NCBI GenBank assembly: GCA_964036045.1
Contig: OZ038384.1
Location: 53,396,385 to 53,460,384 of the forward strand
Source of the DNA: Eutreptiella sp. 'Long Island Sound 2002'
Lineage: Eukaryota; Euglenozoa; Euglenophyceae; Eutreptiales; Eutreptiaceae
Direction: 5' to 3'
Length of the DNA stretch: 64,000 bases
Shown here piece after piece: positions 1 to 64,000 of this stretch (positions are counted from its first letter, which is position 1; each line of letters begins with the position of its first letter). Made by a program: the position numbers and the translations under genes. The notes below the pieces were generated by a model, which saw nothing but the letters and a program-made list of their open reading frames with translations, did not search any database and had not been told where the DNA came from.

Positions 1-59
1 CAACGGCGGTTTGACTGCATCACCCTGTGAATCATCACCAGCCTTGTCCTCCGATCCGC

Positions 60-738
60 GGGCATCAAAACGTGCTCCCCGAACTGTCGACGTCCCTGCA
101 GGGGATGATGTTTCGAAGAGCTCTCGGAGGCTGTGCGGCCATAGGTCCCTAATTTGGGTCTGTTTCCACGTGATGCCATTGCCGGCTAGCCAAGGGAGTC
201 TCGCCATACCCTTGAATTCCCATTCGTCCGGGGGAGTTGCATAATGGTAAGCCATTGCAATGCTTCTCCAACGTCCCCACCAACAGAGGTATCACCACGG
301 CAGTCCCATTGCTCGTAGGTAAGTGGCCCCAGCCCGTCGCCATGCGTGCCATCGTGCATCATGTTGTGCTGTGCCCTGGAGGAGTTGTGCCATACCTTCC
401 TGTAAGTTTGACGAGGAACCCAACGTCGTTGCTTCACCCGGGGCCAGCTTCCTGAGCCAGGCCGACCATGCCAAAGCGTACGGTCCCAAGTGTCTCGTGA
501 CTTCTCTTTCCCCACGTTTGAGTCCTTGGAAAGTGAGACCCATCTTGGTGATGTTCGACTTTCGAGTCGGCGCGATCTCGGCGACCTGGGCAAGGGTGGA
601 GAAGGATGGCACGGCTCCCGTGTAAACTTTCCAGTCCCCCGCCGTTTTACACCCTTCCCCCAGTAGTTGTAGTACTTCTGGTCCTCCGTATGGCCTGTGA
701 CAACGTGTTTCCTGCGGTGCCTTAGCTAGCCTCCACAA
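60..738 (-). pseudogene. Tyrosine recombinase fragment of a YR retroelement
   Basis: The minus strand encodes the C-terminal part of a tyrosine recombinase. A HAWRRAG block (His-x-x-Arg catalytic pair) is followed by a GRWRS segment and AYHYATPPDEWEF, which carries the candidate nucleophilic Tyr. The same blocks, in the same order, occur in the recombinase of the retrotransposon at 9.2-14.3 kb (HAWRRGG, then AGRWD and RYASAP), so this is a second, diverged element of that class. The frame is interrupted by a TGA near 292 just after GLPW, so the copy is dead or frame-broken. Its natural role would be integration of a circular DNA intermediate by site-specific recombination. Confidence 0.7.
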
Positions 739-1296
739 CCAACCATCCCAATTGGATCACTGCTTTAAGGGCTAAAACGCATCCTCGCAGGGATCCTGCC
801 TGGTATCCTAATGCACACATGGATAGCAGTACTTTTTACGCCAAGGACTGGGTCTAGTCCCACGGGCATGTACCTCCAATCCTGGCAAAGCTCCGAGGGT
901 GGGATATGTATGAGTGATGTGTGCTGGGCTTCCACGTTGAAACCAAGCATGCCGATGCACACTCCGACGGGTTGAGCTCACCCGGGTGAACCCAATCCTC
1001 CATGATTTCTGGCCAGATGATGAACCTTTCGGGATCCACAGCGGCCGGGTCTTGCATAGGGTTTTTGATGACCCAGTCCAGTCGCCGTTGTGCAAACCCT
1101 GGTATCGACGGCCAGACTGGGGTATCCCGTCACTCCAACCTGGGGCATATCCACACCCAGTGTCTCCTGATACGACTGTGCTTTCGACAGGTTTTACAGG
1201 GCCCCACCGGCGAATCAGATCTCACCCATTCTCCACGATGCACCTCAAAAAATTCGACCCCATCAACCATTTTAAATCGTCTTTTCATTACCTTTT

Positions 1297-1998
1297 TCAG
1301 GCGTGCCCCTTAGGGCTAAGGTCAGATGTGAAGTCAGGGTTGGAGGAGGCCTGCTTTGTCGACGAAGACTCGGACTCATATCGGTTCTTGTAGCATCCAC
1401 AAGGCCTCCACAATTTGAATCGCCGCCGTATTCGTCTCCAGGGGCCTCGGTAGTGTAGAGGGGTCTCCTCCCATGGGCGTATCACCCGTAGTTGCCACAA
1501 TTTCGGTCCGGATGGTCTCATCCTTCCGCTGTTCCTCGGTCAGGGTAAACAGGGGAGGCTTCTGAGATTCGTCGTTCTACTGATGGGTCATTTGCATCCT
1601 CTTCAGGATGGTGCATTTGAGGAAGTAAATCGTTCCAGTTACCCACCGTGGATGGTTCCATGCCCCTGACAATTTGAGAAGCTCCTTAAGTGACAAGGGG
1701 GGAATTTTATCATCCTGTTGTTCCGGGGCCTCCGATAGTCGGTTTACCTTCTTTGTCAGCGATTGAATCAGATCAGCCTGTCCTTGAAGCAGGGACATTG
1801 GAGCAGGGTGACGTCGGTTGCCGGAGGGTTCAGCTTCGGGTCCTGTGATATCCTCTCAAAGATTCTTGATCCCACATTCAATGCGACCTTTTCCGTGGGG
1901 GTGTATCCAATTATGCATTCCACAAGTTGCTCTTCGGATCCATGGAAACCCACAGCCACCGCAAATCCCTCTAGCCACTTAGCTTTGTTCTCGCCCAA
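1297..1998 (-). pseudogene. Gag-like fragment of the same YR retroelement
   Basis: Two overlapping minus-strand frames (about 1998-1768 and 1798-1577), followed by a third short one, read as a gag-like protein. The stretch KIPPLSLKELLKLSG resembles KVPPLSEGELAKIT in the gag protein of the retrotransposon at 13.0-14.1 kb, in a comparable position after a charged helical segment. The order gag then recombinase on the minus strand fits one element running from about 2.0 kb to the window start. No zinc knuckle could be read with confidence. Reading frames shift at least twice. Call rests on one short similarity and on position. Confidence 0.4.
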
Positions 1999-2399
1999 CT
2001 GTCTGAGAGATTTGTTGATTTGTACCTTTGCTCTGGCCTAGTCCGTGGCAGATGTGTTCTCTCTCAGAGCATCATGAACACCTGCCTCTATGTGATCTCC
2101 AAATTCCATACAGTCAGACATTTGTGGCAGCCCTTGGGCAAATATTAAAAACAAATTTGAACCACGAAATAAAATACGCATGACATGAAAGCCAAGTTTG
2201 CAAAGCAAACGGTCGTGGTATATCGATGCATTTGATTGCTCAGGACCTTTGGGATGGCGGCGAGGTGGAAGAAATTGTCCTTAAAGATGACTACTTCCAC
2301 CGTGCCGATATAAAGTATGACCTCTACCGAAGTGCCAATCAGCAAACACACTTCACCTTTACGGCTCACCACCAGCCCCCGGGCGACAGCCGTTGGCTA

Positions 2400-3100
2400 A
2401 ATGCCGCACTCTAAATCCTTCGTCAGAGGGGCCCAATCCTAATCAAACCCCAACATGTTTTACCCCAGCATGTGTTACCCCAGCTTGCGTTTACTCTTCC
2501 ACACCAACTTTGAGGCATGTCCTTGTAGGATGGCGCGCAGTGAAGGGGCCACAGTCACAAGGACAAACTTCGCACAGTGGGCGCACTGTGGACGCACTGC
2601 ACGCGCTCTGCGAGCAAATGTATCAAAGACCACCCAGAGGAGAAAGAGGGAGGAAACATCAAGCAACACATGCGGATGCAGCAACACAACAGAACAATCT
2701 GATTTTGATATGCCTGAAATCCCTTGTTTTCACAATTACAAATCCAAATTGTAATTATGCAAAAGCATACAAGAGGGGCACATGTTCAAATGACATGTGC
2801 CACACTATAATGTATCTTCATGATGGTGAGCACACAGTTGACAACAAACACGATCATCATTTTCCTTGACATCTTCTGGCGCATCCTGTTGTGCCCGCAC
2901 AGACTCACGCGCATGAGGCCAAGGTCCATAGAGCTGATACCTAGTTTGTCTCCTAATACAAAGCTGCGTCAAGTGCGGCCAAAAATTGACGTGCTCGTGT
3001 TGAGAGTGCGTATACCCAACTCAAGGGGCTCAAAATGGTGAAAAATGGGTGAAAATGAGTGACAAGTAACCCTCCCCGCTTAAATGTACTCCCGGGGTAC
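2400..3100. other. No recognisable gene
   Basis: Low-complexity, moderately AT-rich DNA between the YR remnant and the pogo-like element. A GGCGCACTG motif cluster near 2560-2610 recurs in the same orientation near 5890-5945, on the other side of the pogo-like element. No credible coding region was found. Confidence 0.5.
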
Positions 3101-3211
3101 CTTAGGTTCTCAACTTTCATCGGGTCCCAAGGGGGGGGGTACATTAACTGGGGGGGGGGGGGATTAAGTGGGGAGTTTGATACATATTTCCCTTGTGTTG
3201 CTCGTTCAGTC

Positions 3212-3844
3212 ATGGCTGACATTGATGTATGCACTTTTGATACCAACAACGATGAGGATTGTTCGGATCACTCCGATTTGGGCAGCCTATCAGATGGTGG
3301 AGCCGAGCAACCTGGTGAAAATGACAATGACCTGATGGAGGATGAAGCGTTGTTGAGGGCCCTCGAAAGTGTTGAAGTTGATGCTGACAAAGTTCAAAAT
3401 GATGCTGGAGTTGGCGGTGGGGGAGTTGATGGGACTGTTTATGGGGCTGTAGTTGGAGGTGCTGAAAATGACGGTGTTGTAGCTGGCAGTGAGGTTACTG
3501 ATGGTGCTGAAGTTGGTGGTGCTGAAAATAATGGTGCTCCAGTTGGCAGTGGGGCTGCTGGTGGTGCTTAGGTTGGTGGTGCTGAAAACAATGCTGGTGA
3601 AGTTGGCGGTGGGTTGGCAGTGGCTGCGGTAAAACTTGCAAAGTACAGAACATTTACACTTCGTACAAAACTGCAAGCTGTTCCTGACGTGCAGAACAAA
3701 AGGGTTGCAAAGAGAGAACTGTTGCGGTGCCTAGGGATCCAAAAATTACAATTCAGGAAGTGGGCAAAGAACTTGGATGTGCTCAAGCAAATGGCACGTG
3801 AAGCTATCACAAAGGGCCGTGCATTGCTCAGGCACCGTGTATGA
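3212..3844 (+). pseudogene. N-terminal, DNA-binding part of the pogo-like transposase
   Basis: Translation from the ATG at 3212 gives an acidic start, then Gly/Ala/Val/Glu-rich imperfect repeats of the VGGAENN type, then a basic psq/CENP-B-type helix-turn-helix (FTLRTKLQAV, RVAKRELLRCLGI, LQFRKW). In pogo transposases this domain binds the terminal repeats. An in-frame TAG at 3569 sits inside the repeat: GAxVGGAENN has Glu at x in the neighbouring unit and TAG here. The frame continues normally to TGA at 3842. The catalytic half lies downstream at 4.5-5.7 kb, separated by a G-rich insertion. Confidence 0.65.
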
Positions 3845-3879
3845 GTTAGTGGCAATGGCATGAAGACCAAATACCCAGA

Positions 3880-4110
3880 GTTCACGGGGGGGACCTCTCC
3901 TCGCTTTTGGACGCGACCCCCCCCCCAGTACAAGTGGGCCGAAGGCCCCCCCGGGGGGGGGGGGGGGGGGCATTGGACGGGGGGGGGGGTGCAGGGAGGG
4001 GCGAGGGGGGGGCGGGCGATTGGGAGGGTCGGCTGGGGGGGGGTCCAAGTGGGGCGGTTTGGGGTGGTGGGTTGGGGGGCGGGGGGGGGGGGATCATTGC
4101 TCTCCATTTT
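3880..4110. repeat. G/C homopolymer-rich insertion
   Basis: Dense runs of 6-14 G or C residues. All reading frames here give only Gly/Pro-rich or Arg-rich artefacts. It splits the pogo-like transposase between its DNA-binding and catalytic parts. Run lengths in such DNA are unreliable. Confidence 0.7.
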
Positions 4111-4140
4111 GGACTCCAACACTCACTCTAACCCGAGCCT

Positions 4141-4290
4141 CGGGTGAGAGCTAGGGCTAGGGGCAGGGCTAGGGTTAGGGCTAGGGTTAGGGTTAGGGCT
4201 AGAGTTAGGCTAGGGTTAGGGTTAGGGTCAAGGGTAAGGTTTGTGGGTAGGGTTAGGAGTAGGCTGAGGGTTGGGGTGGGCATTAGAGTC
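4141..4290 (+). repeat. Degenerate telomere-like TAGGGT array (interstitial)
   Basis: About 150 bp of mixed AGGGTT, AGGGCT and AGAGTT units (for example AGGGTTAGGGTTAGGG near 4208). It is flanked on both sides by transposon sequence, so it is interstitial rather than a chromosome end. Confidence 0.7.
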
Positions 4291-4499
4291 AAGGTTGGTT
4301 TCAAGGATAGTGTTGAGGTGCAAAGTGGACAAAATGGGCAAGGGGAATGAAAAAAAAAAATTTCGGGCGCCTTTGGCGCCACCATATGTATGGCCGGTAG
4401 CTATTGACCCTTGGTAACTAAGTGGGCCCGGAGGGCAGGGAGGGGGGGGGGGGGGGTCGCGTACCAGAACCGAGGAGACGTCCCCCCCGTGCCAGAGTT

Positions 4500-5714
4500 G
4501 AACAAACACATGAATAAATGGTGGGATGAGGAAAAAGTCCAAAGGAAGGAGAGGGTAACACATTTCAAGTTGCATTAGGAAAAGCTGAGATTTGCAAAAC
4601 ATAATGACTTCCCCGATACTGTCAATGCATCACACTGGACTGTAAATTATGTTGTTTGTGAGAACAAGGTTTTGGCTCTAGAGAAAAGGGTCTTTTCCAA
4701 ACCTGGATGTGTCCTGTTGGAAGAGGCTTAGAAGTTTCACACATCATGCCGCAACATGCATGTAGCCAACCTCTTTCGCATTTATGCCACGGATGTTTGG
4801 AATTTGGATGAGGTACGCATGAGTTTGACAGGTTCCATGGACCTAAAAATGCGCAGCCTAGTGGACTGTCATCGGGACAATGAGGTCCGCCGGAGCCCAT
4901 TTACATCAAATGATTACAAACGTATGTGCACTGTGTTACTCAGTGCCCAAAATTTGCCAAAAGTCTCCTATCAGCCGATGCGCCCCGTGATCATTTTCAA
5001 AGTAACAGGATCACGTGCTGAGGTAGCTCAATATGACACAGGTGTGATGGTCACACACCAAACCAATGGTGTTGTTCATACACAGTAATTCCTGAAATGC
5101 TACATTATGGAGTGGCGTAAAATGCCAGTGATAGATGGGGGTGTCCGATTTGTGGGGTATGATTCTGCCTCAGCCCATCTGTCAACAACCGGAAAGATGA
5201 GTTCCTCCCTCACTATACATGTGTTGCTGTGATACCAGGTGGTGTGACCCCTTTCCTGCAACGCAAGGACATCCATTTCATTTTTGTTCTCTGCAACAAG
5301 TGGAAACGAGTGGCCCATGAGTGGGAGGATGCAAATGCAGGCAAAAAGCTATCAATTGCCCAGCAGCGTATCCTACTCACCAAATTTTGTGCCCGGGCAT
5401 GGGAATTGACTTTACAATCAGTGGATCCTGAAAAATCTTTCACCAAACTCAGGTATTTGTGGCCAAAAGACGATGGTTCACACATTCAGCTCCGTGCTTT
5501 GCGTGACTACAAGTATAACCCAGACGCGGATCTGACTCAATTTGCCAGACCAACCGTGAGGAGCCCCCTGCCAAGAGGCAGAAACAACTCAGCATCCGCT
5601 CTCTCAGTGACATTCCGGACACGTTTCGCAGAACACGTTTCATGCATTTTGAGGCTGCGCGGTCCCGGGATGTGGGTACGTCAAGAGTTGGGCAGTTTTG
5701 GGGGGGTACATTAA
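4500..5714 (+). pseudogene. Catalytic part of the pogo-like transposase
   Basis: The plus strand reads VWNLDEV (first catalytic Asp, near 4795), then about 300 bp later VGYDSASAHLS (second Asp, near 5160), then VIPGGVTPFLQRKDIHF near 5230-5290. The last block is the diagnostic C-terminal motif of pogo/Tigger-type transposases, followed by a helical tail (TKFCARAWE). In-frame stops occur at 4576 (TAG), 4729 (TAG) and 5086 (TAA), and the last part lies in another frame from about 5205. The protein would cut and paste the element at TA sites. It is a relic. Confidence 0.7.
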
Positions 5715-5799
5715 CATTTTATCTTTGACTGGTCCCACAGAGGGGTGTACGTTAAGTGAGGGGGGTACATTAACGGAGGGGGGGGGGAGGGGATATGGC

Positions 5800-6540
5800 A
5801 CATCCCAAATGCACAAGAACCTTTGAAAACCCAGTTGTGGAACAACAAAATTGTGGAAAAGGGCCAAAACTAGGATTTCAGTATTTGCCGACATGCAAAA
5901 CTTTGCACTGCTGGCGCACTGCGGGCGCACTGCGAGCAAGGCATTCCCACAGTCGCAATGACAGCCACACACACAGCTACAATCACCACTATACACACAG
6001 CTGCATCCCCCCAGTAACCACACCCCCCGCTAGCCCTGCCCAAAAGCACGTCCCATTATGTGCCATCACATCCGATCCTGTATGCACATGCACATGCACA
6101 CCCCGTCAGGAAAGCGCAGCTTTGCAAATGATCTCGAAATGAAGTCAAAACGTGCCCAAACTGGTAAATTACAAATGCCTCATGTTCATGATAAAAAAAC
6201 ACAGCGTGAACGTGGAAGTGCCCACTACGCTGGCTGCCCTGGAACGCCACTTACCGGGGTTGTACACGCGTGACACGCTGAGTGGTGCACTACGGAATGA
6301 AGAAATGAAAAAAAGCTGGAAAAATGATCAGGAATGGATGGATGTACCCGGCCTCCCATTGTGGGCAGGAGCATAAGGGAACTGCTCCAGTGTGCGGACC
6401 AGATCCATATCCCCAACACGAGCACATAGGCAGAACACCAGTTCAGTCCGCCTGTGCGCACCCGTGCCCTGCGTTGTCAGACGCCGGCGCGCACGTTTAC
6501 CATGCAGGTACAGTTGCGGCACGCACACCATGCCTGCTTC
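5800..6540. other. No recognisable gene
   Basis: Only short frames without family motifs. CACA-rich stretches occur near 5960-6000 and 6085-6105. Confidence 0.5.
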
Positions 6541-6554
6541 ATGCCACACTCCCG

Positions 6555-7697
6555 CTACTGCACCCTGCGTAACAGCGGGAAGGCAGTGACAAGGCACCTG
6601 AGTCCACGCTGGTCAGACTCCGGCTGTGGGCCAGCTGAGTAGTGCCGGTCGCGGATGCTACCAGCAGAGGGCTTACTGCCAGGGCTGCGGCCGCCACTGG
6701 AAGCCCCAGCACCCGGGCTCCGGCTACCGGTAGTGCAAGGGCTGGACGCCGCAGTGCTGGGGCTGCGGGTGCCAGTGGAAGTCCCGCCCCCTGAGAATGC
6801 CGCCATCGGCATGGACAGAAGCCCCAGCGCGAGCGCCGGCACTGGCGCCGCGCCCGGCGGTTTGCAGCCATGCGCAAGGTTGGGGCTTCGGCGGTCTGAT
6901 GGGCCGTCTCTGCCCAGCCATGCGGCCATGGGGGCGCCGCCCGGCGGGGCTGGGGACAGCGACCTCCCCGGGGACAGCGGCCTCCGGTCCGGCGTTTTGA
7001 TGCACAGCCAGGCGCTGGGCGTGCCGCTGTCGGCGCTGGAGTTGACGACCCGGACCGGGCCCGGCGACATGGGCCGGACGTCGACAACAATGTCGCGGCC
7101 TGAGCCGCTGGGGATGTCAATCAAGGATGGGGAGCGGCTGGAGTGGGCGCCGGTGTGGGACGTGGCGGGGCGGGACGGTTTGCTGGTGGCGCTGGTCTGC
7201 CGCGCGCTCGCCAGCTGGACAGTCGCGCTGGGGCTGCGCTGTGTGATCTGCGGCGAGGTGCCGCGGTTCTGTGGCAGCTCGACGCGGAGGTTGCGGCTGG
7301 TGTGCAGCTTCGGGACAGGCCGGCGGCCGAAGCCGTCGGGGCGGGAGTTGGGGGAGCGGGGGGTGGTGTCCTGGGAGAAGGAGCGGGGGCTGGAGACGTC
7401 TTGGCGGGAGGCGGGAGACGTCGGATCGCCCTCATGCCCGACAGCCCAGACGTCCCGCAGCAGGTCGTCTTCGGCAGCGGAGTCAAGGGTGACCGCTCTC
7501 ACGAACGGGCGGGGCTGCCCCACCAGCATGTCATGGGCGGGGTGGGCCAGCGCATCGGTGCTGGGACGGCGTGAGGGCTGGTTGCTGCTGGTTCCCCGGG
7601 AGGATGGAGACCCCACCGTAGACCACGAGCTGCAGATGGGGTAGCGGAGGCAGAGGCACGACGTTTGTTGATTCAAAAAAGAGAGAAAATCAAACAA
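6555..7697 (-). CDS. Ser/Pro/Arg-rich disordered protein
   Basis: A minus-strand frame of 380 codons in a GC-rich block. It is rich in Ser-Pro and Arg-Ser-Pro units (RSPSLID, PLSPGRSLSP, DRRSPNL, GSRSPGAG), which look like proline-directed phosphorylation sites or an RS-like domain. No enzymatic motif is visible. The plus-strand frame over the same DNA (6655-7644) lacks this regular pattern and is treated as its shadow. It could be a C-terminal exon of the RING gene upstream on the same strand (8.6-9.0 kb), or a separate gene. The stop is TAG at 6555; reading past it gives a short Cys-rich tail. Function unknown. Confidence 0.45.
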   Translation of the reverse strand: MFDFLSFLNQQTSCLCLRYPICSSWSTVGSPSSRGTSSNQPSRRPSTDALAHPAHDMLVGQPRPFVRAVTLDSAAEDDLLRDVWAVGHEGDPTSPASRQDVSSPRSFSQDTTPRSPNSRPDGFGRRPVPKLHTSRNLRVELPQNRGTSPQITQRSPSATVQLASARQTSATSKPSRPATSHTGAHSSRSPSLIDIPSGSGRDIVVDVRPMSPGPVRVVNSSADSGTPSAWLCIKTPDRRPLSPGRSLSPAPPGGAPMAAWLGRDGPSDRRSPNLAHGCKPPGAAPVPALALGLLSMPMAAFSGGGTSTGTRSPSTAASSPCTTGSRSPGAGASSGGRSPGSKPSAGSIRDRHYSAGPQPESDQRGLRCLVTAFPLLRRVQ

Positions 7698-7699
7698 AC

Positions 7700-8630
7700 T
7701 GGGGTCGTCCGGTGGTCAGCTGCTGGTTGAGGCACAAACAGAGACGACAGTCGTCTCTTCACGTGGCATCAACCGACGGCGGTTGTGGGCCAGGCAAGTG
7801 CCCGAGCAAGCCCTAGCCAGGTCTTTCCAATCACAGTGTCGAAAACGGGCACACTACCGGCGCCTCACAGGAAATCGTGCTCGAAAGGAAGGGGCTCTGC
7901 TGTTTTGGATCGTAGGTGCTACTGGCTGTTAGCTGTGCCACCCCCTCCTCCCTGACCCCCCCCCCATTGCAAGTGATTCCCTGGCACCTTCCGTGCACAA
8001 AATGGCCCATTTCATTCGCGAAACAGCATTTGCACCACCATGACCTGGCAACACAACAGGAATGCAACAGGTACAAGCGCTATGTTGGGCGATCAGCTGG
8101 GTGAATGTCCAGTTAAAATTGTCTATGCAATTTGTCGGATTTGCTCGTTCTAAGGAGGCTAATTGAGTGCTTGACTTGATGTCCAGCACCTCTGACAAAA
8201 CAAGATGGGAGACAAGCTGGTTTACACTGCGCTCTTCGCTTGATGCAGCTGATTCCGACCAAATCCTGGATGCGAAGGGGATCGGTACGACTGAGTGGCA
8301 AGGGGTACGGGGCTGAGTCCCAACGAGATTCTGTTTCTGTGAATGCTTGCCGGATGCCAGGCACAAATCTGGTGGTGACCTGCAAATCGGGCCGGTAAAC
8401 CTTTCATTCGTGATTTATTCAAAATTATCAACGCATCGCAAACGAGAGATTTGAGGGCAATACATTGGGATCACCCAGACCCCCTTCCTAATCTCTCCAT
8501 CGTTTTTGACTCGCCCCGGGGAGTCAAAAACTCGTGGGCGCATGGGCACATGCACGTGCTTGCAGAGGGCATGCAGAGCGTTGGTAGATGCCAGCAAACC
8601 AAACTTGGCCTACAACGACTTTTCAAAGAT
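7700..8630. other. Intergenic or intronic DNA
   Basis: No convincing coding frame. It lies between the RING exon and the Ser/Pro-rich frame on the same strand, so it may be intron. A short inverted repeat around CGCCCCGGGGAGTCAAAAAC occurs near 8503-8535. Confidence 0.4.
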
Positions 8631-8638
8631 AAGCACAG

Positions 8639-8989
8639 TCACCAGCACAAGCAGACGAGAAAGCACCTGAAAGCGCTGTCGCTGCGTGCTGAGCTCAGAC
8701 CAGGGTCACTGTCGGAGCCCAGTCGGGCTATATCTTGCATTGTCATGGGGTGACAGCAGGTGGGGCACTCCGGCTTACGGGAAAGCCAAGCCTTCGCACA
8801 ATCGTAACACATGCTGTGAAAGCACGGAGTCAAAATCGGGTCGCTAGACACCTCCATGCAAATGGGGCACTCCTTCTCGAGCAGTGACATGTTGCGGGAC
8901 CGCTCTGAGGAACAGATTCCGAGGAACATCTGCATGAAGATTCTGGAGTCAGTCCACAGCCATGACCACTGCCCTGATGCACCCAGCAA
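8639..8989 (-). CDS. RING-finger (C3HC4) protein, probable E3 ubiquitin ligase exon
   Basis: The minus-strand frame contains a textbook C3HC4 RING: CPIC, then C-x-H after 11 residues, then C-x2-C, then CPTC, at residues 41-78 of the frame (about 8869-8756). The spacing is C-x2-C-x11-C-x-H-x2-C-x2-C-x10-C-x2-C. RING domains recruit ubiquitin-loaded E2 enzymes. The DPILTPCFHSMCYDC style recalls RINGs of the SHPRH/RAD5 group, but no helicase motifs were found nearby. The N-terminal boundary is uncertain; the frame is open upstream and splicing is likely. Downstream on the same strand is a Ser/Pro-rich frame that may belong to the same gene. Confidence 0.7.
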   Translation of the reverse strand: MLGASGQWSWLWTDSRIFMQMFLGICSSERSRNMSLLEKECPICMEVSSDPILTPCFHSMCYDCAKAWLSRKPECPTCCHPMTMQDIARLGSDSDPGLSSARSDSAFRCFLVCLCW

Positions 8990-9190
8990 AAATTCTAATC
9001 GTTTCCCAGAAGGCCTCCTGTTTCACAACAGCAGGCACAAAAATAAAATAATCCAACGTGTTTTCCCCTCCGCCACTCGCTACATGCAGAATTGAACCTG
9101 TGAGTAACCTCCCCCCGTTGCGCAAACAGCGGCCAAGGCATAGAAGGCTGAAAATTGCAGAAACAGCGCCAAGTGTTGTTGAGACAAGGA

Positions 9191-9296
9191 GGTTTTGGCA
9201 TGTGCACGCCCTGCCCTGCACCGCCCTGCACTGCCCTGCACCCCTCTGCACTGCGCACTGGACATGGACAGCTACTGTATTTGCAGGCCCCCTGGG
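9191..9296 (-). repeat. Split direct repeat B2 (terminal)
   Basis: About 105 bp starting GGTTTTGGCATGTGCACGCC on the plus strand and repeated nearly exactly at 9509-9613. It contains short CCCTGCA units. This is the 3-prime end of the element. Confidence 0.85.
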
Positions 9297-9364
9297 GGCA
9301 CGATGATGGCCTCTGGCCGCGCTTATAGCGCCACATAGTGCGTAGTACAACACCTCCCGGGCGA

Positions 9365-9512
9365 GTAGTCCCCCCGAAAGCACAGTCAGAAGAAAAGCAT
9401 CAACTGGGGAGCACAGGGGGGGGGGGGGCGGTCAGCCTCAGTCACTGCCACTGCCACTGCCACTGTACCCCCCCCCCTCCCAAAACCTCAGTTTTTATGG
9501 AAAACTTCGGTT
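9365..9512 (-). repeat. Split direct repeat A2
   Basis: 148 bp starting GTAGTCCCCCC and ending ACTTCGGTT, essentially identical to 14139-14286. It contains a G-run and a CTGCCACTGCCAC tract, and overlaps repeat B1 by four bases. Confidence 0.85.
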
Positions 9513-9613
9513 TTGGCATGTGCACGCCCTGCCCTGCACCGCCCTGCACTGCCCTGCACCCCTCTGCACTGCGCACTGGACATGGACAGCTACTGTATTT
9601 GCAGCCCCCTGGG
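9509..9613 (-). repeat. Split direct repeat B1 (internal)
   Basis: Second copy of the 9191-9296 repeat, lying directly next to A2 and just beyond the RNase H stop codon. Confidence 0.85.
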
Positions 9614-9630
9614 ATAAAAATTTTTGACTG

Positions 9631-11590
9631 TCATCCCCCCAACCAGACAGGAAGGGGGACCGTGCACGGTCGCACCGCCTTGTCGCGGTCCGCAATAGCC
9701 CCCCACGCTGCCCATTGCGGCGAGCTCACCCACAGGCGCTCTTTTGCCGCCGCCTCGATCACTGCTGCCCTGCCCCCCCTCCCGTCCCATGCTCGGCTGA
9801 TGGAGTCCGCTGGATTTAGTGCGGACTGTACCCAGCAGAGGGTCAGCTGCAGCCCCGTCCAGCGGAGGCGGTGGGCTATCCTCCGCAGTATGCGCTGCTG
9901 CTGGACCTTGCCTGCCCCCGCCCTCCCCCAAAGGAGCTGGGCCAGCGCCCCCATGTTGTCCCCCACGAGCACCAGGCGCCGCGCTCGTCGCGCCTGCGCA
10001 TCGTCCAGCGCCACCAGCGTCCCCCACAGCTCAGCCGCCTGCTGCGTGGTCACCCACGCGGGGCACAGCGACAGATCCGCTCCCCCCGGTCCCCAGGAGC
10101 CGACGCAGTAGGAGGGGTCATTCCCCGTGGTAAGGGCACACCTGGCCGCGTCCACAAACACGCGCACTGCTGGCCCCCCTGCGGTAGTGTCCGGCTCCCA
10201 GCCCCGGTAGCACTGGGCTATGGCTTCGCAGAGACCGCGCACCACTGCCGCCGGTGTGCGCCAGGCCCAGCGCGGGCCCCAGCGCAGCCATGACCGGGCA
10301 CCCGCCAGAAAGCACCCCCCCAGGTTCCCTGGGCGACCCAACCACCCTATCCTCCCTAGTAGCCGCCTCAGGGCGACATAGGTGTATGGCCTGAGGGCCA
10401 GCTTCACCCATGCCGCCACCACCGCCGCCACCGCCGCCACCGCCGGCGCCACCCTGCACCCTGCAAGGTCCACATCCTTGCCCATCCACCGCAAGGAGTG
10501 CTGCGGCGTGAAGACGGACTTCTCACTGATGAGGAAGCCCGCCTGTCGCAGGAGGCGTGCCGCACTGTCGGTGACAGAGGCCACCTCCCCCGGATCATAA
10601 CCGACGAAAAGGATGTCATCCAGGTACTGTACCACCACCACCCCCCCCTTCCCCAGGTCCCGCAGCAGGTCGGAAATAAGGGCCTGGACCAGCCCAGGCG
10701 CCTGGTGCCAGCCAAAAGGCACCCGCAGAAAAGCATACGTGTGCCCCTGGGCCGCCACGCGGATGGTGTTTGCCAGGGGGGGGGGGGAGCTCCACACTCC
10801 AATAGCAGTTAGCTATGTCCAGCTTGGTGCCCCACAGCCCCCCCCCCCCCTGCCCCACCCACCCTTCCCCCCAGGTCCCTGAGGAGGATGGCCAGGCCCT
10901 CCAGCGACGGCAGCTTGAAGGGGCGGGCCTTGTACTTGCATCCCCGGTTGAACATTTTCATGTTCACAATCAGGGCGCATTTGCGCTCTGATTTCCACTT
11001 GATGAAAACCTCCGCATTCGCATCCCCCCCCACCACGCTGACCAGGCCCTGGGACGCGAGGGTGGAGAGGAGGGCTGCCACCCGTGGGCAGCAGGAGGGG
11101 GGGAGGGGATGGACACGCCCCCCCGCCCTGCCAAACTCGGGGTCAGCCCAGTCCTTCCAGACGTGCGGCGGGACTTGTACGCGCCCCGCGTCCCCCAGCC
11201 CACGCGCCGCGAGCTCCACAGTGACGCGCGACTGGTCGTTCAGGCGGGTCGAGGAGCCCCCATCGAGCGGGATCTCGCCCCCCGCCAGGAGGTGCACTGC
11301 CTCCTCCGCCAGCGCCAGGTCCGCGGCCGCTGCCCTCTCCTTCCACGCCGGGCGATCCACAGCCCACTTGATGGACTCCGCCCACCACGCCTGCAAGAGG
11401 GGCAGGACATTGTCAGCAGGGGCCTTCAGGCTGCGCCCCATGTGGCGCGCCGCCGCCTCCAGGTGGTCGTTCCAGTCGAGGCCGCACTTGGCGCACCGGG
11501 CAACTGCCAGCTGCATCCCCAGCCGCTCCGCTGCGCCGTCTCGCCGGCGCCCCGCCGGGTGCCTGGGTGCCTCTGGTGCTCGCCCTTGCT
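9631..11590 (-). pseudogene. Reverse transcriptase/RNase H of the YR retrotransposon
   Basis: The RT is legible across three minus-strand frames. The fingers region (KCALIVNMKMF) lies near 10980-10945, motif A (KLDIANCYWSVEL) near 10835-10797, motif B (VPFGWHQAPG) near 10735-10705, and motif C (YLDDILF, the catalytic Asp pair) near 10632-10612. RNase H follows with VFVDAA, QQAAELW, VGDNMGAL and NPADSISR, giving its Asp/Glu/Asp/Asp set, and stops at TGA 9631. Frame changes fall at the C-run near 10840-10851 and the G-run near 10778-10788. The breaks could be real or homopolymer miscounts. The N-terminal part overlaps the recombinase gene. The enzyme copies the element RNA into DNA. Confidence 0.8.
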
Positions 11591-13090
11591 GGCGTGACCC
11601 GGGGCACAGCCGCGGAACGGGGGGCTGCGGTTCGGCGGTCGGCCGCTCCATTTGTGGCCTGCTTGGCCCGGGGCTTTGGGGCGGGCTCAGCCCGCGGTGC
11701 CCGCGCTGCGGGTGCCGACCGGCCGCGGGCCACGGTTCGGTGCGCGTAGGCCTTGCGCTGGCCTTCGCGGGGGTGTCTGGCGGCCCTGCGTGCCACCGTG
11801 CCGGGCGACTCGTCACTGGAGGAGCCCAGTACGATGGTCTCCTGCATGTCGGAATCGCCACGCAGGCCGGTCCCTTGGCCGCCATGGTTCCCAGCGCGGA
11901 CATCGGGTGGGGCAGGGGCGGCGCCCGTCCCGTCGGGGCCGCGGGGCCCAAGCGTGCCGAGCGCCCAGAGCTGGTACGCGTGGACCGGCCGGATCTCGAC
12001 CCCAAATCCCGGCGTTGGCCAGGGCACATTGTCGGGCAGGAAGAACTCCCATCCAGGGGGCGCGCTGGCATACCTGTGCGCCTCCGCTTCGTTGTCCCAT
12101 CGGCCAGCCACCGCGATGCTGGCGACGGCGGCCCCGAACGCCCGCATGGCCGCAGCTCCTCCGCGTCTCCACGCGTGCCACCCCATGGATTCCCACCCCG
12201 TGGCAGCCAGCAAGCCATGGATCGCCGCTTGGAGGTCGAACGCGGCAGCCATAAGCGGCACTGACGCGGGCCTGCTGGACACCCACGGGTGGGCTGCCAT
12301 CGCCGCGCGCCATGCTTCGGGCCACGCTCCCAGCCGTACCGTGACCCAGTCGTCGTCCTTCTTGTCGTCGAAGAACCCCAGCACGCACCGCTTTCGCAAG
12401 TCCACGGGCCGTACGCTGGCTGCTTCACCCACCCTGAGGAGAGTGGCGAAGGAGATGACGGCAAGGCCCAGGCAGAACCAGTCGAGGGTGGTCCTGATGC
12501 TCCGGGCCATGAGCCGGAGGGTGACCAGCTCGGCCCATACTTGGGTGGGTCGTGGCGCGGCAGTGGTGGTGGCGGCACCTCGTGCCATGAGCCAGTGCAC
12601 GGGCCGCACCGTGGGTCGTATGCATCCCAGTTTCTCCGCCAGGCGAAGGGCTGATATGACGCCTCGTAGCGTCCCAGGCTGCTGGCCCATGGCGGCGCGT
12701 CGGACGAGGTACTGGGACAGCGCCCCCGCCGCGTCCAGCTCGGGCCAGTGCGCCGCGAATCGGCCCACATCCCTGAGGATTGCAGTCCACCGCTCCACGG
12801 TTCCAGGGGACCAGCGCCGGATGGCCAGCGCGAGGGGCTCCTCCATGTAGTTGCCCCACCATAGGCCGTCCACTGCCGACCCCGCGTATCGGAGGTCGAG
12901 TGCCCCGCCCCCTTCGTCATTGGCGCCCCCCTCGCCGGCGGACCCATCCCCGGCGCTGTCGCCAGGTTCTTCAGCAGCTGGCCGGCGCCGGGGCCGGCCC
13001 GGCCGGAAAGGGCGGGGGGGCCTGGGCAGGCGGCGCCGGGCACGGCCCGCCCACGGCCCAGTGGTTGCGGCCACACCGAAAACATGGGTA
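11413..13090 (-). CDS. Tyrosine recombinase (integrase) of the YR retrotransposon
   Basis: The minus-strand frame, open from 13503 to TGA at 11413, carries a core-binding segment (SPGTVERWTAILRDVGRFAAHW), then the catalytic domain: LLRVGEA (first Arg), GWHAWRRGG (His-x-x-Arg, near 12184-12158), AGRWD and RYASAP (candidate nucleophile Tyr). The enzyme would insert the circular DNA copy by site-specific recombination. The part before about 13090 overlaps gag in another frame and is probably not translated from this frame, so expression may need frameshifting or re-initiation. The C-terminal extension is Pro/Arg/Ala-rich and overlaps the start of the RT frame. Confidence 0.8.
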
Positions 13091-14134
13091 CGGGGGGGGT
13101 CCAGTCGCGTCATAGGTGCGGCCCGTGCTGTGCGCTGTGTACAGGCTCTGGCTACCCACGGTACTGAACCCCCCCCGGTACGAGCCCGCGACGGAACCGG
13201 CGACTGAGGGGGCCCGCCCCTGGGTACCACTGGCACAGTCCCTGGCCCAGTGTCCGTGCAAGCCACAGCGGAAGCATGCCCCAGGGGGGGCAGGGGCCGG
13301 GGCCTGCGCCTGTGCCGGCGCCTGAGTCTGGGTCTGCGCCTGGGTCTGCGCCTGGGTCTGACTCGGCGTAGGCTGCTGGGCCTGGTCGTACCACCCCTGT
13401 GGCGCTGGCCGCGCCGCCGCCCCAGCAGGGTGGGTGGGCGTAGGTTGGCAGTCCCTGTAGACCACTTTCCACACCGTTTCCACAACCGCATTGCCCCTCC
13501 CAACGGGGTCTTCCGCTTTGAGCCAGGTGCTCAAGGCCTGGACGAGCTCCTGCTGCCAGAGCCAGGGAAGTTGCCCCGCGGTTATCTTGGCTAGTTCTCC
13601 CTCGGATAGGGGTGGTACCTTTGGTAGCTGGAGCTCCCGGATGCGAGCCTCCAGCCGTCGTATCTCCGCCTGCTCCGGGGACTTCTGCGGCTCCCGCGGC
13701 TGGTCTGTCGGCGTCTCCTCTGCCTGCTCCCGGGCAGGCGGGCTGGGCTGCGGCACCGCCTTCCAAGCAGCCGCCTCGACGTCGAGCCGCAGGTCCGTGG
13801 ATCGCTCAAAGAGGGCCATGTATATGAGGGCCGTCGGGGCGTCCATCCCGCCGCCGGCCCACTCCACCGCTCGATCAACGCCCGCCACGGATAGGCCATC
13901 CTCCATCAGCCGCTCCTGGTACCGGGCAGCCATGATGCCGGCATCCGCACTGTCCAGGAACCCGTACGCGGTAGCCGCAGCGTGATCTCGCCACCGCTCC
14001 CAGCGTGCGTACTCGGGGGTCTTGACGGGGTCCAGGTCCATGTCGTCCCGGTTGAAAGCCAGCCTGGCCCGCTTTGCCCCCCGGCTCTCCCCACCAGCCG
14101 CGTCCGATGACCCATTCGATGTATCCCCCGGCAT
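12971..14134 (-). CDS. Gag protein with two zinc knuckles
   Basis: A 387-codon frame starting five bases inside the end of repeat A1. The N-terminal half is Asp/Arg-rich and helical. A coiled segment (EIRRLEARIREL) and a PPLSEGELAKITAGQ block follow, then a Gln/Thr/Ala-rich linker (about 13370-13290). Two zinc knuckles come next: CFRCGLHGHWARDC (CX2CX4HX4C) and CFRCGRNHWAVGGPC (CX2CX3HX6C). It would package element RNA. It ends in TGA at 12971. Confidence 0.85.
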   Translation of the reverse strand: MPGDTSNGSSDAAGGESRGAKRARLAFNRDDMDLDPVKTPEYARWERWRDHAAATAYGFLDSADAGIMAARYQERLMEDGLSVAGVDRAVEWAGGGMDAPTALIYMALFERSTDLRLDVEAAAWKAVPQPSPPAREQAEETPTDQPREPQKSPEQAEIRRLEARIRELQLPKVPPLSEGELAKITAGQLPWLWQQELVQALSTWLKAEDPVGRGNAVVETVWKVVYRDCQPTPTHPAGAAARPAPQGWYDQAQQPTPSQTQAQTQAQTQTQAPAQAQAPAPAPPGACFRCGLHGHWARDCASGTQGRAPSVAGSVAGSYRGGFSTVGSQSLYTAHSTGRTYDATGPPPYPCFRCGRNHWAVGGPCPAPPAQAPPPFPAGPAPAPASC

Positions 14135-14138
14135 GGTA

Positions 14139-14286
14139 GTAGTCCCCCCGAAAGCACAGTCAGAAGAAAAGCATCAACTGGGGAGCACAGGGGGGGGGGG
14201 GGCGGTCAGCCTCAGTCACTGCCACTGCCACTGCCACTGTACCCCCCCCCCTCCCAAAACCTCAGTTTTTATGGAAAACTTCGGTT
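14139..14286 (-). repeat. Split direct repeat A1 (terminal)
   Basis: The 5-prime terminal repeat of the YR retrotransposon, a 148-bp match to 9365-9512. The gag start codon lies just inside it. Confidence 0.85.
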
Positions 14287-14639
14287 GTCCAAATGTGATG
14301 TCTCCTCAGAGTGAGCCAAGTGGCTTTGGTATTTGTAGTGTTGGAGAGCATCATGTTGACATCTATGAGGCTGGAGCAAGGGCCTGGACAAGCACAGCAA
14401 ACAAAACACTATCCCCAAGTAGCAAATCACGCCAACCATATCAGACACACCACTTTTGGGATCAACCAAGAAATGGAATTACATGGTTCCAACAGTTGTG
14501 GAAACAGCCACCAGCGTTGTTTGGACAAGGATTGTTTGTTTGAAAAGTGGTTTGGGGCCAATCGCCACATGTTTACGCCCCTTTTGGTGGCTGATGTTCA
14601 CTTTTGTCCGAAACGGTCCGTTTTCGCGGATTTTCTACA
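14287..14639. other. Flank between YR retrotransposon and element E
   Basis: AT-richer unique sequence without a supported gene. The exact outer end of element E was not found here. Confidence 0.4.
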
Positions 14640-14830
14640 CCCCCCCGCCCCTCTTGCTAGAAGGGGGGTTCTAGCACCCTTTCCGCACCCTTTTTGCACC
14701 CTTTGTGCGCCCTTTGTGCACCCCCCTTTCTGCGCTAGAACCCCCTTTCTGCACCCTTTCTGCACACCCTTTGTGCGTTGGAACCCCCTTTCTGCACCCT
14801 TTCTGCGGAGGGGTTTCTGCGCCAAGGATT
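14640..14830. repeat. GCACCC/TAGAACCCCC short tandem repeats
   Basis: Imperfect tandem units of the form CTTTCTGCACCC, mixed with GGAACCCC, lie just downstream of the element E transposase. Related GCTGGAACCCC units occur at 16555-16685 and 22545-22700. Confidence 0.7.
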
Positions 14831-14878
14831 TTTGCAAGAAGGGCACCAAACACATCCACCAGGTTCCAATTTGGCTTC

Positions 14879-16531
14879 TCAAGCGTACACACAGTGCCTT
14901 TTTCTTCGGTCCCTTGTGGCCTCGCCAAGGGCAAGCCTTTGCCGGGCCGCTCGGTGTCGTAACCCCACGTCAAGGGTCTCCATGTTCAACACATGGGTGA
15001 GACCACGTCGTGAAATGCGTGGGCGGCGAAGGCACCGCCCACGCATGCTGTTTTTGACAGCAAGATTGAAAGGCTTATGCCTGTGTTCCGCAGGTATACT
15101 GCTGAACACATAAAGGTTACGATTCTTTTGGAGCACCGCTCCACAATGGGCCACTGTCCAGTGGACCCATGGGGTTCACTTCCAACCCAATCGGAGCCAT
15201 GCCTCACCTTTTTCTCGGCGGTGAGTCTTGGCCTCTTGCACTTGACCATTGGTCAATGGTGTCTTTTGCCTCCACAAGGCATATATGCTACGCATATTGC
15301 GCAGCAACACTTCAATTAGCGTCCACAAGAGGACACCACCAAACACGGTGTTAGGAAAATGGTTCCTGAGGCCATGTACAATTAGAACATGGTACCTGGG
15401 GTCTGTCAAGAACAACATAGAGGTGCTGATATCAAATTGCCCTGCCTTGGTGGTCCTTTGGAAAAGCGTGTCAGCAGGAGCCACATGCTTTACATCTGCT
15501 AAAAGGGTGGACCATATATCTGCAAACTCACTGGTGATTCGCCGCACTCCAACAACACCAACTGTCAAAGTGGTAATAGTTTCTGTGAGGCGCTTCTTGA
15601 AAGCATTGGTTACCCTACAACCTGCGTGTGCATAGTCTCCAATGCGAATACACACACTTCGAAGAAATGCCCCCCATTGAATTTTGTTTACCGTGCCCTC
15701 TATCGGCACCAACCCGTTGGCATCGGGGCAGCCCAACCAACACTGCCCCGCCCCGTTCGTCACCATCATTAGTTTCCCATCCCCGGTCAGTTTACATTGA
15801 AACTTTTTGGTTTCGTTTTTCACACGGAATGTACAACGTTCCTGTAGGTGGATGATTTGGGCATTTAGGCCCACATCCTCATCTAAAGCCTGTAGCCATG
15901 CGGCGTCATCGGGGCCATCCATGCACGCCCACATCACCCATTTATGGATGTCCCCCGCAGCAGAAAACCCTGAGGCCCAGCAGTTTACAAAAACATCGAT
16001 CTTAGTGACCGATGTGTGCCACAATGCCGTTGCATCGGGGCATATTAAAATCCAAATCTTCTCAGTTTCCACTTGAAGCTCCCCTTGGGTCTCGGCTATC
16101 TTCAACTGCGTGAAAACGAGGTCTTCTAGTGTTGTTGTCGCTGTGCACCGCCGCTCGATCATGGTGGGGCCATTGATAGCGTAGGTTGTGGTGGAGTATG
16201 GTGTTAACCTTGTGCGCGCTTCGGCAAGATCACGACACGTGCATTCACGCGGGAGGGCCAACATCTGCCGTATTGATAACTTCAATATCCTACCAGTGGC
16301 CCACAGTCCGATTGCGCGCACTACACGAGGGTCCTCATTGTCGTCGTGGCTGGCGAAACGGATGTACAATCCCCCACCACCCTCAACGACAATTGCCTCC
16401 GGATCCACTAAAAGTTCCCGCATGATGGTCTGTATGTGGTGCCGCCGCTCTGCTCGGGCCTTCCCCTTGATGGCCGTGTACGGCTTGAGCTGTGGTATGC
16501 TCCCCACAAGTGCAGCAACCGCCTTTTCCAT
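14879..16531 (-). pseudogene. Element E transposase (D-D-CxxC-HxxxxH-E type)
   Basis: From the ATG at 16531 the minus strand encodes about 450 residues to TGA at 15176, then continues in another frame to 14879. Landmarks: CPDATALWHTS (first Asp, near 16045), CKLTGDGKLM (second Asp, near 15780) and GQCWLGC, each aligning with SVDATSLWKAS, LTGDGKGM and CWLC in elements A and B. After the frame change near 15170 come VHWTVAH (HxxxxH) and FSSIPAEHRH, with the Glu exactly 20 residues after the second His. The CxxC and HxxxxH pairs probably bind zinc, as in RAG1/Transib and CMC-type transposases. Superfamily placement is inference. The enzyme would excise and insert the element. Confidence 0.75.
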
Positions 16532-16544
16532 GGTTTCTGTGACA

Positions 16545-16690
16545 AACGGGAAGGGTGTGACCGCTAGAACCCCTGCTGGAACCCCTTGCTGGAACCCCTT
16601 TCTGCGTTGGAACCCTTTGCTGGAACCCCTGCTGGAACCCCTTCCAGCGCTGGAACCCCCTTCCAACAGACCCTTCCAGCGGACCCTACA
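16545..16690. repeat. GCTGGAACCCCT short tandem repeat
   Basis: About ten imperfect copies of GCTGGAACCCC(T) lie between the two element E genes. They match the array at 22545-22700, upstream of the dioxygenase. They truncate the dioxygenase before its distal His. Confidence 0.75.
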
Positions 16691-16806
16691 TGTTCTCACG
16701 GCCGTCCATGGGGCAATCCAGATTCACAGGCATGAAGCAAGAGAGGGCTCGCTCCACCCCAACGGTTTGCAACTCCCGCGGCAGATCCCGATGCCATAGC
16801 TGTGTG
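16690..16806 (-). pseudogene. Element E dioxygenase, HRD-containing fragment
   Basis: Minus-strand TQLWHRDLPREL continues the dioxygenase interrupted at 21506. It aligns with QCWHRDINLSY in element C and supplies the iron-binding His-x-Asp (near 16800-16785), followed by a VNLDCPMDG segment like CHTPDDGCAG of element C. The reading is then lost in GGAACCCC repeats, so the distal His and Arg of the catalytic site are missing and the copy cannot be functional. Confidence 0.7.
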
Positions 16807-16984
16807 TACCTGCGGCTCACTTGGAAATGTGAAGTTGGGGCTCAATTGGGGTTAAAACAGCTCATTTGGGGCTAAGTGGTGTTTTTCAAGGGGTTTCATG
16901 TGAAAACTTGTGGCTTTCAAGGGTGGGTTGGGGTTTTGGAATGTCCCCAAAGGGATCCCAATCCCTAGTGCAAGAGGATTCGAC

Positions 16985-18087
16985 TGGGGTTTTTTTTTTC
17001 CACGGCTCAGTTGACTGAGCACCCCGACTGAGCCGTCACTGAGCCGTCACTGAGCCGGCTCACTTAGCTCTCACTCAGGAGTTTCTCCCCCTTTCCGCCC
17101 TCTCTTCCCACCCTTGCTGGCCCACACTTCACCCTTTTCACACCGACATCGGTCCGCAGCTCTCACCATGTCTTTTCTCCAAGAACTTGAGCGTGCATGC
17201 ACACATACATACTTGCATACATGTACCTGTGGCGACAAACAAACAAACATCCAAACACACACACTTCGTGAGGGACACAAATATACAAACACATACACAC
17301 ACATACACCCATACACACGTCCACACGCACGTGCACATGCACAAATTGACAACCACATTCATTCTTGTGTGCAATTATCTTGCGTGTACATAAACACATG
17401 GCCACATTGAACCATTTGAAGTGAAGGGCTAGGGAGAGATGGTTACGGGGTTGGGGTTCGGGGATATGAACCTAGCCATTTGCAAGGGTGTTCCTTGTTG
17501 CCTCATGAAAATGGCACCCACCCCACACACACACACACACACACCATTAAGCACAAGTAGGGCACAAAGGACATTGCTCGCTTTTGTGAGGGTCATCATA
17601 CAACCATCTTGACCTACACCATGACACACTCATTCCCCTCCCTCCTTATCCCCTCCCCTCCCCTTTTGCCATGCTGCGTCCCCCCGCTTACCCCATGCGA
17701 ACCCCTTCTCTTATCTTGCCTATCGCGTCCCCTTGCCCTGCCCTTGCCATGCCTTTCCTATTTGTGGGCCATGGCATCAAGTGCATGATGGTGGCGGCAA
17801 TGACGATGACCTTTGCAGGTATGTTGTGCTATTGTGTGTGTTCGTGTGTGAGTGTGTGTGCCCATGCGCATGTGCGCAAGTGTAGATGGTTTGTTCCCTC
17901 TTGGTTTCTCTCATTTAGTGTGTTTGTGTGTATGTTTGTGTGTGAGTCGGGGGGGCGGGGGGCTTGCTTGAATCCATGCGTGGGTGAAGGTGTCCTTGTG
18001 CGTCACTGTGAGTGTGTGACTGCATTCTTTGGTTTCTGGTTGCCTAGGTTTGTGTGTGTATGTGGATTCGTGAATGTGTGTACGTGC

Positions 18088-18124
<37 letters not shown>

Positions 18125-19110
18125 GCAGCTTTTGCAGCTGTTGTTTTGGATGCTGTTGTTGGTTTTGGTGTTGCGCGGCATAGGCTTTGATTGTGTGCGC
18201 ATAACATTGTGTTTGTAGCTGCAGATGCAGGTATGGTTGTGTTTGTGGTTGTGGCTGTGGTTTTGGACTTGCGTGCGGTTGTTGCTATGGCCATTGTGGT
18301 AGCTCTCGTTGTGGGTGTGGTTATGGTAGTGGCTGTGGTTGCGGCTTTGGGTGTGGGTGTGGGTGTGGGTGTGGGTGTGGGTGTGGGTGTGGGTGTGTTT
18401 CTGCAAGCTGTGTTGTGTGTGGATTTGGTTGTGGTTGTGTCAGTGTGTGTGGCCCTGGCTGTGGCGAAGGCTGCAGTTGCAGCTTTCACTGTGGCTGCAG
18501 CTGTTCTTTGGGTTCTGGCTGTAGCTCGGGGGGGGGGGGGGGGGGTTAAAAGACTGCAAAGAGGGGGGCTCAAATTACCATCCACCCCCTCCAAAAAAAA
18601 TCGCACCAAGTTTACAGTGACAGTGTACAGTGACAGTGTACAATGACAGTGTACAGTGAGAGCATACAGTGCGTGTAGAGTGACAGTGTAGAGTGCTAGT
18701 GTAGAGTCTTGGCCATTGTGGCGGACGTACTGTGTGGGGGGGACACATTCTATGAGACCTTGGGGAGTACAGTGTACAGTGTACAGTGTATAGTGTACAG
18801 TGTACAGTGTACAGTGACAATGTACAGTGACAGTGTATAGTGACAGTGTGCAGTGGCAGTGTGCAGTGTGCAGTGACATTTGTATCATTACAGTGTGCAG
18901 TGTACATTTGTAATGCACAGTGTGCAGTGTGCAGTGTGCAGTGTGCATTACAGTGTGCAGTGTGCAATACACAATGTGCAGTGTGCAATACACAGTGTGC
19001 AGTGTGCAGTGTGCAGTACACAGTGTGCAGTGCGCAGTGTACACTGCACACTACACACTGTGTAATGCACACTGCACACTGTGTCATGCACACTGCACAC
19101 CGTACAGTGC
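16985..19110 (+). repeat. Left arm of the fold-back palindrome
   Basis: Contains GAGCCGTCACT units at its outer end, then a unique segment, TG-rich microsatellites, a GGGTGT run near 18345-18400 and a CAGTGTACAGTG array (18610-19090). Confidence 0.75.
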
Positions 19111-19119
19111 AAGCGTTCG

Positions 19120-20099
19120 GGCGCTCAGTGAGTGCTCACTGAGCCGTTTGGCGCTCTCACTGAGCGCTCACTGCGCCGTTACGCGCGCTCACTGAGCGCG
19201 CCAAACAGCGCAGTGAGCGCTCACTGAGCGTGCCAAATGGCTCAGTGAGCGCTCACTCATGGTTCACTGTCACTGTACACTGTCACTGTACACTGTCCAT
19301 GTACACTGTCAATGTTGTCACTGTCTACTGTCACTGTACATGGTACACTGTATTCTGGCACTGTACGCTGTCACTGCACACTGCACACTGCCACTGCACA
19401 CTGTCACTATACACTGTCACTGTACATTGTCACTGTACACTGTACACTGTACACTGTACACTGTACTCCCCAAGGTCTCATAGAATGTATCCCCACACAC
19501 AGTACGTCCGCCACAACGGCCAAGACTCTACACTAGCACTCTACAATGTCACTCTACACGCACTGTATGCTCTCACTGTACACTGTCATTGTACACTGTC
19601 ACTGTCACTGTACACTGTCACTGTAAACTTGGTGCGATTTTTTTTGGAGGGGGTGGATGGTAATTTGAGCCCCCCTCTTTGCAGTCTTTTAACCCCCCCC
19701 CCCCCAGCTACAGCCAGAACCCAAAGAACAGCTGCAGCCACAGTGAAAGCTGCAACTGCAGCCTTCGCCACAGCCAGGGCCACACACACTGACACAACCA
19801 CAACCAAATCCACACACAACACAGCTTGCAGAAACACACCCACACCCATACCCACACCCACACCCACACCCACACCCACACCCACACCCAAAGCCACAGC
19901 CACAGCCACTACCATAACCACACCCACAACGAGAGGTACCACAATGGCCATAGCAACAACGCAAGCCCAGAACCACAGCCACAGCCACAAACACAACCAT
20001 ACCTGCGTCTGCAGCCACAAACACAATGTTATGCGCACACAATCAAAGCCTATGCCACACAACACCAAAACCAACAACAACATCCAAAACAACAGCTGC

Positions 20100-20134
<35 letters not shown>

Positions 20135-21320
20135 GTGTGTACACACATTCACGAATCCACATACACACACGAACCTAGGCAACCAGAAACCAAAGAATGC
20201 AGTCACACACTCACAAACACTCACGCACAAAGACACCTTCACCCACGCATCGATCCATGCAACCCCCCCCACACACACACAAGCAGACATACAAACACAC
20301 TAAATGAGAGAAACCAAGAACGAACAAACAATCTACACTTGCGCACATGCGCATTTGCACAACTACACACGCACACAAGCACGCACACACACACCCACAC
20401 ACATAATAGCACAACATACCTGCAAAGGTCATCGTCATTGCCGCCACCATCATGCATGTGATGCCACGGCCAAAAAATAGGAAAGGCGGGACAAGGGGAC
20501 GGGACAGGCAAGAGAACAGAAGGGCTACGCATGGGGTAAGCGGGGGGACGCAGCATGGCAAAAGGGGAGGGGAGGGGATAAGGAGGGAGGGGAATGAGTG
20601 TGTCATGGTGTAGGTCAAGATGGTTGTATGACGAACCTCACAAAAGCGAGCAATGTCCTTTGTGCCCTACTTGTGCTTAATGGTGTGTGTGTGTGTGTGT
20701 GGGGTGGGTGGGTGCCATTTTCATGAGGCAACAAGGAACACCCTTGCAAATGGCTAGGTTCATATCCCCGAACCCCAACCCCGTAACCATCTCTCCCTAG
20801 CCCTTCACTTCAAATGGTTCAATGTGGCCATGTGTTTATGTACACGCAAGATAATTGCACACAAGAATGAATGTGGTTGTCAATTTGTGCATGTGCACGT
20901 GCGTGTGGACGTGTGTATGGGTGTATGTGTGTGTATGTGTTTGGATATTTGTGTCCCTCACGAAGTGTGTGTGTTTGGATGTTTGTGTGTTTGTCACCAC
21001 GGGTACATGTATGCAAGTATGTATGTGTGCATGCACGCTCAAGTTCTTGGAGAAAAGACATGGTGAGAGCTGCGGACCGATGTCGGTGTGAAAAGGGTTA
21101 AGTGTGGGCCAGCAAGGGTGGGAAGAGAGGGCGGAAAGGGGGAGAAACTCCTGAGTGAGCCCTAAGTGAGCCCCAAATTAGCTCTCAGTGAGCACTCACT
21201 GAGCCATTTGGCGCGCTCAGTGAGAGCTAAGTGAGAGCTAAGTGAGAGGTAAGTGAGCCGGCTCAGTGACGGCTCAGTGACGGCTTAGTCGGGGTGCTCA
21301 GTCAACTGAGCCGTCGGCAA
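19120..21320 (-). repeat. Right arm of the fold-back palindrome
   Basis: Inverted copy of 16985-19110. The apex (19110-19260) contains several GAGTGAGCGCTCACTGAGC-type hairpins that can pair with each other. CACTGTACACTGTCACT repeats run from 19260 to 19480. Confidence 0.75.
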
Positions 21321-21505
21321 AAAAAGTACCCCCCCCCCTTGAACCTTGACCAATTGAGTATCTAAAACTTCTAAAAACAGTAAATGCACATTACCTAGCA
21401 TGCAAAAAGCACAACAAACAAGCACAAAGACATCGCAATGCACAACTGAGCCCCAAATGAGCCCCAACTTCACATTTCCACTTAGCCACCAGTGAGCCGC
21501 ATGGT

Positions 21506-22507
21506 ACATGGCTGATCCGACGTTGTCTGCACGTACCCAACCTTCACCAAGAACAGACCCGGGTACTTCGTAGAGAGGCCTTGCAGAACTCTTTGCGCCC
21601 AAAGTACAACGTGAGGAAGCTGAAGACCTTCTTGACCCCCGTTGCACGTCGGAATCACCGCGTACACCGCAGCCCTGTCGCCTGGATCGGGTGGCCGGTT
21701 TGGGCTTGGCCATGCCACATTGAAGATGCCGCCCCACCTCTGGCCCACGTTGTCCGCCTCGATCTTCATGTTCGCCAGCATGTCGCCATCCTTCGCCAGG
21801 AACTCCTCCTTGAACACGTGCCCTGTCTGACCCAACTCCGAGAGTTCCTCGTTCACTTCCCGGAAGATGTCCACCTGCTTCACCGGTTCGCTTGTCCCAA
21901 TGAGCGCCAAGCCGTGGCACATGGGGAGGGGCAAGACCGCGTCCTCGCTCTCCATCAGCACCGGCGTAGTCAACCCCACGAGCTCCGGCTTCCAACGGTA
22001 GGGGGAGTGGCTGGTGAGGGAGTAGTTGGGCGGGGACATGGCGGGCTTGCTGTCCGGCACGTAGCGGAGGGTGTCGAGATGGGGGTGCTTGAAGGGGTAC
22101 TTGCCCTTCCCGGCCTTCTTGGTGGTGGGCTTGTGGGCGGCGAAGAGGAGCGTGGTGCCCTCCGTCCCCACATGACGCCCTTGCGTCTTGTTGACGGTGG
22201 GGTTCGCCCGCCCGGTGCAGGCTTGGATGACATCATCCATATCGTCGGCATGCAGCCAGACCTGCAGGATCGGCACCTCAGGGTCATCCTCCCAGACCCC
22301 ATGCGGCCAGTCGTTGAGGGCGCAGGGCAGGAGGGGGCGGGTGAGGTGGATGCGGGCAATGGTGGTGCCCGGGGGGATCGCCACCTTGGTGTCGGGGTGG
22401 ACGGCGAGGTCTCTGCAACCCAACCCATCGGGGCCAGCATAGCCCCAAGTGCCCACGGCAGCCCGCGCAGCCTTGGCCCAGTCGACCAAGGGGGCCAACA
22501 AAGGCAT
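21506..22507 (-). pseudogene. Element E dioxygenase, N-terminal part
   Basis: The frame of about 334 codons to the fold-back junction is the N-terminal and central part of a 2-oxoglutarate/Fe(II) dioxygenase. Its segment GIFNVAWPSP...LPHVVLWAQRVLQ...LFLVKVGYVQ aligns with LNIFNEDWPAE...SFAREVLVPHLE...VNVTTFIVVKAG, which directly precedes the HRD motif in element C. It stops just before that motif because the fold-back element inserted there; the HRD part resumes at 16806. It is upstream of the transposase on the same strand, as in B and C. The start at 22507 is the first ATG after the GGAACCCC array. Confidence 0.65.
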
Positions 22508-22544
22508 CTAGGCTGAAATGCAAGGGAACAAAGGTGAAACAAAG

Positions 22545-22700
22545 GTGCTGGAACCCCTTGCTGGAACCCCTTGTTGGAACCCCTTTTTGCGCTGGAACCC
22601 TCTGCTGGAACCTTGCTGGAACCCCCTTTCTGCGCCGGAACCCCTGCTGGAACCGCTGCTGGAACCTCCCTTTTTGTGCTGGAACCCCTGCTAGAAACCA
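22545..22700. repeat. GCTGGAACCCC short tandem repeat
   Basis: Second array of the unit seen at 16545-16690, upstream of the element E dioxygenase. Confidence 0.75.
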
Positions 22701-22894
22701 CCTTTGTGCGCTTTTGGTCATTTTTGGAAATTCAACATAGCGTGTGGCCCTTCACAACCTAGGCTTGCTTTGGACTTAGGACACTTATAGAAACTCTTAC
22801 ACCGACTCTTAGGCATTGTAAACGCGTGCACATCGTGGTTCTAGTGGTACCCAAAAGGGGGGGGGGGTTCTGCGCACACCTTCTAGCGGCGCAC

Positions 22895-23150
22895 CGCATT
22901 GCACGTGCGTAAATGACCCTTTTTACGTCCGAGCTAAACTTATGGTAACCACGCAAAGAACCCTTTTACGCGCGCAAAAAGGCAGCAAAGGACAATAATT
23001 GCATGTACATGGGAGTGGTGTGGTGTAGGACACGTAAAAGTGGCAAAAGACCTCCGTTTTTACCCATATTTCAGCCTATTTGCATGCAAATGTGTCCGTT
23101 ACACATTCCAAGAAAGGCAAGGCGAGCAAACACGCACAAAGCAAATTGTT
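22895..23150 (+). repeat. ACGTAAAA/CGCGCGCAAAA repeat, inverted partner of 44655-44905
   Basis: About 255 bp including TTTTACGTCCGAGCTAAACT, GGTAACCACGCAAAGAACCC and ACGCGCGCAAAAAGGCAGC. The reverse complement recurs at 44655-44905 with high similarity. Both copies contain clustered GCG[CT]GCGTAAAA-type motifs. Confidence 0.8.
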
Positions 23151-23229
23151 GAATTTTTACCCATTTTGCCTAGTTTTTACCTGGTTTTTACCTTAGAAAC
23201 ACTTTGCGCCTTTACGTATTATTACTAGT

Positions 23230-23805
23230 TACATATCAATCCCTTGGGAGACACCCCCCCCCGTGCGCCCAATACCCAAATAGGGTGAAAAACATGTAAA
23301 TACGGCCTAAAACATGCTTTACATTGCTTGGGTGGTCATTTTCGGTGATGACAACATCATAAAAAAAAAGTTTGAAAAGTTCGATTTTTGAGCTGCCCAT
23401 GGTGAAAAGCTGCATAAGCAGGTCCTATACCCATCCCTTGGGAGCCCCCCCCCCCCCCCCGCACCGAATACCCAAATAGGGTGAAAAACACGTAAATACG
23501 GCCTAAAATAGCTGAGATGATCATTTCAGGTGATCACAATATGAAAAAAACGAGTTTTGAAGTTCGATTTTTGAGCTGCCTAGGGTGAAAAGCTGCATAA
23601 GCACGTTGTGTACCCATCCCTTGGGAGACACCCCCCCCCCCCGTACCTAATACCCAGATAGGGTGAAAAACACGTAAAGACGGCCTAAAACATGCTTTAC
23701 ATACCTTGGATGGTCATATTGTGTGGTCACAATATCAAAAAAATAAAGTTTCGAAAACTTGGATTTTTGAGCTGCGTAGGGTGAAAACTGCATAAGCAGG
23801 TTGTG
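23230..23805. repeat. Tandem repeat, about 183-194 bp per unit, three copies
   Basis: Units begin at CCCTTGGGAG (23241, 23435, 23618). Each contains a C-run, AATACCCAAATAGGGTGAAAA, a TACGGCCTAAAA segment, TTTTTGAGCTGCC and GTGAAAAGCTGCATAAGCA. No coding potential. Confidence 0.85.
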
Positions 23806-24330
23806 GGCCGGCCCATTCACTAGCTAGGCCATTATTGGTGGAAACAGTCATTTCGCGTCTTCGGCACGGGTTGTGACCGGCTCTCAGCAAGGCTAGAGAC
23901 TGCAAAAAATGTCCTTCCGTGTCCTAGCAGGCATATACTGTCACAAGATCCCCACTCACATCCCTCAGAGTGGGTACCAAGGGGTCACCCAGGTGCAAAA
24001 ATGGCTGAAAGCTGCATAAACTACATCAGCGCTCGTCCCACTCCGCCCCATCCAAACCCCATGGAGTCGGGACGCGGAAGCACTTTTTCGGCTCAAAAGC
24101 GAAAAAAACCAAAAGATTCATGATTTTCGACCCAAAAAAAACTGGGGGCATTTTTTTCGACGTTTTTGACCCCCCCACCCCCACCCCCACCCCCCCCGCA
24201 CCTCCCTCAAAACCTCAAAAAAAGTGGGTATCAAGTGGGGGGGGGGGGTCTGGGAAGGTCGGGACCAAAAACTCATTGCGGGATGCGTTTATTGGACAAA
24301 ATAATGATTTTACAAGGGGTTAAACTAACA
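23806..24330. other. No recognisable gene
   Basis: Includes C-runs and G-runs at 24168-24250, and AAAAA-rich flanks. Confidence 0.4.
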
Positions 24331-24331
24331 A

Positions 24332-25227
24332 TTAAACCCCTTGGGGTAGGGTACGCGAATAGGCCCAAAAAGGCCCAAAATGGGGGGTATCTGGCACTTT
24401 CCCCTATATACGCCTGCCTGGCTTTGATCTAACAACCTCTGCAAGGTGATTCCCTCTTTTGTCCCTTCTTCAATTTTTTCGTCCGTTTGGGCGACGCATT
24501 GAACACCGGTGATGATCTTGACGGAGACTGTGAAGTTTGCTTCTTCTTCCTCCCAAGGGACGCAGGGCCCGTTTTGCGCACTATAGGTCGCATCCCATGA
24601 GGCCGGTGATGGTGCTTAAGCTTAGGCGGGTCTTTGGTCGAGGACCCATCCCATAGCCTAGTTTCGTTAGCTGTTGTTTCCGCATCTCGATGAGGAGCTC
24701 AATGTCTGACATGGCCCGCCAACCGGTGACGTCCACATTGAAAGTCTCTGCAATCTGCTCGGGCTTCTTGAGTGGGGCAAGATTCCGCACTGCATTCCAG
24801 CCGTTCCTATTGCGGCTCCATCGGTTACTCAAAGGGCCTACCCATTCTTGCCTCGATAACTTGTGTTCGCGTGCCGAGTGCCGGACATGCATATCGAGGA
24901 GACACGGATTATTTTTCTTCCATTCCTCAAAAGATGTATCTTCGGGGCGTTCGAATTCAGGGATTCTAGCAGGTTTTGTAGCTCTCTTGCCAAGTAGGGA
25001 ATCCGTGATTGATTTGGAGCCGAAATCCGCCGAGCTCTTGAAATTGTGCTTGAGGGGTCATTGGTACTTCAATATGAATATTTGCTCTTGCTGTTTTTGC
25101 CTTGACGTGAAACGCGATTCTCATCCTCCTCCTCACTCGAAACCGCCAGATCGGGAAGGTACTTCATCATCATGCAGATAGCTTCCTTCCTCTTGGCATT
25201 TTTCGTTCCTTTGTTTTTCTTCGTCAT
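24332..25227 (-). CDS. Hypothetical protein, probably spliced
   Basis: The minus strand is coding-like through three successive frames. The start at 25227 gives a lysine-rich sequence (MTKKNKGTKNAKRK) and an acidic SSEEEDE patch. From about 25059 a long frame includes PEFERPEDTSFEEWKKNN, SRNRNGWNAVRNL and EMRKQQLTKLGYGM. A third frame from about 24600 to TAA at 24332 reads acidic and globular (CVPWEEEEANFTVSV, LLDQSQAGVYRGKVPD). The frame joins could be introns or indels. No known family is recognised. The basic N terminus could be a nuclear signal. Confidence 0.45.
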
Positions 25228-25269
25228 GGCGCAACGGCACGAGAATAGTTTGATGTTGAATTTGAACAA

Positions 25270-25926
25270 ATATACAGTAGAACGACCAAGGTGAACAACC
25301 GATACGCTCTAGTTCCGCGTATCCTATAGACAAATGTCAGAAGGCAAGTACGCACAAAAGCGAAATAGACTCGTCAGTGATGCATCATAGGCTCTGCGAA
25401 GAGGCTAAGAGTATACACTTCCCGACCCACACATAGCCCACACACACACACACATACACAATGCAACAATGTAGAGCAGATAAGTCGGTTCTGGACAAGA
25501 CATGCAACCTTTAGAAAGTGACGGTGTATCGACAAGTCTAATGTGACGTCATGGAAATCAGTTTGCAGATGAAAGCAATGGAGAATCTTTGGACCAATGA
25601 CACAATCATTTAAGTCGGTAGGAATCTTATCACAATCACTAACAAAGATGCATTCCATGCAATTGACATTGGCAACCGTACATGTGAAGCTGGTTTTCGC
25701 GATCTAATCTATAGCCTAACATCTGATGTTGCTCAAACTCCAATGACACCAAAGTCATCCTGCAAAACGTGGTCATTCATGTTGTCAGTGAATTTGAGAA
25801 CAACAAATCAAAGAGGTACATCACAAATACAGTATGTAGAGTCAGAGAGACAGGAGAGAGATGGAGAGATACCACAAATAGTGAGGCAATTGAAGGACCA
25901 TTGTTGTGCAGAAGAACAATTGCACG
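25270..25926. other. AT-rich flank with short CA repeat
   Basis: A CACACACACACA tract at 25438-25455. No gene supported. It may hold the promoter of the gene at 24332-25227. Confidence 0.4.
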
Positions 25927-25928
25927 AG

Positions 25929-25963
25929 TGGGATAGAGCGTTCTAGGGCGTGGTGCGGAACCC
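25929..25963 (+). repeat. Element A left terminal inverted repeat
   Basis: Begins TGGGATAGAGCG and continues TTCTAGGGCGTGGTGCGG. Pairs with 28365-28399. The two bases before it (AG) recur after the right end. Confidence 0.85.
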
Positions 25964-26149
25964 CTAGTTAGAGCACAATTTCCGTAACCCCCACCTAGCC
26001 TCAATTTTGGGGCAAACCACCTTAAAAAATGGATTTGGCACCCTCAAAAAACCCCCACCCCCTTTCTTTCCCACACAACCCTCATCGTAGGGGTGGTTTT
26101 TTTTTGGGGGGGGGGCAAAGAGTTAGAGGGAAGTTAGAAAAGAGTTAGA

Positions 26150-26265
26150 GCAGCGTTAGAGCACCTTGCTCTAACTAGTTAGAGCACTAGTTATCGCGTG
26201 ATAACTCAGTTATCGCGCGATAACTCAATTATCGCTCAGTTATCGCGGGTAGTTATCACGCACCG
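26150..26265. promoter_or_regulatory. Element A subterminal TTATCGCGCGATAA palindrome cluster
   Basis: Several GATAACTCAGTTATCGCG-like units. A matching cluster lies at 28120-28210, and in element B at 54420-54520 and 61985-62165. Likely transposase binding sites, by analogy with CACTA elements. Confidence 0.6.
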
Positions 26266-26343
26266 GTCCTCCATCCTTCACTAGGACAAACAACACAAAA
26301 CACTTGGGACAAAGCATTTTTGGTCTTTCTTCACACAAACGCA

Positions 26344-28069
26344 TCAATGTCTAAGGCCTTGGCTGCCTCGAGTCCCAAAAGCCCTTGCTCCAGGGCGTTC
26401 ATGGACATGCAATGGTGAATGTGGCGGAGGGACATACTTGGCCTCACCAAAGACCAACCCTTGAAACAATTTTTGAGCCTTCTCTTGCAAGGCCCCTGCC
26501 AATACTCCGTTGGGATGGAGGAAAACTAAAAGATGTTCCTCCACTTCTCGGCAACAAAAGTGGAATGTGCCAAGCACCAATGGATCCACGTGGTGGGGGA
26601 CCAACTTGAGTCTCCCCAAGCTTTTGAAAATTTTGTGGTCAACGCACGGTGGCGTTCCACTTGGATTAGAGTGTACATCTCCCTCACCCTCCAAAGCTGA
26701 TACAAACCCGAAATGCATTTTACCATGACATGCACAACAACCCATAACGGAGGTCCACCAGGGCTCCTCACCGTGGGGACATGATCTTTTAGGGAATCGA
26801 CAAATTGCCTTTGGAAAGGGGGGGGGGATTTGGTGTTTGTAAGATTAAAATCTTTTTCCTTGGCCCTTGAGACTGAGGGGAGACGCTCCCTCAGAGGGAT
26901 GCACGAGGTCTCATCTTTCAGGGCTTGTTTGAAGGCCTGCAAAGCTGCAAGAGCTTGGGCCTTACCAGGGGTACCAGGGGGGAGGGCCTGAAGGGTGGTC
27001 TCAGTGCGCTTTGCAATGCCATTTAGGATGCGGCATGCTGCATGTTGGTAGTCCACGGGCTGCCTATCAGGGGTCACACATCTAAAAAATGCCCCCGATC
27101 TGGAGGTGGACTCCACCCCCATTTGCTCAACAATACCATTGGGGTCTTTGCACAACCAACACTTAGACCCAGCCCTCCCCCATTGCTTGCATCCCTTTCC
27201 CATCCCCCGTCAAACGAACATTGCAAGTCAAAAAATGGTTTTGAAAGAGGACAATGTCCTCCTCCAACTCCCTCACCTCTTGATTGAGGTTGGCGGAGAT
27301 GTCGAAGCTTCTCAAAAAACCCTCTTCATCCCCGCCATCCATGCAAAACCATGAGGCCCATAGCTTCACCTTCAAAGCATACTTTGCGCCCCCCCCCCCC
27401 CCCATACATTGACCCACACATCCGCACGGGTAGAGGATGCCTTCCACAAGGAAGTCGCATCAACTGAAATGACAACAATGGCAACGCCACTAGGGGGGGG
27501 GGGGGTTCCCAATAACTCGGGCCATACATATCGCATTATGCACAATTGACTACAAAGGCACATGGGCAACTGCCCTATTGCGGCCTGTGGTGGACCTTAC
27601 AATAGTTGCTTGGGGAACGTAGGGCATGATCCGTTGCCGAACGGTCCTTAGGCCCCGTTGGGTACAACGGCGGGGCATTCGCAAAAGGGCATCCATTTCC
27701 TCCTCCTCCTCCTGACCCACATAGAGGGTGGTCTTCGTCCCAACACCCTTCTCGGCATGGGTGGCGACGGACTCCACCACGGCGTCCACATCCTCCCAAT
27801 GAAGCTGGATCAAAAATCCAGCAACCCTGGATTTACCTCTAGCAATTCGAAGATGTAGTTGCTGAGAACCAGGGGGTCCTTCTCGTCAGCCATGAAGGGG
27901 GACTTATGGATGATGAGTCCAAAGTCCAGGCCCTTCTCAAAATGACTTGCCACAGGGCGCCTCACAGTGGTGTCACCCATCGTAAACCCCTTGGGTCGAC
28001 GAAGGCGACGGATCCCAAGGAGCTTTTGATGGTGCTCGTACCAAGCGTGGGCGGCAGCAAGAGCCATTG
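26344..28069 (-). pseudogene. Element A fused dioxygenase/transposase remnant
   Basis: The minus strand starts with a dioxygenase N terminus (MALAAAHAW; then NPGLLDF...QLHWEDVDAVVES, matching NPNLQAIVLQLHDSDARAVVEH of element C). It passes in frame near 27690 into the transposase (ALLRMPRRCTQRGLRTV). Further landmarks are SVDATSLW (first Asp, near 27470), LTGDGKGM (second Asp, near 27215), CWLC, IHWCLAH and, after a TAG at 26526, FSSIPTEY with the Glu 20 residues past the second His. Element B has CAG (Gln) at the TAG position. Frame changes occur near 27810, 27550 and 27200. Not functional as read. Confidence 0.8.
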
Positions 28070-28364
28070 TAGAGTATTTGAAAGCTAAAGCGAAGACAGG
28101 AAACATGGAACAAGAGAAAATGAAGCGCGATAACTAGCGCGATAACTCGCGTGATGACTAGGTTATCGCGCTATAACCCCGCGATAACTAGTGCTCTAAC
28201 CCCGTCCTACCTAGTTCGAGCACAAAAAGACCAAATTGCACAAAGTGCAAAACGAGCAATATCGAGCAAACGAGACATGCAAGGCACATTGTTGCATCAT
28301 AGTGCGCCCATGTAACATGTGAAAATCCGGGTTCCAACCATATTAACCACCCCCAAAATTGGGG

Positions 28365-28399
28365 GGGTTCCGCACCACGCCCTAGAACAACGCATCCCA
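28365..28399 (-). repeat. Element A right terminal inverted repeat
   Basis: Reverse complement of the left end over a perfect 24-bp core, ending ACGCATCCCA. The outermost dozen bases differ slightly from the left end. Confidence 0.85.
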
Positions 28400-28401
28400 A
28401 G

Positions 28402-28670
28402 TGAGGCATCACACACACACATCACACACTCATCCTTTCATTTACCTCGGTGCTGCATGTAACTACGAAGTAATGTTTCTCAGTAAATACCGCAAAAAGG
28501 AGGTAAAAATGGGGCTCAAATGAGGAAGTAGTGGAAAACATCATTTTGGTAAAAAATGAGCATGAAATTCAAATCCTGCATGCTAAAAATACCCCCATGG
28601 CTTGGGACGTTGGAAACACCCGTGGTGGTCCCCTACCCCTACCCGCAATGTTCTCTTGTGCTTTCGAGGC
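28402..28670. other. No recognisable gene
   Basis: Flank between element A and the ACGCAAAA repeat cluster; short CACACA tract near 28410. Confidence 0.4.
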
Positions 28671-28679
28671 CTGGCACTA

Positions 28680-28830
28680 TGCTTCAGGTAATTTACTTTG
28701 TTTTTGCGTGCGTAAAAAGGCCCTTTTGCGTGCGTAAATTGCCCCTTTTACTTACCAGTTTATTTTTCACTCGGGACGCAAAATACCCCTTTTACGTACG
28801 CGAAATCCAAGTAAACGCCTGCTTTTAACC
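28680..28830. repeat. GCGTGCGTAAAA motif cluster, downstream of transposase F
   Basis: Contains TTTTTGCGTGCGTAAAAAGG, TTTTGCGTGCGTAAATTG and CGCAAAATACCCC, closely related to clusters at 30399-30625, 32335-32575, 22895-23000 and 44825-44970. Confidence 0.7.
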
Positions 28831-29056
28831 CCCGCCCCTTATACACCCAAACACAAACCCACATCCCGGGTCCAATGCATGCCATGCGTGCAAGCAAAAA
28901 TGGAGGCAATTGCAGCGATGTTTCTTTGCATTGTTCCAATCATTTAGTCACACATGTCCAGGTGGTATGCCACCACCAAATCACCAAAGTATGCACAATA
29001 AAATTGTAAGATTGTAAGACAAACATGCGAGAAACCCTACAACTTCCCCTTACGTG
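28831..29056. other. No recognisable gene
   Basis: Short AT-rich segment between a repeat cluster and the transposase F remnant. Confidence 0.4.
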
Positions 29057-30400
29057 TCACCCTTTCCCAGTACTGCTTGGCCTTCCCATATGCCTCTTGG
29101 CTGGTCCAAGAAGGCAGCCAGACGTTGAACCTCCTGCTAAACAACCCCCAGTCCAAGTTGTCGTTCCGAAGCACTTCAGCCCACCCCTGCGTCCGTGCTC
29201 GATGTGCCCCCGTAGGCGAGACCCCCGTTTCTTACTTCCCCCCTTGAAGCTCCTCTTCCTAATCTCACTCTTCAACGACTGACCTAAATGCGGACAGGGT
29301 GCCCCATTCCCTCGCTATCCCCCACATGTGGTCCACCCAAAGGTGGGCCCACAGGGTCACCACAAACCCACAAGCTTTGTGGGCACTCCCCATCTCGGAC
29401 AAAGCACCTTTCAACACATTCATATCACGAAGGTCCAACCTCCTCTTCTTCCACACATGGTCACAGGTCACTGCAAATTTCTCTCCCCACAAACGCCAAC
29501 AAGCAGTCCATGTCATTCTATCATGACGGTTCCCCCTGCAAAGCCAGCACACATGTGCCAAAGGGTCTTTACACTTGAAATTGCGACACCCTAAGACTGT
29601 AAGAGGGCAACTTGCGCCTTGGTGTCAGCGATGATCACACACACAACGGCAGTTGAAAACCCTCCCTCATTCAAAACTTGCATCTCATTCACAGCCAAAA
29701 CATCAAGGTTCAAATTCTCCTGGTGGGCCAGGTCGCGACGAATTTGGGTGGTCTCCGGGCCCTGGAGTAGCACCCATGAACCCAAAGGTAGACGGCTCCC
29801 CACTCACCTACCGCAAAGTGCTCAAAGGAACGTTGCCAAAGTTTGGTGCCATCAATGGAAATCCCCACCAAAACTTGGTTGCCTTGTGTTACCGGGGGGT
29901 TATGCTAACATACCCCGCAGCTTCTCCTTCAGATTCACCCTGGACCCAATCAAATCACTACCGCCGGCAGTATGCAACATGAAATCAATGGGGTGGGGGG
30001 CACCCAAGGTCTTTCGCACGGAGACGATTTTCGCCCATGGGCAATACAAAGTGGATGTTGACCGGCTGTACTGCAGCCGCCGCACACTTTGCCCCTCCTT
30101 CCTCCATTCCCACAACACTGCCATGGCATTCAACTCCAAATCGAGTTGATGATCCGTGGGGACATCCGTGTACACGTCCACCACATTTGTAACCCCACTC
30201 CGCATTCGCACATGCCCTACCCTCCCCCATAATGTCACACACCGCACACTACAGGCTGCTGATCCGTTCACCACGGCCTTTGCGATTGCCCAGGGCCAAA
30301 TGGTGGAACTGCCACGGATGCAGCGGCATAATATAGAAAGAACACCTGGGACACATGTGGCACAAGCGCGTTCCAGTGAGACTGTAGGTAGAAGACGCAA
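29057..30400 (-). pseudogene. Transposase F remnant, compact member of the same superfamily
   Basis: Minus-strand landmarks in order: VGISIDGTKLWQRS (first Asp, near 29850), VCVIIADTKAQ (second Asp, near 29640), CKDPLAHVCWLC (near 29545), HLWVDH (HxxxxH, near 29350), then AFRSVVEE with a Glu exactly 20 residues after the second His. SEIRKRSFKGG follows, matching the RRLKNCFKGW tail of elements A and B. The CWLC-to-HxxxxH interval is far shorter than in A, B or E. Frames change near 29850, 29590 and 29270. A Cys-rich N-terminal region (CATC, LCRC) precedes it. No dioxygenase is recognised beside it. Confidence 0.65.
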
Positions 30401-30625
30401 TTACCGCGTTTTTGCGTGCGTAAATGCGCCTATTTGCGTACCCAGCCTACTTTCTTTACCAGCGCAAAAAGGGCCTTTGGCGCACGCAAAAGGGTGTTTT
30501 TGCGTTCTTGCTCGAAAAATAGTCGCCGTGCAAAACCGCAATTTGCGCACGCAAAAGGGTGTTTTTGCGTCCCAGGTGTAAAGAGTGGTGGCGCGCAAAA
30601 GGCGCCTTTTGCGTACGCAAGAATG
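30399..30625. repeat. GCGTGCGTAAA/ACGCAAAAGGG motif cluster
   Basis: Begins AATTACCGCGTTTTTGCGTG, and this start is mirrored at 32550-32577 (reverse complement AATTACCCCGTTTTTGCGCG). The two clusters may be the subterminal ends of a 2.2-kb element, or mark intron edges of gene F: TCTACCTACAG precedes it on the minus strand. Confidence 0.65.
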
Positions 30626-30884
30626 GGGTAAAGGAAGCATTTGCAATGCCATGGCACCGTGTGGGTCAGAGGTATGCATGTTACACTCGCACACGTAACG
30701 CCCCTGGTTCCAATTCGAAACCCAGAGACAGACAGAATCAAAAATTGAAACATGTGTGCAAGCCATTGAAGAATCCTGCGAAGAAGTTTAAAAGGTTGAA
30801 GATCAATGAAAAATTCAACTTGAAGAACCGCAACCACCCAAAGAGGCGCTGATGACAGGCAGAGAACAGAAAACCCACCGGTGA

Positions 30885-31090
30885 CCCTCTCTTTTGAAAT
30901 GAATGACACATTGACGTTGAAAACAATTGACTGACAAGAACACAATCCCCCCAGGCCCACCAGTGACCCTCAGTTTTGAAACGAATGACACATGGACGTT
31001 GAAAACAAATGAATGACAACAACACCATTCCCCCCTCACTTTTGAAATGACAGACACATTGGCGGGAAAAATAAATGAATGACAACAACA
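30885..31090. repeat. Three imperfect 65-85-bp direct repeats
   Basis: Units carry TTTTGAAATGAATGACACAT, TTGACGTTGAAAACAA and GAATGACAACAACACC. Confidence 0.7.
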
Positions 31091-31124
31091 CAGTTGCGTG
31101 CGGGTGACCTCCATGTCGACAATC

Positions 31125-31325
31125 ACCATCTTCCACCTGCACCATCACCATCCCATCACCATCTCCAACCAACACCATCACCATCCGATCACCATCACCG
31201 ACCAACACCATCACCATCCGATCGGCATGTCCCACCAAAACCATCACCATCCAACCACTATCTCCCACCAACAACATCACTATCCCATCACCATCACTCA
31301 CCCACACCATCACCATCTGATCACC
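31125..31325. repeat. Minisatellite of CACCATCACCATC type
   Basis: Repeated ATCACCATCC.ATCACCAT and CCACCAACACCATCACC units of about 27-30 bp. Long frames over it (Val/Met/Gly/Asp on the minus strand) are repeat artefacts. Confidence 0.75.
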
Positions 31326-31335
31326 GCCGGCCACC

Positions 31336-32098
31336 TCACCGGGCCCAAGATCCCTGAGACCGCGGCGACCCCCCCGTTGGACCGCGGCGACCCCCCTGTT
31401 GGGGTCCAGGGGCTCGGTTGCCCCTTTCTTCCGCGGCGGTGGGAGGATGTCTCCGACCTCGTACTTCTTCAGCGGCGCGTCCAGCGCCTCTGCAAAGGAC
31501 GGAAGGGGCGCAACCTCCTTGTCGGCTCGCTTGAGGCTGTCCTCCAGCAGAGCTGTGGCCGTTGCTGCTTGCTGCACTCCCGTTCGCAACGCAACGGCAC
31601 AATGCGTCAGCTAGGCCTTGTCCTCCGCGGCACCCGCGTGCTGCAAAGACACAGGTTCTGGAGCGGTGCGCTTCGTCCCGCGCTGCCCACGAGCATCCTC
31701 CACCTCGTCCAGGAGCTTCTTCTCCCGCGTTCGCCAACCCGATTCCGCCTTGCCGGCCGTGCTGCGCTCCGCCAGAAGCTGGCTGTCCCGCTCCTTCAGC
31801 AGCTCATCGGCCTGCTCCTTCTCATGACGCACAGCACCCAGCTGTGCGTCGCGCTCCGCCACCTGGTGCTCCAGCAGCGCCACCTTCGCCTTCAGGAAGT
31901 CATTCTCCGAGTGCAACCGCAGCAGCATGGAGGTTTGCCCGGCCTGAGCGACTCCTGCACCTTTCCGGGCGCCTTGGGGGGGCGGCCACGGGACCTCTTC
32001 CTAGGGACCACGGAAGATTTTTTTCCAGCAGACGATTGCGACGCCACATCCTCGCCCTGGGCCAGCTTCCGTGCCTCAGCCTCCACCTTGCGCGACAT
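31336..32098 (-). CDS. AT-hook and coiled-coil protein
   Basis: Minus-strand start at 32098 (MSRKVEAEARK). An AT-hook core RKRSRGRPPKAPGK follows at about 32010-31970; RGRP binds the minor groove of AT-rich DNA. After one frame change near 31925 a strongly charged heptad-like coiled coil follows (ENDFLKAKVALLEHQVAERD, EQADELLKERDSQLLAER, REKKLLDEVED). The frame continues through an in-frame TAG at 31611 into a segment with LLEDSLKRADKEVAPLPSF and KKYEVGDILPPPRKKG. Nuclear, DNA-associated role inferred. It lies between two clusters of ACGCAAAA motifs and could be cargo of an element. Confidence 0.5.
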
Positions 32099-32334
32099 GT
32101 CGCTGCGCGCTTCCTTCTCCCACCTGAAAAGGCTTCCACCGTCGCAGTGAGTGCCGCCGTTTGCGCCGCACCACCAACCTCACGTGACCCTGGCACGACA
32201 CCTCCAATTACACTGAGTGCACCCCACGCACTTTCTGCAGCTGGCCCAGCTTGTCCTAGGTGTAGAGGAGGGCCCACGTGTGCGAGCTGGGTGGGCGCAT
32301 GTACAGGAAGGGAACGAGGAACACTATCTCCTGA

Positions 32335-32577
32335 ATTTACTTGAATTTTGCGTGCGCAAAGGACACATTTTGCGTCCCGGGTTGAGATTAGGTGAACGCG
32401 CAAATACTTGAATATACGCACGAAAATGACCTATTTTGCGTCACAGGTTGACATCAGGTAACGACGCAAATAGCCTATTTTGCGTGCGCAAATGACCCAT
32501 TTTGCGTGCTCGCCATGCGTATAGCCGATGCGCAAACGTTGCATTTACGCGCGCAAAAACGGGGTAATTACACACCT
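32335..32577. repeat. TTTTGCGTGCGCAAA motif cluster
   Basis: Five or more TTTTGCGT units spaced 20-50 bp, ending TTTACGCGCGCAAAAACGGGG. Inverted relative to the 30399 cluster. Confidence 0.65.
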
Positions 32578-32900
32578 TCTCCGGACATGGGCACTTGTAT
32601 TCCTTCTTCTTGTTGTCATACTTGACCTTGCCGTCCGACTCGGCTTGCATGCTGGGCATTGAGGCGGTATAGTGCATCGCCATTGAAGCCCAATGCATCT
32701 CACTGGCGCAGGCTGCGCGCGTGAGGACGAGGCTGCTGGGACAAAACCCAAAGTATAGACACAGCCGGGGGAGATGGGGACTCGCACCATGTTGTCCACC
32801 ATGGGAGGGGGTATCCACCACCGATGGTACCGGGGCATTGGGCACCGCTCCGCATTCTCCTCCTCTGGCCCCAGTCCCTCCATCATGAATGGGCACACGC
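32574..32900 (-). CDS. Short hypothetical exon
   Basis: Minus-strand frame with MHYTASMPSMQAESDGKVKY and KKKEYKCPCPEK, then GTGTGT, a possible splice donor at about 32575. It could be the first exon of transposase gene F (N-terminal Cys-rich part), with an acceptor near 30385. No family recognised. Confidence 0.3.
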
Positions 32901-33039
32901 TAATGGCAGCGCTCCCAACCCCACTCCCAATGACCGACACGTCACCCATGTAGGGGACTTTCTTCTCCCTGATGACATCCCCGGGGGCGTTTTCAAGGGC
33001 GCCAACCAAGACACCTTTGGGGCAGGTGGTAGGGGGCGC

Positions 33040-33943
33040 CGCAGCCACTGCATAAGGAATCGGGTCCATTGGAAACGGGAACTCAGAGCACTGTGAGGGA
33101 CAAGTTCGACCCTTTGGGGGTTCATTGCCTTTTTTTGGTCTCATTTGCTTGCAATGCATGTGGCAGGTAGGGTGAAAACCTGTGTGCTGCTGACTGGTGA
33201 CTTTTGAAGCGTTGTGCTGTGCCACTGGGGAGTCTGGGTTCAAGTGAGGGCATTCTGTGCACCCCAAGGGGCGCCGCAGCGACTGCAAGAGGAATCGGGT
33301 CCATCGGAGACGGGCACTTAGAGCACTGTGAGGGACAAGTCCGACCCTTTGGGGGTTCATTGCCTTTTTTTGCTCTCATTTGCTTGGCATGTGGCAGGTA
33401 GGGTGAAAACCTCTGCGCTGCTGAATGGTGACTTTTGAAGCGCTGTGCTCTGCAACTGGGGATTTTGGGTTCAAGTGAGGGCATTCTGTGTACCCCAGGG
33501 GGCGCCGCAGCCACTACAAGAGGAATCAGGTCCATCGGAAACGGGAATTCAGAGCACTGTGAGGGACAAGTTCGACCCTTTGGGGGTTCATTGCCTTTTT
33601 TTGCTCTCGTTTCCTTGCAATGCATGTGGCAGGTAGGGTGAAAACCTCTGCGCTGCTGACTGGTGACTTTTGAAGCGTTGTGCTCTGCCACTGGGGAGTC
33701 TGGGTTCAGGTGAGGGCGTTCTGTGTACCCCAGGGGGCGCCGCAGCGACTGCAAGAGGAATCGGGTCCATTGGAAACGGGAACTCAGAGCACTGTGAGGG
33801 ACAAGTTCAACCCTTTGGGGGTTCATTGCCTTTTTTTGTTCTCGTTTGCTTGCAATGCATGTGGCAGGTAGGGTGAAAACCTCTGCGCTGCTGACTGGTG
33901 ACTTTAAAAGTGTTGTGCCCTACCACTAGGGAGTCTGGGTTGA
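33040..33943. repeat. Tandem repeat of 231-235 bp, about four units
   Basis: TTCATTGCCTTTTTTT starts recur at 33121, 33356, 33587 and 33822. Units contain GGCAGGTAGGGTGAAAACC, GGTGACTTTTGAAGCG, GCGCCGCAG and CAAGTTCGACCCTTTGGGGG. Element C is inserted in the last unit; the remainder of that unit continues at 38574-38716. Open frames here are repeat artefacts. Confidence 0.9.
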
Positions 33944-33945
33944 AG

Positions 33946-33969
33946 TATGGTGAGCATAACCTGGCATAC
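33946..33969 (+). repeat. Element C left terminal inverted repeat
   Basis: TATGGTGAGCATAACCTGGC, then ATACC. Pairs with 38548-38571 and matches both ends of C2 (45499 and 46795). Confidence 0.9.
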
Positions 33970-34164
33970 CAAGAATACCCCCCCAAAACAGCCATTTTGT
34001 CACATGTACCTAGTCGTTCCGTGTGCCCATGGGATATAAAAAAATGAGTTTAGCACTACATGTACCACGGGTGCCCAGCATAGAACATTGGAAGAGAGAC
34101 CAATATTGTCCCGTTGCTGGTGGCAATTTTAGGAAATCTGTACCGACGTGCATGCGATATGCTT

Positions 34165-34325
34165 CGGTCCGCCGCTTGGAAGTTTTCGAAAACCCTTGGA
34201 AAGATGCTCGGAAGTTTTGGCAGCCAGATCGGCCCCCCAAAACGCAACCGATATCGGTAGGAATGTTCCATGGACTTCCCAGCCGACCGTGCCAGGGGAG
34301 CTCGGAAGAAATTTTTTAGCCCGAA
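34165..34325 (+). repeat. Direct repeat flanking a minisatellite (copy 1)
   Basis: About 150 bp with AAGATGCTCGGAAGTTTTGG and CGATATCGGTAGGAATGTTC, repeated at 35288-35445 with a few changes. Confidence 0.85.
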
Positions 34326-34489
34326 CCCAGTGGAACTTTGGTTGGATGCTTGGTGCCTACCTTGCCTGCAAGATGCCATGGAGAACAGTACGTTGAAGCT
34401 AATGTTTGTCTACCCTTTGTCTTTGCCTACACAGAATTAGAAGACTCCAAAGTGAGCTCGACTATCCGCCCCCCTACAAGGGCCCACTG

Positions 34490-35125
34490 TTTCAGATTTT
34501 CCCAACCCTCTCCCACCCTCTCCCACCCTCTCCCAACCCTCTCCCACCCTCTCCCAACCCTCTCTCACCCTCTCCCAACCCTCTCCCAACCCTCTCCCAC
34601 CCGCTCCCAACCCTCTCCCACCCTCTCCCAACCCTCTCCCACCCTCTCCCACCTTCTCCCAACCCTCTCCTACCCTCTCCCAACCCTCTCCCAACCCTCT
34701 CCCACCCACTCCCAACCCTCTCCCAACCCTCTCCCACCCTCTCCCAACCCTCTACCACCCTCTCCCAACCCTCTCCCACCCTCTTCCAACCCTCCCCCAC
34801 CCTCTGCCAACCCTCTCCCACCCTCTGCCAACCCTCTCCCAAGCCTCTCCCACCCTCTCCCAACCCTCTCCCACCCTCCCCCACCCACCCGCTCCCAATC
34901 CTCTCCCAACCCTCTCCCAACCCTCTCTCAACCCTCTACCACCCTCTCCCAACCTTCTCCCACCCTCTCCCAACCCTCTCCCAACTCTCTCCCACCCTCT
35001 CCCAACCCTCTCCCACCCTCTCCCAACCCTCTCCCACCCTCTCCCAACCCTCTGCCACCCTCTCCCAACCCTCTCCCACCCTCTCCCAACCCTCTCCCAC
35101 GCTCCCCCAACCCTCTCCCAACCCT
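34490..35125. repeat. CCCAACCCTCTCCCACCCTCT minisatellite
   Basis: About 630 bp of CCCAACCCTCT and CCCACCCTCT units in higher-order mixtures of about 20-22 bp. There are no unique spacers, so it is not a CRISPR. Frames over it on both strands are artefacts. Confidence 0.9.
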
Positions 35126-35287
35126 GCTGAGGAACGGGGCTTTCATGTTTACAGGGCGTTGTCTTGCCCCCTGAACATTCACATGTCAAGCTTAAGTGAA
35201 CAGTCATGCTTGTCTTTTTGTGTGTTTCTTTGCTAAGGTCTAGGATTTGGGAACCAACAACGGTGTAGTTCATTGTACAAAAAACCA

Positions 35288-35445
35288 ATGGAAAAACGCC
35301 TGGAAGTTTTTGAAATCCCCGGAAAAGATGCTCGGAAGTTTTGGCAGCCAGATCGGGTCCCAAAACGCAACCGATATCGGTAGGAATGTTCCATGGATTT
35401 CCCAGCCGACCGTGCCGGTGGAGCTCGGAAGAAATTTTGGCTGGG
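35288..35445 (+). repeat. Direct repeat flanking a minisatellite (copy 2)
   Basis: Second copy of 34165-34325, so the minisatellite lies within a duplicated segment. Confidence 0.85.
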
Positions 35446-36029
35446 ACTTCCCAAATCAACCCTGCAATATGAGTCCCATTTGCTGAGCATAAATGCTGAG
35501 CATCCCCAAATATCCTGAGCAATATGCTCAGCTTTTTCCTGCCACTTTTTACCTTCTATGCTGTGCGTTCAAGCACAATGTGCCCTGAAAATAGGGGGGG
35601 GGGTCAAAAAACCAGAAAGCCAATTCCATACACCCACACATGTGTGTGGCAATCTACACTTTTTGAGGTATTGGGCAGTATACTCGAAGTATTGGAGAAG
35701 TATTCTTGCCGTATACTCCGGAGTATACGGCGTATACTCAGAAGTATACGGCCGTATACTTGGAGTATACGGCGACTTTCTGCCTCCCACCCATGCCACC
35801 ATTCTCATCAACTACCCCCCCCCCCCCTTGCAAGTACTCATGACCCTGCAACCCCCAAACACATTGTACACACAAAAGAGCACCAAAGGAGCAAAGCGGA
35901 AGACCAAAAGAAGCAACCTTGTTTGATGTCCCATCCGAAATGTCAAATGTGATCCACTTCCCCATGTTATATATACCTAATATACACACTTACGCATATT
36001 GCACATCGTATCAAATCACATGATATATA

Positions 36030-36540
36030 CCTACATGTGCTTTGGTGCACGATGCTTCTTCCGCATGCGTTGCATGCCAAACCTGATCCCCTCTCTACCC
36101 AAACCCTTTCCCCCAAACCACAACCGGATGCCGCAATCAAGGGCATCCAGGTGCAGAGCATGCCTTAGTCCCCATCGGGTGACATAAGGCTTGCTCAGCT
36201 TCCACCCTTGAAAACAATGGCGGATGTCCATTTCAAAAACTTTTGTTCCTCCATTCCGTGGGAATCGAGAAAAACTTAATAAAATTCCCCCACCTTTGGA
36301 GGTGTGCCCCACTGTGGCACACCACCCAATGCACCCAAACCGGAACACTCCACCCCAATGCCCCCCATGCCTTGGTGAATTGTGTAACCACGCATGCATA
36401 ACGTTGGCGTTGATCCATGGGAACAAGACCCACATGGCGCCAAATCTTTTGCATATAGTAACACGCCTGCAACATGAGGTGCAGGACGGCAGTGGTTTTG
36501 AGCCACCTGTTGCCCTCCCACCTCACAACATGGGTACAAT
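36030..36540 (-). pseudogene. Element C transposase, C-terminal remnant
   Basis: Minus-strand KAWGALGWSVPVWVHWVVCH aligns with KAWGDSGWSPTKWIHWCLAH of element B. Then FFSIPTEWRN, with the Glu exactly 20 residues after the second His, and RHCFQGWKLSKPYVTRWGLRH, aligned with KNCFKGWSLVRRGMSLRH. The first Asp, second Asp and CxxC parts are absent, so an internal deletion joins this to the dioxygenase end. C2 keeps the 3-prime part of the same segment (45.98-46.26 kb). Confidence 0.75.
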
Positions 36541-36662
36541 GTGTGTGATGGTCTTACGCATTGCCATCACATTGTCCCAGGTGCATGTGGTCCTCATGCA
36601 ACCCTTCAATGCCCGGATGGAAAGGCGGTGCCGCCGCATCCATCGGCCCCGTGTTTTTGGTT

Positions 36663-38041
36663 TCATTTCGGTTGGTACCTCCAGGTTCGACTACAACAAC
36701 ACTTGCCCTGTTGTTGTTCCCCCTTGGACCTCATGATTATTTTAAAAGATGGTGAGGTGCATGCGGCCGACAAGGAGGCAATTAACCTACTCCGCGATGG
36801 GGGTTTGTGGTAGGGCAAATACCTCCGCGATGCACAGTCAGTGCATTGCCCAACCACACATCCCCGATGTCCAATGGGGCCATTGGGGCCTGCACCCAAG
36901 GGTCCGGGAGGCCCGTGTGGGATGCAACCACAAAATCCCCAGCACAACCATCATCGGGTGTGTGGCACAACATCGGGAACAAGCAAATAACATGGTGTTG
37001 GTCCGGGCCGGCAACATAGCTGAGGTTAATGTCACGGTGCCAACACTGTTTTTTTTCCACATCCACTGTACCGGCCTTCACCACAATAAAGGTGGTAACA
37101 TTCACGACCGGACACTTCCAATCCAAATGAGTCTCCAAGTGGGGGACGAGGACCTCCCTTGCGAAACTGTACATTGCACCCCCCTCAGGTGGAGTCAATG
37201 TGCGGCGGGTGTTGGTGTCCCCTGCACCAGTCTCGGCGGGCCAATCCTCATTAAAAATATTGAGCCCCGCATCTCCCTTAAGTTCCCCATACCCATCTTG
37301 AAACTTGTCCATCCAATCGACAGAAATGAAGCCAGATTGGAAAGCATGGCCCCATTGCTTGAAATCCTTGAGGTCGTCGACATGACGATGATCGACGACG
37401 TCAACGGGGATGGAGACACGATGGTGTTCAACACCAAAAAGGGGGGTGGTGGTGAGGGGGAAGAAAAGGGAGGGGTGCATCCCAGTACCCTTGTACCAGG
37501 TGGGGAGGGTGTGGTCCTCCAAATCGGCATGCCAGGACAATGGCGATTGGGAGTGGAGGGAGTAGAGGGGGGCGGTGTCCTCCCGATGCCCCCGCTGCAC
37601 TTGCTGGGCCTTGCACTCCCATTTGCGCCAGCCAGCGGCCACGCCCCCCGAGACATGAATCCCCGGAGAGCCATCCTGCATCTCCCATTCCCTCAAATAC
37701 AAACTCATCCCCCTATTTGGCCCCCCACAGCTTTTTTTAACATGCTCCACGACAGCGCGGGCATCCGAATCATGGAGCTGCAACACAATAGCTTGCAGAT
37801 TAGGGTTGTTGTCAAACAACGACAACAAAGGGTCAGTGAGGCTGTGGGGTTGGGCAACGCCGGGTTGCGTTACCTTCACCATGGCCACAGGGGTGTCCAA
37901 GGTGGACCAAGCACAATTCTCAAGAGGAGCCCAAGACACGGTGCGTGTGCTGTCGGGGCTGTAAACACCTCTGTGCACAGTGCGGAGAGCTACGGCATCG
38001 GCCCACTTCTTCAACAAGGCATGAGTGCCCACATCAGTCAT
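36663..38041 (-). pseudogene. Element C 2-oxoglutarate/Fe(II) dioxygenase
   Basis: From ATG 38041 the minus strand encodes about 420 residues to TAA 36782. An N-terminal helical part (NLQAIVLQLHDSDARAVVEHV) leads to a double-stranded beta-helix core: QCWHRDINL (iron-binding His-x-Asp, near 37040), ICLFPMLCHTPDDGCAGDF, GLPDPWVQ, and NALTVHRGG (distal His, near 36830). The co-substrate Arg probably lies in SRSRLIASL in the next frame, aligned with SHPRLMAFF of element B, so one indel near 36820 breaks it. Such enzymes hydroxylate substrates using 2-oxoglutarate, iron and oxygen. Similarity in style to TET/JBP nucleic-acid oxygenases is suspected, not shown. Confidence 0.75.
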
Positions 38042-38269
38042 GGTGCCAGAAAAAGAGGGCCTAGGGAGCAAGAAGCAACATAATATGGATTGGAATGGAC
38101 ACATATGGAGACATACATTGCAATCATGAGTGAAGTATGAGCCTAGATTGGTTTCAAGTGGTGTGCAATTGTTTGGCAAAGGCAAAGAATGCAACAAGAT
38201 GGGCACAAAAGGCGCAACAATGGAATTTTTCAACTTGAAACAACCACGTGGTGCAAACAAATACCCCCA

Positions 38270-38370
38270 GCATACGGCCGTATACTCTAAGTATACGGCC
38301 GTATACTGCAAAGTATATGGCCGTATACTGAGGTATTGGAGCCTTGAGTATACGGCCGTATACCCCAAGA
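38270..38370. promoter_or_regulatory. Element C subterminal GTATACGGCCGTATAC palindromes
   Basis: Four copies or near-copies within 100 bp; more at 35695-35775. C2 has the same at 45695-45785 and 46495-46560. Likely protein-binding sites near the ends. Confidence 0.65.
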
Positions 38371-38547
38371 GCCCAAAATGGGGTAGTTCCAAACACAACA
38401 TTGATCATCACAATTGGCAAACTAAAGGTATTCCCCACCCCACCTATGCATGCGTTGTGCATTATACGTTCGTAGCCACCTGTACATGCCACATACCCCT
38501 TTCTCCCAAAACCCTCTTTTTTACCCGTATACTCCCAGGTATTCCTG

Positions 38548-38571
38548 GTATGCCAGGTTATGCTCACCATA
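38548..38571 (-). repeat. Element C right terminal inverted repeat
   Basis: Ends GCCAGGTTATGCTCACCATA, the exact complement of the left end. Confidence 0.9.
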
Positions 38572-38573
38572 AG

Positions 38574-38716
38574 TGAGGGCATTCTTTGTATCCCAGGGGG
38601 CGCCGCAGCGAGTGCAAGAGGAATCGGGTCCATCGGAGACGGGAACTCAGAGCAGTGTGAGGGACAAGTTCGACCCTTTGGGGGCTCATTGCCATTTTTT
38701 GCTCTCATTTGCTTGC
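38574..38716. repeat. Remainder of the 231-235-bp tandem unit interrupted by element C
   Basis: Continues exactly where 33943 stops (GTGAGGGCATTCT...), confirming the insertion point. Confidence 0.9.
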
Positions 38717-38781
38717 TGTGAGGGACAGGTTTGGCGCCTTCGCCTGTGCAGGCACATGTGTTGTTGACAAGCGTCGAGGAG

Positions 38782-41366
38782 ATGGCCCCCAAGGAGGCTC
38801 AACCCGCAAAGTCAGCAAAAGAGCCAGTGCCAAAGGGGGAGCGGCCAAAGGCGCCAAAGGTAGCAAAGCCGCAAGCACCGAAGGAGGCGGCAAAGGAAGC
38901 AAAACCGCAAGCGCCGGAAGAGGCAGCAGCGCCGGAAGAAGCAGAGCCGCAAGCGCCAGAGGAGGCAGCAGAGCAGCCAGCAGCGGCAGCACCGGAGGAG
39001 GCAGCAGAGCAGCCAGCAGCGGCAGCACCGGGGGAGGCAGCAGAGCAGCCACCAGCGGCAGCTGCGGGGGAGGTAGCAGAGCAGCCAGCGGCGGCAGCAC
39101 CGGGGGAGGTAGCAAAGCAGCCAGCAGCGGCAGCAGAGGCAAAGGAGGCAAAGCCACAAGCGCCGAACACGGCAGCAAAGGAAGCAAAACCGCAAGCGCC
39201 GAAGGAGGCAGCAAAGGAAGCAAAACCGCAACCGCCGAAGGAGGCAGCACAGGAAGCAAAACCGCAAGCACCGGTGGGGGTAGCAAAGGAAGCAAAGCCG
39301 CAAGCGCCAAAGGAGGCAGCACAAGAAGCAAAGCCGCAAGCGACGAAGAAGGCAAAAGAGAAGGAGCAGTGGTTGCGACCCGGGGTCACCATACCCGGCT
39401 ATGAGGCACATACGGACGATTCCTCCTCGGGCGGGCACTCCGCCACCTTGTCTGCCGGGGAGATCGCCGAGATGACGGACCCGGAGCTGAAGGCCTACAA
39501 GACCGCGGGCCCACCACCAACGGATGTTGGTGAGTGGGATGTCCCGAAGGACGTGGGGATTGCCCCTGTTGGACGGAGTTGGCAAGACCGGCAGTGGCGG
39601 AGGAGGTACCGAGAACAATACCGCAAGGGCACAGCAAATGTCGCCCGCGGGACGGTGGACGAGAACGGGAACCCCGCGAGGTTTCACGTGACAACGGATA
39701 CCACACTGACTGCATACTACTTGTCGAAGGCCAGAAGACGACCTGCCAGGCGGAGGTGTTTCACTGGGTGGCGGATTGGTTGAAGGAACAAGAGGATGCA
39801 CCAGTGGCAGAGGCAGAGGCAGAGAAAGGACATGCAGCGGATCAGCCGTCAAGAGGGAAGACTGCGCAGGCGGAGAAGGGACATGCGGGGAAGAAGGCAA
39901 CACAAGGATCCGGAGGATCCACGCAAAAGCTGTGGAGCGCACCGGACCCCGCCAGGAAGAAGGCACCCCGCTCGTCCGCGGGCCAGCCGTCGTGCGTGAC
40001 ACGAACAAGTACGTTTTGGAGGACTCGTCGTCCGAGTCGGACACGATTACTCACCGGATAGGTGCGGTGAGGGGCAGGGAGCGGACCCCGGAGCCAAACC
40101 GGCAGAGGGCCAAGGAGGAGACACACAGAAACATGCAGGCAAGACAAGCGGAGGACAAGAAGATCTTCGATGGCCTGAGGCGGCGGTACAAGAGGCAAGC
40201 AGCGGAGAATGAGGCGGACTTGATGGCACGGATCTAGGAAACAGAAGGGGCGCAAGTGGTGAAGCTGTCCGAAAGGTGGGTTGAGAGCGTCGCCAATGTC
40301 CGCGCCCCATCCGGCGCGCAGAGGAATCGGCAGCTGCAAACCTCGAACGCCGCCCTGGACGATCTGCAGGAAAGGCGGCAAACGGTGCGGAGCCTGCAGG
40401 GAGCCCTTAAGCGCGCAGGCTGGCTGCCTGCAGGGCGCGCCGGGCGGCTGCCGGATTTTCCGCAGGCATACCACAGCCCCCGGGATGAAGAGGCGCTCGA
40501 CCCCTCCCGCCCCAGCCGCCACTCGTATGTGGTGGCCGTGGACCGGGAGGACGAGGAGGCGTGGATTGTGGATCTGCTCCGCCTGCAGCCGGCGCAGAAC
40601 CTAGGGGTGAGCTTTCAGCGAGCCGGATTCACGGTGCATGCCGTGCAGGCGCCCTGGCCGGAGAAGGTGGCCCAGAAGCAAAACTGCTCCTAATGGCGGT
40701 GAAAACCGCCAACGCGTTCATGTACGGGCCCACGGACGAGTGGAGGATCCCCGAACCCGGCGACCTCTTCTACAGGGACAAGTCGATGACGGAGCAGCAC
40801 TGGGAGGAGCAGCGTTCCATGCTGGAATGGCTGCAGGGATGGGCTGAGATCAAGGTGCAGGGGACAGGCAAGAGACGGGGCAGGCACGTCCCAAGCGGCC
40901 CCAGATCATCAGCACCGCGGAGACCACCCTGCAAGAAGGACTGCGGCCGAGCGGGTACACCCCGCTGAGCAAGGAGGCGATGATGGCGGCTGTGGCGAGG
41001 CGCAGTGGACGGGCCCCCGACGTGATGAAGAGCGTGGCGGCTGGCCCCGAACCGGTGCTGATGACCGGTGCCCCGGACATGGAGTTGCGGTACTGCAGTA
41101 CCTCGCGCGCGCAGGAGTTGCTGGGCTTGGCGCACCCGAGTCGGCAGTGGAGCAAGACCCGGAAGGCGGAGAGGGTGGCGAAGGCGCTGTGGCTGGTGTT
41201 GATGGTCACGGAGACGGAGAGTGACGCGGTCGTTGGCATGCGGGCGCTTGGGCGACCAAGGAGGCAAGAGACCGAGCAGGCAAGCAAGAGAAAGGAGGAA
41301 GAAGCGGAGGAAGAAGAAGAGGAGGAAGAAGAGGAGGAGCCTGCGCAAAAAAGAAGGAAGTGCTGA
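38782..41366 (+). CDS. Ala/Lys/Pro-repeat protein with acidic C terminus, frame-broken
   Basis: From ATG 38782 (MAPKEAQPAKSAK) the plus strand encodes about 20 imperfect units such as AKEAKPQAPKEA and AEQPAAAAPGEV. A non-repetitive part follows (GYEAHTDDSSSGGHS, RQWRRRYREQYRKG). It continues in other frames as WVADWLKEQED, EDSSSESDTITHRIG, a helical segment, an in-frame TAG at 40235 and RWVESVANVRAP, then YGPTDEWRIPEPGDLFYRDK, then LLGLAHPSRQWSKTRKAERVAKALW. It ends in poly-Glu and KKRRK-like basic residues at TGA 41366. Frame changes lie near 39720, 39960, 40690 and 40910. No known domain; structural, gag-like or chromatin roles are possible. Confidence 0.5.
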
Positions 41367-41369
41367 AGG

Positions 41370-42060
41370 GGACCCAGATGGTGGACAGGGACAGTGGCCA
41401 GTGCACCGCGGCACTGGTGATTGCCCTGTGGCGTGCGGCGTGCATCTGGCGTTGGTTCGTGCAGCCCGCCATTTTCTGGTGCCGGGGGGCCAGACCGCGC
41501 AGACCCGTACACCGACACCCCCCCTACACTGCGCGCACACTCCGGCGGAGGTGGCAGGCCCGCCGGGGTGTGGTGGTGGGACAACGGCTAATGTTGGGGA
41601 AGCGACGTGCGCCATGGGCTGGTTCCAGTGTTGTGGCAGCGGGGCCAAGAGGGGGAGGACACAGGTGCAGATCAGAACCGCAGGGGGCATGGGAGCCACA
41701 GAAGCAAAAGAAGCGGCAAAGCAAGTGCGATGCAAGGGCGCCACACCAGCGATGCGCGGAGGACCCCGTGGGCCTTACCCTGGCGGCCACACGGATCAGC
41801 AACTGACCTGAGGTGGAAAGGGAGGAGGGAGGAGGAGAACAATGGGCCTGTGCAGTCTGACCAACTACTGCGAAGGACATGGCTGGCTCAGCAGGACAAG
41901 GTACAGACAGGAAGGCAAACAGGCCAAGTGACTGTGACCGTGACCCACAACAAGGTGGACAGAGCGACGAGACGGAGGAGGGCAAGAGGGGAGGGAGGGG
42001 GCAGGCCCGCGGCCAATGACACAGGGTGGAGAAGATGGTGGACAGAGGGACCAGAGGAAA
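41370..42060. other. GC-rich region without a supported gene
   Basis: Several frames are open because of base composition; none shows family motifs. Confidence 0.4.
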
Positions 42061-42064
42061 GGGG

Positions 42065-42225
42065 GCAGGGGGAATGGCGGTGGGAACCCGGCGCTCCGTG
42101 AGTCTGCCCCGCGATCGGGGGCATGTGATTGGCCACGCGTGGCCATGGTAGCCGGGGCAGTCTTCACAGGAACTCACTGCAGTCCCTGTGGAGGTGGCGG
42201 AGCAGGGGGGGGGGGGGGTGCTTGT
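42065..42225 (+). repeat. Direct repeat, copy 1
   Basis: About 135 bp (AACCCGGCGCTCCGTGAGTC..., GGCATGTGATTGGCCACGC, GGCCATGGTAGCCGGGGCAG) repeated at 43635-43770. The two copies bracket the small-exon array. Confidence 0.85.
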
Positions 42226-42249
42226 CGTGCGTATCGTCCATGTTCGCTT

Positions 42250-43460
42250 TGGAAGCTGTCTGCAGCTATCTTTGTAAGGCGCCAAAGACAGGCAAAAAAC
42301 AGGTATGTTGCGCATCGGTGTGCGATTTCTCTGCACCCTTTTAGGGATTTGCACTAGAGGAAGTGATTTGGACGCAACGTTACTTGCACCGATCTCTGAA
42401 TGGCGCTCAAGACAGGCAAAAAACAGGTGTGTTGTGCATGTGCATGTGTTCTCTTTCTTTCAGGCGACTGGGTTCAGAGCGGGATCCAAGTTCGTATTCA
42501 TCAGGAAGTAACAGAATCAAAGCGCAATGGACTGGCGATGAAGACAGGCATTCCAAAAGACAGGTATGTCGGCGCCCCCACTTCTTTTCTGCAGGTATCA
42601 AGGGTTTGTGGAGCAACACCAAGACTCTGACCCTCAAGTGGAGGATTGCCGCATCATGGGTAGCGCATCTCTGAATGGCGCTAAAGACAGGCAAAAAGCA
42701 GGTGTGTTGTGCATGTGCATGTGTGCTCTTTCTTTTAGGCGACATCCCACGATCAGCTCGGTGATCCCTGTGGAGGATACACGTGCCATCCTGCCGAGAA
42801 GACCACCTATGATGTGAATCAAAGCGCAATGGACTGGCGCTGAAGACAGGCAAAAAAACAGGTTTGTTGTGCATGTGCATGTGTGCTCTTTCTTTCAGGC
42901 GACATCCTACGATCAGCTCGGTCATCCCTGTGGAGGATACACGTGCTATCTTGCCGAGAAGACCACCTATGATGTGAATCAAAGCGCAATGGACTGGCGC
43001 TGAAGACAGGCAAAAAAACAGGTGTGTTTTGTTTGTCACTTTTCTGCAGGTCACCAACCCGCAGCTCATGCACATTTACGGCGTTGACGCGGCGGGCTAC
43101 GGACTGCTTTAGGATGGGTGGCGAATTTTTTCTGGGCGCCGAAGACAGGCAAAAAAACAGGTTTGTTTTGCCTGCCACTTTTCTGCGGGTATCATGGATC
43201 TGCAGGCGATGGAATCCGAGCAGGAGATACGGATGTCGCAATTGCACGAGCAGTTGTTGCAATCGTGTATCAACCACCGGACGGCATCTTCGCATGGCGC
43301 TAAGGACAGGCATTCCAAAAAACAGGTATGTTGTCGACCCGCCCACTTTTGTGCAGGTATGAAGACTTTGTGGAGTACAATGTGGATGACGACTCTGTTA
43401 AGACCCTCACCAAAGGCTGCAAGAAAAAGAACGGCTGTATCTTCGCATGGTGAGGGAGAT
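42250..43460 (+). CDS. Tandem small-exon/intron array
   Basis: Repeated exon ends (GACAGGCAAAAAACAG) are each followed by GTATGT/GTGTGT, a 28-42-nt pyrimidine-rich stretch and TTTCAG/CTGCAG. Inferred introns: 42303-42344, 42427-42463, 42564-42594, 42702-42738, 42862-42898, 43022-43049, 43161-43188 (ends CGG) and 43326-43356. Exons two to four read in one frame (EEVIWTQRYLHRSLNG, DWVQSGIQVRIHQEVTESK, YQGFVEQHQDSDPQVEDC). Exon pair 42739-42861 and 42899-43021 is a recent duplication with stops. The last exon reads YEDFVEYNVDDDSVK then stops at TGA. Product unknown. Strand is chosen from splice signals. Confidence 0.5.
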
Positions 43461-43634
43461 AGTCGCAAACGTTGTGCGTGCGAGTACCGCGTGCGACGCA
43501 GTGCCGAAGGGTGCAATTCCCTTCTACGCTTTTGCACATTGAGCCGGGGCCGTAGTCTCTTCTCTTTGAGAGAGCGATGGTGTCAAAAGATCAATGTGCT
43601 CCTATACATATACATGTGAACAATCCATGTGCTT

Positions 43635-43770
43635 GGAACCCGGCGCTCCGTGAGTCGGCCCCAGGATCGGGGGCATGTGATTGGCCACGCCTGGCCATGG
43701 TAGCCGGGGCAGCCTCCACAAAATTTCTCTGGGGGCGGCGGAGCAAGGGGGGTGGGGTGGGGTTAGGGGG
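43635..43770 (+). repeat. Direct repeat, copy 2
   Basis: Second copy of 42065-42225, about 1.57 kb downstream. Confidence 0.85.
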
Positions 43771-43774
43771 GGGG

Positions 43775-44535
43775 GGGCAGGGGGGGTGGCAACGGGGGGG
43801 GCACCCGGGGTGGGGGGGCTCAAGGGGGGGGGTCTGTGGGCCCAACGGGGACAATGGGGGGTTAGGGTAGAAAACATCCCCCGCGGGCAGAAATTTTTGT
43901 ATACGGGGTTGGGGGGTGACAAGTGTCGCGGTTGAAAAAAAATTCCCCTACTGGGGGGATTTTTTTTCTGCTGCCCCCCTGGTCTCCACCGGTTTGCAGC
44001 AATGGTTGCGACAAGGCAGGGACCGTCCCTCTTCATCTAACGATTGAAATGTATAGCAACCACGCTTAACAGTTTCTGAAGCTGCCCCAGTTCGTACTGA
44101 TATGGCACTGAGTGCAGCAGATTTGGACCGCTACCTTCACGGGGATGATTGATGCGTTCCATTATGGCCAACATACATGTCTCCATGTCTAGTTTGTACG
44201 ATGTAGTATGGTGTATCAGTACATCATGGCATTGATTTCGTCTATTGTTGTGCTACCATGTGCCCACACTTCTGATGCTGTTCAGGATGGTTGTCAACGA
44301 TTGCTAACAAGGCATGTCGTTATTTTGGACGTGAAATGGAGCAAATTACACAATTTTAAGGCACCAAAGGCCAAAAATGGCTGCGCAGACGCTTGCAACA
44401 CACACCCCAAGTTGGTTCCTCCCCCGCGTCCCCCCCGCGTCCTATCCCCGCGTCCCCCCCGCGTCCATGGCACCCTCTAGGTTCATTGCGACAAGCATTT
44501 TGCGAACACGCACATTGTTGAGTTTTGAGGGAGTT
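43775..44535. other. G-rich and low-complexity DNA, no gene
   Basis: G-runs at 43745-43865. A TTCAACCGCGACACTTGTC-type motif on the minus strand at 43913-43936 recurs at 53770-53795 and 53876-53900. CCCCGCGTCC units at 44420-44465. Confidence 0.5.
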
Positions 44536-44537
44536 GA

Positions 44538-44634
44538 CCCGGGATATCCGTAGATATCTGTGGTATATAACCCAGGATATCACCGTTGCAATATCCCGGG
44601 CCATATACCACGGATATCTGCGGATATCCTCGGG
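44538..44634. repeat. Long hairpin
   Basis: Arms of about 45 nt (CCCGGGATATCCGTAGATAT... and its near-complement ending GCGGATATCCTCGGG) around a loop CGTTGC. It could form a stem-loop in RNA or be a tiny fold-back element. Confidence 0.75.
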
Positions 44635-44654
44635 CCTATGCCACGGATATAATA

Positions 44655-44905
44655 ACTTGCTTTGTGCGTGTTTGCTCGCCTTGCCCTCTCTTAGGATGTG
44701 TAACGGACACATTTGTGTGCAAATAGGCTGAAATATGGTTGAAAACGGAGGTGTTTTGGCACTTTTACGTGTCCCGCACCGCACCACTCCCATGTACATG
44801 CAATTATTGCCCTTTGCTGCCTTTTTGCGCGCGTAAAAGGGTTCTTTGCGTGGTTACCATAAGTTTAGCTCGGACGCAAAAAGGCTAATTTGCGCACGTA
44901 AAATG
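44655..44905 (-). repeat. Inverted partner of 22895-23150
   Basis: Reverse-complement match over about 250 bp, with ACGCAAAA-type motifs. More TTTGCGCACGCAAAA motifs continue to 44970. Confidence 0.8.
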
Positions 44906-44999
44906 GTGTATTTACTTGTCTCGTGAATTCCGTTGTGGACGCAAATTAGGTCTTTTGCGCACGCAAAATGCATGAAATAGCCTCTTCACTCTCAGGGGG

Positions 45000-47900
45000 T
45001 TCTCTTTCATCGGACATGCCTGAAATTCCAAAGCCAAGGCCGCTGTCCAAGCCCCCGGGGACCCGCATCCACCGCCCAAGCCCGCCCCTCCTCCCCGCAC
45101 TACCCACGAGCCCACCAAGGAGGTTGTTGATGAGTATGTGAAGGTGGTGGGTGTGGAAAATGTGGCGGGAACTGGTATCCAGGTGTTGGATTGTGCACTC
45201 TCGGTGAACGAGATTAAGGGGTTGCCGGCTATCCCCGAGGATGTTTGCTCAGTGAGAGAGCGGCTGCAAATATTGCAGCAGGAAAACGGTGAACCCTTGA
45301 GATATTTGTTGAGGGTCTGAAGAGTTGGTGCTTTGCTGTGCCCTGTGACTTAGTTCTCAACTGGCAGGCCGGTCCAGTTGCTTTGACCAAGGGAGTTTTG
45401 AGCAATTTTGCTCTAGGCCTATACCATTGGTTGAGCCGTGCCCCAATGGGGATAATCCTGCAACTTAGCGCAGAGACGTTAACGGCATTGTTTGCCATTA
45501 TGGTGAGCATAACCCGGCATACCTGGTAGTATACAGGTAAAAAAGGGAGTTTTGGGGTATGTGGCATGTACAAGTGGCTACTAATGTACAATGCATAATG
45601 CATGCATAGGTGACTTGGGGAATACCTCTGGTTTGCCAATTATGATGATCCATATTGTGTTTGAAACTACCCCATTTTGGGCTCTTGGGGTATACGGCCG
45701 TATACTCAAGGCTCCAATAGCTCAGTATACGGCCGTATACTCCGGACTATACGGCCGTATACTTAGAGTATACGGCCGTATACTGGGAGTATTTGTTTGC
45801 ACCACGTGGTTGTTTCAAGTTGAAAAATTCCATTGTTGTGCCTTTTGTGCCCATCTTCTTGCATGCTTTGCCTTTGCCAAACAATTGCACACCACTTGAA
45901 ACCAATCTAGGCTCATACTTCACTCATGATGGCAATGTATGTCTCCATATGTGTCCATTTCAATATATATCCAAAGGTGGGGAAATTTTATTCAGTCTTC
46001 CTCCATTCCCACGGCATGGAGGAACAAAAGTTTTAAAATGGACATCCGCCATTGTTTTCAAGGGTGGAAGCTGAGCAAGCCTTATGTCACCCGATGGGGA
46101 CTAAGGCATGCTCTGCACCTGGGTGCCCTTGTTGGGGCATCCGTTTGTGGTTTGGGGAAAAGGGCTTGGGTAGAGAAGGGATCAGGTTTGGCATGCAACG
46201 CATGCGGAAGAAGCATCGTGCACCACAGCACATGTACGTATATATCATGTGATATGATATGATGTGCCATATGCATAAGTATGTAAATTAAGTATATATA
46301 ACATGCTGAAGTGGATCACATTTGACATTTCGGATGGGACATCAAACAAGGATGCTTCTTGTGGTCTTCTGCTTTGCTCACATGGTGCTCTTTTCTGTGT
46401 ACAATGTGTTTGGGGGTTGGAGAGTCATGAGTACTTGCAAGGGGGGGGGGGTAGTCGATGAGAATGGTGGCATGGGTGGGAGGCAGAAAGTCCCCGTATA
46501 CTCTGAGCATACGACCGTATACTTCCGAGTACACGGCCGTATACTCCGAAGTATACAGTAAGAATACTTCTCCAATACTTCGAGTATCGACAAATACCTC
46601 AAAAAGTGTAGATTGCCACAAACAGGTGTGGGTGTATGGAATTGGCTTTGTGGTTTTTTGACCCTCCCCCCCACTATTTTCAGGGTGCTAAACTCATTTT
46701 TTCATATCCCATGGGCACACGGAACGACTAGGTACCTGTGACAAAATGGCTGTTTTGGGGGGGTATTCTTGGTATGCCAGGTTATGCTCACCATAATGAT
46801 GCAACGTGCCCAAGGCCCCCAACGGCAATATGTGTCGTTTAGACCTCAACATGCTCCACCAATTTGTTTGCATTTTGCTTTGTTGTGATCAGCCCCTGTC
46901 TTCGTCCTCAACTCTTCCCTAAGTGTACCATGTGCCAGATCCGGATCGGGAAAAGGAGGCCGGTGACCGACGGATGTGGCCAGACCCCGTCAAGATGAAA
47001 CATTGGGAAGAGCACCTCGATACGGACACGCACATTTTTTTCCGGGAGTCCAAGTTTCGGAGTGGTCGGCCTACGCAGCGATTCAGTCCGTGGGTTGGTG
47101 CGAGGCCTTGAAAGGACCGGCCATCCCTGATTTGACACAGCCCACAATTTTTGTACCATAGGACGCATTTTTTGCGCTTGGTACGGGTTGTCCGTCGCAG
47201 ACATCGCAGTGAAATACCCCGTGTCTCGGCAACCGTTGCTGGATCCGCCCTCGAGGACCCCCGAGGAGTATGAGGCCACATGCTACCGTTTGGTGGAGGA
47301 CATTCTGCCATCGGACCTGGTGGATCAGTTGTGTGCCCTGCAGTTGGGGGAAGATTAGAATTGGGAAGACATTCTCCTTCAGGGCCACAACCACGGTGGT
47401 GGGCGCCGGCAGACCGCCCCGGGAACGGTGAGCAAGTGGCTCCCCTCGGAACTCAAGTGGCGTTTGCTGCACATTTTGGCAGACCTTTTCCCGGTGCTGG
47501 ATGACCTGGAGGACAGGCAGCCCCGGTTGGTGGATCGGAAGGAGGCCCCCCCCTCGAGGGGCTACCAATGGCCGCACCGCGATTTCATGCTTACGTTGCG
47601 GGGTGCCACGCACACGAGGGTGGTTTTCATATCCCTGCGAGATGATCCCCCAGAAAAAACTTTGCAACTTGCACCGGGGACGAGCCATGGCTACCACACG
47701 TGCAACACGTGGCACGTGGTCCAGCAAAAGTGTGGCAGTGTTTTGCTGATGGATGGAACGTTGATCCATTGTCGGGCCGGCGGGCCGGGGAGGACGATTT
47801 TTTCCCCCTTTGTGCCAGAAAAATTCCGCACACCCCCGAATGTGGTGGAATCGGAGAATGTCCCGGACCTGATGTTCGTTGAGCCGGAGGTACCTAAGGT

Positions 47901-48081
47901 GGGAGAGGCGGAGAAGGACCCCCCGGCAACCTCTTCGGGCAGCTATTGGCAGGCCTCTGCAGGGTGTATAGAATGGCGTGATACAACATTCAACTACCTG
48001 TTGGTTCGGCACATTTCGTCAAGTACCATCAGGCAGCAGCGCGGAGGTGTTCAGTATTCCCCGACTGGCTCGTGGTGTTGA
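45000..48081 (+). pseudogene. Fourth dioxygenase gene, interrupted by C2
   Basis: Plus strand: an N-terminal part at 45100-45498 (EVVDEYVKVVGVENVAG, VALTKGVLSNFALGLYHWL) runs into C2. After C2, at 46796, the frame resumes if one AT copy is removed (LFA then MMQRAQGPQRQY). From about 47265: EDILPSDLVDQLCALQ, an in-frame TAG at 47356, then WPHRDFML (His-x-Asp, near 47575), TRVVFISLRDDPPEKTLQLAPGTSHGY, and GSVLLMDGTLIHCRAGGPGRTIFSPF (distal His and Arg, near 47765-47790). The layout matches the dioxygenases of B and C, but the sequence is clearly divergent. Substrate unknown. It ends at TGA 48079. Frame changes occur near 46890 and 47160. Confidence 0.65.
45499..46795 (+). mobile_element. C2: short non-autonomous derivative of element C
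   Basis: A 1,297-bp copy with the element C inverted repeats (TATGGTGAGCATAACC... and its complement), inverted relative to C, flanked by AT (45497-45498 and 46796-46797). It keeps both ends, the GTATACGGCCGTATAC clusters and the 3-prime transposase piece (45.98-46.26 kb), and lacks the dioxygenase. It splits the 45.0-48.1-kb dioxygenase gene. Confidence 0.85.
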
Positions 48082-49031
48082 AAAACACCGTAAAGGTCCA
48101 CTTCCTGAGGCGTTCCCGAAGAGCTGGAAATTGGAACGTCTCGCCGAAGTCCGGGGTCGCTGCGGGGGGGCTTGCGCAGGGAGCAATGACCCAAACTGGG
48201 GCCTCTGCGGTGGGGGGGCGGACTGAGAGGCTGCCGCTCGAGCAACGAGCCAAACTGCGGGGTGGGGCACGGCCGCTTTGGGGCGGGAGCCAGTGGCAGT
48301 AGTGAGGAACGGGGGTGCCTGCTATACTGGGTCAATGTCACCTGATCACTGGCTGGAGGGGGCGGTGGCCGGCGAGGAACGGGCTGAGGGGGCGGCTTGG
48401 GGGTACGAGGGGGGTTTGGGGTAGCACACAGCACTTCAAGCACCACTGCTGCATGCTCCCCGTCCCTGTTTAGGAAATGTGAACGACTAATTCGCATTCC
48501 CTCCTGCCACACCCGCAGGGGGTTTTTCTTGGGCTGCTGAACTGCAAACCGATACATCGCTCGGCGGTTCAGCACCCCATCAACAAAATACTGTACCCCA
48601 TCCCCGTGGTTGTCCCGGATGAGCTGCAGTGTTTTGGCGCTGTAGGGCCCGTGAACAATGGGTTTCGAGGGGCTGGGGGGGTCCTTGGGTACGTACTTGG
48701 GGGGTCGTGGGGGGGATGGCAGTGGCAGGGCACTAGACATCAGGGCCTCCTCCAGGGCTTCCAGGGCGACCTGGTATGGCGTTAAGTGGGGTCTGGGCAG
48801 AGGACTTGGAGGGGTTGGTGCGCGGCTGGGTGGAGGGGGAGAGGGGGGCGGTGTGGGCAATGGAGGATGGGGCGAGGCCAGTTCGCTGAGACACTTCTCA
48901 GCGTCTGAGTCCCACGGTGGCGACGCGGGTTGGTCTCCATACCGCAGGAGCTCCGGCCAATCTCCCCAGCCGTCCCGGAAGGAAGGGCCGGAGGGGACAG
49001 AAGAGGCCACGCTAAGGGGGCTAGACGACAT
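48051..49031 (-). CDS. Proline-rich protein with a conserved-looking core
   Basis: Minus strand from ATG 49031 (MSSSPLSVASS) to TGA 48051. Both ends are Pro/Ser-rich and disordered. A compact core lies at about 48650-48430: GPYSAKTLQLIRDNHGDGVQ, DGVLNRRAMYRFAVQQP, PLRVWQEGMRISRSHFLNRD, EHAAVVLEVL. The core is not assigned to a family. It lies downstream of a P-like transposase on the same strand and may be a second protein of that element. The stop lies 30 bp inside the end of the convergent dioxygenase gene. Confidence 0.5.
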   Translation of the reverse strand: MSSSPLSVASSVPSGPSFRDGWGDWPELLRYGDQPASPPWDSDAEKCLSELASPHPPLPTPPPSPPPPSRAPTPPSPLPRPHLTPYQVALEALEEALMSSALPLPSPPRPPKYVPKDPPSPSKPIVHGPYSAKTLQLIRDNHGDGVQYFVDGVLNRRAMYRFAVQQPKKNPLRVWQEGMRISRSHFLNRDGEHAAVVLEVLCATPNPPRTPKPPPQPVPRRPPPPPASDQVTLTQYSRHPRSSLLPLAPAPKRPCPTPQFGSLLERQPLSPPPHRRGPSLGHCSLRKPPRSDPGLRRDVPISSSSGTPQEVDLYGVFQHHEPVGEY

Positions 49032-49431
49032 GGCGAGCTGAAAAGAGAGGGTCACGGGTGCCAGACGCCAACTTGGCGGGAGGGCGGGGGGTTGGGGGGG
49101 ATGGGGGAGCACTCAAGGGTTGGGGCCGGGGGCGTCGACCCCGGCTACTAGTGCTAGACACTGAGATAGTAGACCGGGCCGGCGACGGGTCCCTTTGGCT
49201 GGCAGAGGCTTGCGAGAGATTTCTACTTCCCCCTGATGGCGTAGCAGAGGACTGGGATGCCTGTGGGTCAGTACGTTCACCCTCCCCTGAGGCAGACCCA
49301 TCAGACGACCCCGAGTCCGAGTCCGAGTCCGAGTCCGAGGTCGAGGAGTCCCCCGGGACGAAGTCCTGATCCTGTGCCTCTGCCAGCCTCAGGTCCCTTC
49401 GACCCTGGTCTGATCCCCTCTGAAGGGCCAC
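49021..49431 (-). CDS. Ser/Asp-rich low-complexity protein
   Basis: A 136-codon minus-strand frame with STSDSDSDSDSGSSDGS, then Ser/Pro/Arg-rich sequence (SVSSTSSRGRRPRP). It overlaps the start of the proline-rich gene by about ten bases in another frame. It could be a separate protein or the N-terminal part of the same one with a frame error. Function unknown. Confidence 0.35.
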   Translation of the reverse strand: MALQRGSDQGRRDLRLAEAQDQDFVPGDSSTSDSDSDSDSGSSDGSASGEGERTDPQASQSSATPSGGSRNLSQASASQRDPSPARSTISVSSTSSRGRRPRPQPLSAPPSPPTPRPPAKLASGTRDPLFSARHVV

Positions 49432-49509
49432 CGAGGCCTCGGAGTCGTCCTCCTCAACCCGTGGCCTGGGCGGCGCAGGGACGGTCCCCCCTTCCTCCCC
49501 CTTCTCGCC

Positions 49510-50293
49510 CTACAGGGCATCCCAGAGCGCAGTGCGCATTTTTTTGCGCTTCTGCTTTCTTTCCGGCTGCGTCCACGGGGATTTTCTCTTATTGTCCCAA
49601 AAGGCCCCCTCCCCCTCCCCGAGGACAATCAGCTCCTCCGGGGCCACGTCCCATTGCGCGGCGCGCTCGTCAGGCAGCTGGTGGTCCGGGTGTTGCTGCT
49701 CGCAGTGGCGGCGCATGTTGTGCCCCCATTGCCAGCCGCAACCCTGGACGGGGCATTCAACAGGCACTGCCTGCACGCCCTGCTTGCGGGCTGCCCGCAT
49801 GCTAAACTTACAAAAAAAACCCGTTTGCGCAAGAAACTGGCTGCGCCTATGGCTCCTCCCCCTTTACGCGCCGCATGCGGAGGACACAGCCGGGTAGCCC
49901 GCAAAAGCCCCAGCAAGGGGGGTGGAGTGTTTCTGCGTGCAGGTGGAACGCAATGTGAATCCGCATCCTCCCCAGCGGTACTGTCTTCCCACAACCAGGC
50001 ACGCGGCACACAACCTCCCCATCCTGCCTACGAACCATTGCAGGCAGCAACGCAACCCCCTCGTAGGCAATGGTCCCCCTGGGCAGCAGTGGAGCTGCTT
50101 GTGTTCTGGGGGTTATCTGCTGCGCACAGCTATCCAGGAACCCCGCTTGCAAAAGCCAGACCCCCTTTTCAAGGTCAAGGTTCACCCACTCACAGGCAGT
50201 GTATTCCACTTGCATCAGTTTTCCCCCCGCCCCTTCCCATACCAGCATCCCATCCCCCTCCCTACAAACAAAGCTGTCCGGCATCCCTATCAC
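49510..50293 (-). CDS. Cys/His zinc-finger segment, C-terminal to the P-like transposase
   Basis: Two minus-strand frames. The first (50293-49847) contains CRVPGCGKTVPLGRMRIHIAFH, a C-x4-C...H-x3-H zinc-finger pattern. The second (49800-49510) contains CPVQGCGWQWGHNMRRHCEQQH, a related C-x4-C...H-x4-H finger, and ends in a Lys/Arg-rich tail (KQKRKKMRTALW). Together they look like a DNA-binding tail of the transposase upstream, broken by one frame change near 49800. Confidence 0.5.
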
Positions 50294-50341
50294 GAACGCC
50301 GCGCCCGTTGCGAGCTCCTGATGGGAGGGGTCAGTGACAAC

Positions 50342-53220
50342 CTACCCCCCAATGAGTGCAGAGGAAAAGGTGCGCAAAAATGGCGCACTCTGTGCCGGTT
50401 GCCCGGGCAGGTTCAACATTGCCACAAACGGGCGGCCCTTCCACAACTGAGCCGGGCCCATTGTGGGCTCCGGGCCCCCCCTTACAGCCGCAATGCCGGC
50501 AGTCCTGGCAAGTCGGTGAGCTGACCGCCGGACTTGCTTCCCATTGATGCGTGGATTCACCGCACTCATGATATGCATGTCGCGCCCCTCATACACGATT
50601 CGCCCCCCATGAGCTTCCCGAAATAGCTCAGCGCGTGTATCCACATCATACTCTGTTTGCCCTCCCCGCACTATCCCCTGGGGTCACCCAGACATGATCG
50701 GGGTCAACATGCAGAAGGGCCACCCCGGACGGTTCGAAAAAATTGCACTCCTTGGGGTAAGGGTACGCTGCAGCAAGCCACCACAGACGGACAACGGCCA
50801 GAGCCTTGTCGACAGCCCTCTGGCACACCGAGGGCAGGTCTACCCAGCTGATGTCCATGTCCGCCGTGTAGTGGCGCGGCCGCGCGCGGTCAATGGAGAA
50901 ATTGCTGGACCGCCTCTGCTGCCAGGTTGGGTGGCGGCTGTAGATTGTGGCTACAACCAGTGCAACCGACAGCCGTACCGCCAACTCAGCCACCGAGCAG
51001 TTGCGGTCGATCACCATTGTCCGCACAAGGCACAAGCCCTCCTCTGCCCTCTGGTTGCCACACAAACAAGCAAAAAAATTTTGTGCCCCACACCCCTTTT
51101 TGGCCAGCCACTGCAAAAAGGCACCAATGACCAGGAACGCCTGGACTGTGCGAACAAAGTGCAAGTACCATCAATCCCGGAACGGTTGGCTCCGAAGCTG
51201 GATGAGGTAAATGATGTATCCAGCTTCGGCGATGTTTTCCAGTGCTACCGTTGGCGGCAGCTCTGTGTTATAAACCCCCCCCATGAATTTTTCTAGTGCC
51301 GTACCCAGAACAACGGCATCGCCGGCAGCATGGACTACGGGGGGCGGCAGGTTTAGGTTCTCGAGGGCTGCGCGGCCTATAGCAGCCATGGATTTCAGCA
51401 GGACAAACGCGGGCTCTACCTCTTGTTGGTCTTGTGGCAGAGGGGGCAAGACAGGCTTGGGGTCGTCACAATGGTTATGCAGCTCTTGCAGCACACCGTA
51501 AGACAACTCTCTCTGCAAAACAAGGGAAGTCCCCCCCAACATGTGGGACACCCGTTTCATCAAGTGGGGGGGGTCGAAGTTCTACACATCTTGAACTCAT
51601 CCGTTTGGAACAAAATATGTGGAATCTCAGGCATCCAGGAGAGGGTGCTCGCACCCTCGGCATACAGTGCCGGTTGCATCTCAGTGGACCGCCGTGCGTC
51701 ACCGTCCGTATCTGCGGACAGGAGGTAACCATGGCGGTCCCGAAATGCTGCATTGCCGCACAGCTCAGCCATGTGTTTCCGAACAGCATGGCAATGGTCC
51801 GCCTTGAACCTGCCGCAGGTGGGGATGACCCACACAGGGATGGCAGAGTACCCCTCCGCTGTATGAGGCGCCAGAAACACCACTGTTGCCTGGTTGGCGG
51901 CGTGGTATGTATGTGGATCCTGCTCCAGCCGCGGTGCCAGAGCCTCCACATCACCACCACTAGCCAGCGGCATGGCGTGCCGGCAACACGTAGTGCACAA
52001 TCCGACTGCCTCTGCCTCACCAGACACAGTGATGACGTCCTCCACATGGATTTCGTCGATGCACAGGTGCCACACATGGCAACCCGGGATGTGGGCTAGG
52101 GCCTCCAGCAGCCAGGGCAGACCTAGCGGTTTGTTCGGACGAACACGGGGGGCTCCCTCGACGTGCCTCTCGACCCGTGTCGTAGCTGGATAGGCACCCA
52201 GCGTTGTTCAGTGCCTGCAACGACTTGGGGCCCCCAACGCCCAGTGCTGCTAGCGCCGCAGCATCCCTCTCCTGGTCATCCCAGGATTGCACGCTCCAGG
52301 CATCGCAGAGGTGCCCCAGCACTTTGGCTGGAGCCCACCCCGCGTGCAAAAGCCGTGCTGCACGACGCCCAGCAAGCGGGCGGTCGTCCTCCGCGATGGC
52401 TACAGCGAGCGCCTTGTAGGTCTCGCAACGCTGCCGGAACTGGTGCAAGTCCTCCTGCAACTGGCCCATGGCCTCCTGGGCCACGTACCCCCTTTCGTGA
52501 GCCTCGTTGAGGCGGCGGGACAGGACGTGGGGCCCGTGCCGGTAGTGGGGCTCTGTGTCCTTTGGGACGACGGCGGTGTTCATCCAGCCGTTCAGCCTAG
52601 CGGCATGCTTCCCGGATAGAAAATCCAGGCACGGTAGACAGGGGCCATAGCGGCCCGCTAGGTCGTCACAACGACCATCCGTGCGGGAGTCCAGGGCGAA
52701 TAGCCCTCGGCGGTTGCAGAACTCCCAGGGAGGCTTCTCGTAGTTGCCCCGCATGACGGGGTACATCAGCCGCAGCTGCTGCAGGGTGCCGGCCTGCCTA
52801 GGGAGAACCCCTGGACACTTGCGCTCGCGAAGAGGAATCGCATCGTCAAGTTCGGGGCCCATGTCCATTGCATAGTCTACATCCAGGTTTGGCACCTGGG
52901 GAATGGGCCCCGGTCGTACTACAGCGGCTGCAGAAGCCGCGGCCAAGGTAGATGCAACCCGGACAGCCCCTAGGAGCCGCGGATGCTTGTCTACGCGGAT
53001 CAGCATGCCCAGTAGGGGAGTGTCCGCGCTGATACTACCCTGAGAGAACGCCGGCACGACTTTCCCGTACCGCACCCTGTCGGTAGCGTACCCGAGCAGT
53101 GGACACTATATGCCTTGCTGTCCGGGTTCTACACTATGGGCAGGACCTTGCCACAGGGGCACTGCCATTTCTTTGTCGGGATGTCGCGGTTGCGCCAACC
53201 TGCGGCAACGCTGAGGGGAG
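50342..53220 (-). pseudogene. P-element-like DDE transposase, frame-broken
   Basis: Minus strand. A possible Cys-rich N-terminal motif (KKWQCPCGKV) lies near 53170. The 53075-52017 frame holds CNRRGLF, CDDLAGRYGPCLPC and a helical segment. CIDEIHVEDVI (candidate first Asp, near 52055), VWVIPTCGRFKADH and LLSADTDGDARR (candidate second Asp, near 51710) follow. Then TDE...LMKRVSHML resembles the D-x2-HLxK-x-R block of P/THAP9 transposases. Downstream are EGLCLVRTMVIDRN and RINGKQVRR. At least four frame changes (about 52060, 51560, 51170 and 50660). Assignment rests on motif order only. It is convergent with the dioxygenase gene at 45.0-48.1 kb. Confidence 0.45.
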
Positions 53221-53224
53221 CCAA

Positions 53225-53500
53225 GGGGGGAGATGCACGCATATCAGCCATTGTGACGTAAAGGAAGGTTACATGGTATGTGCGACAAAAAATGGGAGGA
53301 GGGGAGGTCGCACTGTCCCGGGGCTCCCACAGGCCATGGGTACAACCACATAGCCCGGTCACACTCCAGCAAAGCACGAACCAACACAAGCAACTGTTTT
53401 GCAGAGGTGGAGCCAGAATCAGTCCCTGACCCATCCAAACCCACTTCCAAATGGACGAACAACGTGTGAGCAAGACGCACAAGTGTAGACGGCGCCCCCG
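53225..53500. other. No recognisable gene
   Basis: Short flank upstream of the P-like transposase; may hold its promoter or end. Confidence 0.4.
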
Positions 53501-53505
53501 GGGGC

Positions 53506-53561
53506 CCCTGTTTGGGCAGTACGCCATAAAAAAAAGGATAGCGTGATGCCCAAACAGGGGA
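53506..53561. repeat. Short hairpin
   Basis: CCCCTGTTTGGGCA pairs with TGCCCAAACAGGGG around a 28-nt A-rich loop. Confidence 0.7.
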
Positions 53562-53704
53562 TCTCTGGATTGCGTCATACCTGCAGTGGCAGCTCTAAGC
53601 TTCCAAGCTTAGGGAGAGTTACCCTGTTTAATGAACCGTCCACGAGGACCTCCAATGCCGCAATCACTCGGGGGCAATTAACTATGCGCCATACAGTTTT
53701 TCAA

Positions 53705-53940
53705 CCCCAACAGCGGTCCCCAAAAACAGCCCACCCAACCGGGAACTTTTTCAACTTTGGGTGTTTTTTTTTTCAACCTCGACACTTGTCCCCCCCCCCT
53801 CTGCTGGGTTAAAATTTTGGTCCCCAAAAACACCCCACCCAACCGGGAACGTTTTCAACCTTGGGTGTTTTTTTTTTTCAACCGCGACACTTGTCCCCCC
53901 CCTACTGGGTTGAAATTTCGCCTGCCGGGGTGATTTTTTT
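53705..53940. repeat. Two tandem copies of about 110 bp
   Basis: Each has GGTCCCCAAAAACA[GC]CCCACC, CAACCGGGAAC.TTTTCAAC, TTGGGTGTTTTTTTTTT and CGACACTTGTCCCCCC. They replace the natural end of the Josephin/SANT gene. A related motif is at 43913-43936 in inverse orientation. Confidence 0.8.
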
Positions 53941-54199
53941 CCTGCCTTCCCCCTGGTGGAGAGCACACCGCCGCCCTCATGGGAGGCACTGTCTTGACAT
54001 AGTGTTGAGGGGGAGGTTGTTGCGGCCATAACGCTTCTATTTGCTTGTGCCACTCCTTTAGATCGACATTGCATTGTTCTTGTTTGCTTGGGCCGAGCAA
54101 AGCAGGAAGCCCGGGGTCTAGGCGTGGCTGCTTTGCTTTAAATTTTGCTTTGCGTGCTGCACCTACACCAGTCATTGCCTCCCAACGGGTACGCACCTT
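53935..54199 (-). pseudogene. 3-prime part of the Josephin/SANT-like gene, cut off by element B
   Basis: Minus strand VRTRWEAMTGVGAARKAKFK, then DLKEWHKQIEALWPQQ, running into the 110-bp repeats. With element B and one 2-bp duplication removed, it joins in frame to the 62350-63528 frame (…WLRD then NKVRTRWE boundary region). The TRW block is what a Myb/SANT-like fold would need to follow the preceding REWKNQC segment. Confidence 0.6.
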
Positions 54200-54236
54200 T
54201 GGGATGCAGCGTTCTAGGGCGTGGTGCGGAACCCCC
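54200..54236 (+). repeat. Element B left terminal inverted repeat
   Basis: TGGGATGCAGCGTTCTAGGG then CGTGGTGCGGAACCCCC. Perfect complement of 62311-62347. Confidence 0.9.
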
Positions 54237-54490
54237 AGTTAGAACGCAATTTCCGGAACACCCACCTCGCCTCAATTTTGGGGCAAACCACCTAAAAAAA
54301 TGGATTCAGGACCCTGAAAAACCCCCCATCCCCTTTCTCTCCCCACATAGCCAGCATCATGGGGCTGGTTTTTTTTTGGGGGGGGTCAAGAGTTAGAGCT
54401 CATTTAGAACAGCGTTGGAACAAAGTTAGAGCACCTTGCTCTAACTAGTTAGAGCACTAGTTGTCGCACGATAACTCAGTTATCGCGTAG

Positions 54491-56253
54491 TTATCGCGGG
54501 TAGTTATCGCGCACCCCTCCTCCATCCCTCCCTAGGACAAACAACACAAAACACTTGGCACAAAGCATGTATGGTCTTTTTTCATACAAAGTCATCAATG
54601 TCTGAGGCCTTGGGTGCCTCAGTCCCAAAAGCCCTTGCTCCAAGGCGTTCATGGACATGCAATGGTGCATGTGTCGGAGGGACATACCTCGCCGCACCAA
54701 GGACCAACCCTTAAAACAATTTTTGAGCCTCCTCTTGTAAGGCCCATGCCGATACTCCGTTGGGATGGAGGAAAACTGAAAAATGTTCCTCCATTTCTCG
54801 GCAAAAAAAGTGGAATGTGCCAAGCACTAATGGATCCACTTGGTGGGGGACCAACCTGAGTCACCCCACGCTTTTGAAAATTTTGTGGTCAACGCACGGT
54901 GGCGTTCCACTTGGGTTAGAGTGTACATCTCCCTCACCCTCCAAAGCTCATACAAACCCTCAATGCATTTCACCATGACATGCACAACAACCCATAACGG
55001 AGGTCCACCAGGGGTCCTCACTGTGGGGACATGCTCTTTGAGGGAATCGACAAATTGCCTTTGGAAGGGGGGGGGGGTTAGGAAAAATTTGGTGCTTGTA
55101 AGATCGAAATCTTTTTCTGTGGCCCTTGAGGCTGAGGGGAGACGCTCCCTCAGAGGGATGCCTGAGGTCTCATCCATCAGGGCTTGTTTGAAGGCCTGCA
55201 CAGCTGCAAGACCTTGGGCCTTACCAAGGGTACCAGGGGGTAGGGCCGGAAGGGTGGTCTCAATGCGCTTTGCAATGCCGTTTAGGATGCGGCATGCTGC
55301 ATGTTGGTAGTCCCCCGCCCGCATATTAGGGGTCACACTTCTCAAGAATGCCCCCCATCTTGAGGTGGACTCCAGCCCCCTTTGCTCAACAATACCATTG
55401 GGGTCTTTGCACAATCAACACTTAGACCCAGCCCCCCCCATTGCTTGCATCCCCTTCCCATCCCCTGTCAAAATGACAATGCAAGTCAAAAATTGATTTT
55501 GAAAGAGGACAACGTCCTCCTCCACATCCCTCACCTCTTCGTTGAGGTTGGCGGAGATGTCCAGGCTTCTCAAAAAAGCCTGTTCATCCCCGCCATCCAT
55601 GCAAAACCATGAGGCCCATAGTTTCACCTTCGAAGCATACTTTGCCCCCCCCCATACATTAACCCATACATCCGCACGGGTTGAGGATGCCTTCCACAAG
55701 GAAGTCGCATCAACTGAAATAACAACAATGGCAACGCCACTAGGGGGGGGTTTCCCAATAACTCGGGCCATAGATATTGCATTTTGCACAATTGAGTGCA
55801 AAGGCACATGGGCAGCTGCCCTATTGCGGCCTGTGGTAGACTTTACAATGGTTGTTTGGGGAAAGTAGGGCATGATCCGTTGCCCAACGGTCCTTAGGTC
55901 CCGTTTTGTGCAACGGCGGGGCATTCGCAAAAGGGCCCGCTGGGAAAGATGCATATGCATATGCATATGCTGCATGCCATGCGTAGCATGCTCAGGGCCT
56001 CATGCTCCTGAGCTGTGAATGCAAGATGGCCACCAAGTGGGCCAGACAGGACAGTGCACGCCCCACCACTTAAGCAAACTTCTCCTTTGGTGTTGGTGCC
56101 ACACACAATGTTTGGGTCACCCAATAGACCTCGCACCAGTCGCTGAACCGCCTTCAAACGCTGCCGCCGGGCCTTGGGGCACTGCAGATCGGTGTACCAC
56201 CGGAGGTTAGCTGTGTTGAGAGCCCTCAGGGCCTCATTGACAGGATTATTCAT
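54491..56253 (-). pseudogene. Element B transposase (D-D-CxxC-HxxxxH-E type)
   Basis: Start at 56253 (MNNPVNEALRAL). Landmarks on the minus strand: LLGDPNIVCG (aligned with LLVDPEAIVVEG of element E), LRMPRRCTKRDLRTV, SVDATSLWKASS (first Asp, near 55715), ILTGDGKGM (second Asp, 83 residues on, near 55465), GSKC then TGA where element A has Trp (CWLC), CRILNGIAKR, WVVVHVMVKC, KWIHWCLAH (near 54835) and FSSIPTEYRHGPYKRRLKNCFKGW, with the Glu 20 residues past the second His. The second-Asp-to-Glu interval is about 240 residues. Frame changes near 55930, 55080 and 54830. HxxLAH-x19-E matches the RAG1 spacing; 2-bp duplications fit CMC elements better. Confidence 0.8.
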
Positions 56254-56349
56254 GAAGAATAAGAGAGCTTGGGCAGGAAATGAGGGAGGGTTTTGAAGCA
56301 AGGGCACAAAAAACACACGCGATAACCCACGCGACAACCCCCGCGATAA

Positions 56350-56747
56350 CTAGGTTATCACCCCCTCCCCCTCTTGGCATGGCACACAAAGGCCGTCTTT
56401 GTGGGCGGCGCACAAAGTCATCCGGTTGCAGCCGTAGCAATTGGCTACGACCTTCCCCATACGCCTAACCGCCCCACACTGGACTGTCTTGGCCACCCGG
56501 CCACCAGGTGCCCCCAGCTCGGGCCTCTTAATGGACTGGGTCACGTGCAGGTTGGGGAATCGAAGATTCCCCCCTTGGGTTAGCTCAATGGCAAAAAATG
56601 CCATGAGGCGGGGGTGGCTCCACCCCGTGGGGGAGGCCTTGGGAATCCCCGACCCCCGGTGGACATCAAGGGCATTAAAAAAAAAGGCAAAGCCCCTCTT
56701 GAATGGCACAGCCCTCTCCACCCAAGGGTCAGGGAACCCCGAACTAC
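56350..56747 (-). pseudogene. Element B dioxygenase, C-terminal part
   Basis: Continues the dioxygenase after element D: SGFPDPWVERAVPFKRG aligns with TGLPDPWVQAPMAPLDIG of element C. Then NALDVHRGSG gives the distal His (near 56663) and SHPRLMAFF the likely 2-oxoglutarate-binding Arg (near 56615). The protein ends with a Cys/His cluster (ANCYGCNRMTLCAAHKDGLC and CQEG), possibly a zinc-binding tail. The frame joins exactly to 61083-61904 when element D and one duplication copy are removed. Confidence 0.8.
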
Positions 56748-57170
56748 TTAGGCGTCACAAGTCCACCCCCCACCTGGCGCTATGGCCCACGGAAGTCCAT
56801 GTTGTAATGAGGGGAAAAGTATGTGAAAAGGGGTGTTATTTTTTGGGTACCCAAACCCCCTTGGTGGCAACATGCAAAAACAAGGTGTGTATTTCAAATA
56901 TATGCCATTATTTGCATTTCTGGAAACACACAGATTTTCAAAATAAAGACATTCAATCACCAAAATATAGTGTTGTTTTACATTTAGACCACTGCATTCC
57001 AGTGTGTGTGGGGGGGGGGGGGGGCTGCATATTTTTCTCTCCCCTTTGTTCGAGGTTGATCACAGAACCCCCCTATACACCACACATGAGGGAACCCCAA
57101 ACATACCTTTCATTGAAGCACACAGAAAACTATCCCAAAGCATGTACTTGTATTTCCTATTTTAACCAAC

Positions 57171-57494
57171 CTGGCCGAAACTTCGGCCAGCTCTTCGAAA
57201 AATGTCCAAACACATGGTCCTATTTGACAGACAGGCCTAAGCTGGCCGAAATTTCGGCCAGGTCCATCGAAACTCCGAATATGATCACTGAAATGGGTAC
57301 CTAAGACAGTAGACATGAGCAAGGAACACAGGAGCAGTGACATTTGAACAGGGTGTGCAACATAATATACTCAATTACAAGCAAATACTTGCCACCTGAC
57401 GAATCAAAGCAGACTTTTGCAGTGCCTATGGGGAAACACAGTAATAAAAGGCTGAAGAGGCTGAGGACTGCATGCTCGCCGAAATTTCGGCCAG
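57171..57494. promoter_or_regulatory. Element D palindrome cluster, left
   Basis: CTGGCCGAAATTTCGGCCAG or near-copies at 57171-57190, 57242-57261 and 57475-57494; a further one at 58885-58904 lies between two genes. Confidence 0.75.
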
Positions 57495-57533
57495 ACTTCA
57501 TGCTGACAGGCAATATAAGCAGCAGGACTGGCA

Positions 57534-58169
57534 TTAGCGCTTGCGCAGACCAGATGCACGGGGCTTCTTAGCACCTGTGTTAGCAGGAGGCTTGGCAGGG
57601 GCTGCAGCACGAGGCTTGGCAGTGGCAGAGTTCTGTGACTGTGTGTTTCCACCCTGGGATGGTGAAAAATGATTCACGAAAGTATTCATACCTTTGCCAG
57701 TAGGGGCAACATTGCCTGAGGAGGAAGCTGGGGTGGCCTGAGCGCACTGCGTGCCACTGGGTGAGGGGGCAGGGGCAGTTTTGGGTTTCTTCTTTGGAGT
57801 GTGTGTCTCTGGTTGCGACTCTGCCTCCCCATCTTGCTCCTCAGGATCCTCATCTACATACCTCACCCCAGAACAATCCACAGGAAAGCCTGCCCCAAAG
57901 TCGTGGTACACATCCTCCCACGACTTGGGGGGGCACGTGTCGGCGTTGGTGATACCTGCTCTGATGAGCTGAACAAAGTCATCGGGCACAACAGTCTCCT
58001 CACCCAAAAGGGCACACACAACATTACAGTCCTTGGAAAACCTGGTAGACATCATGCTTGCAAAATACACAGACAGAGTCCCCAGCAAAAACCAGTTGCC
58101 TGCCCGTTCTGGGACCGGAACCAGGCTCAAAAGAAATGAGAATATTTCAACAGGCATCACAGACGACAT
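57534..58169 (-). CDS. Element D protein 3, unknown, basic tail
   Basis: A 211-residue frame ending TAA at 57534. The first half is hydrophobic and helical (VEIFSFLLSLVPVPERAGNW, LLGTLSVYFASMMSTRF), followed by an acidic region (VDEDPEEQDGEAES). The C-terminal half is Lys/Pro/Ala/Ser-rich and basic, ending KKPRASGLRKR, like a histone-tail or nuclear localisation sequence. Start at 58169 follows the preceding gene by about 40 bases. No family recognised. Confidence 0.6.
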   Translation of the reverse strand: MSSVMPVEIFSFLLSLVPVPERAGNWFLLGTLSVYFASMMSTRFSKDCNVVCALLGEETVVPDDFVQLIRAGITNADTCPPKSWEDVYHDFGAGFPVDCSGVRYVDEDPEEQDGEAESQPETHTPKKKPKTAPAPSPSGTQCAQATPASSSGNVAPTGKGMNTFVNHFSPSQGGNTQSQNSATAKPRAAAPAKPPANTGAKKPRASGLRKR

Positions 58170-58209
58170 GGGTCATTCAGTAAAAGCCACGTAACGGGGC
58201 AGCCTGTTA

Positions 58210-58803
58210 TCAAAGGCAGTGGCAGAACAAATGTAAAACAAGATGGGACGTAGAAGTGTACAGCGGGGTCTTGCTTGATAAATTGTAAAGTGCAACATCA
58301 CATTGATACATATCCTCAGCCACAGTGGCCTTCAAAGCAGCAACAGTGGCTTTCACATCAGCAGACTCACCCGCAATGAACACAGGCACACCGGACAAAA
58401 GCAGCTGCGCAACCAGGTTATGCAAACCAGCTGTATGGAGGCGGGGCACCTCAATGACACAAGCAGCAAAGGGCAGTGAACTAATGATACTGGGAACAGG
58501 GACTCCACAACGCATTGCCATCAGTTCCACACGGCCTGACTCTGCAATGAGTTTGCCCGTGCTTGACTCAACGAGGGACTCCCTAGCACACTGGATACTG
58601 ACCAGACCAGTATCAGATTTTTCACAAACAGGCTTAGCAACAGGCTTCTGCAACAATCCCCGCAGCCCCTCATATTTGGGTTCCTTCCAAAGAGGGGCCT
58701 TAATTACTGCTGACCATGGGGGCCAGGGGTTTTCTTCAGTCCAGGTCCAACTGCCATAGGCTACCTTCAGGTGTGATGCAATAGCGCACTGCCTTTTGGC
58801 CAT
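58210..58803 (-). CDS. Element D protein 2, unknown
   Basis: A 197-residue frame ending TGA at 58210. It includes SWTWTEENPWPPWSAVIKAP, KPVCEKSDTGLVSIQCAR, AESGRVELMAMRCGVPVPSI and HNLVAQLLLSGVPVFIAGES. Looks globular, without transmembrane segments or known motifs. It lies between a candidate transposase and the basic-tail protein on the same strand. Confidence 0.6.
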   Translation of the reverse strand: MAKRQCAIASHLKVAYGSWTWTEENPWPPWSAVIKAPLWKEPKYEGLRGLLQKPVAKPVCEKSDTGLVSIQCARESLVESSTGKLIAESGRVELMAMRCGVPVPSIISSLPFAACVIEVPRLHTAGLHNLVAQLLLSGVPVFIAGESADVKATVAALKATVAEDMYQCDVALYNLSSKTPLYTSTSHLVLHLFCHCL

Positions 58804-58914
58804 CTCGATAGTACCAAGTATGGCTGCAGACAGGTGGTACCACAGGGTGGGCTCCTATTGTGCATTAATTGAACGACACACAAGCTGGCCGAAATTTCGG
58901 CCAGGTCGGTCGAT

Positions 58915-60381
58915 TTATTCGAATACAAACCCCTGTTTGACGAATACATACATACCTCTGTTGTTGTTCACAAGCCCATTGGTAACCGCCTCGGGATGAA
59001 GAATGTGCCAGGACCACATCTGGCCTTTTTTCTCACCCAGCTCCTCAGAGTGGATACACCCTAGGGAGGCGGAATGCCACTGACTCCAAAACAAAAGAGC
59101 AACAGCGGTGGTTTTCACATACTCCGTGGTTAACTGTTCCTCGGGCTTTAGGATGTTCAGCATGAGCAGTAGGGACATCTCAAGTGCCTGCTTAGCTACA
59201 ATACCGGAACCTGCCCCCCGTCCCTCCCAGTTGCACTCACGAACCAAAGTCCCAATGCTGAAAGCAGCTGGACAGTATGTGTACAGCAAAGCCTTATGGG
59301 CTAATAACATACGCAAACCCTTGCGCTGAATGGGTGTCAAGTCCCGCTGGCTATTGAGCAGGGAAGTGACGCGCTCATCTAGTCTGCCTCTATTGGACGA
59401 TGTGGCTAGCATGAGTCCAAGCAACGTCTTCTCCATATGGATGACCTTGACCTTGCGAGGGAGGATAGACCCAACCTGAAGGCTGTTCCCCTGCTCCAAA
59501 AACTTAATGAACGGCAGGAACGCCCTGTAGATCATTTCAACGCGATACCTATAGCTATGCCATACTCCGTACACCAAAGGAAAACCCAACACTAATTGTG
59601 GTACATTCCAGGGAACATAAGCAGCACCATAACACAGCTTAAGTAGGGCAAAGTGTATTTTCATGTCCACAAGCAGCGGAACACAGTGTCTGGTGCGGTG
59701 TTCCACACATGACAAATCAACCACGAGTTGCAAAAGCTCTTTGTGTGTGCCGGAGCGGAGCTCAGACAGGAAAAAGGGTCTCCAGTTGAGGGAACGAACA
59801 TTTTTTCTGGCAATATCCAAAGGAGCACGAACCCAAACTCTCTGAATACCTTGGTTGGCAACATCAATACGATCAAACAATGCTCTATGTGAGCGAAAGA
59901 TGTCATCAGCAACCTTTGGTAACCTGGCCTCAATTTCGGCCAGCTCCGGCAGACCCCGGTATGCAGGTAGGGCAGTAGTGTGCAAAACAGCAACAGCTGT
60001 ACAGTTTAGGGTTAAGTCGGGTGAATGGGGATCAGCTCCCGACCTGTAACGCCTCAGGTTATCAAACCATATACAAACTTGCCTACGGTGCATGGTGTTC
60101 TACAAGTTGTGTGCTGCTAGTCCAGCACGATGGTGAATGAACTCCTGCTTAGTGTTACACTGACCAAGGACTCCTACCTTACGGCGTTGGCGGCAGGACA
60201 TAATACCCCAGTTGTAACCAGACCCACAGTTAGAGTATGGGAGGGCCATACGGCGCAGCAGGCAGTATAGGGCATGGAACTGTGACAAAAATGTCATGTA
60301 CCATCTTGGGGGCTTCTTCTCAGTGGCGGCAGCCTGCAACTGTGTCAGGGAGTGCTGGCTCCTGCGATTCTTCCGCAACAA
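58915..60381 (-). CDS. Element D candidate transposase
   Basis: A frame from 60381 with an in-frame TAG at 60100, then 392 residues to TAA 58915. Upstream part: KPPRWYMTFLSQFHALYCLL and YSNCGSGYNWG. Main part: QVCIWFDNLRRYRSG (candidate first Asp), LPLLVDMKIHFALLKLCYG-like segment (candidate second Asp), then FSIGTLVRECNWEGRGAGSG (candidate Glu). The D-D-E order and spacing fit an RNase H-fold transposase, and the gene lies in an element with inverted repeats and a duplication. The family is not recognised, so the enzyme call is inference. The stretch ELAEIEARL is encoded by a degenerate copy of the element palindrome. Confidence 0.55.
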
Positions 60382-60581
60382 GAGTCAGAATTGCAAAAGC
60401 TTTTGCAGAGTCCCACCACGTAATGCATTTCGCAACAGCCCTTTGGCTGTAGTAGCAAAAGCACCAGTAGCTGCAGCATGTACAACATTGACAGTAATAG
60501 CAGAAGACATTAATGCTGAGACAAGAAAACAGTTATGTAGGAGTGTATGGTGTAATACTCATGAACAACGACAATTGCAAG

Positions 60582-60882
60582 CTGGCCGAAATTTCGGCCA
60601 GGTGTGTTCAAAGGGGAAATAATTGCTTAAATGTTCAAAAATAGGAAAAGCTGGCCGAAATTTCGGCCAGACCGCCCAAAAACCAGAATATAAGTGCTTG
60701 AATAGTGAACAGACCAAAAAGCTGGCCGAAATTTCGGCCATCCCTAAGAAAAATGAAAATAACTATGCCTATTCACCAGGAAACCAACAAGCTGGCCGAA
60801 ATTTCGGCCAGAAGGGTCAAAAACTGCATATACACATAGTTGTTTGCAATGTTACCCAAAACCTGGCCCAAATTTCGGCCAG
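60582..60882. promoter_or_regulatory. Element D palindrome cluster, right
   Basis: Five copies at 60582-60601, 60651-60670, 60722-60740, 60792-60811 and 60863-60882, spaced about 70 bp, upstream of the first element D gene. Probable transposase binding or promoter sites. Confidence 0.8.
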
Positions 60883-61082
60883 CTTCAGAAAAACGTCAAA
60901 TACAACACACTAGAAGACGGGGATACACAAGGCTAACACATCAACACGTATTTCAACGGGTGTCACACAGCTCTGCCAACAACTTTGGTCACATACGTCA
61001 AATAACATACTCAAAGTAGAAATGTAGAATATTGTCAAATCGCGCGTATACGGGGTCCTAGAGGGTGGGCAACTTGTGACGC

Positions 61083-61960
61083 CTAAGAACTACTAGAGGG
61101 CACAAAAAGAAAATGAGACCCATCCTCCTCCTCATGATTATGGGTGAGCATAATAAGGCAATTGACAATCAATGTGCCTTCACGAATGGTGTAGGGGATG
61201 GCGTCGCGATGGAGGTGTTGGGGGGTGTGGTCATAGCTCGAAATTTCGGCCATGTCAAGGATGGTGCAGCTCCATCCGACACCCCCCACCACAATCTTCT
61301 TCGCCGTCTCAAACACACGATCTGGCACCCTTTTGAGGACTGGCAGATCATGGAGCTTGTGGGGGTTGTGCTTGTGGTGGTTGGCACCCCCATAGTTGCC
61401 ATACAATGTGCGGCGGGTCCCAGAATCTTGGGGCCTGCCAACAATGGGGGGGTTCTCGTTGCAAATGGGTGCCTTCTCTGAGAGACGCACCCTATGCAAA
61501 TCATCCAAAAGACTTTGCAACTGCACATCACTCAAAAAATCGTGCCCCAGGAGGTGGTTGACCACCAGCCTTCCCCCCACCGTCAGCACAAGGTCATTGG
61601 GGTCCCTATTAAAGGCCCCCAAGGGCTCGGCGGCAACCACCTCCTCCGCCTCCCCAATAAGCGGGGTTGTTGCCCCAAATGGAAAAAGAATCACCCCCTG
61701 CCCCGAAATAATGTTGGGAGTGGTGACCCCATACCACTCACGCTCCCACTCCCTTGTGGGGCAAAGGGAGTGCATGGGGAGATTGTTTTCGGGGTCGTCA
61801 GTGCAGACCCGGCGGGTGTTGTGGGTGAGGGGTTGGGGGAACCAACCATCCGACTCCCCCTTCCCCTTACCCGGTCGGATCCTTACCTTCTGGGCACTAA
61901 TCATGAGGGAAGGTGGGCAGCAACAAGGGCCATTACAAATGATATGAAAGCTTTGAGAGC
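61083..61960 (-). pseudogene. Element B dioxygenase, N-terminal and HRD part
   Basis: Minus strand; ORF from 61904, with an upstream MALVAAH start near 61935 matching MALAAAH of element A but separated by a stop, so the N terminus is deleted relative to A. The 61904-61083 frame reads WYGVTTPNIISG, NHLLGHDFLSDVQLQSLLDDL, TRRTLYGNYGGANHH and VGWSCTILDMAEISS, then QHLHRDAIPY (His-x-Asp, near 61205) and NCLIMLTHNHEEEDGSHFLFVP. It stops at element D and resumes at 56747. The HRD block aligns with QCWHRDINL of element C. Confidence 0.8.
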
Positions 61961-61984
61961 TAAAGCGAAAAGGGGAAACATAAA

Positions 61985-62165
61985 ATGAAGCGCGATAACC
62001 TACGCGATAACTCGCGCGATAACTAGTTATCGCGCGATAACCGGTTATCGCGCGATAACCCCCGCGATAACCCCCGCGATAACCCCCGCGATAACTAGGT
62101 TATCGCGCGATAACCCACGCGATAACTAGTGCTCTATTCCGTTCTAACCCCGTTCTAACTAGTTA
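61985..62165. promoter_or_regulatory. Element B subterminal CGCGATAAC palindrome cluster
   Basis: At least ten CGCGATAAC units, several as GTTATCGCGCGATAAC, lie just upstream of the dioxygenase start. They could act both as transposase sites and as promoter elements. Confidence 0.65.
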
Positions 62166-62310
62166 GAGCACAGAAAGATCAAATCGCAAAAAGTGCAAAA
62201 CGGGCAATATCGAGCAAACGAAACATGCAAGGCACATTGTTGCATCATAGTGCACCCATGTAACATGTGAAATTCCGGGTTCCAACCATATTAACAACAC
62301 CCAAAATTGG

Positions 62311-62347
62311 GGGGGTTCCGCACCACGCCCTAGAACGCTGCATCCCA
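62311..62347 (-). repeat. Element B right terminal inverted repeat
   Basis: Ends CCCTAGAACGCTGCATCCCA; complement of the left end. Confidence 0.9.
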
Positions 62348-62349
62348 TT

Positions 62350-63528
62350 GTCACGCAACCAATCGTTTGAGCACTCCAGTTGGCACTGATTTTTCCACTC
62401 CCTTGCAACATCAGCACAACTTGGCCGCTTGGAGGCATCTACGGGGCTTAGGAGCTCAACAAGGATGTCATAATGGTCACCCGTAAGAGTTGTTTGAACT
62501 TTACGCCGGTCCGCCTCATTTGCTCGTTTCCTCTTCTTCACAACGGTTTTGGCAGGAGTTGGTGACGATGTGGACGTTACAGTCTGCATGCTTGCTTGGC
62601 TACTATGTGCAGGGCTGGGTGGTGCAATGCACTGTATACTGCACTTTACGAAAGGGGCACTAAAGAGCTTCGCATTGAATGCAGTGGAATAGTACTGAAC
62701 CTTTTCCAAGACTTCACGTGCAGTCATGCGCAATGGTGCCTCCAACATGCTATCCATATTCCACCACACACCCTCATCGTCCTTGCGGAAGCACAACCGA
62801 TGTGCAGGTTTCATCAACGCGTGATTAGCATCATACTGAATTACCAATGCACAAAAGTCGTCATCACTTAGCCGCTCCACAGCAATAGCGGAATCAACGG
62901 GCAAAAGTGCAAATGAGCCATCATTGTGCGCGGCACCAACTACACGCACTAGAGCCGCTTGGAGAACGTCTTGACTATAGTCGCCCGAGGACGTACAGAA
63001 GGTTGTCCGCGGCAACATAGCCTCAGTACGCAGCTCATTCACCAGGTCCATAAACGAGTCTCTAGTGTATTGCCGCCGGCCCAATCGCATGTTCACTACA
63101 TGCAAGCCACAATGAGAACCAATTTGCTTCTCATGATGGAATGGGCACTGCAATGCTCCTCCAAAAAGCGAACCGGTGACAATGACTGTGTGTGGCGCTT
63201 GTGGTACCAATGTACAACCCACATCAATGACACGCAACCCCGTTTGTTCTTCAACCTCATGAGATACCGCAGCGACAAGAGCTTGCACACTTGACGTATC
63301 CACCAAATTGTCGGGGAGCTCCACACGGACCGAGATGAACACGTCCACACTTGGAGCACCCGGGCCACCTCCTCCCCCGGGTCCACCAAAATAGCCACGA
63401 AACACAACGGAAGGCTCCGAAGGAGACTTCCAACCGAAAGAAGTGTCGGTAACATTTGAAGCTTCTCCCCACAAAGGGAGCAGCAGAAAAAGAAATAGCA
63501 AAAATTTCAAGAGCATTTTGAGCTGCAT
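62350..63528 (-). CDS. Josephin-like cysteine protease domain protein with SANT-like C terminus, interrupted by element B
   Basis: From ATG 63528 a hydrophobic N terminus (KMLLKFLLFLFLLLPLWGEAS) resembles a signal peptide. A Gly/Pro linker follows (GPGGGGGPGAP). The core matches the Josephin pattern of ataxin-3: CPFHHEKQIGSHCGLHVVN (candidate catalytic Cys in GSHCGLH), SGDYSQDVLQAAL, then LVIQYDANHALM...CFRKDDEGVWWNMDSML, holding candidate His and Asn/Asp residues. Josephin domains cleave ubiquitin chains. A basic linker (VVKKRKRANEADRRK) leads to a helical VAREWKNQCQLE segment like a Myb/SANT start, cut by element B at 62349. Combination of secretory leader and nuclear-type tail is odd. Confidence 0.6.
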
Positions 63529-63599
63529 GCAGAAATGACAGCAACAACCACCAAAATCTGTTAGAAGAAGTGCACATTCTACTGCTCTCTTCTACATAT

Positions 63600-63990
63600 T
63601 CCTTTGGCTACAATACGTACATTCACTACGCATCCACCCCTAAAAACCTGTTGGGAACGTACGTTGCCAACGCATGGAACGCACTGTTGGGAACGTGTGC
63701 TTTTCACAGGGGGAACAGGGGTGGATGCATATTGGCGTGTGGATGCAAAACCCGGATGCACGTATTCTACGTTCCCTACGTTCCCAACGTTTTGTACGTT
63801 TTCCTGCGCTTTCCACGTTCATTACGTTTTCTAGGGGGGGATGCAAAAAGGCGGGTGGATGCAAATCCCGGATTCACGTTTTCTACACGTTTTCCACGTA
63901 TCGTACGTTTTCTACGCATTGAACCCTGTTTTCTGACCCACGAGCAACGTTGCACTGCACTTCAGTTGTCACGGTGACGGTCTACACTCC
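63600..63990. repeat. ACGTTTTCTACG and GGATGCAAA short repeats
   Basis: Dispersed ACGTT[CT]CC/ACGTTTTC units and GTGGATGCAAA.CCCGGAT.CACG units. They resemble the subterminal clusters of other elements here, so another element may begin at the window edge. Confidence 0.5.
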
Positions 63991-64000
63991 ATGGTAATGT

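Follow-up and report, generated by a model that had tools for sequence, protein, structure and literature searches.

Transposon remnants pairing an oxygenase that looks PhyH-like with a DDE-type transposase

Analysis of the 64-kb window (the whole stretch of DNA presented here) identified three elements, denoted A, C and E, in each of which the remnant of an oxygenase-like gene is followed, on the minus strand, by the remnant of a DDE-type transposase-like gene (Table 1). The carriage of an oxygenase-like gene by transposons, proposed in the initial annotation, is supported by these findings. Judging by its sequence, the oxygenase looks nearer to the PhyH family than to the TET family of fungal transposons, and the seemingly old age of the pairing hints at an enzyme that helps the transposon. 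We see an about even chance that the elements are remnants of autonomous cut-and-paste transposons in which the PhyH-like oxygenase serves as a helper that oxidizes a silencing mark.

Organization of the elements and their relatives

None of the copies in the window is intact, and all motifs are retained solely in E, where they come in pieces. The claim that A, B, C and E each encode an oxygenase followed by a transposase on one strand holds for A, C and E, whereas B lacks the HRD motif; likewise, a full set of motifs per element is found in E (split), whereas A is missing the distal H and R of the oxygenase, and C has lost the D, D and CxxC of the transposase but keeps HxxxxH and E. As noted originally, the oxygenases can be aligned with one another around HRD, PDPWV and VHRG. 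At the protein level, the identity between the A, C and E lineages is ~24-38%. Terminal inverted repeats (TIRs) and matching 2-bp flanks, that is, features of mobility, were located in four copies, B, C, C' and E, which represent two families, B/E and C/C'. The window as a whole is crowded with nested and broken elements.

The end of the perfect TIR of E, at position 62347, coincides exactly with the end coordinate in the initial annotation, and subterminal palindromic GTTATCGCGCGATAAC arrays are located close to both ends of the element. The oxygenase gene of E is split by a nested element flanked by a 7-bp duplication (GAACTAC, at 56741-56747 and 61087-61093); when the flanks are joined across this insert, a single frame runs from HRD through to VHRG, and the triad (HRD, VHRG, PR) is visible across the two pieces. 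The N-terminal and C-terminal pieces match residues 154-289 (30% identity, E 2e-4) and 374-504 (31% identity, E 1.3e-8), respectively, of P0001, a relative found by search. The transposase of E aligns with residues 95-538 of the protein P0075 (33% identity), with one stop located within CxxC and another within HxxxxH. The B and E elements are 88.8% identical at the DNA level (alignment length 1772), and their transposases are 83.6% identical over 195 residues; for the B oxygenase, weak N-terminal similarity alone was detected (27.7% over ~65 residues, with a score of 21.9 bits, a value that the best of 100 shuffles also reached).

Element C sits in a 235-bp tandem array, and comparison with the empty array units reveals an exact 2-bp duplication, AG. 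Given the length of its open frame and its 91.6% identity to residues 1-416 of P0001 over 416 residues, the oxygenase of C is beyond chance; the minus-strand gene reaches as far as the distal H. The deleted copy C' contiguously matches positions 33946-34056 and 35583-36300 of C. In element A, the oxygenase gene is split by an insert of ~4.7 kb, and the match of the HRD part to the protein P0083 extends to 16832. The A transposase is 39% identical to residues 10-543 of P0075 (E 5.9e-112) and 79% identical to P0043; the ends of this element were looked for in the window and not found.

Table 1. Coordinates of the elements and of their genes in the window
Feature	Position	Strand	Characteristics
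A transposase	14942..16531	-	Motifs D, D, CxxxC, HxxxxH and E; in-frame stop immediately past 15179
A oxygenase, HRD part	16689..16803	-	Past the insert (insert edge estimated); P0083 246-300, 71%
A oxygenase, N part	21485..22507	-	P0083 2-262, 90% identity
Element B	25929..28399	-	Relative of E; related TIR; AG on both sides; without HRD
B transposase remnant	26379..27690	-	Frameshifted
Element C	33946..38571	-	34-bp TIRs, one mismatch (TATGGTGAGCATAACC...)
Minisatellite-bearing insert within C	34057..35582		Missing from C'
C transposase, C-terminal remnant	36034..36522	-	HWVVCH ... IPTEWRN; P0075 417-501, 32%
Inverted piece of C oxygenase	36653..36733	+	R motif (PRVFGFISVGTSRFDYNN); P0001 419-445, 89%
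C oxygenase	36785..38041	-	Open frame, 419 codons; HRD, PDPWV, VHRG
C' (internally deleted copy of C)	45499..46795	+	Oxygenase and transposase core both lacking; AT on either flank
Element E	54200..62347	-	Perfect 37-bp TIRs, TGGGATGCAGCG...; TT on both flanks (2-bp target duplication)
E TIRs	54200-54236 / 62311-62347		Perfect, 37 bp
E transposase remnant	54626..56253	-	D, D, C..C, H..H, E; stops and frameshifts
E oxygenase, C part	56350..56740	-	PDPWV, distal H (VHRG), R, Cys/His-rich tail
Nested element splitting E oxygenase	56748..61086		4339 bp; TIR TTAGGCGTCACAAGT
E oxygenase, N part	61094..61895	-	HRD motif (LHRDA); open frame, aligned with the other oxygenases

The search with the C oxygenase yielded 42 proteins, and the gene is present in multiple copies, with the cluster of P0001 alone comprising 151 sequences. 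Both genes are represented in five of the 165 proteins. Four of these gene models, on contigs of four different lengths, combine a matching (partial) oxygenase with a transposase in the same order, and the types agree as well, an A-type oxygenase being joined to an A-type transposase and a C-type oxygenase to a C-type transposase, albeit with both genes complete in none of the four; in P0030, the order is reversed and the types are mismatched. Thus, the linkage of the two proteins suggested by the initial annotation recurs in other gene models.

Affinities of the transposase

The motifs of the transposase in P0075 are D175, D262, C275, C278, H470, H475 and E495, and in both P0075 and P0043, H(4)H is followed by 20 residues to E. 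This order of motifs and the 20-residue step from H to E match RAG1. The C(2)C and H(3-4)H motifs between the second D and E are as in the CMCT group (EnSpm/Transib/RAG1), except that the transposase of the A lineage contains CxxxC (CWLGC) in place of the CxxC previously ascribed to all of them. Subterminal repeat arrays, which are found in EnSpm, are another shared feature. The target duplication of 2 bp, which was established from the empty sites for C and is seen as AG, AT and TT flanking B, C' and E, respectively, falls within the 2-5 bp range of the CMCT group (PMC12730594). Taken together, C(2)C, H(4)H and the 2-bp duplications give the transposase a resemblance to this group.

Other features are unlike those of the CMCT group. 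Apart from CxxxC in the A lineage, the termini of the elements are TGGGA... and TATGG..., not the 5'-CA..TG-3' that is usual for most CMCT transposons, and sequence profile searches against PDB and Pfam revealed no credible relative of the transposase, with none of 35 rows matching a Pfam transposase family (E up to 1). The missing sequence match to any transposase family and the unusual termini would fit a separate DDE superfamily that possesses similar zinc motifs without being CMCT-like; this is quite possible, if short of probable, considering that the motif order and H-to-E step fit RAG1 and the duplication length fits CMCT, and it would be compatible with the helper reading of the oxygenase. 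More tentatively, the elements could constitute a superfamily with its own RAG1/EnSpm-like branch of transposases, in which the PhyH-like oxygenase predates the split of the three lineages and erases a silencing mark; we regard this scenario as rather unlikely.

Membership in KDZ was considered as well and rejected because of the duplication length and the lack of a profile match. Pfam includes a KDZ model, which we take to be PF18758, and none of the 35 rows matched KDZ (E up to 1). Furthermore, the duplication is 2 bp long as opposed to the 7-8 bp reported for Kyakuja, Dileera and Zisupton (PMC12730594), in agreement with the earlier view that the pairing lies outside KDZ.

Affinities of the oxygenase

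The facial triad HxD...H and the 2OG-binding R are recognizable, at the level of sequence, in the A and C types as well as in E: H335, D337, H404 and R418 in P0001 (C type), with spacings of 69 and 14, and H266, H334 and R349 in P0083 (A type), with spacings of 68 and 15. In Pfam, PhyH (PF05721) matches one of the 42 oxygenase rows at all, with P0020 passing the curated cut-off (22.6 vs 22 bits, E 1.5e-4); P0001 and P0083 showed no match to PhyH at E up to 10, and neither did the frames of the window itself at E up to 1. None of the 42 rows matches Tet_JBP (E up to 1). The untrimmed profile reached E 0.048 at best against PDB; the better values, namely, a best E of 1.7e-4 and two matches below 0.001, were obtained with a core profile the rows of which were trimmed after the untrimmed search. 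FtmOx1/verruculogen synthase, AndA or PrhA, presumably PhyH-type enzymes, account for 13 of the 15 and 13 of the 14 rows in the two trimmed-core searches, and the remaining rows, the best one included, are named just 'Oxidoreductase'. Structures of TET and CMD1 are present in PDB, and no TET/JBP or CMD1 chains were found among the profile matches. The search of PDB with P0001 alone found no oxygenase, and the structure model, with a mean pLDDT of 42.3, is too poor for fold comparison. The TET/JBP identity originally envisaged for the oxygenase is not borne out by these searches.

With the PhyH-type 2OG oxygenases, which are its best PDB profile matches, the transposon oxygenase has in common the HxD...H triad, similar spacing and a glycine pair past the distal H. 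Unlike these enzymes, it is transposon-encoded and contains an extra N-terminal region and a Cys/His-rich tail as well as, in the C-type relatives, a lysine-rich, NLS-like stretch (four of the 165 proteins).

Small molecules are the main substrates of PhyH enzymes, FtmOx1, AndA and PrhA included, which is compatible with the oxygenase being a passenger: after a single capture by an ancestral transposon, it would have ridden along with a host metabolite, or nothing at all, as its substrate and without any help to the element. The copies B and C' in the window, both without an oxygenase, fit this scenario too; nevertheless, the catalytic motifs survive across lineages that are ~62-76% different, which makes selection on the oxygenase likely, and the gene order is retained in the four other gene models, so that a passenger appears unlikely, although it deserves some weight. 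The same type of association in fungi raises the alternative of a true TET/JBP-type enzyme that oxidizes 5-methylcytosine, as in fungi, and is too diverged for sequence profiles. The H-to-R spacing of 14-15 is near that of JBP/CMD1, but the HxD-to-H spacing of 68-69 exceeds the ~50 of these enzymes. TET/JBP proteins of the PE type are reported to be detectable only via structure (PMC12730594). Against the Tet_JBP, PhyH and PDB results above, we consider such an identity improbable. Finally, an accidental neighbourhood, in which transposons inserted at unrelated host oxygenase genes and no element is shared, and for which the crowding of the window and the false pair produced by nesting in P0030 might speak, is highly improbable and largely refuted because matched TIRs enclose both gene remnants in C and E, and is further opposed by the type-matched pairs elsewhere and the multi-copy oxygenase.

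Proposed role and implications

Under the helper reading, the autonomous element would carry two genes on one strand, the first for a PhyH-like 2OG-Fe(II) oxygenase, which in C and E includes a Cys/His-rich tail, and the second for a transposase of the DDE type whose zinc motifs are C(2)C and H(4)H. Cleavage by the transposase would occur at the inverted repeats of 34-37 bp, and insertion would produce the 2-bp duplication. The oxygenase, predicted to be enzymatically active and to act in the nucleus, would most likely travel along and oxidize a silencing mark in the chromatin of the element itself. Our best guess for this putative substrate is DNA methylation, with a protein or RNA mark being possible. 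The anti-silencing role conjectured here would parallel the one proposed for TET/JBP in fungal transposons.

Oxidation of 5-methylcytosine is plausible because CpG sites of the element copies show an excess of C>T: in the pooled comparisons, 19/185 CpG sites are affected vs 62.5/1423.5 other C/G sites (Fisher p 0.0018), with little CpG excess in one of the three copy comparisons (0.079 vs 0.061). The observed/expected ratio of CpG across the window is 0.66, and that of TpA is as low (0.61); CpG depletion spans the whole window.

The TET+ DNA transposons of fungi described in PMC12730594 include Kyakuja, Dileera, Zisupton, hAT7, IS3EU, PHISTA, EnSpm, ESTA, Plavaka and Helitron. Those transposons similarly carry a 2OG-Fe(II) oxygenase gene beside the transposase, with several lineages per genome, and 2-bp duplications are found also in PHISTA, ESTA and Plavaka; in contrast, their oxygenase is TET/JBP and their hosts are fungi, whereas the elements described here combine a PhyH-like oxygenase with a transposase outside the Pfam families. 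The giant transposons that inhabit brown and red algae (PMC12477816) are likewise DNA transposons, EnSpm included, with accessory genes, such as a DNA methyltransferase in the Sola1 giant transposon; the terms 'Dioxygenase' and 'PhyH' are absent from the main text of that article, and the accessory genes of red-algal giant transposons in a study it cites could be a precedent. Among the literature matches listed, drawn from freely accessible papers, none describes a PhyH-type gene in a transposon. Accordingly, what looks new compared to published work is the PhyH-like oxygenase on a transposon instead of TET/JBP.

If the helper reading is correct, PhyH-type enzymes would be a second, independent kind of transposon-encoded oxygenase of chromatin or nucleic acids besides TET/JBP and, provided that the host is an alga, a case outside fungi. 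PhyH-like enzymes would then become candidates for the oxidation of DNA, RNA or chromatin. If different 2OG oxygenases were recruited separately, transposons may rely on oxidative erasers as a general strategy, as opposed to a quirk of one enzyme family.

Linkage of the oxygenase and transposase genes

In elements A, C and E, the oxygenase gene is followed by the transposase gene on the minus strand (six-frame reading; tblastn of relatives against the window). The initial annotation had claimed this shared strand and order for all four broken cut-and-paste transposons, and for B the claim does not hold: the transposase is present, and any oxygenase remnant is weak and confined to the N-terminal part. 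Protein searches yielded 42, 48 and 115 proteins (42, 46 and 113 under ENA), with the third set overlapping the first, most of them probably from a single assembly, the window's own. Stretches of both genes occur in the same protein in 5 of 165 cases, in none of which are both complete. P0018 combines a C-type oxygenase with a C-type transposase, and P0082, P0083 and P0088 combine the two A-type proteins, all in the order seen in the window and on contigs that differ in length, with four lengths in all. The fifth, P0030, shows the reverse order and mismatched types, and is probably a gene model spanning nested elements. Between lineages, local alignments give ~24-35% for the oxygenases and ~26-38% for the transposases; the two genes appear to have been kept together as they diverged far.

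State and termini of the window copies

The window copies are dead. The oxygenase of E is split by another element, which carries inverted repeats of its own; once the flanks are joined, HRD, PDPWV and VHRG follow one another in a single open frame. That of A is broken by an insert of ~4.7 kb, the same protein being unbroken in P0083. In C the oxygenase frame stays open for 419 codons; the R motif lies on the piece that follows, which is inverted, and the transposase is mostly lost.

C lies in a 235-bp tandem array, and comparison with three empty units (33225, 33456 and 33691; GG in one of them) shows that its insertion duplicated two bases, AG. Together with the flanks of B, E and C' (an internally deleted C copy), a 2-bp duplication fits all four copies with ends found, which represent two families; the ends of A were looked for and not found. 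Arrays of short palindromes lie immediately inside the ends of E, B and C. The 3' end of a Josephin-domain frame enters the right terminal inverted repeat (TIR) of E, so that E may have inserted into a host gene.

Several other features were observed. An oxygenase-like frame adjoins minus-strand frames that by eye resemble a P-element transposase, and the two possibly constitute a separate transposon with its own putative oxygenase; the former had no Pfam or credible PDB match. Elsewhere, inverted repeat arrays surround another broken minus-strand transposase-like frame, and no oxygenase was seen within that interval.

Features of the window
Feature	Position	Remarks
TIRs of E	54200-54236 / 62311-62347	perfect, 37 bp; TT either side
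TIR of B		related to that of E; AG either side
TIRs of C	33946-33979 / 38538-38571	34 bp, one mismatch
C'	45499-46795	short copy without the cores of both genes; AT either side
Element within E	56748-61086	4339 bp; 7-bp duplication GAACTAC; unnamed transposon type
Frames of that element	58210-58854; 58915-60099	no Pfam match
Insert in A	16804-21500 (approximate)	long simple-sequence arrays; by eye, ends TGTACC...GGTACA and CA duplication
Inverted arms of that insert	17057-18878 / 19356-21172	~1.8 kb, 92%
Oxygenase-like frame	47359-48081 (+)	PHRD ... IHCRAGGPGRTIF; HxD to H 64 residues
P-element-like frames	49847-53105 (-)
Inverted arrays	28711-30569	TTTTGCGTGCG-type; frame with IDGTKLW, HLWVDH and E ~20 residues on (by eye)
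Large element	9191-14286	long frames, by eye including reverse transcriptase
Direct repeats of that element	9364-9512; 14138-14286	identical, 149 bp; another direct repeat close by
Josephin-domain frame	62248-63591 (-)	27.2 bits, cut-off 26
Telomere-like run	4152-4277	TAGGGT-like hexamers, internal to the window

Affinities of the two proteins

Single oxygenase proteins mostly matched no Pfam family; among 42 rows, Tet_JBP was matched by none and PhyH by one (P0020, 22.6 bits, cut-off 22). The full-length profile matched 11 PDB chains (E 0.048-0.21), 10 named FtmOx1 or verruculogen synthase and one 'Oxidoreductase'. Catalytic-core profiles, their rows trimmed after that result, matched 15 and 14 chains, 13 in each bearing the names FtmOx1/verruculogen synthase, AndA or PrhA and the remainder 'Oxidoreductase' (9wyc, the best at E 1.7e-4, and 9wyh); the chains matched are mostly versions of a single enzyme. 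The C-type oxygenase P0001, as a lone query against PDB, found no oxygenase, and the AlphaFold model was of too low a quality to be used. The HxD-to-H spacing is 69 residues in C and 68 in A, and H-to-R 14 and 15, respectively. Across 117 aligned relatives, counting only rows with a residue in the column, the first H is retained in 42/50, D in 39/50, the distal H in 37/41 and R in 31/44. The C-type relatives possess a segment rich in Cys and His, which scores below the cut-off for zf-C2HC5 (E 0.01), and some of them (4 of the 165 proteins) have a lysine-rich stretch ahead of a WCIC motif; both features hint at a possible role in the nucleus and on chromatin.

The 35 transposase rows matched no Pfam transposase family, and PDB gave no credible match. 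P0075, a relative listed by JGI and one other source, is 563 residues long and has 32 member sequences; it looks complete and displays D175, D262, C275, C278, H470, H475 and E495; the last spacings are the same in the A-type P0043. The element would work like a member of CMCT, the EnSpm/Transib/RAG1 group of DDE transposases; it is at most a candidate member, because its termini are not the 5'-CA..TG-3' usual in that group and Pfam and PDB searches detect no similarity.

Possible role of the oxygenase

Oxygenase-bearing transposons are already known from fungi, with TET/JBP enzymes that are proposed to relieve silencing by methylation (PMC12730594). A PhyH-like oxygenase paired with this transposase type was not found among the literature matches listed.

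CpG is depleted window-wide (observed/expected 0.66), with TpA equally low (0.61). C>T changes, counted from both copies and then halved, amount to 19/185 at CpG versus 62.5/1423.5 elsewhere in three pooled copy comparisons, in one of which the excess is small. CpG depletion and this excess make methylation of the transposon copies likely.

The terminal repeats, and perhaps the palindromic arrays as well, would serve as recognition sites for the transposase, which would excise and reinsert the element. The oxygenase would have no part in this chemistry, so its upkeep suggests that it is a helper of the transposon; as to what the putative enzyme does, oxidation of a methyl mark is a reasonable starting guess.
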